The notes beneath the pieces are model-generated. The model was not told where the DNA came from, made no database searches, and was given only the letters and a program-made list of their open reading frames with translations. Positions 1-64,000 of a stretch of 64,000 nt of DNA are shown here, piece after piece. How positions within the stretch are numbered: position 1 is the stretch's first letter; every line of letters starts with the position of its first letter. The translations under genes were made by a program, and so were the position numbers. The DNA is from Micractinium sp. NFX-FRZ (lineage: Eukaryota > Chlorophyta > Trebouxiophyceae > Chlorellales > Chlorellaceae), in contig JAPTJF010000024.1 of the NCBI GenBank assembly GCA_029339195.1, positions 124,001-188,000 of the forward strand, given 5' to 3'.

Positions 1-2144
1 CACGCGGGTGGAGGCCACGCGGGTGATGATCTGGCATGAGGGGAGGAGGGGATGGGGATGGCGAGAGGAATGAGGTGGCATGGGTGGGAGGGAGGAAGCG
101 GCAGGTGAGGTTACCATGCCTCCCAAGGGCCATGCTTGCTGCCAGCGCACGGCCACTTTGTGCCCCTCAACCCCGCATCGGTACCCGCACGGGCCCACTC
201 GTGTGTGCGAAACGGCTCCACCACACAGGGGGGGCACCACCGAAGGCTGTAGCCCGCAATGCTCCCCGAAACCCTCTCCCAGCAGATGCACAGCCTGAGC
301 TATGCTACATCAGCATGCTCCCGAAAACCCTCCCCCAGCAGGCGCACACCCAGAGCTATGCTGTCCACCAAAGTGAGTGTGTGAGCCCCACCTTAAGGCT
401 CTCCACCACGCCGGGCACCACCTCGTGCTCCAGCCCGCTGTACTCCCCCTCCGTGTTCTCGCGAATAGTCACCAGGTTGATGTTGTCGTACCGCGTCTTG
501 TAGCCGGGGATGCTGCAGCAATGAGTGACACACAGGCAGAAACAGGCACACACAAGGTTGGTTCAGCGCAGCGGGCTGTCACCAGCTCGAGGTTGCCGCA
601 CCGCGTCCAGTGAATGGGATGCTGCAGGCGTGAACGGGAGCGCGACGAGGGCAGGTGCACAGGGGCGGGCCAGCCGGACAGGGCAGGTGTCCGGCTGGCC
701 CGCCCCTGTGGACAGGGCAGGTGTCCGGCTGGCCCGCCCCTGTGGACAGNNNNNNNNNNNNNNNNNNNNNNNNNNNNNNNNNNNNNNNNNNNNNNNNNNN
801 NNNNNNTGTGGACAGGGCAGGTGTCCGGCTGGCCCGCCCCTGTGGACAGGGCAGGTGTCCGGCTGGCCCGCCCCTGTGGACAGGGCAGGTGTCCGGCTGG
901 CCCGCCCCTGTGGACAGCGCAGGTGTCCGGCTGGCCCGCCCCTGTGCACCTGCCCCTACACCGCACAACGCCGCACCCAAGGCAGGGATGCACGTTGCAT
1001 ACAGCTCCAGCCCACCCCTCCCACGGACAACCAAATGCACACGTGATTATGTGCGCTCACGCCCCGCCCCCCGCATGCCTGCGGGAGGGGCGCACGTCGG
1101 CGTACAGCCCCAGCTCCTTGCGCAGCCTTATTCCTCCCGGAGGCCACAATGCAGTCGTGCCCCCCGCGCACCTCAGGCAGGGGCGCACGTTGGCGTACAG
1201 GCCCAGCTCCTTGCGCAGCGTGAGGTTGAGAGAGCGGAAGCCCTTGCCGATGGGGGTGGCCATGGGGCCCTTCAGCCCAATGCGGTTTTTCTGCGGGGGT
1301 GGAAGGGAAGGGCGGGAGGGGGCGGCAGGGAGGGGAGGAGGCGGGGTGAGGGGCGGAGCGAGGCAAATGTGCCCGGCGCCTAAACCTCGAGAGTCGGCTT
1401 GCTGCACCAACCCATTCCCCGTGCCTGCCTGCTGGCCGGCGCAGCACAGGCCAACCAACCGCCCAGGCGCCCTGCCAACCAACCCAGCAACCACCAGCAA
1501 GGGGGGCAGCGGCACGCACCAGCACGGAGTCCAGGTTCTCCCGCGTCACAAACGAGTTGGTGCGGGGGTCCACCTCCTTGCCAATCTCCTGCATGTCCCA
1601 CTGGATGGGCGCCCCCGCCTCCTTGAAGATCAGCTTCACCGCCTCAGCGATCTCGGGGCCGATGCCTGCAGGGGTGGCACGGGTGTTTCTGAGCGGTCAT
1701 GCTTGGTTGTGGTTGTGCGGGAGCCGAACAGTGGGGTGCGGCGGGCGGGCAGGCGGACAGCTGGCAGACAGGCCGAGGAGGCACAGCAGAAGGGGGCGGG
1801 GCGCCAGGGGTTTGAGGCCCTCCAGGGGCTGCAGCACAGTAAGCTTCCAGTTGAATTGTTTTCAGAGCACTGTAGCGCCCAGGGCAACAAGGGCCACTTA
1901 CAACTGCCGGCGAGACCTGCAGGCGGCAGGCGGCGAGTCAACCCTCGCCGCCGCTGACAGTGGCAGTGGGTCAGCGAGCGCGAAGCGCCCTCCCGCAGCG
2001 CTCCTTACCGTCGCCGGGGAACAGGGTGGCCGTGATGGGCTCCTGGGTGCTAAAAGCGCGCAGGCCCATGCTGCTGGTGCTGTTGCATGTGGCGGAGCTG
2101 GCCCGCAGGCTCTTGAGCAGGGTATTGGCAATCGCCGACCGCAT
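1..2144 (-). CDS. IDH: NAD-dependent isocitrate dehydrogenase, mitochondrial (5' part; 3' end off window)
   Basis: Oxidative decarboxylation of isocitrate to 2-oxoglutarate in the mitochondrial TCA cycle. Exons on the minus strand: 2009-2144, 1520-1665, 1172-1290, 392-512 and <1-30; all joins keep phase. The start at 2144 opens a basic, Ser/Ala-rich presequence ([16 protein letters not shown]). Then come the nucleotide-site segment FPGDGIGPEI, the substrate-binding stretch [16 protein letters not shown] and the signature [16 protein letters not shown]. The segment ESLKIITR resembles catalytic (IDH3-alpha-type) subunits more than regulatory ones. The gene leaves the window about halfway through, so the C-terminal half is not seen. 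Intron 3 (513-1171) carries a minisatellite, a sequence gap and a partial copy of exon 3. Divergent from the gene at 2485. The family call is firm; the catalytic-subunit call is likely. Confidence 0.93.
651..953. repeat. 34-bp minisatellite with hairpin arms inside IDH intron 3
   Basis: Direct repeats of a 34-bp unit (starts TGTGGACAGGGCAGG) begin at 707, 741, 807, 841, 875 and 909, in exact 34-bp register on each side of the gap. A 30-bp segment at 651-680 is the perfect reverse complement of 924-953, so the array is bounded by inverted ends. At the left edge 658-680 and 688-710 form a perfect 23-bp stem with a 7-nt loop. The unit is GC-rich and probably caused the gap at 750-806. Confidence 0.95.
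750..806. other. Assembly gap (57 N)
   Basis: Unresolved bases within the 34-bp minisatellite. The repeats on the two sides are 66 bp apart (741 to 807), which is not a multiple of 34, so the true copy number and gap length are unknown. Confidence 1.
1087..1125 (-). repeat. Diverged copy of the end of IDH exon 3 inside the intron
   Basis: This 39-bp block matches 1180-1218, part of exon 3, with two differences. It lies 93 bp away in the following intron. On the minus strand it reads [13 protein letters not shown], against [13 protein letters not shown] in the exon. It does not continue into a consistent donor and reading frame, so it is scored as a partial duplication rather than an alternative exon. 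Confidence 0.85.
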
Positions 2145-2484
2145 GGCTGTGGGTGCTGGCTGGGGACGCCGCACGGGCAGGCAGGCCTGCAGCGAGGGTT
2201 GCCTAGGGTAACGAGCAAAGCCCTGAGCAGCCGTCTTTGGTGGTGCTGTGCACAGACACGAGCCAGAGGCGGACGACGAATAGCGGGGGTCCCGGCTGCA
2301 GGGTTTGGCGCCATGCCGACTTTGTGAGCCCAGCCAGGTCAGGCCAGGTGGTCCTCAAGCTTTCATTTCTGCCGGTTTGCTGCTCAATTCGACTGACGCG
2401 CATCATTGCGGATCGGCAAAGGCCACCTGCGACTGTGCCCCAACGTTGACCGGCACGGCCCGCTCAGCGCCGACAGCAGGCGAC
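2145..2484. promoter_or_regulatory. Divergent intergenic region, IDH / SFI1-like gene
   Basis: 340 bp between two start codons facing away from each other, so it must hold both promoters. I see no recognisable core elements. The SFI1-like frame stays open upstream to about 2305, so the downstream start could lie somewhat earlier. Confidence 0.5.
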
Positions 2485-3309
2485 ATGGCGGACGCAGGGC
2501 CAGGAGGGCGGCTGTCCCAGCTTGAGCAGCGCTGGGCGGTGCAGGCCGCCGGGCGTCTCGCGCAGCTGGAGGCGCTCTACTTGAGAACGGCGGCGCTGGC
2601 GGTGGCAGTGCACCACGCACGCTCGGTGGCACTCCAGTGGGGCTGGGCGCCCTGGCGGGCGCTGCTGCACCGTGCTCGGCAGCTGGAGGAGCAAGCACAG
2701 CAGCTGTGCAACCGCCACCGCGCCGCACGTGCACTGGCGGCATTCCGCCACTGCCGCCACATCGCCACGTGGCGGGAAGTGGCAGCCGGAGCGTGTGCGG
2801 TGGCAGCAGCACGTCAGCAGCGGCAGCGCTCGCTGCTTGCACGGGGCATGGCTGCGCTGGCACAGCATGTGATCTGGGTGCGGGGCCTGGCACGACGGCA
2901 CGATGCCCGGCTGGCCACGGCAGCCCTGTGCTGCTGGCGGGAGGCAGCCGCAGAGGCAACCACCCACACTCGGCGGCTGGAGGCGGTGGCGGCAGCACGC
3001 AGCGCCAGGGCGGCAGCACGCCGCGCGCTGGCGGCCTGGCAGCACGGGGCGCTGCGCTGCCGGCAAGAGCGGCTGGTGGAGCAGCGGCGGGAGCAGCGGT
3101 GGAAGGAGGTGCAAGGGTACCTTGCCGAGCACCGGGCCACGAAGCAGGCATCGGTGGGTGCTGTCGGCAGTGGGGCTGATATCAACAGCGGCGACTGCGG
3201 CGGCGCCCCGGGGCACAGCCTGTCGTCGGCAGAGAACAGCTTTGACCCCAACTCAAGCTTCGACCCGAGCGCCATCTTCTATGCTGCCCCCCGGCTGGCG
3301 CTCCGCTAA
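2485..3309 (+). CDS. SFI1-like helical repeat protein (single exon, 274 aa)
   Basis: No enzyme signature is visible. The protein is almost all helix and carries about five units of 30-38 residues with an Ala/Arg-rich helix ending in a conserved Trp (for example ALAAFRHCRHIATW, ALAQHVIW, ALCCW, ALAAW, between about residues 40 and 200). This spacing resembles SFI1/CCDC191-type repeats, which in other eukaryotes bind centrin at centrosomes or basal bodies. The C-terminal 60 residues are Ser/Gly/Asn-rich and look disordered. The start at 2485 is chosen because MADAGPGG begins the helical part; the frame is open further upstream without homology. No intron was found, unusual beside its intron-rich neighbours. 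A generic coiled-coil protein is the alternative. Confidence 0.6.
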   Translation: MADAGPGGRLSQLEQRWAVQAAGRLAQLEALYLRTAALAVAVHHARSVALQWGWAPWRALLHRARQLEEQAQQLCNRHRAARALAAFRHCRHIATWREVAAGACAVAAARQQRQRSLLARGMAALAQHVIWVRGLARRHDARLATAALCCWREAAAEATTHTRRLEAVAAARSARAAARRALAAWQHGALRCRQERLVEQRREQRWKEVQGYLAEHRATKQASVGAVGSGADINSGDCGGAPGHSLSSAENSFDPNSSFDPSAIFYAAPRLALR

Positions 3310-3641
3310 CACGGACAGAGGCCTGGAGCCCTGCTGCCGGGTGCTGGCACGGCCAGCTGGGCCTGCCGCCTGGTGCAGAACGTACTCGGCGGGGTGCCCA
3401 GTGGGTTCAAGCTGCCTTTGCCAGCCCCCTTTTCGACTTCATGGCTTCCCTCAACACTTGCTGTGTACATTGTTTACAAACAAGCCATTTTACAACCGAG
3501 GCATGCAGCACTCGTCACAATTGCAATGCATACTTCCGAAGAGGTGTCAAGTGGGGGCAGGGAGTCCTTGCGCACGAATGCCGGCCTAACTCGCCATCAC
3601 TCGCCATCCGCAGTTGAGGGCAGCAAACAGGCAGGTACTGC
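3310..3641. other. Convergent 3' region
   Basis: Holds the 3' ends of the SFI1-like gene (+) and the hydrolase-like gene (-). Two TGTAA motifs read on the minus strand at 3474-3478 and 3490-3494, about 150-165 bp past the hydrolase stop. No gene seen. Confidence 0.5.
3474..3494 (-). terminator. Possible poly(A) signals (TGTAA, two copies)
   Basis: TGTAA occurs twice on the minus strand downstream of the stop at 3642. TGTAA is the usual polyadenylation signal in several green algae; its use here is inferred from position only. Confidence 0.35.
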
Positions 3642-6168
3642 TCACACTTTCTGCACTGTGAACCGGCAGCACGTGTCGCCCGCACTGATAGCTGCCGCGC
3701 GCGCCGCCCGCACTCCCTTGTATGGGGTCTCAAACCAGATCTGCATCCAGCACAGGCAGAGAAGCCCAGCGACACGCAGATTAAAGTCAGGGCAGACAGG
3801 AGGTTAGTTGGACATTGGCTGGGAAGTAGCTGCGGTGCTGCTGTGAACGCTGCTAGTTTCTTACTTCCTGGTAGAGGGCAGAACAACAGGTTCAACAGCA
3901 TGCTGCCATCCCACGTGGTCCTGCCTGCAGCAGCACACGCTGCGGGCCATGCACGGCATGCCGCCGCCCGCACCTGGTCCTGGCTGCAGCAGCAGCAGGC
4001 CGCCAGCTGCGGCTTGCCCTCAACAATGAAGAGGTCGTGGTAGAGGCAGCGGGTGATGGTGAGGCTGGACTGCAAGCGGAGCAGGAGGTAGGCAGAAGGG
4101 GCAAGCAGTGGAAAGCCTGGAGGCAGGGCAGGGCAGGGAGCTGTGGATGCTGAGCAGGACAAAGACACCAAGGAGGATGCATCGGGCAAGGGAAGGAAGG
4201 TGGATGGTAACACGCAGCGGGCGGGCGGAAGTCCACAGTGAAGGGCACCTCACATCTGCAGCCCTCTCCTGCTCCCTCACTTGCCCTTACCTCTGCCTCT
4301 CCCCGCGCCTGGTTGTCTCTCAAACCCTGCCCCCAAGTCCTTGCGCAGCTGACGTCTTCCCTTACCTCCCTTCCTCTGGCCCCCCACCCACCATCCCCAC
4401 CCACCTCTGCCTCTCCTCGCTCCAGCTGGCTCTCAAACCCTGCCCCCAAGTCCATCTGCAGCCCCCGCAGGCGCGTCGCCAGCGTGGCATAGCCGTCGCG
4501 GTGCATGAACTTTGTCGCCTTCATGAGGAAGCGCAGCGCAGCGGCGGTCTTCCCTCCCATGTGCTCTCGGATGATCTGTGGGTGGGGTGGGGGGCGGCGC
4601 GAGTCGTAAGTCGTGGCAGGCAAGGCCCCTACTGGTACCAGTGCTACCATGATGCTGTGCCGCAAATGCCAGCCTGCCGCCTCTGTCACCCGCTGCATGC
4701 ATGCTGCTGGGCCCTCCCCTGGTGCTGGGCCCTCCCCCCCGGCTGTACGCCTCTCGGGTGCACAGTGCCCCTGCCACCCAGCCGCACCTGCAGCACCTCG
4801 CCCTCGTCCCTCAGGTACGGCAGCAGCGCCTTGTGTGTGGCCAGCGCCAGGCAGGCGGCCTGCGGGCGGGCACGCAAGTCAGCATGTTCCCAAGGCTTGC
4901 CTCACAGCTTGGTCAAGCCCAGGAATGGGTTAGGCCATAGGCGAAGATGATGTGAAGAGGCGAAGATGACGTGAAGAGCTACCTGCTGTAGGTCAAAAAT
5001 GTCCCCACCGCCCAGCCTGAGCTGGGTACTTTGAGAACATAGCATGACTCCTGGTCATTCGTGGCACACCTGCAGGTGCGTCTCTGCACGCTCATCTACC
5101 GCCGCCGCAGCGTGCCGCACCATGGCTGCCTGGTACTCTGCTTCTATGGCTGCTCGCAGCTCCAGCTCCCTGCCTGCCAGCTGGTGGAACTGCCTGCAGG
5201 GATGGGGGCAAGTGAAACACGGAGAAGCACACGGGCGGGGCCGTGAGGAGCAGGGGAGGGATGCTTGGGGGTGCAGCGCAGCGCGAGTGGGGGCAGCTCT
5301 GGCGCAAGATATGCGCTACGGCGGCAAAGATCACTTGCACCAGGCTGTGCAGAGCCTTTCCAGTGCGGCACTGTCGCTGCATGCACAGTGCTGCACCTGC
5401 AACAGGCCTTGCTGTGGGGGCGGATGCGGCACCGGGCCGGCCCCCCTGCTGTCCGCTCGTGCGTGCACACTCACTTGCACCGCCCATCCACCAGGCCCTT
5501 GATCCACCAAGTCCGGTTCTTGTCCTCCAACCAGTGCCGCACGCCGGGCGCATACCTGCGGCAGCCATTTCCATGATGTGTTAGGTAGAGGCAGAGGCAC
5601 AACAGTCAGAGTTCATGTCCTCGCCCTATTACAGGGGCAGCACCAAGCGGTGCCAGCAGCAAAGCTCAGGGCGGCCTGTTAGCCCTGTAAGAGCAGGGCC
5701 ACGCGGCAGCAAGTTTGACGCATGGAAAGCAATCTCAAACATGTGCAAGTACAGAAGTTTCGTGCCTCAAGCACAAGCAAGGCAGGACGAGATGGAGCAG
5801 CCGAGCATAGGTCGGCTGCCCGCGCGGTTGAGCAGCAGAGCGCCACTGCTTGATGATGCAGAAGCAAGGCTAACGAATCGCCCTGCTGTCTTGCACGTCA
5901 GCACTGTCCAGCAATCAAGCGCAGGCTCGCCCTACCTATCCAACCAGTGCGATGCACCCTCTGGCCCGCCGCCAGCTAATAGCGGTGGCGGCAGTGGCGG
6001 CGCTGCTGACTGTTGCGCGTTTGCAGACCGCTGCACTGCTGAACCGCGCCCGCTTGGCCCCGGTGCTTCAGAAATGCTGGAAAGAGCTCGGGAGAGGCCG
6101 CCAGCGAGCAGTGGGCCGGCAGGGCAGGGCGCCAGGAGCCCGAGAGCCTTTCGTGTTGCCGCCAGCAT
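3642..6168 (-). CDS. Organelle-targeted protein similar to L-2-amino-thiazoline-4-carboxylic acid hydrolases
   Basis: Exons: 5936-6168, 5475-5555, 5070-5193, 4788-4859, 4214-4575 (possibly split by an intron at 4249-4404), 3974-4064, 3642-3740; phases agree throughout. The product is 353 aa if the 156-nt segment is coding and 301 aa if it is spliced out. Residues 1-75 form a presequence (MLAATRKALGLLAP, then LSRALSS), more mitochondrial than plastid in look. The conserved C-terminus has TRCLYHDLF, a CCCC run followed by SQDQIWF, and a final GDTCCRF. That layout of Cys-containing motifs resembles the ATC-hydrolase family, known in bacteria for 2-aminothiazoline breakdown. The substrate in algae is unknown, and the family call rests on motif resemblance from memory. 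Divergent from EME1. Confidence 0.6.
4289..4461 (-). repeat. Tandem exon-edge duplication in the hydrolase-like gene
   Basis: Blocks 4289-4348 and 4403-4461 are diverged copies of one segment 114 bp apart. Both contain the core CTCAAACCCTGCCCCCAAG and both end (minus strand) in GCAGAG followed by a usable GT donor. The left copy has the better donor (GTAAGG). The interval between the donor at 4404 and the acceptor at 4249 is 156 nt, a multiple of three with no stop, so splicing and read-through are both open. Confidence 0.8.
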
Positions 6169-6435
6169 TGATCACGCGTGTCCAGTATTGGGATGAGGAT
6201 GTGCAGAAGGGTTCCTGCAGTCCACCAGTCCAAGGAAGGCGCGATGGCCAGGTCAGAAATGCGAATTGGCCCACGTTTGCCCCTTTCCTTGAAATACCCA
6301 CACGCTGACATTGCCGGCGCAGCTTGTAAGAGTTGCGGGGATTGCTGGGAGCCCGGAAAGGTTCGAAGCGATTGGTGCGGCCCTTCTACGCTTCCGGTGG
6401 GCTCTCTGCACTGGCCGTGGGAGCATCGAGTAAGC
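6169..6435. promoter_or_regulatory. Divergent promoter region, hydrolase-like gene / EME1
   Basis: 267 bp separate the two opposing start codons. The EME1 frame is open through much of it. No specific elements identified. Confidence 0.45.
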
Positions 6436-9400
6436 ATGGGCGGAGACGTCGTAGACCTGTGCTCCTCCGACTCGGGCAGCGACTCTGAGGACGACCTGCC
6501 GCCTCTGGCCTCGCTGACAGCGCGCCTGCAACAGCGAGGCGCCGTATTGCCTGAAGCAGCAGCTCTCACAGTGGCAGTGCCACCCGTCACAGGCAGCTCG
6601 CAACAGCCAGCTGCCGCCGCTGCCGCCCGGCCGCCGCTGTCGGCGGTGCACAACCACGTGGGCGCAGGCAGCCTGTTTGGCAAGCAGGGCGGCAGTGGCA
6701 GCGATCCGGCACCGGAATCGCCGCGCCAGCAGTACCACAACCAGCAGCAGCGAGAGCAGGGGCAGCGGGCAGACGAGGGTGGGCCGAGCAGCCAGCCGCG
6801 GCGCGGCAAGCGCGCAGCGGCGCGCCCTCGCCTGGCCCCGCTGTTTGGAAGCGAGGCCGATGGTGATGAGGAGTGGCAGCCTGGGCCCGGCGGCTTTGGA
6901 GACAGCCAGGAGACGCTGCCGCTCTCACCACCTCCTGCAGCTGCCCGTGGCGGCAGCCAGCCCAGCAGCCAGCCCCGGGCCAGCCAGCCGCCATCTGCCA
7001 AGAAACCAAAGCGGCCGAGGCGCTCAAAGGAGGAGATTGAGCGAGACAAGGCGCTGCAGGTGGGTGTTCATTGCTGCTACCTGTGGGCAGCAGCAGCGTG
7101 AGCGTGGCTTGGTGTACGGCATGTGGGGCATATGCTGGTTGCCAAAGAGAAGCGGCAATGGGGCGGTCGGAGATGGGCAGGCGTTGCGTTGCATTTCTTA
7201 GCAGTACTCCTGCCGGTACCGCCCCGCCCCGTGCACTCTGCCGGCGTAGAGTGTGGAAAGGAAGGCTTCTGGTTGTATGGTTCGCCTCTCATGCTCCGGC
7301 TCTCGTGCCATGCCCTAGGCTCTTCTGTATCCCCCTGCTGCACTCTGCAGGCGAGGCAGCGGGAGGGCAGAGGAAGACCGACGCGTGCTGCTGCCCGGCC
7401 AAGCTTCTTTTTCGTCCCACCCCTTGCACCCTGCAGGCGCAGCAGCGGGAGGACCGGAAGGCTCAGAAGCAGGCTGCCACCCAGAAGTGGACGCTGCAGC
7501 AAGTGCGGCTGCTGGTGGACGCGGCGCTCGTCAGCAGCGGCGCCCTGGGGGTGGGCATGCTGAGTGAGTGGGGCGGGGCGGGGGGCGAGGGCAGGCGGGG
7601 TGCACGGATGTGGCCAACGGCTGCGGTTGCTGGTCAATAGCACCTTCTCACCATCAACCCCATCCCTCTCCCCGTCTAGCCAAGCTGGAGGAGCACAGCT
7701 TCCTTTCGGAATGCTAGCATCAAAAGAACTCAAGGTGGTCTGCCTCATCAAACTTGTTAAGTTCCTACCCGTCCATGCCTGTGTGCAGCCAAGCTGGAGG
7801 AGCACAATGCGGGGGCGGCCCAGGAGAAGAAAGTAAATTACCTGGTGGCTCCTTTGGACCTAACCCCCTACAAAGCGCTGCGCTGGCAGCGGCGACGCCT
7901 GGTGGGCGCAGGCGGGGGCGCGGGCGCCGACGGCGGCGCCGGGGCCTTTGCTTCGCTGCCCTCGAGCCAGGCGGCGGCGGGGGCGGCAGCGGCGGGGTTG
8001 CCGTCGAGCCAGGCGGCAGGGCTGGGCACGCAGGCCAGCGGGAGTTCGCTGGAGGAGCGGTGGGAGGAGGAGCCGCACGTCATGATTTGCTTCCAGGTGA
8101 GAAGGAATGAAAGCCGCGTGCATCGCCGCGTGTGTTTCCTTCTTACTTTGTTTTGCTTGGGTGTGCCACGGAGATGCGCGGCCGCCTGCCCTCGCTCGCT
8201 TCCCCGGCAGCTGAAGCGGGGTTGCACACACAAACGGCCCCCCTCCACCTACCCGCATCGATTGCAGCTGATCGACGCTCTGCTGCACACCTTCCTCCAT
8301 GGTACTTGCATGCATGTTCCCACTCGCCGGTGCCTTCACACTGCCGCCCGATGTGATGCATTTGTGCACCTGCCGCCCCAGCAGTTCATAGACGCGGTGG
8401 CCCACACCTTCCTCCATCTCTCATGCCACACTCCATGCTGACCTGCGTGCCCCCAAATCGCCTGCAGCCCCAGGAGTTTATTGACGCTGTGCTGCGCGAC
8501 CGCCTGGCCTCCCTTTTCTCGCTGCTGGAGCGGCGTGCGGCCGGGCAGCGCCCCCACCTGCTGGTGTGCGGGCTGCATGCCCACGTGGTGAAGACGGAGC
8601 GGGCGCAGATGAAGGCGGTGTTCCGGCCGGGGTCACAGGTGTGTGCATGTGGGTGTGTGTTTGGGTGGGGGTGGGGGTGGGGGGTGTTTGCGCACACCAG
8701 GATCACATGCCATGTGTGTGTGTGTGCGGTTTTGCGCACATTGGGGGACAGGCACGCCGCCCACCCAGCGACTCAGCCTGCTGCCCCGCCCTGCCCCGCC
8801 CCGCCCTGCTGCGCTGCCCTGCTGCAGGTGCCGGTGCAGCGGTCGGTGCAGCAAACGATCGAGGACTTTGTGGCGGGGCTGGCTGTGGAGTGCCCGCGCC
8901 TGTGCTTCAGGGATGTGGTGGACGCGGCCCAGGTGAGGGACGTGGTGTAGTTGGGGGCGGTGTGGGGGTGAGGAGGGGCGGTGTGGGGGTGAGGCGGACT
9001 CCAGGGTAGGAGGGTGGCGACTGTGGGCTGCTGCAGACTCGGCAGCAGGGCAGGGCAAGGCGGGAGTGACGGCTTGGCGGGGCCGGCAGGTGCTGACCCC
9101 AACTTCCGCAGCGGGGGCAGGCACTCCTAGCGGCACGCACAGCAAAGCATCGCCCACTGCGGCACCTGAGAAGGCAGTGTCGTGTTGCCACCACGCTGGC
9201 CTGCCTGACCCTGCTGCCCCCCTGCCCTGCTGCCCCTGCTGTGGTCTGCCCAGGCGGCGCAGCACGTGCGGCTCATCACCACAGCCATCGCGACTGTGCC
9301 GCACAAGGAGACGGTGCGCCCCTTCTGCTGCCTGCGCTGCCGCCTGCTCGTGTGCTGCCTTGCTCTATTGTGCACTCTTGCCGCAGTGATGCCCACAAGA

Positions 9401-10989
9401 GGCGGTGGGCACTGCCTGTGGCGTCCTGTTTTGTGCTGCAGCTGCTCTTGGCCATTGCTGCGCACCCTGTAGAGGTGGTGCACCCCAATTAGCATGCGTC
9501 ACAGACCTGCTGGTGCCGCCTCCGCCGCTGCCGCCGCCACCGCTGCTGCAGCCGCTGTTTGAACCCCTGGCTGTGTCGGCGCCCCTGCTGAATGACACCC
9601 GCGCCTTTCAGCTGCTGCTGCTGCTGCTGCTGCTCTGGCCCACTAGACGCAGCAGATCTGTGCTAACAGCTGCTTGGCGGTGTGCTGCCGCCCCCTGCAG
9701 GACGCCACCCTCTTCCTGCGTGCCCACGACAAGACAACGTCACAGGTGGGGGCCTGGTGCCTGCACGCATGCACGCCTGCACGCATGCCCCCTTTGCCTT
9801 CCCCTGCCCTATCCGTTCCAGCCACCACGACTGCTCCACATCGCACTGCGCACAAGCACGCCATACATCCAGGCACTTCCACCCCAGCTTTTCACTTCTC
9901 CCGTGCTGCAACCCCTCACTAACCTGTTCCTCAACCACCCCTGTGCTGCTGTCTTTTACCAGCTGGGCCCATCACACCCCACCCTGCCCGGCCTCCCTCC
10001 CGCCCTCCCCTCTCCCCTGCCTGCCGTCCCTCACCAACCTGCCCACCAACCACCCCCCTATGCTGTCGTCTGCGCCAGCTACCCCCTCCACACCCCACCC
10101 TGCCCCTTCTCCCCCTCCCTCTCTCCCCTGCCTGCAGTCCCTCACCAACCTGTTCATCAACCACCCCCTGCACGACCGCGGGCTGGAGCTGGTGGCGCGC
10201 AGCCTGGCAGTGGTGCCCACCGGTGAGGGGCTGGTGGGCCCGCTGCCTGAGTGCCTTTGCTTGTTTTTGCAGGACAAGTGGGCTGTGCTGGGGCTCACGG
10301 CGCATAGCCTGGCAGTGGTGCCCTCCGATGAGAGGCCGGGCATGCTGTGCTATGCTGCGCAATCCATGCTGGCTGTTCTGTTTTTGCCCGCATGTGGGCT
10401 CATGCTGCCGTGAGGATGGGGCCACTGTGGGTGAGGGCAGAGTAAAGCCAGGTGCCCCGCCCCAGCTGACCGTGCACCGAGGCTGCCCCTCGGTTGCAGT
10501 GCCGTCCTCCCACAGCCTCGCATTGCCTCACAACCTCTCCTGCAGTCAAGCCGAACGGCGCGCACCAGCTGGCCACGCACTACGGCAGCCTGGGGGGGCT
10601 GATGGACATGCTGTTGGACCCTTCCAGGTGGGCATACAGTGCAGTACAGTTGCAGCACAGTACCGTGCAGTACAGTGCAGTTACAGTACAGTGCAGCACG
10701 GTACTGTATTTGCTTTGACAACCTGTTTGGGTGCGCAACGTCCAACTGCTGAGCTGCTTCCTGCCCCTGCCCCCTTCTCCTGCCCCCCCTTCACGAGATC
10801 CCCCCCAACAACCCCGACCCCCTTTGCGTGTGCAGGGACGACAAGAGCAAGGAGGCGGAGGTTTCGGAGCTGCGCAACGTGGGGGGGCAGCAGCGGCGCG
10901 TGGGGCCCGCCGCCGCGCGCCAGCTGCTGCAGCTGCTGCGCAGCGCCGACCCAGACCTGAGGGTGAAGGAGGACAAGGAGAAGGAGTAG
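6436..10989 (+). CDS. EME1: EME1-like subunit of the MUS81 structure-selective endonuclease (586 aa)
   Basis: The non-catalytic partner that, with MUS81, cuts branched DNA (replication forks, nicked Holliday junctions) in the nucleus. Ten phase-consistent exons: 6436-7059, 7437-7563, 7789-8096, 8468-8638, 8828-8932, 9254-9313, 9701-9745, 10138-10222, 10546-10627, 10836-10989. Residues 1-200 are acidic and low-complexity, with a basic stretch KKPKRPRRSKEE near 195 that could be a nuclear signal. A degenerate ERCC4-like domain spans about 255-470 (NYLVAPLDLTPYK, PHVMICFQ, PHLLVCGLHAHV) and lacks the ERKxxxD catalytic motif, as EME1 does. The helix-hairpin-helix tail holds YGSLGGLMDMLLDPSR and RRVGPAAARQLLQLL. 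The ATG at 6436 begins a typical disordered N-terminus. Several introns carry extra copies of neighbouring exon edges. The identification is good; no MUS81 lies in the window. Confidence 0.85.
7341..7376 (+). repeat. Copy of EME1 exon 2 acceptor edge inside intron 1
   Basis: Matches 7427-7462 (acceptor CTGCAG plus the first codons of exon 2) at a distance of 86 bp. The copy keeps the AG but its downstream sequence has diverged. The real exon is assigned at 7437 because only it continues in frame to the next exon. Confidence 0.75.
7677..7699 (+). repeat. Copy of EME1 exon 3 acceptor edge with an in-frame stop downstream
   Basis: Shares AGCCAAGCTGGAGGAGCACA with 7787-7806, 109 bp further on. 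Using this AG would give KLEEHSFLSEC and then a stop, so the upstream acceptor is decayed or would yield a truncated protein. Confidence 0.8.
8264..8418 (+). repeat. Two copies of EME1 exon 4 acceptor edge
   Basis: 8264-8300 and 8377-8418 both read like the first ten codons of exon 4 (LIDALL, FIDAVA; the exon has FIDAVL), and both then share CACACCTTCCTCCAT, which the exon lacks. The two copies resemble each other more than the exon. Confidence 0.75.
9906..10177 (+). repeat. Three tandem copies of EME1 exon 8 acceptor edge
   Basis: Units start at 9906, 10021 and 10132 (115 and 111 bp apart). Each has the core CCTCAC(C/T)AACCTG; only the third continues as coding sequence. The inter-copy sequence is also related (CACACCCCACCCTGCCC occurs twice), so whole intron-plus-exon-edge units were duplicated. 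Confidence 0.85.
10299..10337 (+). repeat. Copy of EME1 exon 8 donor edge
   Basis: AGCCTGGCAGTGGTGCCC recurs 106 bp after the same stretch at 10201-10218 near the end of exon 8. In the copy the donor GGTGAG has become GATGAG, so it is dead as a splice site. Confidence 0.8.
10636..10706. repeat. Imperfect GTACAGTGCA-type simple repeat in EME1 intron 9
   Basis: Starts nine bases after the exon 9 donor. Variants of ACAGTGCAGT and GTACAGT alternate, including inverted versions (CAGTACAG / CTGTAC). No coding potential. Confidence 0.7.
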
Positions 10990-11148
10990 GTGGGGGCAGC
11001 TGCTGGTTGGGCAGCAGCAGCATGTCCGCAGCCCTTGGCGGTGGCGGACGCCACCCCCCCTTTAAGGCGCACACCCTGCCCCCTTGGCGCAGCCTCCTGC
11101 TTGCAGCTGCACCTGCTGGTGTGCACACACAGCTGCTGGTGGCTTGGC

Positions 11149-11153
11149 TGTAA
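11149..11153 (+). terminator. Possible poly(A) signal for EME1 (TGTAA)
   Basis: The motif is 160 bp after the EME1 stop codon, on the coding strand. Confidence 0.35.
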
Positions 11154-11384
11154 GCACATGGCTTACACACGTGCACGCTGTAGTGAGCCAGATAGGGGCG
11201 GCGCGTGCAGAGATGAAACAGGGACTGACGGGGCATGTGTCAGTCAGTGGCAGCTGGGGCCTGAGCCTAGAGATTGGCCGCCCAGCCGCAAGAGGTGGGT
11301 GTAACAGAAATGAAGGAGAGTGTGGTTGCGGGACTGCAGCAGCTTGCAAGGCTTGCTGCGCTGCACACCCGAGGGGCAGAGAGG

Positions 11385-11830
11385 TGCTGCCTGACGAGCA
11401 CACCCATAGAACAAGGCTGCTGGTGGTGAAAGGTGACGGGGTGTCATATGAGGAGAAGGGCACAGGAAGGGTGCTGCTGACGAGTACTGCACACAAAAGG
11501 TCAGGGTTGCTGCACGGGCAAAGGGGCCCTGTTGGGGGAGGACGGGCACACAGAAGGGGTGCTGCTGGCGAGTAATGCACAGAGGGTGTTGCTGCTGATG
11601 GGCGGTACCAGGGGCATATTTTGAGGGAGTGTTCAGAACAGGCTGCTGCTGAAGAGAAGTAGTGCACAAAAACGGTGTTCCTGAGGGGGGGTGCACGAAC
11701 AGGCGATGCTGACAAAGCGACGCACATTCACGTGGCTGCTTATTTTTTTGAACTGTTAGTGGGGGAATGTCGAGAAGGTGTTGCTCCGGAAGGTGAACAG
11801 AAGAGGTGCTGCTGAGGATCCATGCAGGGA
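11385..11830. repeat. Degenerate interspersed repeat (GGTGCTGCTGacGAGTAcTGCAC-like)
   Basis: Seven or eight imperfect occurrences of a roughly 25-bp motif built on GTGCTGCTG, often followed by (G)AGTA and TGCACA, spaced 40-80 bp apart. No coding frame runs through them. They are decayed enough that copy number is a judgement. Confidence 0.55.
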
Positions 11831-11969
11831 ACAGGGTGATGTGCCATGCAAGGAACAGGTTGATTTGAGCTATGGTGCTCTTAAGTTGCTGCTGTGTAGG
11901 TGTGCAGCACTCTAGCTGCTGATGGTGCCAAGCCGTTGCCTCAAGCCATCGTGTGGTGGCCGCCCGCCC

Positions 11970-14900
11970 TCACTTCAACGGGAGCACGCTCGTGCACGTG
12001 TTGTCAGGGCTGCACGTCTGGGTCAGGCCGCAGTCCGAGTTCCTGTAGGTGTGGTAAGGGGAGCGGCGCGGGCGCAGGGGAGTGCGCACACTTCAGAAAA
12101 GCTCGGCAGCATGCATGGATGTGAGGGCAGGTGCAGCGCAGCGCAGCACAGCACAGCACAGCACAGCATACCAGGCCAAACACGGCACAGTACGGTGCAT
12201 CACAGGCAGCAAAGCACCAGCATGCCGGCAGCATGGCCACATGCAGCACTGGTGGCACTTGTTGTCACCGCACAACACAGATCAGCAAAGCGCAGCGCAG
12301 CATAGCACAGCACAGCACCTGCAGCACTCGTGGCACTTGTTGTCGCTGCACAGGTGGTTTTTGCCTGCGGGGCAGTGAAAGCGCACACAGGGACGCGAAT
12401 TTGTGGAGGTCACTGACACGTGCATGCAGCCCTCCACGCATACCTCCGGCACCCTCCCATGATGTGTGCCGGTGTGGCTGCACTGGCCCTAGGGCCGGTA
12501 GGCCTACCCTGCCACCCAAGCCGGGCACCCGCCCAGCGCCTGCCTGCCCGCCCGCCTCGCCCCTGTGCATGCAACCCGGCGCAGTGCATGCGCACAGCCT
12601 GCCTGCCTTCCACCACCCGTGGCGGGCAGCCGTGCTATCAAGACAGCGCCTGCTTAACCTGCACCAGGGGCTGAGAAACCCACCATAGAGAATGGCGGCC
12701 ACCCTCACTGCTCAAGCTCGGTCAATAAAAACCTTGAAATACATTAATGGGTATTACTTCACACACCTGTGGTGGTGCACGTGCACACTCCGCTGGAGCA
12801 AGACATGTTGTCCTTGTCGGGGCAGGCCCTGCCACAGAAGCCGCAGTTGTTCACTGTGGAGAGGGGCGTCTCACAGCCGTTGCTGCGCACGCCGTCGCAG
12901 TCGCCCAGAGGAGCGTTGGCGCCTGCTGGGGGCAGCACGGCGGGCAAGTGGGGGGGGTGAGTGGGCGAGTGAGAGGGCAGCAGGCGGGTGGGCGGGACAC
13001 CAGGGATGCAGCAACCTAACACACATTTGCCTGCTGCAGCAACGGGTCCTGCAGCATGAGCGGCGTGTGCATCCATGCTGGGCCCACTCACTGGATTTGC
13101 AGCGGCACTGGTGCTCCACAGTGCCGGTTGCCGACACCACACGGGTGCACGCCTCCGAGTTGTGGCACGCGTTGCCGCACTGGGGTTGGGGGTCAGGGTT
13201 TAGAGGATGGGGTGAAGGCAGCGGAGCGCACGTGCGTCCCCCTTGCCAAGGGGGCGTGTAGGCGCAAGCGGTGCGTATGCAGCAGCGAGTGGGGCTTGCG
13301 CTACAGGCATGCAGCAGTCATGCTCTACAATAGGCCGGTAAGCAGTCCTCAGGCATGCAGCAGGCATGTGAGCAGCGGGAGCTGCAGTGTGCAACACAGT
13401 CAGGGGCGTGGCACACAGCATGTGGGGCTCACCGTGCCGCAGTTGCTGGAGGTGGTGAGGTCGGTGGCCTCTGCTCTCGCAAACAGGGAGGTGGAAAGGT
13501 ATGTCACGTCTACGGTCAAGGCTGGGGGACTGCGTGGGGTTGCCCACACATGCAGGAGGCACCGGCGAGAGGGGCACCTTGAACCATTTTCGGCATGCCA
13601 TGCTTTGCGTGCCAGGCTTGCTCTGCTGGCAGACAGTGTTCTGCCACCCTGGCGGTGCCCTGCACATCTCTAACTCACTGCAGACGCATGTGTTGCGTGG
13701 CCCGCACGTCTCGTTGGGCTTGCAGCGACGGTTGCAGCCGCCGCAGTTCGTGTTGGTGTTGAGGGAGGCCTCGCACCCTGCAGGCGGGCGGCGGGCGGGA
13801 GGCGGGCAGGCTCGGGTGGGAGAGGAGGGGGCACCCTTGGCTGCTGTGCATACAGATGGGGAGAAGTGCGCATGGCTGTCTGCTGCCCATCTAGCTGCCA
13901 AATGGGACAGCAGGGGTGCCCATTCCCTTCAAGGTCTTCCAACAGCCTGGTGCACAAATATGTCGCTCTCGGTTGGGGGACGCCTCACCCCCCACCCTAC
14001 CCAGCAGGTTGGGTCAGCGCCTTGCCTGTGAGCTGCATCCCGTCGCAGTCAGCAAAGCCCTTGTTGCACACGCACTGCCCCCGCACACACATCTCGTTCT
14101 TGTAGCACCTGGGTACGGGGGGAGGGCAGGGGCAGGCGGGGGCACAGGCTGGCGCATGAGGGGCAGGAGCGAGTGTGCATTCTACAGCGCCTGCCTCGGT
14201 TGGGGCAGGTGGGTGTGTTGTACCCTACGACGCCAGCAAACAGGGGGCTGCTACCAGCCGCCAGCCACCGGCGCTCTGGGGCAGGCCACGTGCACCAGCC
14301 ACCGACCCTCAAACACCGAGCTGAGCAGGCGTTACGCATACCCTGACTAGGGTACCGTATCCTCACCGGTTGCCGCAGCGCCCGCAGTTGAGGTTGGTGT
14401 CCAAGGTGGACTCGCAGCCGCCTTCACGTTTGAAGCAGTCGCAGTTGCCAAACCCTGCGGGCAGAGGGCGCGCCGGAACGGTAGGCTGAAGCCGGCGGGT
14501 CGGTGCAGTGCTTGGCAGTGCTCTGCAGGCGTAGCTTGGCAGGCGCAGCTCGGCGGGGCTAGCAGGCACAGCACAGCGAGCCTGGTCCGTCTGAGAGCGC
14601 CTGCCCGGGGGAAGGCCTGAAGCCTGCAGACCTGTGTCCCACACTCGACCCCCTGGTGCCCGCCAGGTTGCCTCTTCATCTGATTGAAGCCTTCCCTGGC
14701 AGCGCTGCGAGGCGCCTCACCTCTCTTGCACACACACCGGTTGAAGGCGCACTCCATGTTTGGGGGGCAGTGCATGGAGAAGCAGCACTCCCGGCAGACC
14801 GGCTGGTTTTCGACCATGCACAGCCGGGGGAAATCTGCATCGGATTGGGCAGCACATAATGATGTGGGGTGGCATCAGGGAAGGGGAGGACTAGATATGG

Positions 14901-15796
14901 CAAAGGGTCAGCAGAACCGCTGGGCAGTGGTCACAGGCCTGCGCGCCTCAACTGCAGGTTCAAGGGGGTCGCTGTGCATTCACAAGCAGCCTCCAAGTAG
15001 ACTGGCCCGCCAACTTGAACTGTGCACTGTAGTGTCGAGAGGTCTGAGCGTGCAGGTCCGCAGCGGCGGAGGGCGATCTTGGGCGGTCAGTGTGGTGTTG
15101 GATGGGTCATGAGAAGGCTGCTGTGGTGCAAGGCAAACGCAGGCCCACATGCACGCCAGGTGGTGTGCCCATGCAGGCAGCCAGCACGCACGAGGCGAGC
15201 TTGCCAATCATGCTCTGCAAGCCCAAGTGCCGGCCAGACTGATGTGCAGCACCCGAATACTGGCTGCCAAGCTGGCTCCCAGCTGACGTGGCACCCCTTG
15301 CCACTACAGGTCGGCAGGCGGGGGCACACGCTCATGAGACTCACTCGTCGGGCACGCGCAGCGGCCGTTCATACAATTCTGGCCTTGGGGGCATTGCTTG
15401 ATGCTGAGGCAGTGAGCTTGCAGGAGCCCGCGGCGGGCGATGCCTGCATGAGGGAGTCCAGGGGGCACTCTTTGAGGGAGGCGGCGGGTGTGCAGCGGCA
15501 CACAGTTGAGCAGGCCCGAGGGCACTGGCTGCCTGTGCCACTGCGGCACTCGGTGCCATGGCAAAGAACCTGCAGTCTCACCTGCGTAAGTGATGGACGA
15601 GTCGTCTGCACCTTCAGACCTGCAGTTTCCGGGCAGGTGCAGCTGCTGTCAGAGGCGGAAGCTGGGGGCACGCCTGGCGGTGGCGGCTCCAGTGGGCCCC
15701 AGCCACACATGCGTCCCACCTCTCGGCAGCATGGGACGGCACCAGCAGTGACGCCAGAATGAATGTGGCGATGATGGCGGCACGCGTGAGCTTCAT
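11970..15796 (-). CDS. Secreted cysteine-rich repeat protein (328 aa, 12 exons)
   Basis: Function unknown. Exons: 15720-15796, 15620-15645, 15345-15443, 14721-14834, 14367-14454, 14026-14108, 13679-13777, 13433-13470, 13092-13179, 12767-12922, 12319-12364, 11970-12042; total 987 nt with phases agreeing. A clear signal peptide opens it (MKLTRAAIIATFILASLLVPSHA). The rest is small Cys modules alternating CPxxxxCxxxxCxC (as in CPQGQNCMNGRCAC) with a GCExxLxTxxNCGxCGxxC type (GCESTLDTNLNCGRCG, GCEASLNTNTNCGGC, GCETPLSTVNNCGFCG). These suggest disulfide knots in a wall or matrix protein; similar modules occur in bacterial and algal surface proteins (family inference). The intron 13778-14025 has a GC donor. 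The 26-nt second exon is the least certain join. Confidence 0.72.
12127..12168. repeat. GCACA/GCGCA microsatellite
   Basis: Runs of GCAGCGCAGCACAGCACAGC in the last intron of the Cys-rich gene; a related stretch is at 12290-12318 and another at 63864-63897. Confidence 0.8.
12255..12285 (-). repeat. Copy of the penultimate exon of the Cys-rich gene
   Basis: On the minus strand it reads CGDNKCHQCC, against CSDNKCHECC encoded at 12319-12351, about 70 bp away. It falls in the last intron, outside the phase-consistent exons. Confidence 0.75.
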
Positions 15797-16456
15797 GGCG
15801 AGGCAAAGGAGGCCAGCCGGCTAGGGCAGCAGGGTGACGGGGTGGCGTGAAGGTCACGGTGTCGGAACAAGTGCCGGGACGGTGTTGACCGAGCCTGAGA
15901 CGCCCGCTGTATGGATTCGCAATGAAAGCACATTTCGGGGCTTTCCTTCGTCGCGGGGCTTTGTGGAGCGCGTTTCTGCCTCTCCCGGGAGCCGCGTCCA
16001 CGCTGGCATGTGCCGCCTGTGGCCAGGAGCGGGCGTCTGGCACCTGCGCCTGGAAGCTGACCCCAGCGGGCAGAAGCTGCCATGGAATGTGTGCCGGCAG
16101 CTTACATTAAAGACGGTGCAGGCCACACGAGCATGCACAGCTGCATGCCAGTCGTTGACAAGCAGGCACTGAGCGCTGCGGCAGCCATGGGGCGGCAGCA
16201 CAGTGCACACAGGCCGAGCCATGCCCTCAGTGCAAGGCATGCACACATGGTATGCACCCAGCTCCTTCATGGCATCCCAGGAGCTCATGAACGCGGTAAA
16301 TACGAGAGACGTAAACAAAATAGGGTGAAGAAAGTAGCAGTGCTGCAATGAGACACAGTGCATTGTTGCAATCAGATTTCAGGGTGTCGACTGTCAGCTG
16401 CAAGGCGCTGGCGCCCGTACTGCTCCAGGATCTGCGTAGTGCTCCAGGATCTGTCG
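15797..16456. other. Intergenic region upstream of the Cys-rich gene
   Basis: 660 bp between two minus-strand genes. It must hold the 3' end of the SDHB-like gene and the promoter of the Cys-rich gene. A 19-bp imperfect tandem copy of TGCTCCAGGATCTG lies at 16421-16456, right after the SDHB-like stop. No gene seen. Confidence 0.5.
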
Positions 16457-17756
16457 CTACGAGGGGTCGGCCGCGGTAGGCAGCGAAGGCGACGCGATTG
16501 CCTTCACTCGAGTGGTCTGCGGGTCCCAGGGGGGTGAGGGCTGTGCGGGTGGGAGGGCGGCCAGATGGGCCGAGTGGCTGTGCATGCAGCTGCACAGCAG
16601 GCGCAGCGGGCATGACACAGGCGCCCTCTGCCAAGGGCCAGCACTGCCAGCATTGTTCCCACCAGCTTCCAGCCAGTGCCGGCGTCCAGCGGACGTGTGC
16701 GAGCTTGCAAGTGCACAAGCCCCCGCCCCCACGCAGCAGGCCAGCTGGTGGGCAGACTGCCGTGAGACGGCAGGCAGGCAGGCAGGCAGGCAGGCAGGCA
16801 AGCGCCAGGCAGGCATTGATCACGCTCACCCTGCCTGGAGTGCGCACCACTGGCGTCTGGCAGGCCATGCCATTCCTGCCATCAATGGTGCAGGCGCAGG
16901 CGCCGCAGCGGCCGCGCCGGCAGCCCACTCCCACCGGCAGCGACGGCTCCAGCACCGCTCGTATGTGCAGCAGCACGTCTACAACCGTGGGGCCGCAGCT
17001 GCAGGGGGGCAGGCAAGGTAGGGGGGCAGGCGGGGCGGCAGGGTGGGTAAGCACGGTAGGTTGGGCCCTGCTTGGCACGGTTTGTTTTGCAGCGCCCAGG
17101 CACCTGTGGGGGAACAACTGCAGGATAGCAGGTAGGGCAGCATGTGTGGCATGCATATCATGACCCCTGCTCGAGGTCGTTCAATCGCGGCCATCACCTG
17201 CCTGCCAACCAGTGCAGACAAACGGGAGAGGCGCTCCTGGGCGAGGCGGCAGCGGGCGCAGGCAGGCAGGCGGAGCGGCAGGCTGGGTGGGGCACTGTTG
17301 AAGCTGAGCTGCAGGCGCTCCGATTCAAGCGGATCCAGTGGAGGCAGCTGCCTCACCTATTCACGTCCACACGATACGTCTGGTAGCAGCCTTTGTCCCA
17401 CCTGCAGCGGACATGTGGCACATGGGGTGACGGTCAGCCAAGCGAGTGACCTACGGCCCCTGGGCAGGTCTCAAATTGGTTGCAGTTATGTCCTGCCTGG
17501 TCGCAATGCAGTCACGTGATGCTTGCATTCCGTCAGTTGCTTGCCTGTACACGGACCACTCCTGCTCCAGCCGAGGCAGCCCATCAGCTGCCGCCGCTGC
17601 CGCTGGCGGCAAGTGCACCTCCCCTGCAGCTGCCGCTACTGACGCCGGTGCCGCCGCTGCTGCTGCAGCGGGCTTTTCGAAGCCTCGGACCGCCGTTAGA
17701 GCCCAGCAGTGCTGCAAGCCCCAGCCACCCCGCTGCAAGGCCCGGGCCGAGCGCAT
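16457..17756 (-). CDS. SDHB-like N-terminal 2Fe-2S domain protein, mitochondrial (161 aa)
   Basis: Four exons: 17545-17756, 17357-17401, 16830-16998, 16457-16516; phases agree, 486 nt. The first intron uses a GC donor (GCAAGC). Residues 1-60 look like a mitochondrial presequence (MRSARALQRGGWGL, Ala-rich). Then follow WSVYRWDKGCYQTYRVDVNSCGP-type SDHB sequence and the cluster motif CRRGRCGACACTIDGRNGMAC, which keeps all four ligands in the C-x4-C-x2-C-x11-C pattern of the succinate dehydrogenase 2Fe-2S domain. The protein stops about 20 residues later, so the 4Fe-4S/3Fe-4S half and the quinone-site region of SDHB are absent. It could be a split complex II subunit, like the SDH2N of euglenozoans, or an extra ferredoxin-like protein. 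The domain call is firm; the role is open. Confidence 0.78.
16770..16800. repeat. (GGCA)n tetranucleotide array
   Basis: About seven CAGG units, in the last intron of the SDHB-like gene. On the sense (minus) strand it reads CTGC/TGCC. Confidence 0.95.
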
Positions 17757-18542
17757 TGCTCCGCTCCACTGAACCTCTGCTCGAACGAATTATTTATAAT
17801 GCAACCTCGTGTCTCGAGTGGATCAGTGTGCAAGCGGAGACGTCGTTTGATTACGTCACATGTTTTGGCAGCCTGCGCCCGTAGCATGCAAAGCACGGCA
17901 AAGGTTGCAAAATGTTTGGTTCAACAGCAGCACATGCACTAGGTTGAGCTCGTCTGTCACGGAGTCAACTTGGAACTTGACAATAGAGGGAACGGGAAGA
18001 GAGGCCAAGACCTGCAGGTCTCGGCGTGGAGACGGTAGCAGTGGTGACTTTGGGATGCCTCCCTCCACACTGCCTCATAATCCATGCCTCTGCATGCTTC
18101 TTGTTCCATGTTAGGCTTCCCCTCCAACCGCCACCAGCCCAGCTTGCGGCCTGCATGGTCAGCCAGCAAGAGGAAGCCGTGTGGCTTCACCCTGGCCCGG
18201 TCCCTGTCGGCGGACGCTGCCAAAGCTAAGCCAGCTGGCGCCCAGCGCCCAGCACAGGCGGCTGCAGCACCCGGCTTCCTGTGGGGAGGGACTCTGATGC
18301 AGCTAAAGTAATCAGTTTTTTAAATGTAATCATAAGCATTATTTTTGATGTAGTATTTGGCTACAATGTGAAGGAACATGTGAACAAGTTAGGGTCAGTG
18401 ATGAGAAAAACAACAATAACATGACAATTACGTACAGGGATGGCAGGGGAGAAAGAAACGTGCATTCAAAAGCCGCGTGTGTGGTCCACGCCATGTGGCG
18501 CGCCCCAGCTCTTTAACAAAACAGCTGCCGCGCGGCACCCAC
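17757..18542. other. Intergenic region with AT-rich block
   Basis: 786 bp between the SDHB-like gene start and the metalloprotease stop, both minus strand. About 18305-18440 is strongly AT-rich (ATCAGTTTTTTAAATGTAAT and similar) in a window that is otherwise very GC-rich. It lies 100-240 bp past the metalloprotease stop, so it may be its 3' untranslated region. No gene seen. Confidence 0.55.
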
Positions 18543-21500
18543 TCATGCAGGGTCTGGCCGCAGGGATTTGCGTGCCGAGCGCCGCAGGGGCGCGGCCGCC
18601 CGTCGGCAGGCGCGCTGCTGGAAGCCCTGGGGCGCCGGCGGGTGCTGCACCGTCAAGCGGTATTCCCCCAAGCTGCCATAGCTGCTGTACCGCACAGTAC
18701 CGTTCCTGGCAGCGTCCCCCGCGCCCGAGACGGACACGAAATACCGCCCCGCCGCCGGCAGCTGCACGCTCAGCCGCCCCTGCACCAGCGTGCCACGCGG
18801 CTCCCAGCTGGCCAGCGCTGACGTGGCGCAGGCCGCCTGCACCGCCACGCGGGCAGCTAGGTTGGAGCGCCCCCAGGCGGCGGGCGCACCCGCTACATCG
18901 GGCACCAGTGCAAGGGTGATGCTGGCGGCGCCAGCACCCGCGTCGAAAGAAAACCAGTCCACGTCGTTTGTGCGCCCGATGTTGCCTGCCACGGGGAAGC
19001 GTGAGCGCAGCGGGGTGGCGCCTGCTGTGCTGCTGCTGTGGTCGTCGGCGCGGTAGGGCAGCCACCTGGCGATGAGTGCCAGGTCATCCTCCGGGTTGTT
19101 GGCGCGCGCATAGTCGCCACGCGACCACTGCGTCACCGGCTGCTTGTACCCGGCCTGCGTGCGATGGACACATAAGAAGATGCATGCAACAGGTTTATGC
19201 CGTGCTCGTCGAGCAGGGCAGGCAGGCAGGCAGCCAGGCTGGCAGGGCAGGGCAGGAAGCCAACTTTCGAGGCAGGCAGGCAGTCAGGACGACAGGCAGG
19301 CAGGCAGGCAGGCAGGCAGGGCGACAGGCAAGCAGGGCGGCAGGCAGGCAGGGCGGCAGGCAGTGGAAAGGCAGGCAGTGGAAAGGCTGGCAAGGCAGTC
19401 AGGGCGGCAGTCAGGGTAGCAGGCAGGCAGGGTAGCTGGCAGGCAGTGGAAAGGCAGGCAGGGCGACAGGCAGGCAGGCAGGGTAGCAGGCAGGCAGGCA
19501 GTGGAAGGGCAGGTTGAGGCGGGCAGAGCAGGCGGGCGTGCTCACCCCCATGATTGGTGCCCAGCCATCCGCCCCCCAGTAATACGAGTCCTTGCCATGC
19601 CCGTCATGCTGCAGGCCTGCGGGTTGTTGCCCCAGAGGTGGGCAGGGGAACAGATGGGGCCGCACATCAGCACGGCATGCTTGGCAAGCGGTGGCGCTGC
19701 TGGGCCAGCCTCCGGGGAGCGCCCTCGCCGGCCCTGCCCTGCCCTTCTGCCTGCCAATCACAAGGCCCGCGCATGCTGGACAAACAGCACGGCGTCTTCC
19801 CAGTGCAGACGCCCTCTGTCCAGTTGTAGACAGTCGCCTGATCAAGGAATCATGACCCCAACACCATATGCCCGACTGGCAGTAGAGTCTGGTTTGCTGG
19901 TACTGCAGTTCTGCATGCCTGCCAGCTCTCACAAGCCAGGAGTGCGGGCAGGCCCGGGCTCACCCAGGGCCATGTGCCGCTGCCAGCCTGCCTGCTGTCC
20001 ACCCATCTCAGGGCACGCAAGCTAAGCACGAGTGATAAGATGAGTAACGTATTGCTGATTAGTACGTGATATTTCACACTCACCCAGGGCATGCCCCAGC
20101 TCGTGGCTGGTCGCCTCCCAGATGTGCTTGGTGGAGGAGTTGGCCAGGTTGCGGGGGAACACAAAGGACGGCTGCAAAGGCAGGCAGGCGGGCGGGCGGG
20201 CGGACAGACAGGCGGGAGGGGTTGGTTGGAGACGAGAGAACACAAAGGCCGGCTGCATGGCAAGCAGGCGGGCGGCAGCACCCACCCTCCTGCCGTCAAG
20301 CACCCACCCTCCCCGGGTAGCCAGCATCCCCCCACCACCCCCCTCCCCCTTTCACCCCCTTCACCCCCCCGTACCTGGTAGTACGGCTTGCCAAACGTAT
20401 CTGTGTACGACAGCCCCCCCGTGTCCTCCCCCCCAAGCCAGTCCAGGGAAGAGCCTCCGATGACGACGCGTGCCCCCCGGCCCGCCAGCTCCAACGGCGC
20501 CCCCTGCCCATCCGTCTCCTCTGTCGTGACGTCCACCTGCAGGGTGGAGAGTGCACACAGCAGGAGAGAGAGAGGGTGTGGGAAGGTGTCACAGCGGATG
20601 CACGCACTGCCTTGTGGGGTGAGGATGAGGGGAGGGAGGGGGGAGAGGGTGAGCCCTGCCCACTTGGGCACCTCCTCTGTGCATGCCAGCAAGGGCCGCC
20701 CGCTGGCTGGCCCAATCTCACCTCAAAGGGTGCAAAGTCTTCGGCCACGGCCCGCCAGATGGCGATGATGCTCCTCCTTTCGAGCTCTGAGAAGGTGGTG
20801 GGGTGTCCATCGGTGTCGTACTGCGGCACGCACGGGGCGGTACAGCGGTGCAAGCCGGGGCAACATCAAGCAGCCGGCGTGGCACCGGTAAGGCAGGCAG
20901 GCCAGGCGAGGCCGGGCGGCAGCAGACACGACGGTGAGGTGTGCCGGCGCACCAAGGGGCCTGCTGATTAGGTTCACCACAATGCTCTAGTTCGAAATCG
21001 CAAAGCACCAGTTCCCTTCATGCCGAGCCCGCAACCACCTCCCTCCCCGTGCAACCACAGCCAGCCCCGCTCACCGGTGGGCTGACAATGGGCCGGTTCC
21101 CCTCTGTGTAGTACTTGTTCCACACGCTGTTGACCGTGGTGTGCCCCGTGAAGTCCAGCAGCAGCACCCGGGGCACACCCGGCCGGCTGTGCAGCTTGAA
21201 AGCCAGGTCGGGGGAGGAAGGGTCGGGGCCTCCCGGGGCGGCGGTGGACAGCGGCAGGGCGGCGATGGAGGCTGCCGCCTTGTGGGCGCTCAAGGCGGCG
21301 GCCCCGGTGACAGCCAGGCCTGAGCAGGAGTACAGCGCCCGCTTGTGCATCAGGTCGAAGCCTAGGTCGGGGTCGTCTACTGCAGAGGGGACCAGCAGCC
21401 CCCCCGCTGCAGCTGCTGCGGACACGCCAGCTGGTGCGCCGGCGGCGGCGTGGGCGGCGGCGATCGCGCGCCGCGCATCCCTGCAGCACACGAGGCGGCG

Positions 21501-21831
21501 ACAGCGGGCTGGCATTGAGGTGAGGCATGAAGTGGGCCCCGCCGGGAACTGCAAAATCTCAGTTGGACCCTCAGCTGCACATTGGTGGTCAGCAGCGGCA
21601 AGCGCAGCTGGCAAACGGCACTAGCGAGCGGCACCTTGCGCTGCCAGCGGCGGCGGCAGTGGGCACTTGAGGCTGCAGCGCCGGAGCCGCTCCGGGCGCG
21701 AATTACCTTCCCCACACGATGTGCCCGCCATGCGCGGAGGCCTTGGCCAGGAGCAGGAGGCACGCCACCAGGGAGCGCAGTAGCGCGGAGGCAGCCAGCC
21801 CGGTCAGTACGTCCCCTTTGCAATTGGCCAT
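18543..21831 (-). CDS. Secreted zinc metalloprotease with PPC-like C-terminal domain (520 aa)
   Basis: Extracellular peptide-bond hydrolysis. Exons: 21707-21831, 21075-21480, 20722-20820, 20375-20536, 20084-20171, 19546-19616, 18543-19154; phases agree. The hydrophobic N-terminus (VACLLLLAKASA) is a signal peptide. The zinc site is HELGHALGLQHDG at about residues 288-300: three His ligands, the catalytic Glu, and the Asp after the third His as in reprolysin-type metzincins. It is split by an intron after HALG. A Met-turn (APIMG) follows about 20 residues on. From about residue 370 to 480 a beta-sandwich (NDVDWFSF, then GRYFVSVSG and GEYRLTVQ) resembles bacterial pre-peptidase C-terminal (PPC) domains. 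Residues 45-180 may be a prodomain. Wall remodelling, as for gametolysins, is plausible but unproven. Confidence 0.82.
19207..19503. repeat. Long interrupted (GGCA)n array
   Basis: About 300 bp of CAGG units with short interruptions fill most of the last intron (19155-19545) of the metalloprotease gene. The sense strand reads CTGC/TGCC. Confidence 0.95.
20178..20212. repeat. (GGCA)/(GGCG) short array
   Basis: Units of GGCAGGC and GGCGGGC in the fourth metalloprotease intron, same orientation as the other arrays in minus-strand genes. Confidence 0.75.
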
Positions 21832-22861
21832 GCGCACAAAAGCACAGAGCGCAGACTTGCACCGCCGACGAAGGCGCGCGGGCCGCCGGCCAGGTTTTGG
21901 GTACCGAGTTCGGTATCAAGGTGTTTAGGCTCGGTGTGCAGGCTCGGAAAGATATGAGCTTGATCGGCTGTACTCGCGAATGCGGTGCCCCCACTGAGCG
22001 GATGTCCGGGTGGTTATGTGGCCCCTTCCTCTGCCCTTCCTCCCGCCTGCCATGCTGGCCCCCCTGTGAGGGTGCACATAGCAGCAAGGGGGCACACACT
22101 CCCCTTGCTTCTATGGGGCTCCTTACTTCCACAGAAAATTCCCTAGAGCTTGTGCTCCACCCTAGTGTCCCATCCTAAGCCCTGCCCTGCCACAGCCCGG
22201 CCATGTATGTAAGTGTGCCGCCTCCCCGCCTCTCTGTGCCGACCGACACTTGCGCCCCACTTGGTGCTGCACTCGTCTACGCGCAGCCCATCTGAGTTTA
22301 CAACCCAGGGCACGGTACTCCTCCACCAATGGCAGCCGACTTTTCCACCTAGAAGGCGGAGCCCTGAGGGGTTGCTCAAATGGGGCAAGCGGAGAGTGGG
22401 ACAACAGGAACAGCCGATGGCAGAGGATCCAGCGCCGAGGGTAAGGCAGGGGGAGCAGAGAGAGGCAAATCAAATGATGTGATTTTAGTTGAAAGACGCA
22501 GAGAGGCGGAAAGAATGGGCAGTGCGGTCAACGGGTCGTAAGGCTGGGTGTTCCACCAGCCAGGACAGGGCACAGCCTGTCGCGTTCACTTTAGGTGAAG
22601 GTCGGGTCGGGTCAGGAAAACTCAATGTGAGCAAGGCGTGGGTGTTAAACCACCAACGCAGCTGTCTGACACAGCAGCAGCAACAGAACGGGGGGCCGGG
22701 GCGCGTGCCGCAGCCCGCGGCACCGGTCAGGGGAGAAGTTGCAATGCACCGGAACCGGACAGGCAGCAGCCGCAACCGCCCGCCGTTCTCTCTGGGATGC
22801 ACCCTTGCACATTGCATTGTGGCGTAGTCGCAACAAGCCCTGTGGCGGGCGCCGCACTTCA
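21832..22861. other. Intergenic region, PIF1 3' side / metalloprotease promoter
   Basis: 1.03 kb between two minus-strand genes. It must hold the PIF1 3' untranslated region and the metalloprotease promoter. Frames here are short and on both strands; nothing recognisable. Confidence 0.5.
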
Positions 22862-25800
22862 TCAGTAGATGGTTTTGAAGTCCGCCGGGTTGAGGCCCAG
22901 GGCCGCCAGCTGGCGCTGACGCAGCTTGGTGTAGAAGGCCACCACCTTCGCATCTGCGGGGGGTGGGTATGTGGAGGAGGGGAGTATATGGATAAACTTA
23001 CGACCGTGACATCTCTGGGCAGGCAGGCAGGCAGGCAGGCGTGGTGTAAGGGTGGGGGGCAGCTGGGTGGGGGAAGGCCACCACCTTGGGTGTCCGTGGG
23101 CAGGATGTGCAGGCAGAAGCAGATGCAGCTGTGCAGCAGCAGGCGGCTCACCCGCTCGTAGCGCCTGTGGTGCGATGCGCCCCAGGATGCGCAGCCCTCC
23201 CAGCGCCTTGACGCGGCTGTAGTGGAGCACAGGGACGCAAAAAAGGGGTGTCCAAAGGTGAGGAGTCACGCACATGCAGGGTTGGCAGCACAGTGGGGGG
23301 CTCCCACTGCCGTGCCATGCATGCCCGGTGTGCAAGGTGCCGCTGGCACATACCGCTTGGCAGGGTGGCTGCTGGAAGCTGCCTGACAAAGGGCGGTTGA
23401 CGCATGCGCGGTGGCTGCCTGTTGCCCGCTGCTGTAGCTCACCCAAATCTATCAATCGACTTGCATTTCGCTCCCTGCCTCCCTTACCCGAGTGCCACAT
23501 GCGCCATGCCCGGCTGCCTGCCAGCTCACCCCGCTGTAACCCCAACGGTACTCTGTCGTTCTTGTTACGCCCCTTCCCTCCCTCCCTCCCTCACCTCAGC
23601 GCCACGTAAGCCATGCCCGGCTCGAACGCACGCTCCAGGCTGACCTCCACCCTGCACAACCCCACGAGCGCAGGGCGGGGCGGGCGGGCGGGCAGGGCAG
23701 GCGGCAGGGTTGGCAAGGGCAGGCAGGGCGGGACGGAAGAAAGCAGTTGGAAGCGGCGCTAAAACAGGTGCCTACTTGGCGGGCGCGGCTCATCCTGCCA
23801 GCAGCCCTCGCCTCGTCCTGCCCAGCAGCCCCCCCTCCTGCCAGGCCCCACCTGTCCAGCGTCATGCCCTGGCTCTTGTGCACGCTCATCGCCCAGGCCA
23901 GCTCCAGCGGCAGCTGCACGCGCTGCGCCGCCAGCCGCCCGCCCGTCGAAATGGCCCACCGCTCGCGCCCCACCGTCACCACCCGCCCGCTGGCAAAGCG
24001 CACCACTGGCAGGTTCTGGCTGTCGCTGCACGTTGGGAAAAGCAGGCACGAGAAGTACAATTGGTAGGGTGGAGCGATACAAGTCATGAATAGTCCCTTG
24101 GCTAAACGCAACACCACCGGCAGGTTCTGGCTGTCGCTGCACACAACACATCAAGGAAGGCAGGCAAGGCAGAGAGGCGGGCTGTGGCTGCCGCAGCACA
24201 CCAGGGTGGGCAGGGCAGGGCAGGGCGGTTGGAGCAGTTCAGGCACAGGAGGCAGGCGGTGTGAGCACGCAGGTAGACCGACGGGTGCTGCTGGATGATG
24301 CTGCACCCCAGGCAGGGAGACTTGAGCAGAAGGCTGTTTAGAACTGACACCACAAACGCCGCCTGCCCTGTGAACCCGCCCATGCACACTCTCACACGCA
24401 CCTGAACTTCTCCACCACGCCCCGCGCCCCGTTCACCAGCCCCTGCCGGTGGCTCACGTTGCGTATGAGCATCACCTGCGCCCCCACCTGCGGGGCGACC
24501 ACAGCAGGCACAGCAGGCACAGCAGGATCGGGCGGGCAGCCGGGTCAAGCATCACATGGGCCCCCACCTGCGGAGCAACCACAGCAGGCACAGCAGGCAG
24601 GGTTGGGTTCAGCTTGAACCGCCGCCACTGCCACCCTCTCCCCACCCTCAGCCTAAGCACTCGTCACCGCCACCCTCTCCCCCCACCTTGAGCTCTAGAG
24701 TGCGGCGGGCGGGGCAGGCGGCTGCCAGGACATCGGGCGAGCCGACGTCCTGCGGCAGGGGGAGGCACACAGCACGCGCAGCAGGCAGCAGAGCGTCGGA
24801 GGCTGCACGGCAATCGCCAGGGTCGCACTCCTGCCACGGCGGCGGGCACGTGACGCAGCGCCACAAAAGCACCCCACCCCAGCCGTTCATCCAACCAGGC
24901 AGCCAGGCTGGGGAGCCTGGCAGAGGCTGCCCACTGCCAGCTCAGCACCCCCGGGGAAGCCAGCTCAGCAGCTGCCAGCTCAGCACCCCCACCTGCGCCA
25001 CAAACTTGCGGGCCTCAGAGGGCAGTGCCTTGAGCTGCTGCGCGTTGATGGCATCCACGTCCTCCCTGCAAGAACCAAGGGGAGAAGGCAAGCGTGAATG
25101 AGCAAAGGACGCCCGCCCGGGTGGGTGGCCGCGGGGTGTGGGTGAATGACAGGCGGGCAGCCAGGCGCACATGCGGGCGGACCCAGCCGTGCCCCAAGGC
25201 TGCCAGCAATCCTGCCCCCGACCCAGTGTCCCAGGTTCTGCAAGCCTCACCTGTGCGTGTAGAGCCGGGTGGGCAGAATTCCGTCATCCGTGGGCAGCGG
25301 TCGCTGGCAGGTCTGCACAGGCGACGTTCGGGGGAGGGCGCGGGCGGGCAGGGGGGCAGGGACGCTGTGTCAGTTGAGGCAGGCGGCACGTGGAGCCAGC
25401 AGGGCGCGGCAGTCGACGGGGATACCTGTCACAGACAGCGACCAGCGGCCGCCAGCAACTGTTTGTTGCGGCCCCCCTCCCCCGCCCGCCCGCCCAGCGG
25501 CCCGCCTTGCCTGCAGCAGGTGCGCCAGCCGGTCCTGGGGGCAGCTCCCCGCCCGGATCTTGGCCAGCAGCTCCACAAACTCGTGGTCGGACTGCAGTGG
25601 AAACAAGCACAACACTGAATTTGCATTGAGAAGAGGTCGAGAGTTCAGGTCCAACAGGGGAAAAGGTGAAGCGAGGGCCGCATCCAAACCTTGGCCAGCA
25701 GCTGCACAAACTCGTGGTCCGACTGCACAAGACATTTCAAGCAGCAAAACGGAGGCATGTGACAAAGGGAACCTGATGGCGGGCAGGGCAACGCGTCAGG

Positions 25801-28800
25801 CAGCTCGCATACCGTTGTCCGGCTGCAGGTGCACACGCTGAAGGGACGGATGGCAAGGAGGGGTGGGAGACACAGGAGACAGATGCCCGCCTCAACCGCC
25901 CGCCTCACCTGTCGGAACACTTTGGACAGGAAGCAGCACTCGCTGATGCAGCGGCCCCAGCTCTCCGCCTCAAAGCAGAACTTGCGCTGCAATGCGGGCG
26001 GGGTGGAGGAGGGATTTGGATGGAGGCAGGGCAGTGAGGGAAGGCAGCGAGGCAGGGAGGCAGGGGAGGGATGCCTTCCACATGTCCGCCTTGCCCAAGC
26101 CCCCGTGTCCAGCAAACACAACTGCCTGTGTGGTCTTCGTAGATGCATCAAGGGGGAGCCCCCTCCCCCCTCCCCCACCCCGCACCTGCGCCGCCCCCTC
26201 CTTGCCCTTGGCCACCGGCGGCAGCTGGTGGAAGTCGCCCGACAGGATGAGCTGCACAGGGGGGGCAGAGGAGGGGTGTGGGAGGGGGCCAGGTGTGCAT
26301 GAGCTGGGATGCGGCGAGGTGGGATGGCAGAGTGGTGATGTGCACGAGGTGGGGTGAGGCGGAATGGGGCGGCGGCTGAGAGCTGGCGGGAGTCTCTCTG
26401 ACAGGCTAGGCCCAAGAGGGCGGCTTGTCATAGGAACACGCGCCTATGAAAGCATGCATGCATTCCTGCAAACTGGGTGAGTTGCAGGTGAGTGCCTTGC
26501 CTCACCCCACCACTGCCCACGCACCTAGACGCTGCCCCAGGGGTCCCGTGCTGCCCTGCACCACCAAGCACCCCAACCTGCACCCCGCAACCCCACCCCC
26601 TGCCGCCCCACACTGCACACTCTGTGTTTCACACACGCGCGTGCGTGCAGGCGCACCTGGATGCCGCCAAAGGGCGCCGCGCTGCCGCGCACCGCGCGCG
26701 CCACCGCCTCCAACGTGTCAAACAGCTTGCCATCCATCATGGACACCTGTGGGGCGGGGAGTTCATAAAATAACATTGTAAGGCAGATCATTGCTGGCGC
26801 TCAGGTGCACTGCGGCCTGCCAGCACATGCCCACCTCCGAGGCCAGGCACCTCTTCAGAACAACAACACAAAGACAAAACCTGAAACGATGAACACGTGG
26901 ATACAATGGAAAGGTCTCACCTCGTCGATGATCAGCTCGTGGATATAAATTAATCAACAAGGAGTGACCTCTTCCACAAAAACAGAACCACCGTCATCTA
27001 TAATCAATCAAACCAGCAGGAACTCACCTCATCAATGATCAGGTGCGTCGTTGCCCGCCACCGCTGCAGGCTCTCCCCCCGCCCCGCCGACCTCACAATG
27101 GCCTCCAGCCCGCCCTCCGCCCGCCCGATGCCGGCGTACGCGTTGATGGTGGTGCCGCCCAGGTGGCAGGCCGCCAGCCCCGTGGTGCCCGTCACAAAGG
27201 TGGTGCCAGCGGGGAGCGAGCGCAGGATGTGGCGCAGCAGCAGCGACTTGCCGGTGCCGGCGCAGCCTGCAGAGGGAAGGGGCAGGGGAGGAGGGATGGG
27301 AGGGTGGGCAGGTGGGCAGGGAGGGCGGGGTTGGCAGAGAGAGGAAGGGCAGGGTGGGGCAGGGTCCAGGGCGCGGCAGGCGCAACACCGCAGGAACCCG
27401 ACAACGCACTCAGCACAAACACCCCAGTACAACCCTGGAATGTACTGCCACACAGCAAGCCCATCCACACGTGAAGGAGGTGTACTGCCCAGCAGCCCGC
27501 CCGCCCACCGGTACAGACGATGCTGCCCCAAAGCACCAGCTCCAACCCACACGCACCAATTCACTCCCAACAGGCCCCTAAAGTACTGGCAAACAGCAGG
27601 AAGAAAGAAAGAGGAAGCCCCGCCCACCCACCGGTGAAGAAGATGCTGCGCCCCGACCGCACCAGCTCCAGCGCCCGCCGCTGCTCGTCCGACAACGCCG
27701 CCAGCTCCTCCTCACCCCCGCCGCCCGTTGCGCTGCTATCTGCGCTGCTGGCCACCTGCTGCCTGCTGGTGGCGCCCAGAGAGAAACCGCTGGCGGCAGG
27801 CAGGGCACCACCGCCGCCGGGGCCGCTGCGTAGGGTGACGACGCTGCCGCCGCCGCCCCAGGCGGTGCTGCTGCTGGGGGCGGGTCCCCCCGCTGCCGCC
27901 GCCGCGCCGCCAAGGGTGTTGAGCGAGCGTGGCGCCAGAGGGCGACGGTTCTGGCGCGCACCGCTGCTGCCAGCGGCCTTGCCCGGCTGCTGCTTGCCGC
28001 CGGCCATGCCGGCGGCGCAGGCGTTGTCGGCGCCGGGGGCGGCAGCCCCGGCGCAGCGCAGCAGGACACGGTTCACCCTGTCTCTCAAGAGGGTGAGCGC
28101 CTCGGGGTCCGCCCCGCTGATGCTCAGCTGAATGCACTTGGACACTGCAGCAAAACGGGAGCATGAGGGCGCGTCAGCATGCACCACCCTCGCAGCGCTC
28201 TCCCAACGAAGCACCAAAGAAAGAAAACCTCTGGTGCTCTTCTGCGGTTGCCTGCGGCTCGGTTTTCACCTGTGTCCCAAGGGTTCTGCTTGACCCGCAT
28301 AAACTTTAGGCCCAGCTGCCCCTCGTGCACCCGCCCGCCGTACAGCGCCACGGGCGGCGCCACCGGCAGCACCAGCTGCGCAGCAGGCGGAGCAGGCAGG
28401 AAGGCATGGAGGTTGGGTGGGCTGGGAGGCAGGCGGGCGGGCAAGCAGGCGGGCAGGCAGGGCAGGCAAGGCGCGGTGGCAGGCGGTACATGGAGGCTGG
28501 TCCGTGGCAACCAACCCGGGCAGGGAGCAGGAAAGAGCACGACTGGAATGTCCGTTTGATAGCAGCACCAATGCTTCATGTCTGTCCGCAGCGGCCCAGG
28601 CGGCAGCAGCAGCAACAACAGCGGCAGCAGGCAGGCGGCGGGGGCGCTCACCGGGCGCGGCTTGAGCGCTATGCTCAGCACGGGGCCCCGCTGGGGGCAC
28701 TGCTCCAGCGACACCTCCGTCTCCTTGGCGCTTTGAGGCTTCACGAAGCTGCCCCCCAAGTCGGTGTGCTCGATCTTGACCTGCAAGGGGGAGCCGAAAA

Positions 28801-29013
28801 CAGGGTCGGTGGGCAGCGAAGGCGGCAGGAGCCAAGCAGGCGGGCGGGGGGCAAGCAACCTGCAGGCAGCCCAGCGGGGGGCCTTGGACGCCGCTGCCGC
28901 CAATTCGTGCTACACAGCGGTCTGCAGGAGGCATCGTAGATGGAGGCAGGCACGGCAAGCGAGCGAGAACCCCAACGGCCATCTGGGCGCCGCACCTTGG
29001 CGACCAGTCGCAT
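22862..29013 (-). CDS. PIF1: PIF1-family ATP-dependent DNA helicase (663 aa, 17 exons)
   Basis: 5'-to-3' superfamily 1B helicase acting on G-quadruplexes, telomeres, replication and often mitochondrial DNA. Exons: 28996-29013, 28652-28780, 28270-28375, 27632-28144, 27028-27266, 26657-26746, 26186-26251, 25909-25986, 25511-25591, 25251-25312, 24993-25065, 24687-24749, 24402-24487, 23852-24025, 23595-23651, 23152-23216, 22862-22953; every phase agrees. Walker A GCAGTGKS at about residue 256, Walker B LIIDE at 331-335, motif [12 protein letters not shown] at about 370, then VMLIRNVS and LVNGARG near 510-525, [10 protein letters not shown] near 585 and YVALSRV near 608. The first 250 residues are family-variable, with a Gly/Ala/Ser linker. 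Exon 1 encodes only six residues (MRLVAK). Intron 9 has a GC donor. Many introns hold copies of exon edges. Targeting cannot be read from the N-terminus. Confidence 0.92.
23018..23040. repeat. (GGCA)n array in PIF1 intron 16
   Basis: About five CAGG units; sense strand reads CTGC/TGCC. Confidence 0.9.
23073..23098 (-). repeat. Copy of PIF1 exon 17 edge
   Basis: AAGGCCACCACCTT recurs 138 bp from the same stretch at 22935-22948 in exon 17, where it encodes KVVAF. Confidence 0.65.
24099..24142 (-). repeat. Copy of PIF1 exon 14 acceptor edge
   Basis: AGGTTCTGGCTGTCGCTGCA is identical to 24011-24030 and lies 111 bp away, in intron 13. The copy includes the acceptor AG and encodes DSQNLPVV, as the exon does. 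It then diverges. Confidence 0.85.
24549..24600 (-). repeat. Copy of PIF1 exon 13 acceptor edge
   Basis: CCCCCACCTGCGG and the following ACCACAGCAGGCACAGCAGG are repeated 80 bp apart (24481 and 24561), covering the splice acceptor and upstream intron. Confidence 0.8.
25689..25730 (-). repeat. Copy of PIF1 exon 9 acceptor edge
   Basis: Reads TGCAG then [11 protein letters not shown] on the minus strand, against [11 protein letters not shown] in exon 9, 130 bp away. Both copies have an acceptor; only the 25591 one joins in frame to a downstream donor. Confidence 0.85.
26915..26944 (-). repeat. Copy of PIF1 exon 5 donor edge (Walker B)
   Basis: Minus strand encodes ELIIDE followed by GTGAG, repeating the exon 5 end (HLIIDE, GTGAG) at 27022-27050, 107 bp away. 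The surrounding intron is AT-rich. Confidence 0.8.
27501..27548 (-). repeat. Copy of PIF1 exon 4 donor edge
   Basis: CACCGGTxxAGAxGATGCTGC and GCACCAGCTCCA match the exon 4 end at 27629-27673, 123 bp away, including the donor region. Confidence 0.8.
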
Positions 29014-29200
29014 TGTGCAAAGCGCTTCTGCTAGCTCGGATCTCTGTTTACGAGCGAAGGGCGGCAACCGCCAGCTGCATCGAGCGCAAACGAGGTCGGG
29101 CCAACGCGAGCAGTAGAACTGCGACCGATCGACGACTACCCACTGCCCCACCGACCCTATGAACGTTGCACACGCTGGCTGAAGTTGCCGCAAAGCCGAA
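29014..29200. promoter_or_regulatory. Short bidirectional promoter, PIF1 / alpha-beta hydrolase
   Basis: Only 187 bp separate the two start codons (up to 346 bp if the hydrolase starts at 29360). No core motif identified. Confidence 0.45.
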
Positions 29201-32200
29201 ATGAGCAAACAGCCAAACATGCCAGCTCAGCAGGGTTTCTGGCAAAGATCTCGCAAAGAGTGCTGGACGAAAGGCGCTGCCTTTGCACCTTGTGCACATT
29301 GCACAGAGCCAGGTTCACACTTTGTGGCTGTCATTGGACGATACGCGCTCTGGCTGGCAATGCACCTCTCCCACGCTCCAGCGGCTGGCGCAGGTGAGCC
29401 CGGGGAGTCTCTGTGCGACATTACTTGCATCAGCGATCATTTGGCCGATCAACCTGCGGTGCCCGCCCCACTGCAGGCTCGCAGTGCCGTGCGCCGGCGC
29501 AGCAGCAGCGCCCGCAGCGGCACCCCCGCCGTGCGCCCACAACCGCCGCCGCTGCCGCCGCCAGTGATGCCGCCGCTGGCAGCGCCCCCAGGGCTGTGGT
29601 CATCCTGCCGGGCCTGGGCAACAATGCAAAGGACTACACGGCGCTGTCAGAGCTGCTGAGCCAGCGGGGGCTGCACGTTGAGGTGGCGCCAGTTCAACGG
29701 CTGGACTGGGCGCGCAATGCCGCTGGGCTGCGGTACCCAGAGTATTGGCAGGGGACGCTGAAGCCCCGGCCCACGGTGGACTGGTACCTGCAACGCGTGG
29801 CCCAAGCCACGGAAGCAGCCAAGCGCGCCACCGACGGCGCGCCGGTCACGCTGCTGGCACACAGCGCGGGCGGATGGCTGGGCAGGTGCGGCCCGGCCTG
29901 CTGCGCTGTGCCGTGCTGTGCCGTGCCGTGCCGTGCTGTGCAGCCGCCCTACTGCCTCTGCATGACAGATGTGCTGCGCTGCTGTCGTCCAATCCCCCTC
30001 CCTTTCCCTGGCATCATTCCCTCCACAGCTCTGCCGGTGCCGCAGCCGCCGCATGTTGACGTCATATCAGCTCAGCCAGCTACTCCCTTTCCCCTTGACT
30101 TGGGCCCCCGCCCCCCTGCAGGCTCTTCATGCTTGACTTTGACCGAACCGGCATCGACCAGTTTGTGTCCCTGGGCTCGCCGCAGCTTGCGCCGCCGGAG
30201 GGCGTGATTGACCAGGTGAGCTCCAGCTGTGCACCAATACATGCACATCGTCAGCCTTTGATTGTGGCTTCGTATGCCCCACGTGTTGTTTTCAAAAGGT
30301 GGGGGGCCGGTGGGGGAGGGAGCTGGAAGAGACCTCAGTTACCCAGTTAAAGGAGGGTAACAGGCACTGGGTTGGGCCGGGCTGGACGTAGGTGGCGCAT
30401 CCAGAGGGGTGATTGACCAGGCGTGCAGCGTGCCAGGCTTTGCAAGTTACCTGCCGCCTGGGGGCGAGGGCCAAGCCTCAGTCGCGCCCGTACTGCCCCG
30501 GGCGTACTGCCCCTGTGCTGTGCTGCGCTGCCCCAGGCTCGGCCACCACCCCGGCCTGCGCCCGCCCACCTGGGCCCCCTCAGATGCCCCTCTCGTTCCT
30601 CATTGTACGCTCACGGTTGCATGCTTTCATGCTGTTTCCCCTCACCATACAGACGCGCGGCATCCTGACTTGGGTGAACGATGCGGCGCCGGGAGCTTAC
30701 CACAGCGACGTGCAGTACGTCACGGTGGCAGGTGGGTGGTGCCACAGGTGGTGCCACAGCAGGCAGAGCCCATGGCTGCTGGAGGCGTGGAGAGGCCAAC
30801 AGGGCGGCTGCCTTCCGTGCATCCCGGTGGCAGCCTAGCTTTGCATGGGATGGGGAGAAGAGAGAGGGGGCAAATGAGAGAGAGAGATGCACAGGGAAAG
30901 GGGCAGAGAGAAATTGTTTGGGAGGCGCAAGGCGATGCTCGGGTGCCACATGATGGGACGAGGCCTGGCTGTGCTTGAGAGGCTGTGAAGGGGCTGCGGT
31001 GTGCCGTGCGCTGCCGCGCTTTTGAGCGCATGCGCCTGCACCACCCTGCCCCGCCCTGCTGTCCATGCCCTCCCTGATCCTGCCTCCCGCACTTGCTCAG
31101 GCCGCTACATCCGGGGGGCGCCGCTGCTGGGGCCGGGCACCTGGCAGCAGCGTGTGGTGGGGGCGGGCTACCAGCAGGTGAGCTTGCAGGGCAGCTGTAT
31201 GGGATGTCCCCTCAAGCTGGTTTGTGGAGCTGTATGACCCTCCCTACTTGTAGTTCTAGTCTAGGGCTCCGCAACTTGCCCGGACCACTCAACTTGCTTG
31301 AACCTCTTGCAAGCTGCAAGCAACGGCAAACCAGCGGCACATGACCGTGCAAGGTGCCCTGTTGTTTGTCCGACACTGCGCGCTGCCCCCGCCGCTACAG
31401 AGGAGCCTGTTTGCCGTCCAGGTCTCGCCACATCTCCACACTGCTCCTCTATCCAGGGCCCTTCCCCTTGCCCTGCACTCATGCCTGCACCCGTACCTAT
31501 GCCGCCTTGTGTGCGCCCGCCCGCCCCTCAGCTGCCGTCCCGTCCTGCTGCGCCTGCTGTGCCCCCGCAGGTGTGCGGCGATGCCACGGCCTGGGGTGAC
31601 GGCGTGGTACCGGAGCCGTCGGGTGAGGCTGCGGCAGCCAGCAGCAGCCTGGTGGCCACTCCCAGCAGTGTGCCGTGCTCCCGCTTTGCCGCTGGGAGCA
31701 CGGTGGACGCGCCCTGGCACAGGCGCCGCCCACTCCTGCTTGCAGCGTGCTGGGAGGGGCCCAAACGTCCCACCCACCCGCCCCAGGCCCGCGGTCACGC
31801 CTGCCTGCCACCACCCGTGCCTCTGCTGCCGTCTGCTGCCATCTGCTGCCGGCCACTTCCCCTGCTCCTGAAGCATCGCTCTTTCATGTGTTGTGTGCAG
31901 CCCACCTGGAGGGGGCGCTGCAGATCACTTTGGAGGGTGCCTACCACTCTCCCCTGGGCGCCACCGAGGAGGGGCGCACGCTGGGCAGCGTGCAGGAGAG
32001 CTCAGGTGGGCGGGGTGGGATGCAACATCCAGATGTTCGTCACAAGCACAAACTAGCGATGCAGGGGGCATGCAGGGGGGAGGCTGGCGGGTGTGCGGGG
32101 GATCACAAGCGGGTGGTGCGGATTAGAGATCGAGGCGGCGTGGGCAGTCTGTTGGCCCTCGAGGGAGGGGCGGATGAAGGCGGGTGGTGCGGATGAAGGC

Positions 32201-32554
32201 GGGGCTGGGTGAGGCGGGCGGTGCGGCGGTGGCTGCGCCCCTGCCTGGCTTGGCAGACGCAGCCGGCCCAGGTGCTTTGCCGGTGCAGCAAGCTATCGTG
32301 GCCAGCAGCCCAGCCAGTGCATCACCCCTACACACCACCACACCAACACAACAACCGATGCGCCTGCTGCAGACGACGGGGAGGCGGCAGCGGCGGCGGC
32401 GGTGGCAGCGGGCGCCACAGAAGGCGGCCAGGCACCCCGCCTCTGGTACGGCAGCCACTCCCTGCTGGGCGAGTGGGCCCATGTGCTGCAGCAGCCAGCG
32501 GCGGCAGCGCCCAGCGGCGGCTCCGGCGGCGCCACAGTAGCAAAGCCTCAGTAG
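29201..32554 (+). CDS. Alpha/beta-hydrolase (lipase-like), probably plastid-targeted (396 aa)
   Basis: Exons: 29201-29393, 29477-29885, 30122-30215, 30653-30731, 31101-31177, 31571-31622, 31901-32005, 32373-32554; phases agree. The fold is shown by VVILPGLGNN (first strand and oxyanion turn, about residue 107), the nucleophile elbow LLAHSAGG near 190 (AxSxG rather than GxSxG), VSLGSPQ (strand 6 side) and the late segments GDGVVPEPS and AYHSPLG, which carry the likely acid and His. It is like plant plastid proteins annotated as alpha/beta-hydrolases with PGAP1-like features. Substrate unknown. In-frame ATGs at 29201, 29219 and 29360 all fit; the Arg/Ala/Gln-rich first 90 residues look like a transit peptide. 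An extra copy of the exon 3 end lies in intron 3. Confidence 0.72.
30403..30430 (+). repeat. Copy of hydrolase exon 3 donor edge
   Basis: GTGATTGACCAGG recurs 205 bp after 30204-30216 (exon 3 end, VIDQ). In the copy the donor GT is GC. Confidence 0.75.
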
Positions 32555-33806
32555 TATCTTTGCCCGCCTTGCGCCTGACTATGTCGTGCACCCTGCCATT
32601 TGATTTGATTGCTGCCCATGAAGATTTGTGTATTGGCTGCTCCCGGATTTGCTTCCAGTCAGGCGCTTGCTTGTTCAGCAGCTGTTTGTTCCATCTGCAT
32701 TGCTGGCTTGCAAGTCTTTCATTACCAGACACACAGCCGTTGGAAAGGACATGATGTTGCTGATGGGTGGGCCGGCATGCCGCAGCAGGCAGCGGAGAGG
32801 AGGCAGCACACGGGCCCCGCCCTTCCACCCTGCGTGTCGAGCCTGCCTTGCTAATGCATGAGGCATGTGGGCTCTGCATTATGTCTTCTGATAGTTCACA
32901 AGCAGTTGATGCATGCAGTGACCACGCTGGAGTGGCAGCAGAGTGGAAGGCGTGGGTGCCTCGCGGTCGAGCGGAAGCTGCGTAGGCAGCTGCATGCACC
33001 ACCCTGCCTGCCTGCCTGCCTGCCGCCATGGCACCCCGGCCTCATCCTTCCAGCTCTCACACGCCCCTCTCAGCGCAGGCACCCGCCACTTTCGCGAGCA
33101 ATACCCAGTGGTCCCTCTGTTGCTGCAATCGTGCCTGCAGCAAGGCCAAGCCAGTGTGCGTGCACGTAACATATGGTGATACGAATACAGCGCTCATGGG
33201 GCTTGGATGCGGCTAAATGCGGCGGAAATGAGACAGAGGAGCTGCATGGTGCAGAGGTTTGCGGGCGTAGCCCACTTTGCAGGGGCGAAGCAGAGGTGAG
33301 CTGAACAAGGCGGAACAAGCAAATGCTCAATGGCCTGGTGCACATTGGTGGGGAGAAGCAATGGTGGAAAAGAATGCCCAGCGGAAAAGAAGGATGCTTA
33401 GAATCATAACATGCAACCCGCTGTTGCCTGACTGCCCCCGTGCCACGTTTGTGTCTATGTGTGATGTGCGAGCCAAGGGGTGGCCTAGCCACGGGCGCCG
33501 GCTCACTGCCAGAGGAGGAGAGAGGGGATGCGGTTGTTAGTCGGGTCAAAAGTTGTAAGGGGGGCCGGCGCACCAAGGTGAGAGGAGCGCGGCGGCGAAG
33601 AGGCACACCCCTGCTGTGCCGTGTTTTTTTTTTGTATGGGCAGGGCCCACCCAGGAGCCCAATATTCAGAGGCATTCCGGAGACCACATTCCAAAACAGA
33701 GAGATGACGTTGCTCCGGATCGGGGCCCAACCTCGGTCTTCACAGATTGCGTCTCCACTTGGCTTGGCGGCCGCAGGCGTGCGGCCATTGGGCGTAGCAT
33801 TGGTTG
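32555..33806. other. Convergent intergenic region
   Basis: 1.25 kb between the hydrolase and the membrane protein gene, tail to tail. It includes a (CCTG)n run at 33002-33025. No convincing gene; frames here lack splice-compatible partners. Confidence 0.5.
33002..33025. repeat. (CCTG)n array
   Basis: Five CCTG units. This one reads CCTG on the plus strand, opposite to the intronic arrays in minus-strand genes. Confidence 0.9.
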
Positions 33807-35574
33807 TCAGCCCAGGGCGCCCGACAGCGCCCAGCAGCCGCCCAGCAGCACGACTGCCCCCAGCACAAACGGAGGCATGCCGTGGATCCTCTGCATCAGG
33901 CGCACGCATGGGGCGGGGGCGGGGGGGCGGTTGTCGGGCAGGGGCCGAGGGGGCCTGGCCGGGCAGGCAGCTGCACGGAAGGTACTCGCTGACAGACTTG
34001 CCTTTGGTGAACGGGATCCGGCAAGCAGCTGTCACACCACGGTCCCAGTCATGCTCCACCCCAGCCCTCCCCACCCCGGCTGAGGGCTTCTGAACCCGCC
34101 GCAGCATCCCAAGCACGCTCATGCCAGCAAGCAGGCAATGCACCAGGCCACGACAGCCACCAACCAACGGCACACGCACGTGCGGGCCACCCCTGCCAGT
34201 ACTGCCGTGTGGCACCAACACCCTCGCTCACCCGTGCACTGCCCAACACGGCAAACAGCCGCAGCTCCCACCCCGCCTGCCGCGTGCTTGCCCCGCTGGC
34301 AAACTTCAGCGTGGCGCCCGCCTCCTCCCACAGGTGTAGCATGGTGGGTGCTGCCACCCCGAGCGCCAGCTGGACAAAGGCCACCCCCCGGCGGCAGCTC
34401 ACCGCCGCCGCGCCCGCCGGCAGCTGCGCCGCGGGCAGCAGCAGCCACAGCGCGGTCTGCACGCCCTGGCCCAGCCCGTTGAGCAGCTCCTGCGCTCGGG
34501 GGTGTGCCATCAGCGGCGTGCCGCAGATGGCGTCGTTGCTGCGGGCCGCAATGAGGAAAGCGGCCAGCGACAGGCCCACCTGCGCAGGGGTGCAGCAGGA
34601 ACAGGGGGGGTCAGTGGTGGAGGTGTGTGGGGTGCAGGGCAGAAGTGGGAGTGGTGTGGGGTGAAAGGAAGACAGGAGACGGGTGTGTGGGGTGGAAGGC
34701 AGACAGGAGACGGGTGTGGGGTGAAAGGCAGACATGGGAGGGGTGTGGGGTGAAAGGCAGAAAGGCGAGGGGTGTGGGGTGCAGGCAGGGGCGGGTGGGG
34801 GTCCTGCAACACGTGCCGGGCGGGCGGGTGGGTGTGCATGTCCACGCACGTGGGTGCAGCAGCGGCAGTACAAGCTCGTCACGAATGCGGTGTGAAGCAA
34901 GCACCCACGTGGCCCCCAGCCTGGGCAGGGCACGCAGGCAGCCTTGCGTAGCCTTGCAGCCCGCCGCCCTGCCCACCGACCCGCCAGCCAGCCCCGCCCC
35001 GCCTCCCTCAGCCCACCTGCGGAGCCAGGCTCGTGCGGCGGGCGACCGCCGGGAGGAGCAGGATGAAGGCTCGGGTGGTGAGCAGCACCCGCCAGGCCAA
35101 GGTGGCTGCCCCAACGCTGTCGGGCACCCACTGGTCGGCACGGTAGGCGGCGTGCAGCACCACCCCTGGCACCATGAGAACGCCCAGGCGCATTGAGGCA
35201 TTGATGGGGCCACGAAAGCGCATGTACAGGCTGTGCCTGCAGGCAGCCAGACCGGCGCACGGAGGCTAGGTTGGTTGGGTTCCCAATCCAGCTTAACTTC
35301 GGAGGCAAGGTGATGACGGGGGGAAGCGTGCCGGCACGGCAGGCAGGCAGAGGCGGCGGGAGGCCCGTCGACAGAAGCCAGTACTGCACCCGCAGGGCTT
35401 AAGCGCCGTCTCTACCCACCACTTTAGGTAAATCAGGACGGTGAGCAGGTTGATGGCACCCATGACCAGGAGCGGCACCAGCGTGAGGAGCGGCAGCGTG
35501 GCCACAAAGGCGTGGGCGTGAAGGCAGTGCACCGTGAGGCCCACTGCGCTGCACACGAGGTCCTGCAGAGACAT
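33807..35574 (-). CDS. Polytopic membrane protein of unknown function (at least 268 aa)
   Basis: Not recognised. Exons: 35420-35574, 35017-35236, 34232-34579, 33807-33890; phases agree. At least five or six hydrophobic spans are visible: two around residues 10-45 (TLPLLTLVPLLVMGAINLLT), one at VLMVPGVVLH, one at FILLLPAV, further ones in exon 3 (ALWLLLPA, FVQLALGVAA), and a last one at FVLGAVVLLGGCWALSGALG, which ends the protein. Loops carry Arg clusters. The start at 35574 (MSLQDLVC) is the only in-frame ATG of exon 1, but a CTGCAG just after it could instead be an acceptor for an upstream exon, so the N-terminus is uncertain. No transporter motif seen. Confidence 0.6.
34624..34800. repeat. 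Tandem GGTGTGGGGTGAAAGGCAGA-type repeat
   Basis: About six imperfect copies of a 28-32-bp unit within the intron 34580-35016 of the membrane protein gene. Confidence 0.8.
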
Positions 35575-36737
35575 TGGAAACAGGCAGACGTTGCTTGGGA
35601 GCAAGGTCGGGGCATGGTCACTCGCTTCAGGGCGGGAAGTGGCGGGGGGGCGGGAGGGCGGTGGTGGTGGTGGTGCAGCGGGCTCAGCTCAGGCTCACAC
35701 TCTTGCATCGCTGCTCTTCACGATGCGTATGCCATATTTTGGGCAACTCTGCAGCTCCCCTAGGCTCATTGCTCTCCAGCTCCTCCGCAGGCATCGGCAG
35801 GACTCTCTGGCTGTCTCTGCGCCTGGCCGTCCAACCCTTGCAAACTGCCGGCCTTTGGAAAAGAGGTTGGATGAGCCTGCGTCACAAAACGGCCAAGTGG
35901 GTTCGTCTTGGGCAACTTTGCGTCTGCGGCGGTCGGAACTGGACCTGAGGCGCTTGGGCTCGCAAAGGGAGCAAAGAGATCAAGTGTGTCGTGTGGCGCA
36001 TGGACTTCAAGTCTGGATCCGCATGTACAGCCTGCTCTAGGGCAGAGGAGGTCTGCCACGGATGTCGGGACCGCTTGCTCTGGAGGGCTTAGCATCATTT
36101 CATCGAATGGATGCTTGCTAAGCAAGGTTGAGCTGAGTGGCCTCTTTGGCCCACACATTTGTTGCGCAAGTTTGAGGGCTGCCACCTGGCTTGAACAGAT
36201 GTGCCAAGGTCTTGGGGGAGAGAGGCGGGACGGGTCCAGGGTGTTGGGTGCCAACAACACCCACATGTCCCACCCTCATGTAGCTACCAACCATGGGCTC
36301 TGTAAGTGTCTACTATAAGGACCAGTTACAGCCGGGGATGGCGGCTGCATTGTGTGTTGACCGCCGGGCCGGCCGGCCGGCCCGGCGGCCCACGCTGGGG
36401 CGGCCGCAGCCTGGCAGCGCGGCCCACCTCAGACTGAGGCATTTGCCCAAGCGCGGAGCGCCCATTATCGCGTCAATTGACGGCTCTAGCATCCACGGAC
36501 GCCCGAAACCCGTCTGCGTCCCCAGCAGCACCAGGCGCTGTCGGCGCTGTCGAGCGAACGTGCCGGCCCCAGCCCCGGGGAGCTCATGCTGGCTGTCCCC
36601 TGAGGCACTGAATCTGGCGGCCCCAACCGCCGCACGGCAGGCGCGCCGCTCCCGTCTGGCCAGAAAGCGCTGCCGCCGCTGCCAACTGCCGCCGCTCCGG
36701 CCCCTCGAACACGTCCGCACCTGCGTTGGCGGCGCCC
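35575..36737. other. Divergent intergenic region, membrane protein / ankyrin-like gene
   Basis: 1.16 kb. A 166-residue frame opens with ATG at 36266 on the minus strand, but it has overlapping long frames on the other strand and no splice join to the gene below. A perfect 28-bp palindrome lies at 36361-36388. Confidence 0.5.
36361..36388. repeat. Perfect 28-bp GC palindrome
   Basis: CCGCCGGGCCGGCC followed by its exact inverse, all G/C, 350 bp upstream of the ankyrin-like start. It could form a cruciform or be a protein-binding dyad. Confidence 0.95.
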
Positions 36738-39700
36738 ATGGAGGCCGTGCCGCGGTCTCTGTTTGAGGCCACATCCCAGGGAGATGTTGAGGGCCTGCGG
36801 GCACTGCTGTTGGAGCACCGCTCCGCCATCACCCAGGCCATTCTCCACTCGTGCCTGGTGAGTGGCACCACCAGCACCACCAGCGGCTCGCGCGTCCCCT
36901 CTGGTGCCCCTGCGCATGCCGGTGAGCCCTATGCTAGCGTGCCCCCATCATCTGTTTCCTCTTCCTCTGTCCATGTGGCGGCTGCAGATGCTGGCGTGCC
37001 ACTCGCCCGCGCCCCCGTCACCCGCCGTGCTGCGCTGCCTGTTGGACGCGGGTGCTGCGCGCTCCGGCCCCATCGAGTTTTGCGGGTTGACGCTGAACAC
37101 GCTGTGCCGCTTCGTGGGCGCACAGGCGCCCGAGGACCGAGATCTTCTGGGGTGCGTGTGCAAGCGGTTGGGTGGGTGGATAGTCCCAAGCGGGGCGCCG
37201 GCGCTTTGCTCCCCGCTGCACTCCGTTCCTGCTCCACCTCGTTGCGTTGCATGCCAGTGCCTCAGCGCCTGCTGCAAGCCACCCTTCCCCAACCTGCCCA
37301 TGCGACTAGTGCCTGCGCCCAACAGCCCATGCCGTGTACCCCGCTCTTGCCCCATACAGCTGCCCGCCGGTGGTCGTCGCTGCGTGCCTCCTGCATGTCG
37401 AAGCGGTGCAGCTCCTGCTGCAGCGCGGCGCCAGGCTGCCCGCCACTGTGAGCCACTCAGCAGGTGAGATCTGGTGGGGGTTGATCTGGTGGGGGTTGGG
37501 GTGCCGCCGCCCCGAAGTGCCTGGGGGCAGGCAGTGCAAGGCAGGCCGTGGTGTGCAACATCATCCACCAGTGTGGACCTCCTTCACTAGCCCTGTCAGC
37601 ATCAGTCTACTGCACGTCTACCTGCCATCACCCCACCCCCCACCTCTCTCCCTCATCGCCCCAACTCCCGCAGGCACGCTGCCGCTGCTGGCATTCTTTG
37701 CGGCAAGGTTGCCCACCAATCCACCGCCCTCCGCGCTGCCCGTGCTGCGCCTGCTGCTGGGTGCGGGCGCCGACCCCCTGGCGTCCGACGCCGCCCCTGC
37801 CTACCCGTGGCACGCCCCGCGTGGCCGCGCCGGCGCCATCACCAGCTTCCTCATGTCCTGCAGCAGCCCACCCCTGCTGGGTGCAGCAGTGCGGCACATA
37901 CTGGACCAGTGCCAAGCTGGCACGCGGGTGCTGGCGCCTGCAGAGGTGGTGGTGGTGCTACTGGCGGCCCGCCTGGCTGGCCCGGGGTTGGAGGAGGAGG
38001 CAGAGCAGCTTCTGGCGCAGGCGGTGCACTCGGGAAACTGCTTCCCAGATGCCAAGTCGCCGGCTGCCGCTGCGGCAGCTGCTGCGGCGGCGGCCAGCGG
38101 CGCCGCCAGCGGCAGCGGCAGCCAGCGCCAGGATCGGCGCGCCTCGCTGGGTGCTGCCCCTGTGGGGCGGCTGCCTCCCGGGGGTGCGCGCCGCCGCTTG
38201 GCGCAGCTGACCAGGATGATGGATGTCACAGAGGGTGACGGCGGCAGCAGCGGCGACGACGAGGCTGAAGAGCATGCTGGCCTGCCCCCACTCGGCCTGG
38301 GCCCCGGCCACCACCTGCGCCAGGCCTGGCTGGTGGAGAATGCGTACCACCGCTACCGCCGGCTGGTGGCACACGACGCAGCAGCGGGGGCGGGCCCAGA
38401 CTGCTGCACGCCCCCTGCCGACCCCACCGCCGAGCGCCACGCCGAGCGGCAGGCCACGCTGCGAGCCCAGCTGGTGGCTGATGCTGCGATGCACGGGCTG
38501 ACGGATGTTCTGGCGCTGCTGCTCACGTGAGCCCGGCTGCCGGGCAAGGCGGGCAGGCTGGTTTGGGCGTGCATTGAACCTGGGCTTGCCAGCTGCCTGT
38601 GCCGCGCGTTGCTCTGCCGCGCTTCCCCTGCCCGAGCCTTGCCGTGTGCCGTCCTCTGAAAGGCTTCTGTTTTCACCCTGTGACCGCTGCTGCTCTCGAC
38701 CTGACTCCGTCGTGTTGCCGCTGCCCTCCCTCTGTTGCCGCCCCACTCGCTTGCCCCTGCCCCCCGCCCCTTCTCGATGCAGGCAAGGTGCCAGCCCCAC
38801 CCAGCAGGTGAGCTGGGTGTACCCTCGTGAGGACCTGCCGCCCTCCACCTACCCAGACGCCCCTATGTCCCTGCCCTCGCGCGCCGGCCAGCGCTCGCTG
38901 CTGGCCCTTGCCGCGGCGGGGGGGCAGCGGGATGCAGTGGCCCAGCTTCTGCGCTTTGGAGCCTCCGTGGACCTGGCAACCATTCGCCACGCAGGTGAGC
39001 CAGGGCCAGCGGGCCGGTGCCTGGAGCCGCCAATGCCCTTCTCTCTCTGACCGTGCCTGCCAGGGTGGCAGGGGATGCCTTGCATTCCTGCAGTACATGG
39101 CAGGCTGCTGGGCTGCCTGTCATGCTTCTCAACCCACCCCCCGTGTGTGTGTCGTTGGTACACCTCAACATCCCTCACCGGCTGCCCTCACCGGCTGTCC
39201 ATGCTCCGCCCTCCTGCCCCCCGCCACAGTGTGGTCGCTCAACGCGGTGGGCGTGGAGGCGCTGCTGACGTTGTGCCCCGACCCGCTGCCCCCCGCGGCG
39301 CCCTGCTCATACGTGGAGGGCGCGCTGAACTGCCCCATCCTGCTGCTGCTGCGCCGCCACCTGGAGGCCGCTGGCGTGGCGGCAGCGCACGCCGCCGCAG
39401 CAGTCGTGCCCCCCGACGAGCCGCCTCTGGTGCTGCAGCGTGTGGTGGGGCTGATGGCGGCACGCGACCAGCCACGCGGGGTGCAGCCCTGGGGAGGCGT
39501 GGGCCTGGCAGGCCCCCGGCTGGGGCTGTCGGAGCAGGCACGGAGTGAGGAGGCGTGGGCGGCAGAGGCCTGCAAGCGAGTGGAGCCCCAGCTGGCGCGC
39601 CTGGAGGCGGCAGCGGTGCGCACCATGGACCTGCTGTTTGCAGCGGGGGCGCGCATCAACGTGTACCAAGGTGGGGTGGGGCGGGGCCGGGGTGGGGTGG

Positions 39701-40724
39701 GTGGGCTGGTGGGAGCACACTACTGTGGACTGATTGAGGTGAGGTGGGGCAGGTACCACAAGGAGGGATGACTGCCACATTGCATTGGGTGCAGTCAGGC
39801 GGTGGGAAGCCCTGCCCGGTGGAGATTTGGAGGATCAGGGCGCAGTTGGGCTGGCAACCCTTGATGGGCACTCTGCTGGCAGCCTGTTTTTCACCCTGTC
39901 TCGCTCCTTTCAACCCCCAACCCCCATTGTGCAGACATGTGCGGGCGCGGCGCTGACGGCGTGTGGCGCATGGGGCGGTTTGAGGGGCTACGCCCTGAGG
40001 AGCTGGAGAAGCTCAAGGTTGGGGGCCGCAACAGGTGCGTGGGTTGCTAGGGGTTGGCAACGGGTGGGCAGGCCCTTGCCAAGCACCGGTTGTGCTGGGG
40101 CAGAGCGATGTGCATGCTGCGGAGTCGTGTGCTGCATCGTGCCGGTACCTGCGTGCTGCCTGTGCTGCACCCCTACACGCCCACCTCCTCCGAAGCACAT
40201 CCCGTTCTCGAAGCCTGGCAGTGTGCCATGCCTGCCATTGGCCACTGTGACTCAAATGCTGCCTGTTGCTGCCCGGTCTGCCGGGATTTGCGCATGGCAT
40301 GACCACACCACCTGGTCCTTCCTGACCACTCATCTCCCCGCTCACATGCAACAGGCTGGTGTGGGAGGCCTACAGCCGGCCGCAGTGGAGCCGGGAGTCC
40401 CATGCAGCTTTCCACCCGGGCTTCAAGGCCGCCGCCAGGGCGCTGCTGCTGGTGGCGCGCTTTGGCGAGGACAAGCTGCGGTCCCAGGAGCATCCCCAGG
40501 CGCACGTGCAGGCGCAGGCGAGTGAGGGGGCACCTCTGGTGAAGCGGCAGGCGTCTGCTAACGGCGACGAAGACGACGCACGCCCCAGCAGCAGCAGCGG
40601 CGGCAGCAGCTGGCGCACGTCCGCCAGTGCTGTGGCGGCGGCTGTGCTGGGCCAGCTGCCGGAGGAGCTGCTGCACAAAATTATTTCCGAAGCCGCCTAC
40701 CCGCTGTCCTCGTGGGTGCGCTGA
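36738..40724 (+). CDS. Ankyrin-repeat-like protein (787 aa, 8 exons)
   Basis: Probable protein-protein interaction scaffold; the partner is unknown. Exons: 36738-36857, 36988-37151, 37360-37463, 37674-38526, 38783-38994, 39230-39670, 39935-40034, 40355-40724; phases agree, 2364 nt. Ankyrin-type helix pairs recur: LFEATSQGDVEGLRALL (start), VLRCLLDAGA, AVQLLLQRGARLP, LPVLRLLLGAGADPL, LLALAAAGGQRDAVAQLLRFGA, MDLLFAAGARIN. They are spaced irregularly, with long inserts (polyalanine and acidic low-complexity sequence around residues 240-320). The C-terminal 120 residues are different: LRPEELEKLKVGG, then a Ser-rich linker and LGQLPEELLHKIISEA, which resembles a short F-box/BC-box-like helix. That would hint at an E3-ligase adaptor, but the match is weak. 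Confidence 0.7.
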
Positions 40725-40829
40725 GCGCCCGTGCCAGCTGCTGGGGCTGCTGTGCCAGTGTACTCCCTCTCAACTGCCTCCCAAGTTTTGACCTCTTCCC
40801 AGAGTGGCGGTTGCGGTGCTGGGGCCAAC

Positions 40830-40834
40830 TGTAA
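40830..40834 (+). terminator. Possible poly(A) signal for the ankyrin-like gene (TGTAA)
   Basis: 106 bp after the stop codon at 40724. Confidence 0.4.
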
Positions 40835-41897
40835 CTTGCTTTTTATACTATCCCTTTCCTCACCCATCTCGTGTTGGGTCTGTCACCCTTCAAAGTATTC
40901 CTTATGTACCTACTGTACCTTCTAGGGCAGCCTGCTGCGCCAGCTGGCAGCACCTCAGCCGGCCGCAGCGCCTCCTCCCTGCTGCCCCTTCCCCTTCCTG
41001 CCCCTTTATGCGTCTGCAACTGGAACCCTGCCAAGTGAGTCTTGGCATGTCACACTGTGTAAGCACGTGACTTTACCACAGCCACAGCAGGTGGCGTATG
41101 GGTGTGGCAAGTGGACAGTGCTGGGGCGGGGGAGGTGGGGGAGCCGAAGAGGCACATCAACGATTCTACCCTCATGCCCCTGCACCTTGCTTGATGTACC
41201 CAGCCACGTCTGTCCCTTGAGCTGCCATTGAAGACCCTGCGTCACCTTCCTTCCTTCCTATAGCATCAACCTGGGTGTCTTTTGTCCCGGCAGTCCGTTG
41301 CGGGCAGGCAGCTGCGGTGCTGACGGACTCTGAAGAACTCATGTCGGGTATGAAGACGTGCGCACTAGTAGAATCACACTAATGGTTGCCAGTTTAAGAC
41401 ACCGATGGAAACAAATTGAAAAGTAAATGAAGCAAAATAAGCTTATAAGGCATGACACGTCACGCATCACTCAGTGATGGCTTCACCCTGATGTATGAAA
41501 ACAGGCAGGGAACGCACCGGCACATGTCGCCCAACTCGCTGGTGCACATGCAAGCAGCATCTGGGTGTGTACACAGTTTACCATCATGATCCAGCAGCAT
41601 ACAGGTTCCTCACTCCTGGGCACACGCCCACGCCACGCACACACGCTTGAAGCAGGTGATCCTGCATGCATGCCCCCGCCCCCACTCGCACCGCCCAGTA
41701 CGTCTCCAGCCTCCCAACCCTCTGCGCAGTCCTACAGTTCCTTTCCGGAAGAAACAGGATGTGCATGAGTGGTGAACTGGCCGTCCCAGGCTGTGACCAT
41801 GTGCACACACAGCCGAGATCCGCCGCCACCTGCCAGAGTGCCTCAGATTCAGCCTCACATTAGAGCCCCTGCCCTGTCGTGCTCATGAAAGGTTGCT

Positions 41898-41902
41898 TTA
41901 CA
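41898..41902 (-). terminator. Possible poly(A) signal for the five-propeller gene (TGTAA)
   Basis: Minus-strand TGTAA about 240 bp past the stop at 42144. Confidence 0.35.
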
Positions 41903-42143
41903 TCATATTACCATATCACCATATTACCAGAGTGCAACAACAGTTTCCTAGCGCCAACGTCAATCTACAGAATGAACAGTGCAAACGTGCTGCACTCAGC
42001 ATGGGAAGAAGGCAATGTGCATGTGCACGTGAGGGCCAGCACAGAGCGGCAGCCGTGCAGGGGTGAGCACCCACGCAAACACACCGGGCGCAGCTGGCAG
42101 AGCAGGCATGCACGCCACCATCTCGCAGCAGCGTGGGCCTCAC

Positions 42144-43761
42144 CTAGCGTTTGATTAATGCTCGTTTCATGGGGGGGTGCGGCCTGGGCGGTGGAGGCAG
42201 CGGGGGACTGGGAGGAGGCGGGAAGTCCCTGCATGTGCGCAGGCAGGCAGGGCAGGCAGGCAGGCAGGGCAGGCAGGCAGGCAGGGCAGGCAGGGGGGAG
42301 GACGGTTGAGCTGTGCCGCTGTTGCTTGTGCGCAGGCAGGCAGGCATGATCCAGGCGAGAGGGAGGTTGAGACGCGCCACTGTTGAAAGTAATGGCCTGA
42401 CACACCTGCCCATTCCAACTGCCAGAGTCACAAGACGAGCGTCACACTTTTTTTTTGCAGAATTCAGGCTGTACCCCCCCCCAACAGACAGGCAGGCAAG
42501 CAAAGCAACAGCCCTGCCGGCCTCCAGCGGGCATTGTCTTGAGCACCCACCTGCCGGCGATGCCCGAGAGGGCGGCCTTGGCGCCATACACCGCCTTCAG
42601 CCAGGAGCTTCCGGTCGGCTTCCTCAGGTTGGCCAGCAGCTTCTGGGCAGCTGCCGTGGGTGCTGCCCCCCCCGGGAAGCGCACCCGGGTGTACACGTCG
42701 ATGCCACCCGGGCGGGGGGTGACCTGGACGATGGTCACGCTGACCTGGACCGCCAGCGTGGCGCCACCCGTGCCCTGTACCTGCGACCGCACCAGGAACT
42801 CGTACTGCCCCTGGCGTCCCGGGAAGGCCGGCGGCGCGATTCCGGGAAGGAAGGCCGCCCAGGTGATGACGGCGGGGGCGGGCGGGGGCGGGGGCCTCGG
42901 CCGTGGCGGCGGCGGGGGCGGCATGCGCCGAGGCCCCGGCAGCGCGAGGCCCATCCGCAGGCGGAACTCTGCGCTGCCGGCCTGTGCGGCGGCTGTGCCG
43001 TTGTATGCGCTGACGGCGAAAAAGTAGTAGGTGGATGGGCGGGGGGTGAGGGAGTACCGGAAGGGGTTGAAGGAGGAGGTGTCATCCCCGCAGCCGCCGT
43101 CGGCGCCTCTGCACGCAGGCAGGCAGTGGGGAGAGAAGGGGGCAGGGCGGGGATATGATCATAGTGGAGGCAAGGAAGGGGGGTGCAGGCAGGTGGGGCG
43201 GACGCAGTGGTGCCTGCTCAGCTTCCTGCTCCTGGGTCGCCACCCTGGCAAACGCTGTCCTCATGCAGCGGCGGCACAGCATGCGTGCTCATCCGGCCCT
43301 GCTCACGACCGCGGGCATGCTGCCATGCGGGCAAGCACCCCTCTCTTGCAAGCCCGCACTGCTTGGCCACAGGCCCACAGCATGCATGCACAGCATGCCA
43401 GCGTGCACGGCGTGCTCACCCCACACAGTCCCAGGGCCCGTTGGGGCCGGAGGAGGCAAGGACAGACACCACCAGGTCGATGTTGGGGTAGTCGCACGAA
43501 AGAAAGGTGATGAATGTGCCAGGAAGCACGGCGCCGGAGAAGTACCTGCGATGCGGGATGATGTGATGGCGTGTTCAGCGGCAGCAGGGAGGTGCGGACC
43601 AAGGGGGCGGCTGTGCGGCGCATGTGCCTCCCCAAAGCTGTAACGTGTCTGTCCTCCATGCTCACCTGAACACCAGGGAGGCGCCGCGGGAGTAGGAGCA
43701 GGGCACCGGCGAGTCGCCCGCCGTGAGCAGGCTCTTGGCCTGCGCAACACAGGCAGGCGGG

Positions 43762-43793
<32 letters not shown>

Positions 43794-46700
43794 CACTCAT
43801 GGTTTGGGCAGGCAGCGGCATAGCAGCAGCATGCCAGGCGTTGCCGCCAGCCGCGTGCGGCCTACGCCAAACAGGCAGGCGGGCAGGCAGGCACTGGCAG
43901 GCAGAGCGGTGTGCACCTCTCTGGACGGGACGGCAAGCATGGCTAGTGGTCTCCTAGCAGGCTAGGCGGCCGCACAGTGGGCAGACAGGTGGGCCGGCAG
44001 GCAGCGCACCGTGTAGGCGGCGGTTGTGGCGGGCGCCCCAATGTCGATTGGGTTTGCCCACGAGCCCGGCGGGTCCAGGGGCAGGTTGAGCGGGGGCGGC
44101 GGGGGGCGGCGCGCCGAGGGCGGCGGCAGCAGCAGGGGCGTCGGCGGCGGGGAGGGGGCGGCATCCACTGTGATTGTCAGCTGCGCCTCGCTGCCGCTCT
44201 GCACACCCGTGAGGGTGCCGATGACAAAGTAGTAGTACCGTGCAGCTTCCACAGGGATGGTCAGGCTGAAGGGGCGGGGGTCGGCTTCGTCGCAGCCGCC
44301 GTCGGCGCCCCTGCAGCGGCGGGCGCACGGGAGGAACGTTGGCAGGCGGCTGAGCATGCATGTCGTGCCTTGCGTAATGCGAGCGGGGGACTCTATTGCA
44401 GGCCGTCCCACGGCCTCCTCACCGCCACGGTGCGTTCCAAGGCGGGGTACAGTGCAGCCCGATGCATGCAGGTGGGCCGCCACGTGGGGCCCGCCCTGCT
44501 GGGAGCGCTGTGGTGCTGGGCGGGGCGGGCGCGCTGTAGTGCTGGGCAGGGCAGCAGCCGTGCTGTGGCGCAGCACTCACGCAATGCAGTCGAAGCCCGA
44601 CTGGCCGTCAGGGCTATCCGAGGAGAGCGCCGACACAACCAGGTCGGCGTCCGGCCAGTCGCAGGTGCTGACGGTGAGCGAGCCTGACACCGAGGCATAC
44701 CACCTGCGGCGGGCAGAGGGAGAAGGCAGGGGGGAGGGAGTGGCACACACATGACGGCATGCACGTGTCAGAGGGTCCGGCGGGATGCGCAGGCTGACAT
44801 GTGTGCCGGTGGGGTTACCACCGTGCAGTGATGCAGCGCCCATTCAGAGCTCCCACGCAGGCGGTCCACCCACCCACAATTGCCGCCAGCTGCAACTCTA
44901 TCAGGAAGCACGAAAAAATTACAAACAACTGTTTGCACTCGCCTAAACACCAGGGCCACGCTCCTTCCCGACTCGCACATCAAGCCTTCTGGCCAAGCAA
45001 GGGCCGAGAATTGGGTGTCCTGCATTAGGATGGAAGGGGAGGACGGGGCAGGCAGGGAAGGTCAGGATTGGCGGGGCGGGAGGGCGGAGCAGGCAGGGTT
45101 GACGGTCGGAAGCGGGATGCGCAGGCAGGGCAGGATTGGTGAGTCAGGACAGTACACACATGCTGCCAGTGGCAGCTTGGCGGATTGTGCGTCACGCAGC
45201 CAAAGGCGCTGCAGCAGCAGAGGGGGCCTTCTAGAAGCCAGAAAACAAATGGGATGCGGCCGCCACCGACCTCACGCGCCCCGCTGCACGCGGCAGCAGC
45301 AGCACAGGGCTGCCGTCCTTTTGGGGCTGCCAGGCAGCAAGCCAATCCAGGACAGTCATGGCAACAGTGGAGGCGGCGCCCACCCTTAAGAGCAATAGGT
45401 CGGTCGGCCAAGCCAGGCACAGGTGAGATGCAGGCAGCAGCCAACCCCGCCCCGCCATTCACACCACCTGCACACCCACACGGCCGGACCTTTCAACCTG
45501 ACGGGCACAAGCCTTACTGGCACTTTCCACACCCTTGCAGCTTTGTTGACACTCTCCGCAATAGGCCCGCTCCCGCTCACCGTGAACACGCTGCTGACGA
45601 GGCCCGAGTCCAGGGCGGACGGAATCTCCTGGGGCTCCTCCCACAGCTGCCGAGGGGTCTGCAGCTCTGGGCTGGGCGGGTGGGGCGGCGGTGGAGGGCG
45701 GGGCGGCGGGCGGGGCGGGGGATGGGGCGGCCGCGGCGGAGGGCGCGGGGGCGGGGACGGCGGGGGCCCCGGCGAGGGGGGCGGCGGCGGGGGGGAGATG
45801 GCGCTGCATGTGCGGGAGAGTGGGTGTGGATGTGGGTGTGAGCGACGGGGTGGGGACGAGGCTGGCAGGCGGGAGGGTCAGGTAGATGGCAGGAGTGCTT
45901 TGTGCTGGCCTGGCGGGGGGGGCGTTGGCTGGGTGTACCCCGCAGCAGGGGCCGGATGCAAGGCATGCGGCCCAGCGGGAGGGCAGGCATGACCTGCCCA
46001 GCCCCTCAGGCAGGCCCAAGACCGCACGCATATTGAGAGCAGGGCGGGGAAAAGGCGGCACCCTTGCGCCGTGGCCAGCCGTAGGAACACGCACGCCGCC
46101 TCGGCCGCCCGGGTGCTTCCTCACCTCCCCCTCTGTGTCCACCAGCACTCACTCCTCCCCACACTCACACATCCGCCCCTGCCTCCCCCCCGCATCCTCT
46201 CGCTTTCCCCCGTGTCCTCCCTTTCCCTGCATCCGGTCCTCCCTCCCCCCACATCCGCCCCTCCCCCGCATCTCACACACCTCGAGGGCAGGAAGAGCTG
46301 CACCCGCGCATTCTCCACCTCCAACACGTAGATCCCGCCCCGCTCGTCCCGCACGGCGGCGCACGCCACGGGCCGGTCAAACTCCCCCGCCCACTTGCCC
46401 AGACCGCCCCACTGGGCCAAGAACTGGCCGTCGGGCGTGAAGCGCTGCATCCTGCGGGCGGGTAGGGGTGGGGGGCGGGTGGGGAGCGGGGGGTGGGGTG
46501 CGTCGTGAGGTCTTGGAGTTTGCACAAAAATGCTTGCCAGTTGGGCGGGCCAGGGAGCGGCGGTGGGCTGTGGAGGGGGGGTCTTGGGCGCGGCCCTTTT
46601 TCCGATGATGAAGAAGGAGCAGATTGCAGCCCGAAAGCGTGGGGTTCGGAAGTTAAGCCACAGGCGCCAGTCAGCTACCACCTTCCATCCCCGCAGTGCC

Positions 46701-49700
46701 CATCACGTGGTGTGGCCAGGCACTAGGCCTGCCTGGGTCCCGCAGCCTGTCCGCCCGACACCCCCGCCTGCAGCACACCGCCTCTCATCCCCCGCTGCAG
46801 ATCCTGCCTCACCCAAAGCCGGCCTCCGCCACCTGTATGCTCACCCGCCATGTCACCCGCCCCCGTCCCCCAACCACCCTGGTCTGTGGCACCTCAGGCA
46901 GTGAGGGCACAGAGGGAGCCGCCGGGAAAGGAGGGTAGCGCCCGCATGTTGCTCCCATGCGTTCCGGCCACGAACCCACTGCTGCCCTCGCCAGGCAGGG
47001 GCACCAGGGGGTCGGGGCAAGAAGGACAGACAAGCACCAGCATCCCTCAGGAGGCACACGCACTCCCTGCACACCCACCTGTTGTTGCCGGTGCAATACA
47101 AGAAAAGACAGACACCACCCGTGAAGCATGCACACACACCCACCTGTTGTTTCCAGTGTCGGCCACAAACACGCTGCCGTCCTCTCCCACGCACAGGCCC
47201 CAGGGCGCCAGGAACTGGCCCTCCCCCGACCCCCGCACGCCCCACGCCCGGATGAAGGTCCCCTCCGTGTCAAACTTCTGCGGGGGCGGGAAGGGGTGCG
47301 GCGGGGCAGGGTTGTTGGTATCGGGCACATGCGAAGAGGGGTGGTTGTTTAGTGCGGCAGGCGGGTGGGGTGCGCCTGGGCAGGTGGATGAACCTCACGG
47401 GCAGCGGGCGCAGGGGAGGGGGGTGGGCAGGCAGCATTGGTCAACAAGGCCTGGCCAGCAGGCAGCGGAGCTGGCAGCCTGGCAGGCAGGCAAAAGGCTG
47501 CCAGCGCCCTGCGCCCTGGCCATCACCGCAAGTCCCGCCCCAACATTCCGCCCTGTGCTGCCAGCAAGTGCGCTCTTTCTCACGCCAACACACCTCCCTG
47601 CCTCTTCCCGCAACCACCAACCCCTGCGCGCCTGCACTCTGTGGTTGTTGGTGTCCATCACATACACAAAGCCTCTGCCTCGGTCCGCGGCCACGCCTTG
47701 GGGCCCCGAGAAGCGCCCCGCCTGCGAGCCGGCCCTGCCCCAGGTGCCCACAAACACGTCATCGGCGTCAAACTTGACGACCCGGTTGTTCTCAGTGTCG
47801 GCCTGCACAGAGGGGGAGCCCACGGGGCACGCAACACTTACGTGCCAACCTGCACCAGAGGGGGCCCAGGAGGCACGCCACCCACACGTGCGATCTGCGT
47901 CGGCAGGGGGGCTGCACGCAGCATGACCTCAACACCACCCACTGCCCCATCCCACCTTCATCCTTAGCTTCTGCTCACCTCTTCATCCCTTTCCCACGCA
48001 CCTAAGCAACGCTGTCAGCCCCATCCAAGGCAACTCCTCACTCAACCCACCCTGTAAACACACTCCCACCCCCACACCCCCACCCAGTCAGCTCCGTTTT
48101 CTTGAGCGCTCACATAACCCTTGCTTACCCCACCCTTCTCTCTGCCCTCCCGCCCCCTATCACCCCACCACCGCTAGCCGCCATCCTCCCCTCCCACCCC
48201 CCACCCACCACTCACCACATACACATTGTCATCTCCGTCGACAGCTAGGCCCCTGGGGAAGCTGAGCTCCCCCTCTCCGGTGCCGGAGCCGCCAAACAGG
48301 CCCAGCAGCTGGCCGGTGGAGGAGAGGCGCTTCACGCGGTCGTTGCCGCTGTCCAACACCTGCCGTGTGTCGGTGGTAGGAGCAGGGGGGAGAGGTTGGG
48401 GATGGGAGCGCCAGGGGGGGCGAGGTGGAGGAGGGGAGAAGGCACTTCAGAAGGTGGGTGCAGCACACCTGTCCGCACCGCCGTCAGAGCGTTCCTAATG
48501 CCCCCACCCCGCGAGAGCGACCACCCAGCACCCAGCAACCAGCAACCAGGCAACGCCATGCCCTGCTGCCGCCCATCCGCCCCACTGCACCGTCATGTGC
48601 TGCGACCCCCAGGCTGCTCGCTCCCGCCTCACCAGCATGTGCCCCCTCGAGTTGACGGCGATGCCGTAAGGGAAGCGCAGCTCAGCGCCCTGTGCGCCGC
48701 TGCCCAGGCTGCCCCACATCTGCTTGAACGCCCCGTCCGGTCCGAACCGCTGCACCCTGTTGTTGCGGGTGTCGGCGACCAGAACCTGGGGGCGGAAACA
48801 GATGCGGGGGGGATGGGAGGGAAGTTTCTGGGGTGGCAGAAGAAGATTGGATGTCAAGCAGGATGCAGAAGGTGGCAGATGAAGACGTTGGGTGGGCCAC
48901 AAGCACCTGGAGGGAAGAGAAAGAGGGAGGGGTAGCTGATGATGATGTCAGTGTGTCGGATGTAGAAGGCGAGGGTGAGGGAAGCATGCAGGGCAGCCCG
49001 CCAAGGGGCACCTTCCAGGCTGCAGCTACCGCCCCGCCAGCTTGCGCCAACTGTCACAGCTGGCCCTGCCAGCTGCCGCCAGCTGTCAGCCGCTGCCAGC
49101 ACCTGGCCCGGGGGAGTGACTGCGGCCACGTGGTGCACCTGGCTCTGTGGGGCGCTCCATCTATTCAAGGGTGTTGCCCTGGCACGTTCCTCTCCTTTCA
49201 GGCACACAGGTGTGCATGTGTTTTGTTTCATGTGCTCACCTGGCCGGAGAGAGTGACTGTGATGCCTGATGGGTCGGAGAGGAGGCCCCCCTCAGACCCG
49301 GGCCCTCCCCACTCAAGGAAGGGCTGCGGTGATGGGGCAGGTTGAGGGAGGGGGTGGCAGGGGCCGGGTGGGGTGGGGTGGGGTGAGTGCACGAAACCGT
49401 GGCAGAGGATGCTGGCAAGCAGCCTCCCAGGCATGGCCGGCCTGGCACCTGGCAAGCAAGCAGGCAGCGGCAGGCAGGCAGCGTGGGCGGGCAGGCGGAC
49501 AGGCGGGCGGGCTTCCCAGCTTGCCCCACGCTGCATGTGACCGCGCACCGCAAAGGGGGAGACCACGAAGGGGGGCAGCGGCGGGGGAGAGGGCGGGGAG
49601 GGCGGGGATGGGGGGGAGGGCCGCCTGCGGAAGGGGAGCACGATTGGGGTGATCTGTGAAGCGGGGTGGGTCAGCAACCGCTGGCACCTGAGGCGTCAGC

Positions 49701-52700
49701 AGCACCAAGCACTCTCAGACGGCGCGCCTAGCAGACAAGACGACACTATCAGTGGTGTTTCGTTGTTAGCATGCTAAGCTGTGCAGGCATCTCACGGCGG
49801 AGGCGGGGACTTGGGCGGGGGGCTTCGAGGCGGGGGAGGGGACTTGATGGGCGGCGGGGGCGGGGCGTACCAGGACGGGTCCTCTGGGCTGGGGGAAGGC
49901 TCGGGATCGGCATCTGGAGGTGGCGGGGAGGGCTCAGGAGGTGGCGGCGGGGGCTCCATGGCAGCGCTGCACACAGAAGGGAGAAGAGAGAGCGGCCGTG
50001 AGGGCACATTGTGGGGGGCATCGGCGGCGGCGTGGGCACATGCAGCTGTAAGAATAGCTTATGGGCGGTGGCAGGAAAGGTGCGAGTGCTTCACGTCTTT
50101 TTGCAAAACAGAAAGGCAGCAGCTTCAGGCGGCGGTGCAGCTTGGGCAGAGGGCCAAATGAGCGCATGCACAGGCAAGGCGGTCAGGCAGGCGGGCAGGC
50201 AGGCGGGCAGGCAGGCAGCTGTGGCTCACCCAGCGGGGGCAAAAACTTGCACCCGGTGGTTCCCGCTGCAGCAGGGGGCGGGGCGGGCCAGAGGGAGGGA
50301 GGGACAGGGGTGAAGGGGCGCTGCTCGGCAGCGTGGCTGCCTGCCGCTGCACCACTGGATCGCTGCCCCAGTGAATGTGGCAGTTAGCATGCAGCTGATC
50401 CAATCCTGCTCTCTCTCACCCTCTCTGCAAACCACAAATGACGCTCGCCAACCCTCCACGACAGCCGCCCCTGGGCTGGCCCCAAGCCCCTTTTGCCCAC
50501 GCCAGCCCACCCTGGCACACACACACCGCCAACCCTTCCCTACCCTCCCCAGCCCGCCTCACCTGTCCACGACATACACCCGCCCGCTGCTGTCTGCAGC
50601 CACGCCCGTGGGTCCAATGAACTGCCCAGTCGTGGATGTGCCGGCGCCATAGGTGCCCCAGGCCGCCTGCTGCGCGCCATCCGCCCCCAGCCTGACCACC
50701 CTGTGATTTGACGTGTCTGCCACGAAGATGGCGCCATCGGGGCCCAGGCACAGGGCGCTGGGGGTGTCGAATTCGTTGTCTCCAGACCCCAGGCCACCCC
50801 AGGCGGCGTCAAAGACGCCCTGGGAGTCGAACCTCTGCAAAGACGGGGTGGCAGGTGAGGGTGCAATGGCGATGGCGGTGCTGCTGGTGTTGTTGGTGCT
50901 GCTGCTGCTCATGCTGACGCTGCTGCTGATGATGATGGTGAGCACGGAGGGTTGGCAGGAGGAAGGAGGGTGGTGGCGTACGGCGCAGTGCGCAGACCGG
51001 GCACACGCAACCGGTCAGTCGGCCAGGCGCGCCGGGCAGTCCCCAGGTGGAGCACATATGCACCCAGCTGCCAGCCTCCCTCCCTCCCTCCCAAGCCCGC
51101 AGCAGGCAGCGGCCTACTTGGATGCGGTGGTTCAATGTGTCTGCGACCAACACGGCGCCGCTGCCGGGCTCCACGGCCACGCCACGTGGCGTGTTGAACT
51201 GGCCAGGCCCGTCCCCCAGGCTGCCCCAGCTGCTCACAAATCTGTTGCTCATGTCGAACAGCGAGATGCGGTGGTTGCCGCTGTCAGCCTGCGAGTGCAA
51301 GGAGTAAGAAGGGTGTCCATGCACAAGGAGGGAGCAGAGGGGCGGTGTGTTGGGGCTGACGGACTGCGGCACTTTATCAAGGAAGGGTGGCACCGGCTGG
51401 CAGGAGGAAGGCAGCATGCATCTATCTGGAAGAGGGCCCATGCCGCCCTGTTTGCCACTGTCAACCACCGCTGGCCCCCAGCCGCCAGGACCCCGACACA
51501 CGCCAGGTGTGCACAGCACGCACAGCATGCATCACATGGCGTGCATGTCATGCACATCATGCATGCACATCAGGCACACATGGCACGGCATATGCATCAT
51601 GCAGGGCACGCACAGCAGGCACAGCAGGCGCAGCAGCCAGCCCCAGCACACACCACATAGATGTTGTCGCTGTCGTCCACGGCCAGCCCCCAGGGCAGGT
51701 TGAACTGGCTTGCGTCCGCCCCCAGGGTGCCCCAAGAGTCCAGGAGCTCCCCGTTGGACGAAAACTGCATGACCCTGTGGTTCAGAGAGTCGGCCACCAG
51801 CACGTGGCCCTGCGAGCTGACCGCCACGCCGCGCGGCGTGTTGAACTGCTCGCCCCCCATGCCCAGGCTGCCCCAGGACAGCTGCGTGAGTCCGGTCGGC
51901 CCCTGCCGCACGACGCGGCTGTTGTTGGTGTCGGTTACGTAGAGGGCGGCGCCGCCGGGGGCCAGGGCGATGCCTGTGGGCTCCTCAAATTGCCCGGTCA
52001 GGTAGCCCAGCCCGCCCCACATGCGGGCCAGCTGCAGGCGGGGACGGGAAGGAGGTGGGTTGGTGTGACAGCGCATGGCGGGTGAGGCGGCAGTCGCGCA
52101 GATATGCGGGGGGCTGCTGAGGGCACGGCTTGCAGGCTGGCGGGCAGAGCCCCTGCCAGAGAGGCTGAGAGCTGGCGACAGCAGCTGCTGTTCCCGGGCT
52201 GAGGACAACAGTGGAGTACACACTGACAGGCAGGCAGGCAGGGGTGCGCGCACCGCATAGGCTGGGGGTGTGACCGCGGGGGGCGGGGGGAGGGGGGGCG
52301 GGGGGCGCCTGCACACAACAGGGCCAGCCAGGGGTGTGACACGTCAGCAGCTATAAATGTCTGTGGCAGGTAGCTGGCAGGAACGAGTGCATATCACGGC
52401 CTGTGGCGGGCAGCATGCGCAGGCGTGCTCACCTTGGCGGCGGCGACGGCTTGGGCGGTGGCGGAGGCGGAGGTGGTGGCGGCGGCGGCGGTGGCGACTC
52501 GCTGTACGCAGGGAGGGGAGCATTGGCTGATCAGGGGCGATGCAGGCCACTGCAGAGGCCAGTGGCCTGAACTGGAGGCGGCAGCATGCGTCCAAGGGCG
52601 GCTTGAGCTGCGGTAACGGACGGGGGCCATGTGCAGTGGCAAGCAGGCTACAGGGGGCCTTGTGCAGTGTCAGCAGTGTCAGGCTCTGCTTCAGTTGGCA

Positions 52701-55700
52701 GTTGCAGGAGCTCCCACACAATCCTCCTCCACAGATAGCCACTCTGTAGTGCGCCGTCATTACATAACGAGCTCACCTGCTGTCCTCCCCAGGCGGTGGG
52801 GGTGCGTACAAGTCGGACTCAGGCGGCGGCGGCAGGTCGACCTCGCTGCACGCAAGCCAGGTGGGATGAAATATTATATGGGCAAGAAGCGGCTGATGAG
52901 CTGTACCAAGCGGTCTGCTGGGTCATGCAAGGGCGGAGCGCAAATTGCTGCTGCGAGAGATCGCTCTGCGGGGGCATGTTGCTGCGCTCCCTTACGTGGG
53001 CGGGGGAGGAGGGGGGGAGCCATTGGGCGGGGGAGGGTAATGTGGCGGCGGCGGGGAGGAGGCGGGCGGGTCGACGGTGGCGCTGCAGGGGCAAGCAGGG
53101 CCAATGGTTTGGGGGCAGGGCCAATGGTTTGGGGGCAGGGTTCAAGAATATAGGCAACGTGCTTGAGCATGCTGTGCACGCCATGCGGCATGGTGGCCGG
53201 CCTGGCAGGCAGGGACGAGCTGCTGCAGCAGCCCTGGACGGGTCGCGCTGCATTGCACGCCAGCATGCAGGCAGGAACAGGTCAGCCTCACCCGCTGGGC
53301 TCGAACAGCTGGATGCGGTGGTTCAGCCTGCAAGGACGCAGGTGGGGCGTGGCGCGCCAAAAGGGCGGGCACAGCACGTGTGGAGAGGGGCCACAGGCAT
53401 CGGCGGGCGCCGGCAGGCACGCCACGCACAGCTGTCCAGCTGAGGTTGTGTGGCTGCCTGCCCCACTCATACCCCACGCACAGTTGTCCCCCGGCCCCCG
53501 CCTCCCAACCCACCTCACACTGTGTCGCGCCACACTCGTCACAGTCACACCAGGGCAGCTGCCTCCCCTGGCGCCCCTGCCTCCCTCCCCTGCTGCCCCT
53601 GCCTGCCTCCCGCCTCACCTGTCTGCCACATGCACCCGCCCACTACTGGCGACCCAGCACCGCAGCAGCGGCACTGGCAAACTGCCCCTCTCCCTCACCC
53701 TGCTTCCGTCCTCACTGTGCATCACCCTCCTCCGCCTGTCTGCCTCCCGCCCGTCTCACCTGTCCGCCACATACACCTGCCCGCTGCCATCACGCGCCAT
53801 CGCAACAGCAGTGGGGCCATCAAACTGCCCTTCGCCGCTGCCCTCGCTGCCCCAGGCCGCCAGCTGCTGCCCGTTGGCATCCCACTGGACCAGGCGGTTG
53901 TTGAAGGTGTCTGCAATGATGATGCTGCCGTTGGGCCCCATGCACAGGCCGCTGGGGGTGTCCAGCTGGCCGGCCGACGATCCGCGGCTGCCCCAGGCCG
54001 CCAGGAAGGTGCCGTCGGCGCTGAACTTCTGCGGGAGGGGGAAGCATGTGGCAGGGAGGCGGTTAGTGCTCGAGGGCGGCGTTGGGAGGAGGTTGGGGGG
54101 AGGATGGGGGGCCCCGGAGCGGGCTCAAGTGCGACACCCCTGCTGCCACCCTGTGCCCGCTCATCTCCCGCAATGCCCACCCCACCCTCTCCACACCACA
54201 AGCAAGCAGGCAATGCGTGCCTGCCTCGGTCTCCTCTCCCCACAATCTCCTCTCCCCACACACACGGCCACCCCGCCTGCCCCCTGCACGAACCAACCGT
54301 CCCCTCCGTCAACCCCAACCCCTCCCCCAACCTCGTCCGCTGTTGACCACTACCCTTCACAACGCCCCTGTGGCTGGCAATGTTCTTGGACCAACCTACC
54401 TGGACCCTGTGCCTGATTGCATTGCTTTCCCAACAGTGCCACCTGCCTGGACCCTGTTTCTGCCTGCATTGCTGGCGTGAAACGCCTACCATGGTTTTAA
54501 TATAAACCCACCCACCTGGATCCTGTGGCTGCCTGTGTCTGCCACGAGGACCGCCCCGCTGGCGCTGTCCACGGCCACGCCTCGGGGGTTCTGGAACTGG
54601 CCGGGCTCCGTGCCTCTTGAGCCCCAGGTGGCTGTGTAGTCATTGGAGGCATCGAACAGCACGATGCGATGGTTGCCCCGGTCCGCCTGTGGGGAGCAAA
54701 TGAAGGGAGGGTGGCATGGGATAGTGTGGGTGCGGTTGCAGGAGGTCACACGGCTTCTGCTGCCCGCTTTAGGTTGCGCAGCAGGCAGCACGGGCACGAG
54801 GCGTGCGCAGCAGGCAGCACAGGCACGCAGCATGCACACAGCAGGCCGCTTTCTGTGCGGCCGTCCCAAGAGCGGTCTCACTCAACACACACGGTTCATC
54901 CTGGGCCACCCACTCCCAGCCCTGCCCGCAGGGCAGCAGCAGTGCACGGCACGCACAGCAGGCACGGCGCTCACCACATACAGGCTGTCCTATTACCACC
55001 ACCAGCCCCAACCACATGGCAGCAGCAGGCACAGCAGGCACAGCAGGCAGGACTACTCACCACGTACACGTTGTCCTGCCCATCCACCGCCAGCCCCCAC
55101 GGCAGGTTGAGCTGTCCTGCGCCAGACCCCAGGCCTCCCCACCAGGCCAGCCTCTCCCCCTCGGGCGAGAACCTCAGCAGGCGGTGGTTGAACGTGTCGG
55201 ACACGATGACGTGGCCAAGGGAGTTGACCGCCACCCCATACGGGTTGTTCATCTCCTGCGGGCCGTCCCCGGTGCCAAAGCCGCCCCAGGCCAGCTGGGT
55301 GGTGCCGTCCAGGCCCTGCCGAACGATGCGGCTGTTGCCCTTGTCGGCAACGACGAGGAAAGAGCTGTCGGGGGCCAGGGCCAGGGCGGTCGGTTCGAGG
55401 AATTGGTCGGAGCCGGAGCCCTCGGATCCCCAGGTGCGCACCAGCTGCAGGGTGGGTGGGAGGAGGGGGGAGCGGGTGGTTGTTTGGACAGGCTCGTGTG
55501 GGTGAGAGGGTGGGTGGGGGTAGGTCGGGGAGGGCAGGGCCTAGGGAGGCTGGAAGGCGCGGCGGGCGGGGTGGCACCGCAGGCAATGCCCTCGGGCGCC
55601 GATACAAGGGGCATGCTCGCATGGAAGTGGAACCGAGCACATATGCGTCAATTTTGTTCCCAAGGGAGCTGGGGAGCTGCGCTCACCCGGAAAGGCCCGT

Positions 55701-58700
55701 CGGGGACCACAGGCGGGGGAGGGGGCGGCGGGGAGCGCCGAGGCGGCGGCGGGGGCGGCAGCGGAGGCGGCGAAGATTGAGCAGCGGGCGGCGCTTGAGC
55801 GGGGGGTGGGGGTGGGGGGGAGTACCTGCAGCAGGGAGCAGGGCGTGGTGTGCATTCAGTTAACGCAAAACTGGGGTGATCAGCAGTCCGACAAGACGCT
55901 CCCAGTGCCTGCCACAGCTGCAGCAGCTGCAGCTCAGTTGGCGGCAGCTGCAGCTCAGTTGGGAGTCGGGGGGCTGGGAAGCCGCAGCACTGGTACACCC
56001 AGCAGGCACCTAGGGTGCGCATTTCCAGCCTGGGGCAGGCTTCGCAAGCACAGCAGCAAGGTGTGGCACAGGCGCCACGCTCAGCGGCTGGGGGTGTGCA
56101 CGTGCCCATGGCGGCGGGGGGGAGGGGGGCGGCGGCGGCAGCGGCTGCTGCGGGCGCTCACTCTGGGGGTGGGGGCTGCTCTGGGTCCACCTGTGGGGGT
56201 GAGAGGTCCTCGAAGCTGCACCACAAACACATGTACAGGAGGGGAGCAGGTGCATGGTTGATTCAACGGAGAGGAGGCGGAGCAGTGCGCGCCCCACAAA
56301 TTGGAAATTGGAAATTGGAAATACAAGGGCTCGCAGCCAAGTGTGATGGAGGAGAGGGCAGCCAGGTGCCGGGCGTGCTGCCAGCCATCTCCGCCTGCGC
56401 CCCAACGACAGGCCAGCGCTGCACAGGCCAGCTGCACAGCACACCGCCGCTTTTTGCTGGGCAGTGCGGCATCGGAAGGATTGGGCGCGCATGCCATTTG
56501 CTGTCAGGATTGCAAGGCAGAGAGCGCGCTACTTGCGTGCTGCCATGTGCGTGCGGCAGCAGGGTAGAGGGCGGATGCTGCGCAGCGCAGCGCACCTCTC
56601 TGGCGGCCATGGGGGCAGCGGCGGGTTTGGCGGCTCGGGTGGGTCGGGTGGCGGGCTGGGCGGGGGCGGCGGCGGCCACCTGCAGCAAGGGAAGGTGTGG
56701 CAGGTGGGGGGACCAGCTTGCAGGCAGGGCAGCCAGAGGCATGGACTGCTGTGCCACCGCTTTCACGACTGCCGACACTTGCCTGCCGGCTGGCTGGCCG
56801 GCTGGTGGGCCGGCAGGTTGGCTGGCAGGCATGTGCAACCACAGCAGGGACAGCATGGCAGCTCACGTGGTGGGGAGGAACTGCTGCACCCGGTTGTTCA
56901 AACTGCATTGGAGGGGAGGGAAAGCTGGGAGGGTCAAAGCAGTATGCATCAGGCGCCTCAGTATAAGGCTGGAACGGGAGTGCAACAGGGCGCTGCCGTG
57001 CCACACAGCTGCCGTGCTGCGTGCTTTGCAAAGCCCTACCTGGCCGCCGCACCCCACCCATGCATGGCTTGCATGGCTTGCCACCCCACCCATGCATGGC
57101 TTGCATGGCTTGCCACCCCACCCCTGCCCCTCCACCCACGTCAGCACTCCCCCATGAACATCCCACCTACCAGCCTGGTGCACCTCCCTTGCCCTGCCTG
57201 GCTATCCACGCCCCCACCCTCCCTCCACGTCCCGCCATCCTTCACCGCCCCACAACGTGTATGCCCGCCTGCCCCCCTCCCCTGCGGCCAGCCCCGCCCT
57301 GCCTGCTTCCCTGCCGCACTACACCCTCGCCTGCGCACCGTTCAGCCTCATCCCTCCTCCCCCTGCCCCGCCCACCAGCAGCCCACCTGTCGACAACGTA
57401 CACCTGCCCTCCGTCAGCCGCCGCCACTCCAGTGGGCGAGCTGAACTGCCCGTCTCCCTCGCCGGGGCCGCCCCACTCCGCCACCTGGGCGCCCCTCGGG
57501 CCCAGCACGACCACGCGGTCGTTCAGGGTGTCTGCAACGTAGATTGAGCCGTCGGAGGCGACGGCAATGCCGCTGGGTTGGTACAACTCTCCGGGGCCGG
57601 GGCCCTCAACGCCCCACGCCGCCTGGAAGATGAGCTGGACGTCGAACTTCTGCAAGGATATAAAGGGGTCGAGAGCGCAGGGCGGGGCGAGCGTTAAGAC
57701 TCAGGTGGTGTGGCAGATGAGCTGGGGACATCAAACTTCTGCTGCCCGTCAAAAATAAAGAAAGTAACGCGCACGGAGGGGCGGGACTTTGAGTCGGTCG
57801 GCCTGGAAAGGAGCTCTCTTGACGTGCAGGCTATCATTGGGCCAGCAAGGCGGACGCAACACATGGGAAGGGAGGGGGCACGTCAGAAGCGCAGGCCCGC
57901 GGGAGGGGCAGCGGAGTGCGGGCGGTGGCCGCAGCACGCACAGCACAGCAGGCATGGCAGGCATGCACGCTGTGCGTGTTTGGAAGTGACCCTGGGTGCC
58001 CTGTGTCACCTGGATGCGGCTGTTCAGCGTGTCTGACACGTAGATGGATCCCTGGCCGTCCACCGCCAGCCCCCTTGGGGAGTTGAACTGCGGGCAGAGG
58101 AGAGGCAGGTGGCGGGGCAGTGGTGGGCGGGTGAGCGGGGCACGAGCGAGGATCTGAGGGCTGAGCGCGCCCTCCCTTTGGTCCGGCCTATTGAGCATGC
58201 AGGGGGTGATTGCGAGCTGCACACCTCGCTGGGTCCCGCCCCCTGCTCGCCCAGCCACGTGATGTACTGCCCAGCGGGGTCGTACTGCACCAAGCGGTGA
58301 TTGCCGCTGTCGGCCTGCAGGCCAGGAACGTGTAGGGGTGGGAGGGAGAAGGTGGGGTGGGGTGGGCGGGACTTGGCAGAGGGGGGCGAGAGGCATGGAA
58401 GGGGCATGAGGGCAGGGCTGGGTCTGGTGGAGAGCGTGGGCAGCCCTGCAGGTGCAGGCGTGCCCGCCGCCTGCCCCAGCAGCGAGCAAGCCCAGCTGGA
58501 AGCCCGGCAGGCACGGCCCAGGCGGCCGCTTCCACGCCAGCCCTGCTGACGACAGATCACAGCAGGCACAGCAGGCATAGCTGGCAGCCCCCCACTATCA
58601 CTCAAGATTTAGGCCATCCACCGCCAGCCTTGACATGACTAACACAGCATGCACAGCATGCACGGCATACGCCGTGTGGTCATCATGCCCAACACAGCAG

Positions 58701-61700
58701 GCGCAGCAGGCGCAGCAGGCGCAGCACTCACGACATAGATGTTTTCGTCCCCGTCCACTGCCAGCCCCCAGGGAAGGTTGAACTGCGTGTCCCCCGCCCC
58801 ATAGCTCCCAAACTGGCCCAACAGCGTGCCGTTGGCCGAGAAGCGCTTGATCCGGTGGTTCAGGGTGTCGGCCACCAGCACGTGGCCTTGGGAGGTGACC
58901 GCCAGGCCGCGCGGCCCGCTGAGCTGCGCGCCGCCGCCGCTGCCGGGGCTGCCCCAGGACAGCTGGACGGTGCCGTCCATCCCGTGCCGCACGATGCGGC
59001 TGTTGTTGGTGTCGGCGACGAAGAGGGCATCGCCCGAAGGGGCCAGGGCGATGGCAGTCGGATTAACAAAGCCGACCTTGGTGCCCCACTTGCGCACCAG
59101 CTGCATGAGGGTAGTGTGGGGGTGGGGTGGGTGGGCAGAACGGCAGCGGCATGGCAGGCAGAAGCACAGGGTGAGTGCACACCGGGAGTCGAGGCGCTGT
59201 ATGGGGCGTCAGTGCAGCGCAGCTCGCAAGCGGTACAGCCTGGTGTGTGCGAGGCGACAGAGGTGTGTGCGAGGGAAACTCCAGGAGCGTGTGCGACCCG
59301 TGCGGCACACGCACAGCCTCACCGAGTAGGCGGAGAGAGGGGGAGGGGGCGGGGCGAGCGGGGGCGAGGGGGAAGGCGGCGGGGAGGGCCGGGGAGGCGG
59401 CGGCCGTCTGCGAGGGCAGGACGCATCAAGGCTCAGGGGTGTGACTCCACACTTGCCCGGGCGGTAAGGCACAGGGGGGGAACATGTGGCGGCAAGTGAC
59501 CCCCTTGCTGCCTAGTGTCACTGGCTACCGCTGCCTACCAGCAGTGGCCACCGCCTGCCCGTGACATCAGCTGCCCGTCCAGAGCCCCTGGCTCAACCTC
59601 CTGTTGCCGTCCTCAGCCCAGACCCTAAAGCTGCAACCTTCTGCTTCTCCTGACGCTGCCTGATCTTCACTCATTGCTCTGCGCAGTCCATTAATCCTGT
59701 TCAAGAGCTCCGCTTCCAACAGCACGGGCAGAGCATAGGCTGCAAATGCAGTGTCTTACCTTGGAGGTGCCGGCGGAGGCGGGGAGCGGCTGCACGGATC
59801 ACGGGAGGGAGGCGGAAGGCGGAGTGTTGGCTGGTGTCCAGGCGGCAGCACGCGTGGCGCCCCCACATGCAACACGGACTGCACTGCAGCCAGACACAGG
59901 CCCTCACTCACCCGACGGGCACAAACAGCTGCACGCGCGGCGCCCCCGCTTGCAGCACATAGATGCCCCCGCTGCCGTCCATCGCCGGCGCCACGTCCGT
60001 GGGCCAGAACAGGTCCCCATCCCCCTCCATCTCATCCGCAGGGCTGCCCCACTCGGACAGCTGCTCGCCCTCGGGGCTGTACTGCACAACCCTGCAAAGG
60101 TAATGAGCACATGGTTAACAACAGATCCCAGGGGGCAGGGGGGGGCCACACCGACAGCTGCTCGCCCGCGGGACTGTACTGCACAACCCTGCATGGCGAT
60201 GAGCACACGTTGTGGTCAGCAACAGTCCCCAGGGGGTGGGGGTGCCCCACTAGGGCAGCTGCTCGCCCTGGCATTGCAGCACCCTGCAGCATCCTGCGGC
60301 AAGTGAGGCACTCGTACGCCGACGCAGGCGACATGCCAATGACTGCAACCCTGCAGGGCAGCAAGCTTGGAAGGGCCACATGCACAGCTCCTGCAGGGAC
60401 ACTGCAAATTCAGCACCCTGTGCGGTGGCCTGGCTAGCTGCGTAGCCTGGCGCCACCCACACCGCCTGCCGTGGGCGCTCCAGGCGCCTTTTTGCACCCG
60501 CGCCTCCCTGCCCGTGCCCCGGAAGCTAATGCCAGCCCAGGTGCCCCACGATGGAAGGAGAAGCACCCACCGGTTGTTGTCCATGTCGGCCACATACAGG
60601 CTGCCGTCCTGGTCGACGCGCAGCCCGCGTGGCGAGCTCAGCTGGCCCTCCCCTGACCCGGTGCTGCCCCAGGTCGCGAGGAAGGCGCCCTGGGGGCTGA
60701 ATTTCTGCGGGGCGGGGACATGAGGGAAAGACGGGCAGAGCCCGGGACATGTGTTTGACTGGAGTCACAATTGTGAATGGAGGCGGACAGACACGTGCCA
60801 TTGCAAATGCGCTCCCGCCCGCAGCACCGCCCACACCCCCCAGGATAATTGACCAACTCACGCAGATCCGGTTGTTGTCCGAGTCGGAGACGTACACGTT
60901 GCCGGTGGCAGGGTCGACCGCCACGCCCCGCGGCCCCTTCAGCTGGCCGGGGGCGCTGCCCAGGCCACCCCACTTGAGGAGGTACATTTGGGAGGCGCTG
61001 TACTTGACGATGCGGTGGTTGTACAGGTCCGCCTGCGGGGCATGTCGGTCAAGGAAGCGCGTTGTGTCAAGCCAAGCCATAGTAAGAGCTAGCGGTCAAC
61101 AAGCGTGGAACCATGTGTGTCACGAGGCGGTGGTTGCACAGGTCGGCCAGCGGGGGCATCCAGACAAGGAGGCAGTGAACTGCAATGTATGAGGTGCCAA
61201 CAAGTGTGAGGCGCTGCACGTGACGATGCGGAAAGGTCTTCCGGGCCGCTACCACCCCACCGCCCTGCACGCACGCATGCCCCGCTTACACCGGCACACA
61301 CGTTTATGTGTACTGCCATGCTCACATGTACACTGCTCCTTACGGGCCCCTCCTGCCGCTTAACCCACATACTTCGCAAGCCCCTCCCCCTGCCCCCTGC
61401 CCCCGCTCACCACATACACGCTGTCATCGGGCCCCACCGCCACCCCGCGCGTGTAGTTGAACTGATGGTTCCCCGTGCCCCGGGAGCCCCAGGTCGCCAG
61501 CAGCGTGCCGTTGCTGGCGAACCTCTTGATGCGGCTGTTGGTGGTGTCGGCCACCTGTTGGGGGAAAAAAGGGGGCAGGTGGTGGTGCGGGCATGGCAGA
61601 GGGGAAGGGGATGTTGGGGAGGGGGCACCTGGGCACGAGCTGGCGCCGCCGCAGCGGCCTCCCGCCCCGCCGACCGCATGCGCCCCGGCACGGCACCCCC

Positions 61701-62386
61701 GCCCGCCACTGGCTGCGTACACCAAGCAGCAACAGTAAGCACGCATTGTGCAGCAACAAGCGGCCGTGTGGCTTGCCTCACCAGTATGTGTCCCAGCGAG
61801 TTGATGGCCACAGAGGAGGGTTGCCCCAGCTGCGGTCCAGCACCTGTGCCCAGGGTGCCAAATTGTGAGATGTACGTCCCGCCCTTCGAGTGCTGCACCA
61901 CACGGCTGTTCAGTGTGTCCGCCACCCACACGTCTCCGCTGGTGGGGTGGACCGCCAGGCCGTTAGGTGCCGCAAACTCGCTGCCTGCGGCCACGCCCGC
62001 CCACTGCAGCCGATACTGCCACCCCGCCGTCAGCAGCGCGCGGCGGCGGCGGCCTGTGCTGGCGCTGTCTGGCGCGGCGCCTGCTGCAGCGCCAGGAGAG
62101 GAAGGATGCAACAGGTCGAATCACGGCGGGGAGGCCGGGAGGAAGGATGGCAGGCTGCGTGTGTTGGGTGGCTGGGAACGGAAGCTGGGGCGGCGGCGGC
62201 AGCGGCGGGGTGCCGCCGACGCCGCCGCCGCCCGGTGGCCACCATCGCCCCGCTCACGCAGCCTGACGAGGGCTTCACCCAACCGTAAGTCTCACCTGCC
62301 ACCGTGAGAGAGCTGAAAAGCAGCAGGCAGGCGAGCGCCAGCGGCAGCCGCTGGCGGAGGGGCACATGCCTATGCCGCCCCGGCAT
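42144..62386 (-). CDS. Giant secreted protein: five NHL beta-propellers, proline-rich linkers, two PPC-like domains (2305 aa, 44 exons)
   Basis: Function unknown; probably a wall or matrix scaffold. Exons, high to low: 62296-62386, 61782-62083, 61411-61554, 60862-61032, 60571-60704, 59912-60091, 59760-59789, 59323-59407, 58732-59100, 58225-58314, 58010-58087, 57387-57649, 56867-56902, 56596-56679, 56162-56215, 55687-55825, 55061-55444, 54516-54686, 53760-54028, 53292-53327, 52996-53082, 52777-52845, 52433-52501, 52254-52308, 51654-52031, 51118-51288, 50563-50834, 50230-50265, 49796-49966, 49549-49624, 49240-49323, 48633-48785, 48216-48359, 47632-47802, 47144-47277, 46281-46451, 45581-45803, 44943-45019, 44581-44703, 44010-44310, 43666-43739, 43420-43545, 42551-43108, 42144-42228. 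All 43 joins keep phase; the total is 6918 nt. The signal peptide is LPLALACLLLFSSLTVAG. About 30 blades follow the NHL pattern GLAVDxxxNVYVxDxxNHRI. Two joins use GC donors. Splitting into two genes cannot be wholly excluded without transcripts. Confidence 0.82.
42239..42297. repeat. (GGCA)n array with GGGCAGG interruptions
   Basis: Lies just upstream (in transcript order) of the acceptor of the last exon of the five-propeller gene; sense strand CCTG. Confidence 0.95.
42551..43739 (-). other. Second PPC-like domain and C-terminal beta domain
   Basis: Repeats the first PPC-like domain with the same introns (LTAGDSPVPCSYSRGASLVFR, FLSCDYPNIDLVVS, DCVGGADGGCGDD, YYFFAVSAYNG). Exon 42551-43108 continues through a Pro-rich spacer into a different beta-rich domain (ATLAVQVSVTIVQVTP, then LLANLRKPTGSSWL) that I do not recognise. 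The last exon (42144-42228) is Pro-rich with a basic end, MKRALIKR. Confidence 0.65.
43749..43795. repeat. (GGCA)n array
   Basis: About eleven CAGG units in an intron of the five-propeller gene; sense strand CTGC/TGCC. Confidence 0.95.
44010..45803 (-). other. Proline-rich linker 5 and first PPC-like domain
   Basis: Exon 45581-45803 is Pro-rich and then gives PELQTPRQLWEEP. The domain (LDSGLVSSVFT, CESGRSVALVFRW, STCDWPDADLVVS, DCIAGADGGCDEA, YYYFVIGTLTG, AQLTITV) has the Cys/Asp/Gly pattern of PPC-like beta-sandwiches. The intron 44704-44942 has a GC donor. A second Pro-rich stretch (about PPPTPLLLPPPS) leads to the next domain. Confidence 0.7.
46281..49323 (-). repeat. Propeller module 5 (286 residues, about 1499-1784)
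   Basis: Exons of 84, 153, 144, 171, 134 and 171 nt, the same total (857 nt) as module 4 but with extra introns. The 144, 171 and 134-nt exons match module 1 in size and position. The 171-nt exon 47632-47802 appears to use a GC donor. Confidence 0.83.
47068..47100 (-). repeat. Copy of exon 35 donor edge, five-propeller gene
   Basis: CACACCCACCTGTTGTT is shared with the donor at 47137-47153, about 67 bp away. Confidence 0.7.
49549..49966 (-). other. Proline-rich linker 4
   Basis: Exons of 171 and 76 nt; Pro-rich with PEPSPSPEDPSWYAP and a C-terminal PPFVVSPFA. Confidence 0.75.
50230..52031 (-). repeat. Propeller module 4 (286 residues, about 1131-1416)
   Basis: Exons of 378, 171, 272 and 36 nt; starts LARMWGGLG, ends GNHRVQVFAPAG. 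Nearly the same exon sizes as module 3. Confidence 0.88.
52254..53082 (-). other. Proline-rich linker 3
   Basis: Four small exons (87, 69, 69 and 55 nt) encode almost pure Pro/Ser with occasional Glu, Asp and Tyr, ending TPPAYA. Confidence 0.75.
53292..55444 (-). repeat. Propeller module 3 (287 residues, about 751-1037)
   Basis: Exons of 384, 171, 269 and 36 nt; starts LVRTWGSEGSG, ends LNHRIQLFEPSG. Six blades are countable, consistent with one closed six-bladed NHL propeller. Confidence 0.88.
53604..53692 (-). repeat. 90-bp copy of exon 19 donor edge, five-propeller gene
   Basis: Matches 53741-53836 over some 90 bp, with the donor CTCACCTGTC and the blade end (VADR/VHVADR-like), about 140 bp away. 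Several substitutions make it a poor coding sequence. Confidence 0.8.
55687..56679 (-). other. Proline-rich linker 2
   Basis: Three exons (84, 54 and 139 nt) encode Pro-rich sequence with acidic and Trp residues (DPPEPPNPPLPPWPPE and similar), ending PDGPFR. Confidence 0.75.
56867..59100 (-). repeat. Propeller module 2 (residues about 380-658)
   Basis: Exons of 369, 90, 78, 263 and 36 nt. The same order as modules 3 and 4, except that the 171-nt exon equivalent is split by an intron between GAGPSE and FNSPRG. It ends LNNRVQQFLP. Confidence 0.85.
57713..57750 (-). repeat. Copy of exon 12 acceptor edge, five-propeller gene
   Basis: AGATGAGCTGG and AACTTCTGC match the exon 12 start at 57626-57660, about 87 bp away. 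Confidence 0.75.
59323..59789 (-). other. Proline-rich linker 1, including a 30-nt microexon
   Basis: Exons 59760-59789 (30 nt) and 59323-59407 encode an SPPPP-type linker ending LSAYS. Removing the microexon would not change phase, so it could be skipped. Confidence 0.7.
60050..60292 (-). repeat. Three tandem copies of an exon 6 acceptor edge, five-propeller gene
   Basis: The block around CAGCTGCTCGCCC, TGTACTGCACAACCCTGCA and the following intron sequence occurs near 60056, 60153 and 60254, about 97-100 bp apart. Only the first is joined as exon (59912-60091). Confidence 0.85.
61121..61170 (-). repeat. Copy of exon 4 acceptor edge, five-propeller gene
   Basis: Resembles 61008-61055 (GCGGTGGTTG, ACAGGTC, GCGGGGCAT), about 115 bp away; a further fragment lies at 61199-61229. 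Confidence 0.7.
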
Positions 62387-63145
62387 AGCCCGGCCCCGGC
62401 TTCTCGGTGCTCCTTCGATCGCCTGGCAGCTGCTGCTAAGTTGCCCTGCACATACGGCGAGCTGCACGGGCCGTGGGTTCACACTTGCACTGTAGGGACG
62501 CTCTGTCTCTCAAAGCCGTGGCAGAGCCGCGGAGAGTCGCTCCAGAGCCGCAAACCGTTGCATTCAACAAGATCGTACCCGAGTTTAGCTGCAGGCCTGC
62601 AGGCGGGATACTAGCTCGAGTGGTTCCCAAGGTCTGGGCGCCCGGGCGTGCCTTCGAACTTCCTGGCGCACGCAGCATTCAAACGATCTGTAGCAAGCAA
62701 TGTCACCCAGGGGAGCGGGTTGTTTGGGCTGACGGCCAGTAACCACCTGGTTTCAAACCCGCCCCGGGGCAGGCGGCTTCTGCCATGCCTGGCGCGTGCA
62801 GCTGCAGGCTCTGCCTTACACCCCGCTCAACAGCACTTCATGCATGCCCTCTCAAGAGAAACACAGTTGGAACGCATTGACAACAAGACACTGTAAAAGG
62901 CAACGCGCAGAAATCAACAGCTGCTGCCGCCGGTGGCGGCTCACTTGCATCTGCAGCAGCACGGGTGCGACTGCTACCGGCCTCCCGCCACCGCTGCCGC
63001 CGCCGCTTCCAAGGCACCACGCGCAGTTTCCGCCGCCACCCAGCGCTGCCATACACGAGCTGACTTGACGCCCTCTGTCTCCGTTGAGGGTGCCGGCGGC
63101 GTTGGCAGCACCCGCTGCACTGCCGCAGGTGCTGGTCGGGCGCGC
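62387..63145. other. Intergenic region upstream of the five-propeller gene
   Basis: 759 bp between two minus-strand genes. It holds the promoter of the five-propeller gene. The final part could contain another exon of the gene on the right if the GT at its end is used as a donor. Nothing firm. Confidence 0.45.
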
Positions 63146-64000
63146 TCACTTGCCGCTGCCGTCGCCACCCTCAGCACCGCCGACGCCGCCCGAGGGCGCC
63201 GGCGACGGCTGCTCGCTAATGGAGGGCAGGTGGCCGTGGCTGTCTGCCAGCGGACTGGCAGGCTCCTGGCTGGGGGCGCCCCTCGCCGGCGGGCTTCCAG
63301 ACATGCGCCCCAGGCCGCCGCCGCCGGGGACGCCTCCCGAGCTCCCTGATCCGCCTCCCCAGCCTCCTCCAAACCCGCCCGACAGGTGATCCGCATAATC
63401 GCCAAATGCCTCGCTGGCAGTGGACACCAGCATGCGGCCCCCGCCGGCGCCGCCGCCGCCGCCGAGCACGGGCGACACCCCGCCGCCGGCCACGCCGCCG
63501 CTGAAGGGGCCACCTCCCAGGAAGCCTCCGGGCAGGGAGAGGGGCGGGGGGGACGCCAGGGGTGCCAGGATGCCCAGGGCGGGGGAGGGGCGGCCGCTGA
63601 GGGTGCGGCCGGGGGAGCGGCCCACTGCGGAATGGGAGGCGCAGCACGCGCAGCACAGCGTGGGCAGGGGTGGGAGGCGCAGCACGCGCAGCACAACGTG
63701 GTTATACAGCGCCGGCGGGTGCCAGGCAGGACAGAGAGAAACAAAGTCACCCTGGGGATGGCGCACTCTTCCACATGGTGACCCATCGGTGCTCATGTCC
63801 CACCCTTCCAGCCAGCACAAGCTGTGCCCTCCTGCCAGCTGCCAAAGCAAGAGCCAGTTGAGGCACAGCACGGCACAGCACAGCACAGCACAGCACGGTC
63901 GTCCCATGCCCAGGGTCTTGCCTTGACCGCCGACCATGGGCGAGGACGGGGGCATGTAGGCGCCGAAGGGGCTGCTCGTGTGGGGGTAGGAGGAGGGGCG
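63146..64000 (-). CDS. Glycine/serine/proline-rich protein of unknown function (3' part; 5' end off window)
   Basis: Two exons: 63922->64000 and 63146-63624, joined in phase by an intron with a GC donor (GCAAGA). The visible part is 185 residues of low-complexity sequence: SSPFGAYMPPSSPMVGG, SPGRTLSGRPSPALG, long Gly runs, then a more ordered patch MLVSTASEAFGDYADHLSGG, and a Ser/Pro-rich acidic end ESPASP-like to GGDGSGK and a stop. No domain recognised; it resembles disordered regions of signalling or RNA-binding proteins. The stop at 63146 overlaps a GTGAGC that could be a donor, so the end may lie further left. Confidence 0.5.
   Translation of the reverse strand, partial: RPSSYPHTSSPFGAYMPPSSPMVGGQGKTLGMGRPCCAVLCCAVLCLNWLLLWQLAGGHSLCWLEGWDMSTDGSPCGRVRHPQGDFVSLCPAWHPPALYNHVVLRVLRLPPLPTLCCACCASHSAVGRSPGRTLSGRPSPALGILAPLASPPPLSLPGGFLGGGPFSGGVAGGGVSPVLGGGGGAGGGRMLVSTASEAFGDYADHLSGGFGGGWGGGSGSSGGVPGGGGLGRMSGSPPARGAPSQEPASPLADSHGHLPSISEQPSPAPSGGVGGAEGGDGSGK
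63864..63897. repeat. GCACA microsatellite
   Basis: Repeated GCACAGCACGGCACAGC in the intron of the partial gene. Confidence 0.85.

Follow-up and report, generated by a model that had tools for sequence, protein, structure and literature searches.

Many introns in the 64,000-nucleotide stretch of DNA analysed here (the window), and in further sequence of the same assembly, contain copies, now decayed, of the edge of the exon next to them. Probably these echoes are what is left of ordinary tandem duplications, about 100 bp in size, that fell roughly at random and were mostly purged where they lay within exons.

Copies of exon edges exceed chance expectation

Gene models were obtained with an HMM gene finder that was self-trained on the window and on 200 kb of the same assembly, and 115 complete introns (230 junction sides) were called in the window. 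The 60 nt of exon flanking each junction were locally aligned against the adjoining intron, and matches with a score of at least 28 were counted as echoes; mismatched introns, the reverse complement and dinucleotide-shuffled introns served as controls. In the window, 23 of the 230 junction sides match their own intron (12 donors and 11 acceptors, in 22 of the 115 introns and in seven gene models; Table 1), compared with a control expectation of about 0.5 sides (0.45 with mismatched introns and 0.5 with dinucleotide-shuffled introns). These counts agree with a sequence-only reading of the window, which had described at least twenty such introns in seven genes, with donors and acceptors alike affected. 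Note that seven of the window matches have offsets greater than 160 bp and are less secure, and that protein-level repeats in the gene model at 41965-64000, which were kept in the counts, may be the source of a few matches.

Table 1. Echoes in the window and the exon edges of which they are copies.
Echo (strand)	Side	Exon edge	Offset (bp)	Remarks
1083..1126 (-)	Donor	1176-1219	93	Isocitrate dehydrogenase intron 513-1171; 44 columns, 93% identity; junction gap-free in solved homologue
578..607 (-)	Acceptor	468-497	110	Isocitrate dehydrogenase intron 513-1171; compared with solved homologue
3916..3935 (-)	Donor	3975-3994	59	
4291..4349 (-)	Donor	4405-4462	114	
7680..7697 (+)	Acceptor	7789-7806	109	
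8175..8196 (+)	Acceptor side	8493-8514	318	Less secure
9913..9941 (+)	Acceptor	10139-10167	226	Third copy between, 10021-10056; less secure
10287..10327 (+)	Donor	10182-10222	105	
12242..12274 (-)	Donor	12320-12352	78	
13729..13778 (-)	Donor	14367-14419	638	Less secure
23059..23087 (-)	Acceptor	22921-22948	139	PIF1-like gene
23491..23515 (-)	Donor	23598-23622	107	PIF1-like gene; intron side matches too; junction gap-free in solved PIF1
24112..24136 (-)	Acceptor	24001-24025	111	PIF1-like gene; junction within one residue in solved PIF1
24548..24567 (-)	Acceptor	24468-24487	80	PIF1-like gene; intron side matches too; junction gap-free in solved PIF1
25690..25722 (-)		Start of exon 25433-25591	131	Called as extra in-frame 33-nt PIF1-like exon; outside the 23
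27509..27544 (-)	Donor	27632-27670	123	PIF1-like gene; intron side matches too; junction gap-free in solved PIF1
30379..30420 (+)	Donor	30173-30215	205	Less secure
32208..32237 (+)	Acceptor	32378-32410	170	GC-rich, repeat-like; less secure
46947..47007 (-)	Donor	47145-47203	198	Less secure
53619..53644 (-)	Donor	53760-53785	141	Intron side matches too
57711..57738 (-)	Acceptor	57624-57649	89	
59845..59875 (-)	Donor side	59928-59958	83	
60135..60188 (-)	Acceptor	60038-60091	97	Tandem array, period 97, 2.3 copies
61205..61231 (-)	Acceptor side	60989-61015	216	Less secure

Echoes are not confined to the window. In the training set (the window plus the 200 kb; 1002 sides) 52 sides echo, compared with 2.3 for mismatched introns and 4 for the reverse complement, and in an extra 60 kb outside training (244 sides) there are 23, compared with 1.0 for mismatched introns. 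Three of these 23, and so of 75 echo sides in all, were removed before the final counts because a 64-bp minisatellite had been miscalled as an exon (L029-L030). The full sample, 324 kb of one assembly with 623 introns, then holds 72 echo sides (42 donors and 30 acceptors) in 69 introns, whereas shuffled introns give 1.9. Direct nearby copies within one gene thus exceed chance, and the observation is confirmed by comparison with shuffled introns, the kind of control that had been proposed at the outset, the two frequencies being far from equal. Local direct repeats are also in excess at the echo offsets in a count made without gene models. The window, with 10.0 echoes per 100 junction sides, is about 2.7-fold denser than the stretches on other contigs (3.8; 32 of 852) and is therefore no fair sample.

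Properties of the copies

The preferred offset is near 104 bp, and offsets fall between 80 and 140 bp in 46 of the 72 echoes overall and in 13 of the 23 in the window. Among the 42 echoes that reach the junction, 23 retain the splice dinucleotide (11 of 23 donors and 12 of 19 acceptors). The offset modulo 3 is distributed 29/22/21 over the 72 echoes, so that frame is not kept. Introns with an echo at an offset of 50-160 bp (n = 44) have a median length of 295.5 bp, compared with 212.5 bp for echo-free introns, and of 198 bp once the offset is subtracted; echoes thus go with introns that are longer by about one unit. These results agree with the sequence-only reading, which had noted offsets mostly of 80-140 bp, frequent survival of AG or GT and loss of frame, and had expected introns to lengthen. 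The copies diverge by about 10-20 per cent, and mismatches are more frequent at third codon positions (93/576 vs 130/1148, p 0.006), the pattern expected where one copy is a conserved exon and the other changes freely.

Probable origin by random duplication followed by decay

We envisage duplicated units mostly of 80-130 bp, each carrying a piece of exon and the adjoining piece of intron, that would land roughly at random, with selection removing most of those inside exons. A duplication spanning a junction would survive if the outer splice site stayed in use, and the intron would gain one unit; the copy adjacent to the exon, being coding, would remain under selection while the inner copy would be free to decay. 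With decay limited to one member of each pair, junction copies should remain recognisable for longer than intronic or intergenic ones, and exon conservation makes them easier to see. As to the source of duplications of about 100 bp, the literature allows a guess, for example that staggered breaks are filled in and joined.

In aggregate, similarity crosses the junction: intron-side similarity sums to 1002, compared with 738 (sd 37), and is significant (p<0.05) in 13 of 38 single cases, the other 25 intron sides agreeing with decay in simulation only. When a model of tandem duplication and decay is fitted to exon-side scores only, the detection that it predicts for intron sides is 0.34-0.37 (observed, 0.34-0.36) and the intron-side excess 7.9-9.6 (observed, 8.1-8.8). 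With randomly placed duplications scaled so as to give the 61 exon-intron pairs, the expected numbers are 34-45 intron-intron pairs, 7-11 intergenic pairs and, if these were harmless, 96-136 exon-exon pairs; 56, 5 and 29, respectively, were seen. The earlier proposal of short tandem duplication across junctions is thus supported as regards duplication, but junctions need not be the target, since the numbers of intron-intron and intergenic pairs are approached by placement at random. Some figures count against these models: intron-intron pairs lie above the prediction and intergenic pairs below it, the exon share of the unit is shorter than simulated (median 0.31 vs 0.39-0.44), and so are the aligned stretches (33 vs 37-42 columns). 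No peak of base matches is seen at 80-140 bp in echo-free introns, despite the undetected cases that the fit implies; this absence, with limited power, disfavours the idea that a very large number of duplications lie beyond detection.

The asymmetry between exon sides, which match far better, and intron sides, 25 of 38 of which are not significant, might also be expected if some process connected with splicing or RNA were aimed at junctions and copied exon edges together with the splice site into introns, and exon-intron pairs are indeed the largest class at offsets of 70-140 bp (61 of 151). However, the decay of plain tandem copies predicts the same asymmetry, intron-intron pairs at equal offsets are if anything too numerous for targeting, and several echoes clearly extend into the intron. 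Because the decay simulation reproduces the asymmetry and the placement counts come near, such a process is not needed, and we consider it unlikely. It is more doubtful still that the echoes were retained for a function in splicing, whether as decoys or as alternative sites. That more than half of the junction-reaching copies retain the splice dinucleotide would suit such a role, as would the one echo called as an in-frame exon (25690-25722), but retention is not above a rough neutral expectation (about 0.64 at 20 per cent divergence) and the offsets have no frame preference. That exon is itself doubtful, being either a gene-finder error or a candidate new exon.

Together with the miscalled minisatellite and an assembly gap in repeats (57 N at 750-806), this doubtful exon could be taken to mean that the echoes are artefacts of assembly or gene models, arising from collapsed haplotypes or miscalled exons. 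We regard this as highly improbable, given that the copies are diverged, that the signal persists without gene models and that junctions were confirmed in two conserved enzymes (isocitrate dehydrogenase and the PIF1-like protein) by comparison with solved homologues. Moreover, when 400-2200 and 7200-12400 were searched against the assembly, no long second copy was found, only short repeat-like matches, which, with the divergence of the copies, argues against the collapsed haplotypes that the sequence-only reading had raised as a concern.

Relation to known systems

Gao and Lynch are said to have found, in 2009 (PNAS), internal gene duplication in 8-17% of the genes of six genomes. Such duplication likewise takes place within genes and covers both exonic and intronic sequence; here, at least one exon-edge echo is present in 28 of 75 multi-exon gene models, as determined by a different detection method, and the mode lies near 104 bp. 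Intron birth, in which the offset equals intron length, fits at most 2 of the 623 introns (0.2 by chance at score 13), and donor and acceptor are mutual copies at best in the 104-bp intron of L027-L028.

When introns are gained through tandem genomic duplication (Hellsten et al. 2011, cited by PMC3443670), the duplicated unit becomes the intron, and PMC4974935 and PMC2891723 likewise present tandem genomic duplication with splice-site sequence as a route of intron gain. Common to that route and to the echoes is tandem duplication acting on splice-site sequence; there the offset equals intron length, whereas here existing introns grow. According to PMC8355091, no kind of short (<100 bp) insertion is commoner in the human genome than small non-satellite tandem duplications, which it treats as products of break repair. 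The echoes are likewise small and non-satellite, but their units have a centre near 104 bp, and the copies are too old and diverged for break ends, enzymes or flanking microhomology to be read from them. Introners, another recurrent mutational input into introns, are the copies of one element dispersed genome-wide (PMC9860276); here, the isocitrate dehydrogenase segment at 400-2200 matches only itself and 7200-12400 matches elsewhere only short repeat-like stretches. Among the publications listed, we recognised no description of junction-spanning partial copies at such density.

Ages of the duplications and regional variation

Young complete duplications, which would be direct proof of the duplication-and-decay model, are nearly absent from the data. 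Simulated ages spread evenly from zero did not fit, and ages were therefore fitted separately. In these fits, even ages from zero to 0.30-0.40 are disfavoured by 18.6 to 28.8 log-likelihood units, and the share of events with an age below 0.1 substitutions per site is less than 4%. The third-position excess disfavours the idea that young cases are missing because error-prone copying produced copies that were diverged from birth. Assembly collapse could hide young cases, though only those with nearly identical copies.

Regions with longer introns tend to have a higher echo rate (17 regions, partly adjacent; Spearman 0.74, and 0.63 without echo introns). We tentatively entertain the possibility of a past and now largely ended episode of frequent tandem duplication of about 100 bp, uneven along the genome, that may have given about one-fifth to one-third of the intron length seen today (the placement counts imply 0.5-0.8 events per intron) and left junction copies datable from one genome. 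Our findings suggest that, in this intron-rich genome of green-alga-like character, a sizeable part of the intron sequence comes from plain tandem duplication of this size. Here the conserved exon edge provides a ruler, and because a single copy decays, one genome is enough to count the events and to estimate their ages roughly, by a scan applicable to any eukaryote. Such duplications also leave many splice-like dinucleotides close to real sites.

Echoes of exon edges in introns

The DNA studied was the window, which covers bases 124001–188000 of one contig and has a GC content of mostly 60–71% in 2-kb steps, together with 200 kb from ten other contigs of the same assembly (66.07 Mb, 838 contigs). 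On this DNA we trained, unlabelled, an HMM that models both strands and keeps track of exon and intron phase. The splice signals that it learnt were sharp, roughly CAG/GTGAG for donors and TGCAG/G for acceptors, and it called 501 complete introns (median 215 bp), 115 of them in the window. A further 122 complete introns were called in 60 kb kept out of training, of which 40 kb adjoins the window and the other 20 kb comes from contig 1.

A junction side was counted as echoed when its exon edge aligned to its own intron with a score of at least 28. By this measure 23 of the 230 sides in the window are echoed, as compared to 0.45 with mismatched introns and 0.5 with shuffled introns. In all data there are 72 echoed sides in 69 of 623 introns (after removal of three sides of one minisatellite), versus 1.9 with shuffled introns, and 28 of 75 multi-exon gene models carry them. 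The echoes described by the sequence-only reading are thus real and withstand the shuffled-intron control proposed with it. Its statement that most copies lie 80–140 bp away holds for 46 of the 72 sides (offsets are below 60 bp in five), and AG or GT is indeed often kept, in 23 of the 42 echoes with an alignment reaching the junction. Note that steps of about 110 bp may recur, with copies at 9906, 10021 and 10132 of the window.

The isocitrate dehydrogenase intron at 513–1171 (minus strand), which has an echo at both ends, is gap-free in position in an alignment to a solved NAD-isocitrate dehydrogenase. Three echo junctions of the PIF1-like helicase gene (minus strand) are gap-free relative to solved PIF1, and a fourth lies within one residue. 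Therefore, exon edges are supported for 6 of the 23 echoed sides in the window, the check having covered these two enzymes. (Among the best 120 of 7144 isocitrate dehydrogenase homologues, two transcript-set proteins come first, then many land plants; together with the gene content, this is compatible with a green alga.) A predicted 45-exon gene at 41965–64000, with NHL-like YVAD repeats recognized by eye, contains one internal stop in the model, which probably either joins several genes or is wrongly built.

Repeats in the window and in one sampled stretch beyond it
Repeat	Position	Remarks
34-bp minisatellite	window 676–946	in isocitrate dehydrogenase intron 513–1171; 57 N mid-array, 750–806
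CAGCA/CACAG-rich stretch	window 12133–12328	short pieces found again at many genome sites
64-bp minisatellite	12683–12899 of joined stretch L029-L030 (C24:116683–116899)	3.4 copies, 92%; partly called coding exon by the gene finder

Probable tandem duplication followed by decay

A tandem duplication across a donor would give the intron an additional exon end together with an additional piece of intron sequence; were the outer donor still used, the protein would be unchanged and the intron one unit longer, and both the exon part and the intron part of the unit would be expected to match at the start. Echo introns with offsets of 50–160 bp (n = 44) have a median length of 295.5 bp as compared to 212.5 bp for echo-free introns, and of 198 bp with the offset subtracted, so that the lengthening proposed from the sequence amounts to about one unit. 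The exon part of echoes has a mean identity of 0.88; taken case by case, the intron part reaches significance in 13 of 38, and its summed score is clear (1002 versus 738, sd 37). The weak intron-side match, at first an apparent problem for plain duplication, can be explained by decay: of an exon and its echo only one would change, whereas two intron copies would both do so, indels included. In a decay simulation fitted to exon-side scores only, intron sides were significant in 34–37% of cases with a mean score excess of 7.9–9.6, against 34–36% and 8.1–8.8 observed. The simulation fits less well for the exon share of the unit (0.39–0.44 simulated, 0.31 observed) and the aligned stretch (37–42 columns simulated, 33 observed). 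Echo mismatches amount to 16.1% at third codon positions versus 10.2% and 12.5% at the others (p = 0.006), the pattern expected when a conserved exon is paired with a freely changing copy.

Placement, age and geography of the duplications

We modelled placement as random over exons, introns and intergenic DNA, scaling only to the 61 exon–intron pairs with offsets of 70–140 bp. The model predicts 34–45 intron–intron pairs and 7–11 intergenic pairs, where 56 and 5 are seen; these counts come near random placement without any targeting of junctions. Exon–exon pairs number 29 as compared to 96–136 predicted were they harmless, a deficit that suggests that most duplications in exons are purged. Note that the age fits imply a duplication at 22–24% of junction sides, mostly undetected, which is in tension with the profiles of echo-free introns, where a hidden peak at 80–140 bp was looked for and none was found.

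In the fitted mixtures, 0–3.7% of duplications fall at <0.1 substitutions per site; ages spread evenly from zero up to 0.30 or 0.40 fit worse, by 18.6–28.8 log-likelihood units. An annotation-free scan for young pairs (at least 95% identity, at least 40 bp, offsets 60–160) returned four that belong to the window's 34-bp minisatellite, a 65-bp pair in intergenic DNA and a pair of 106 bp. Assembly collapse could hide near-identical copies only, and the scarcity of young duplications is one of two oddities in the data.

The other is the geography of echo density. There are 10.0 echoed sides per 100 in the window versus 3.8 on other contigs (32/852; Fisher p = 0.0005), and two stretches adjoining the window are also echo-rich (17/164 sides, p = 0.001). 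The stretch L009-L010 (C13:40001–60000) has no echoes in 104 sides and is unlike the other samples, with a lower GC of 0.598 and a median intron of 137.5 bp. Across 17 partly adjacent regions, the echo rate rises with median intron length (Spearman 0.74, p = 0.0007; 0.63, p = 0.007 with echo introns taken out) and falls with exon fraction (Spearman −0.73, p = 0.0008). These correlations do not demonstrate cause, given that some of the regions adjoin one another and that there is more room in longer introns.

Possible intron birth and a candidate new exon

Internal gene duplication has reportedly been treated by Gao and Lynch. Published accounts already describe intron gain by tandem genomic duplication and internal gene duplication (PMC3443670; PMC2891723) and small tandem duplications arising in break repair (PMC8355091). 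Possible novelties are how densely such decayed, junction-spanning copies occur, their mode of about 104 bp and the near absence of young ones.

As the mark of intron birth by tandem duplication we took matching intron ends whose offset is the same as the length of the intron; at score 13 it is present in 2 of 623 introns versus 0.2 by chance. The strong case, a 104-bp intron at 17594–17697 of the joined stretch L027-L028 (C126), looks as if a tandem duplication had created it. (Similar GGCTGGCGCGCAAC-type exon ends occur in two adjacent introns at 17068–17697 of this stretch.) In the PIF1-like gene, the echo at 25690–25722 was called by the gene finder as an in-frame 33-nt exon. The stretch aligned to solved PIF1 spans only one of the two copies, and the call is either a mistake of the gene finder or a candidate for a new exon.
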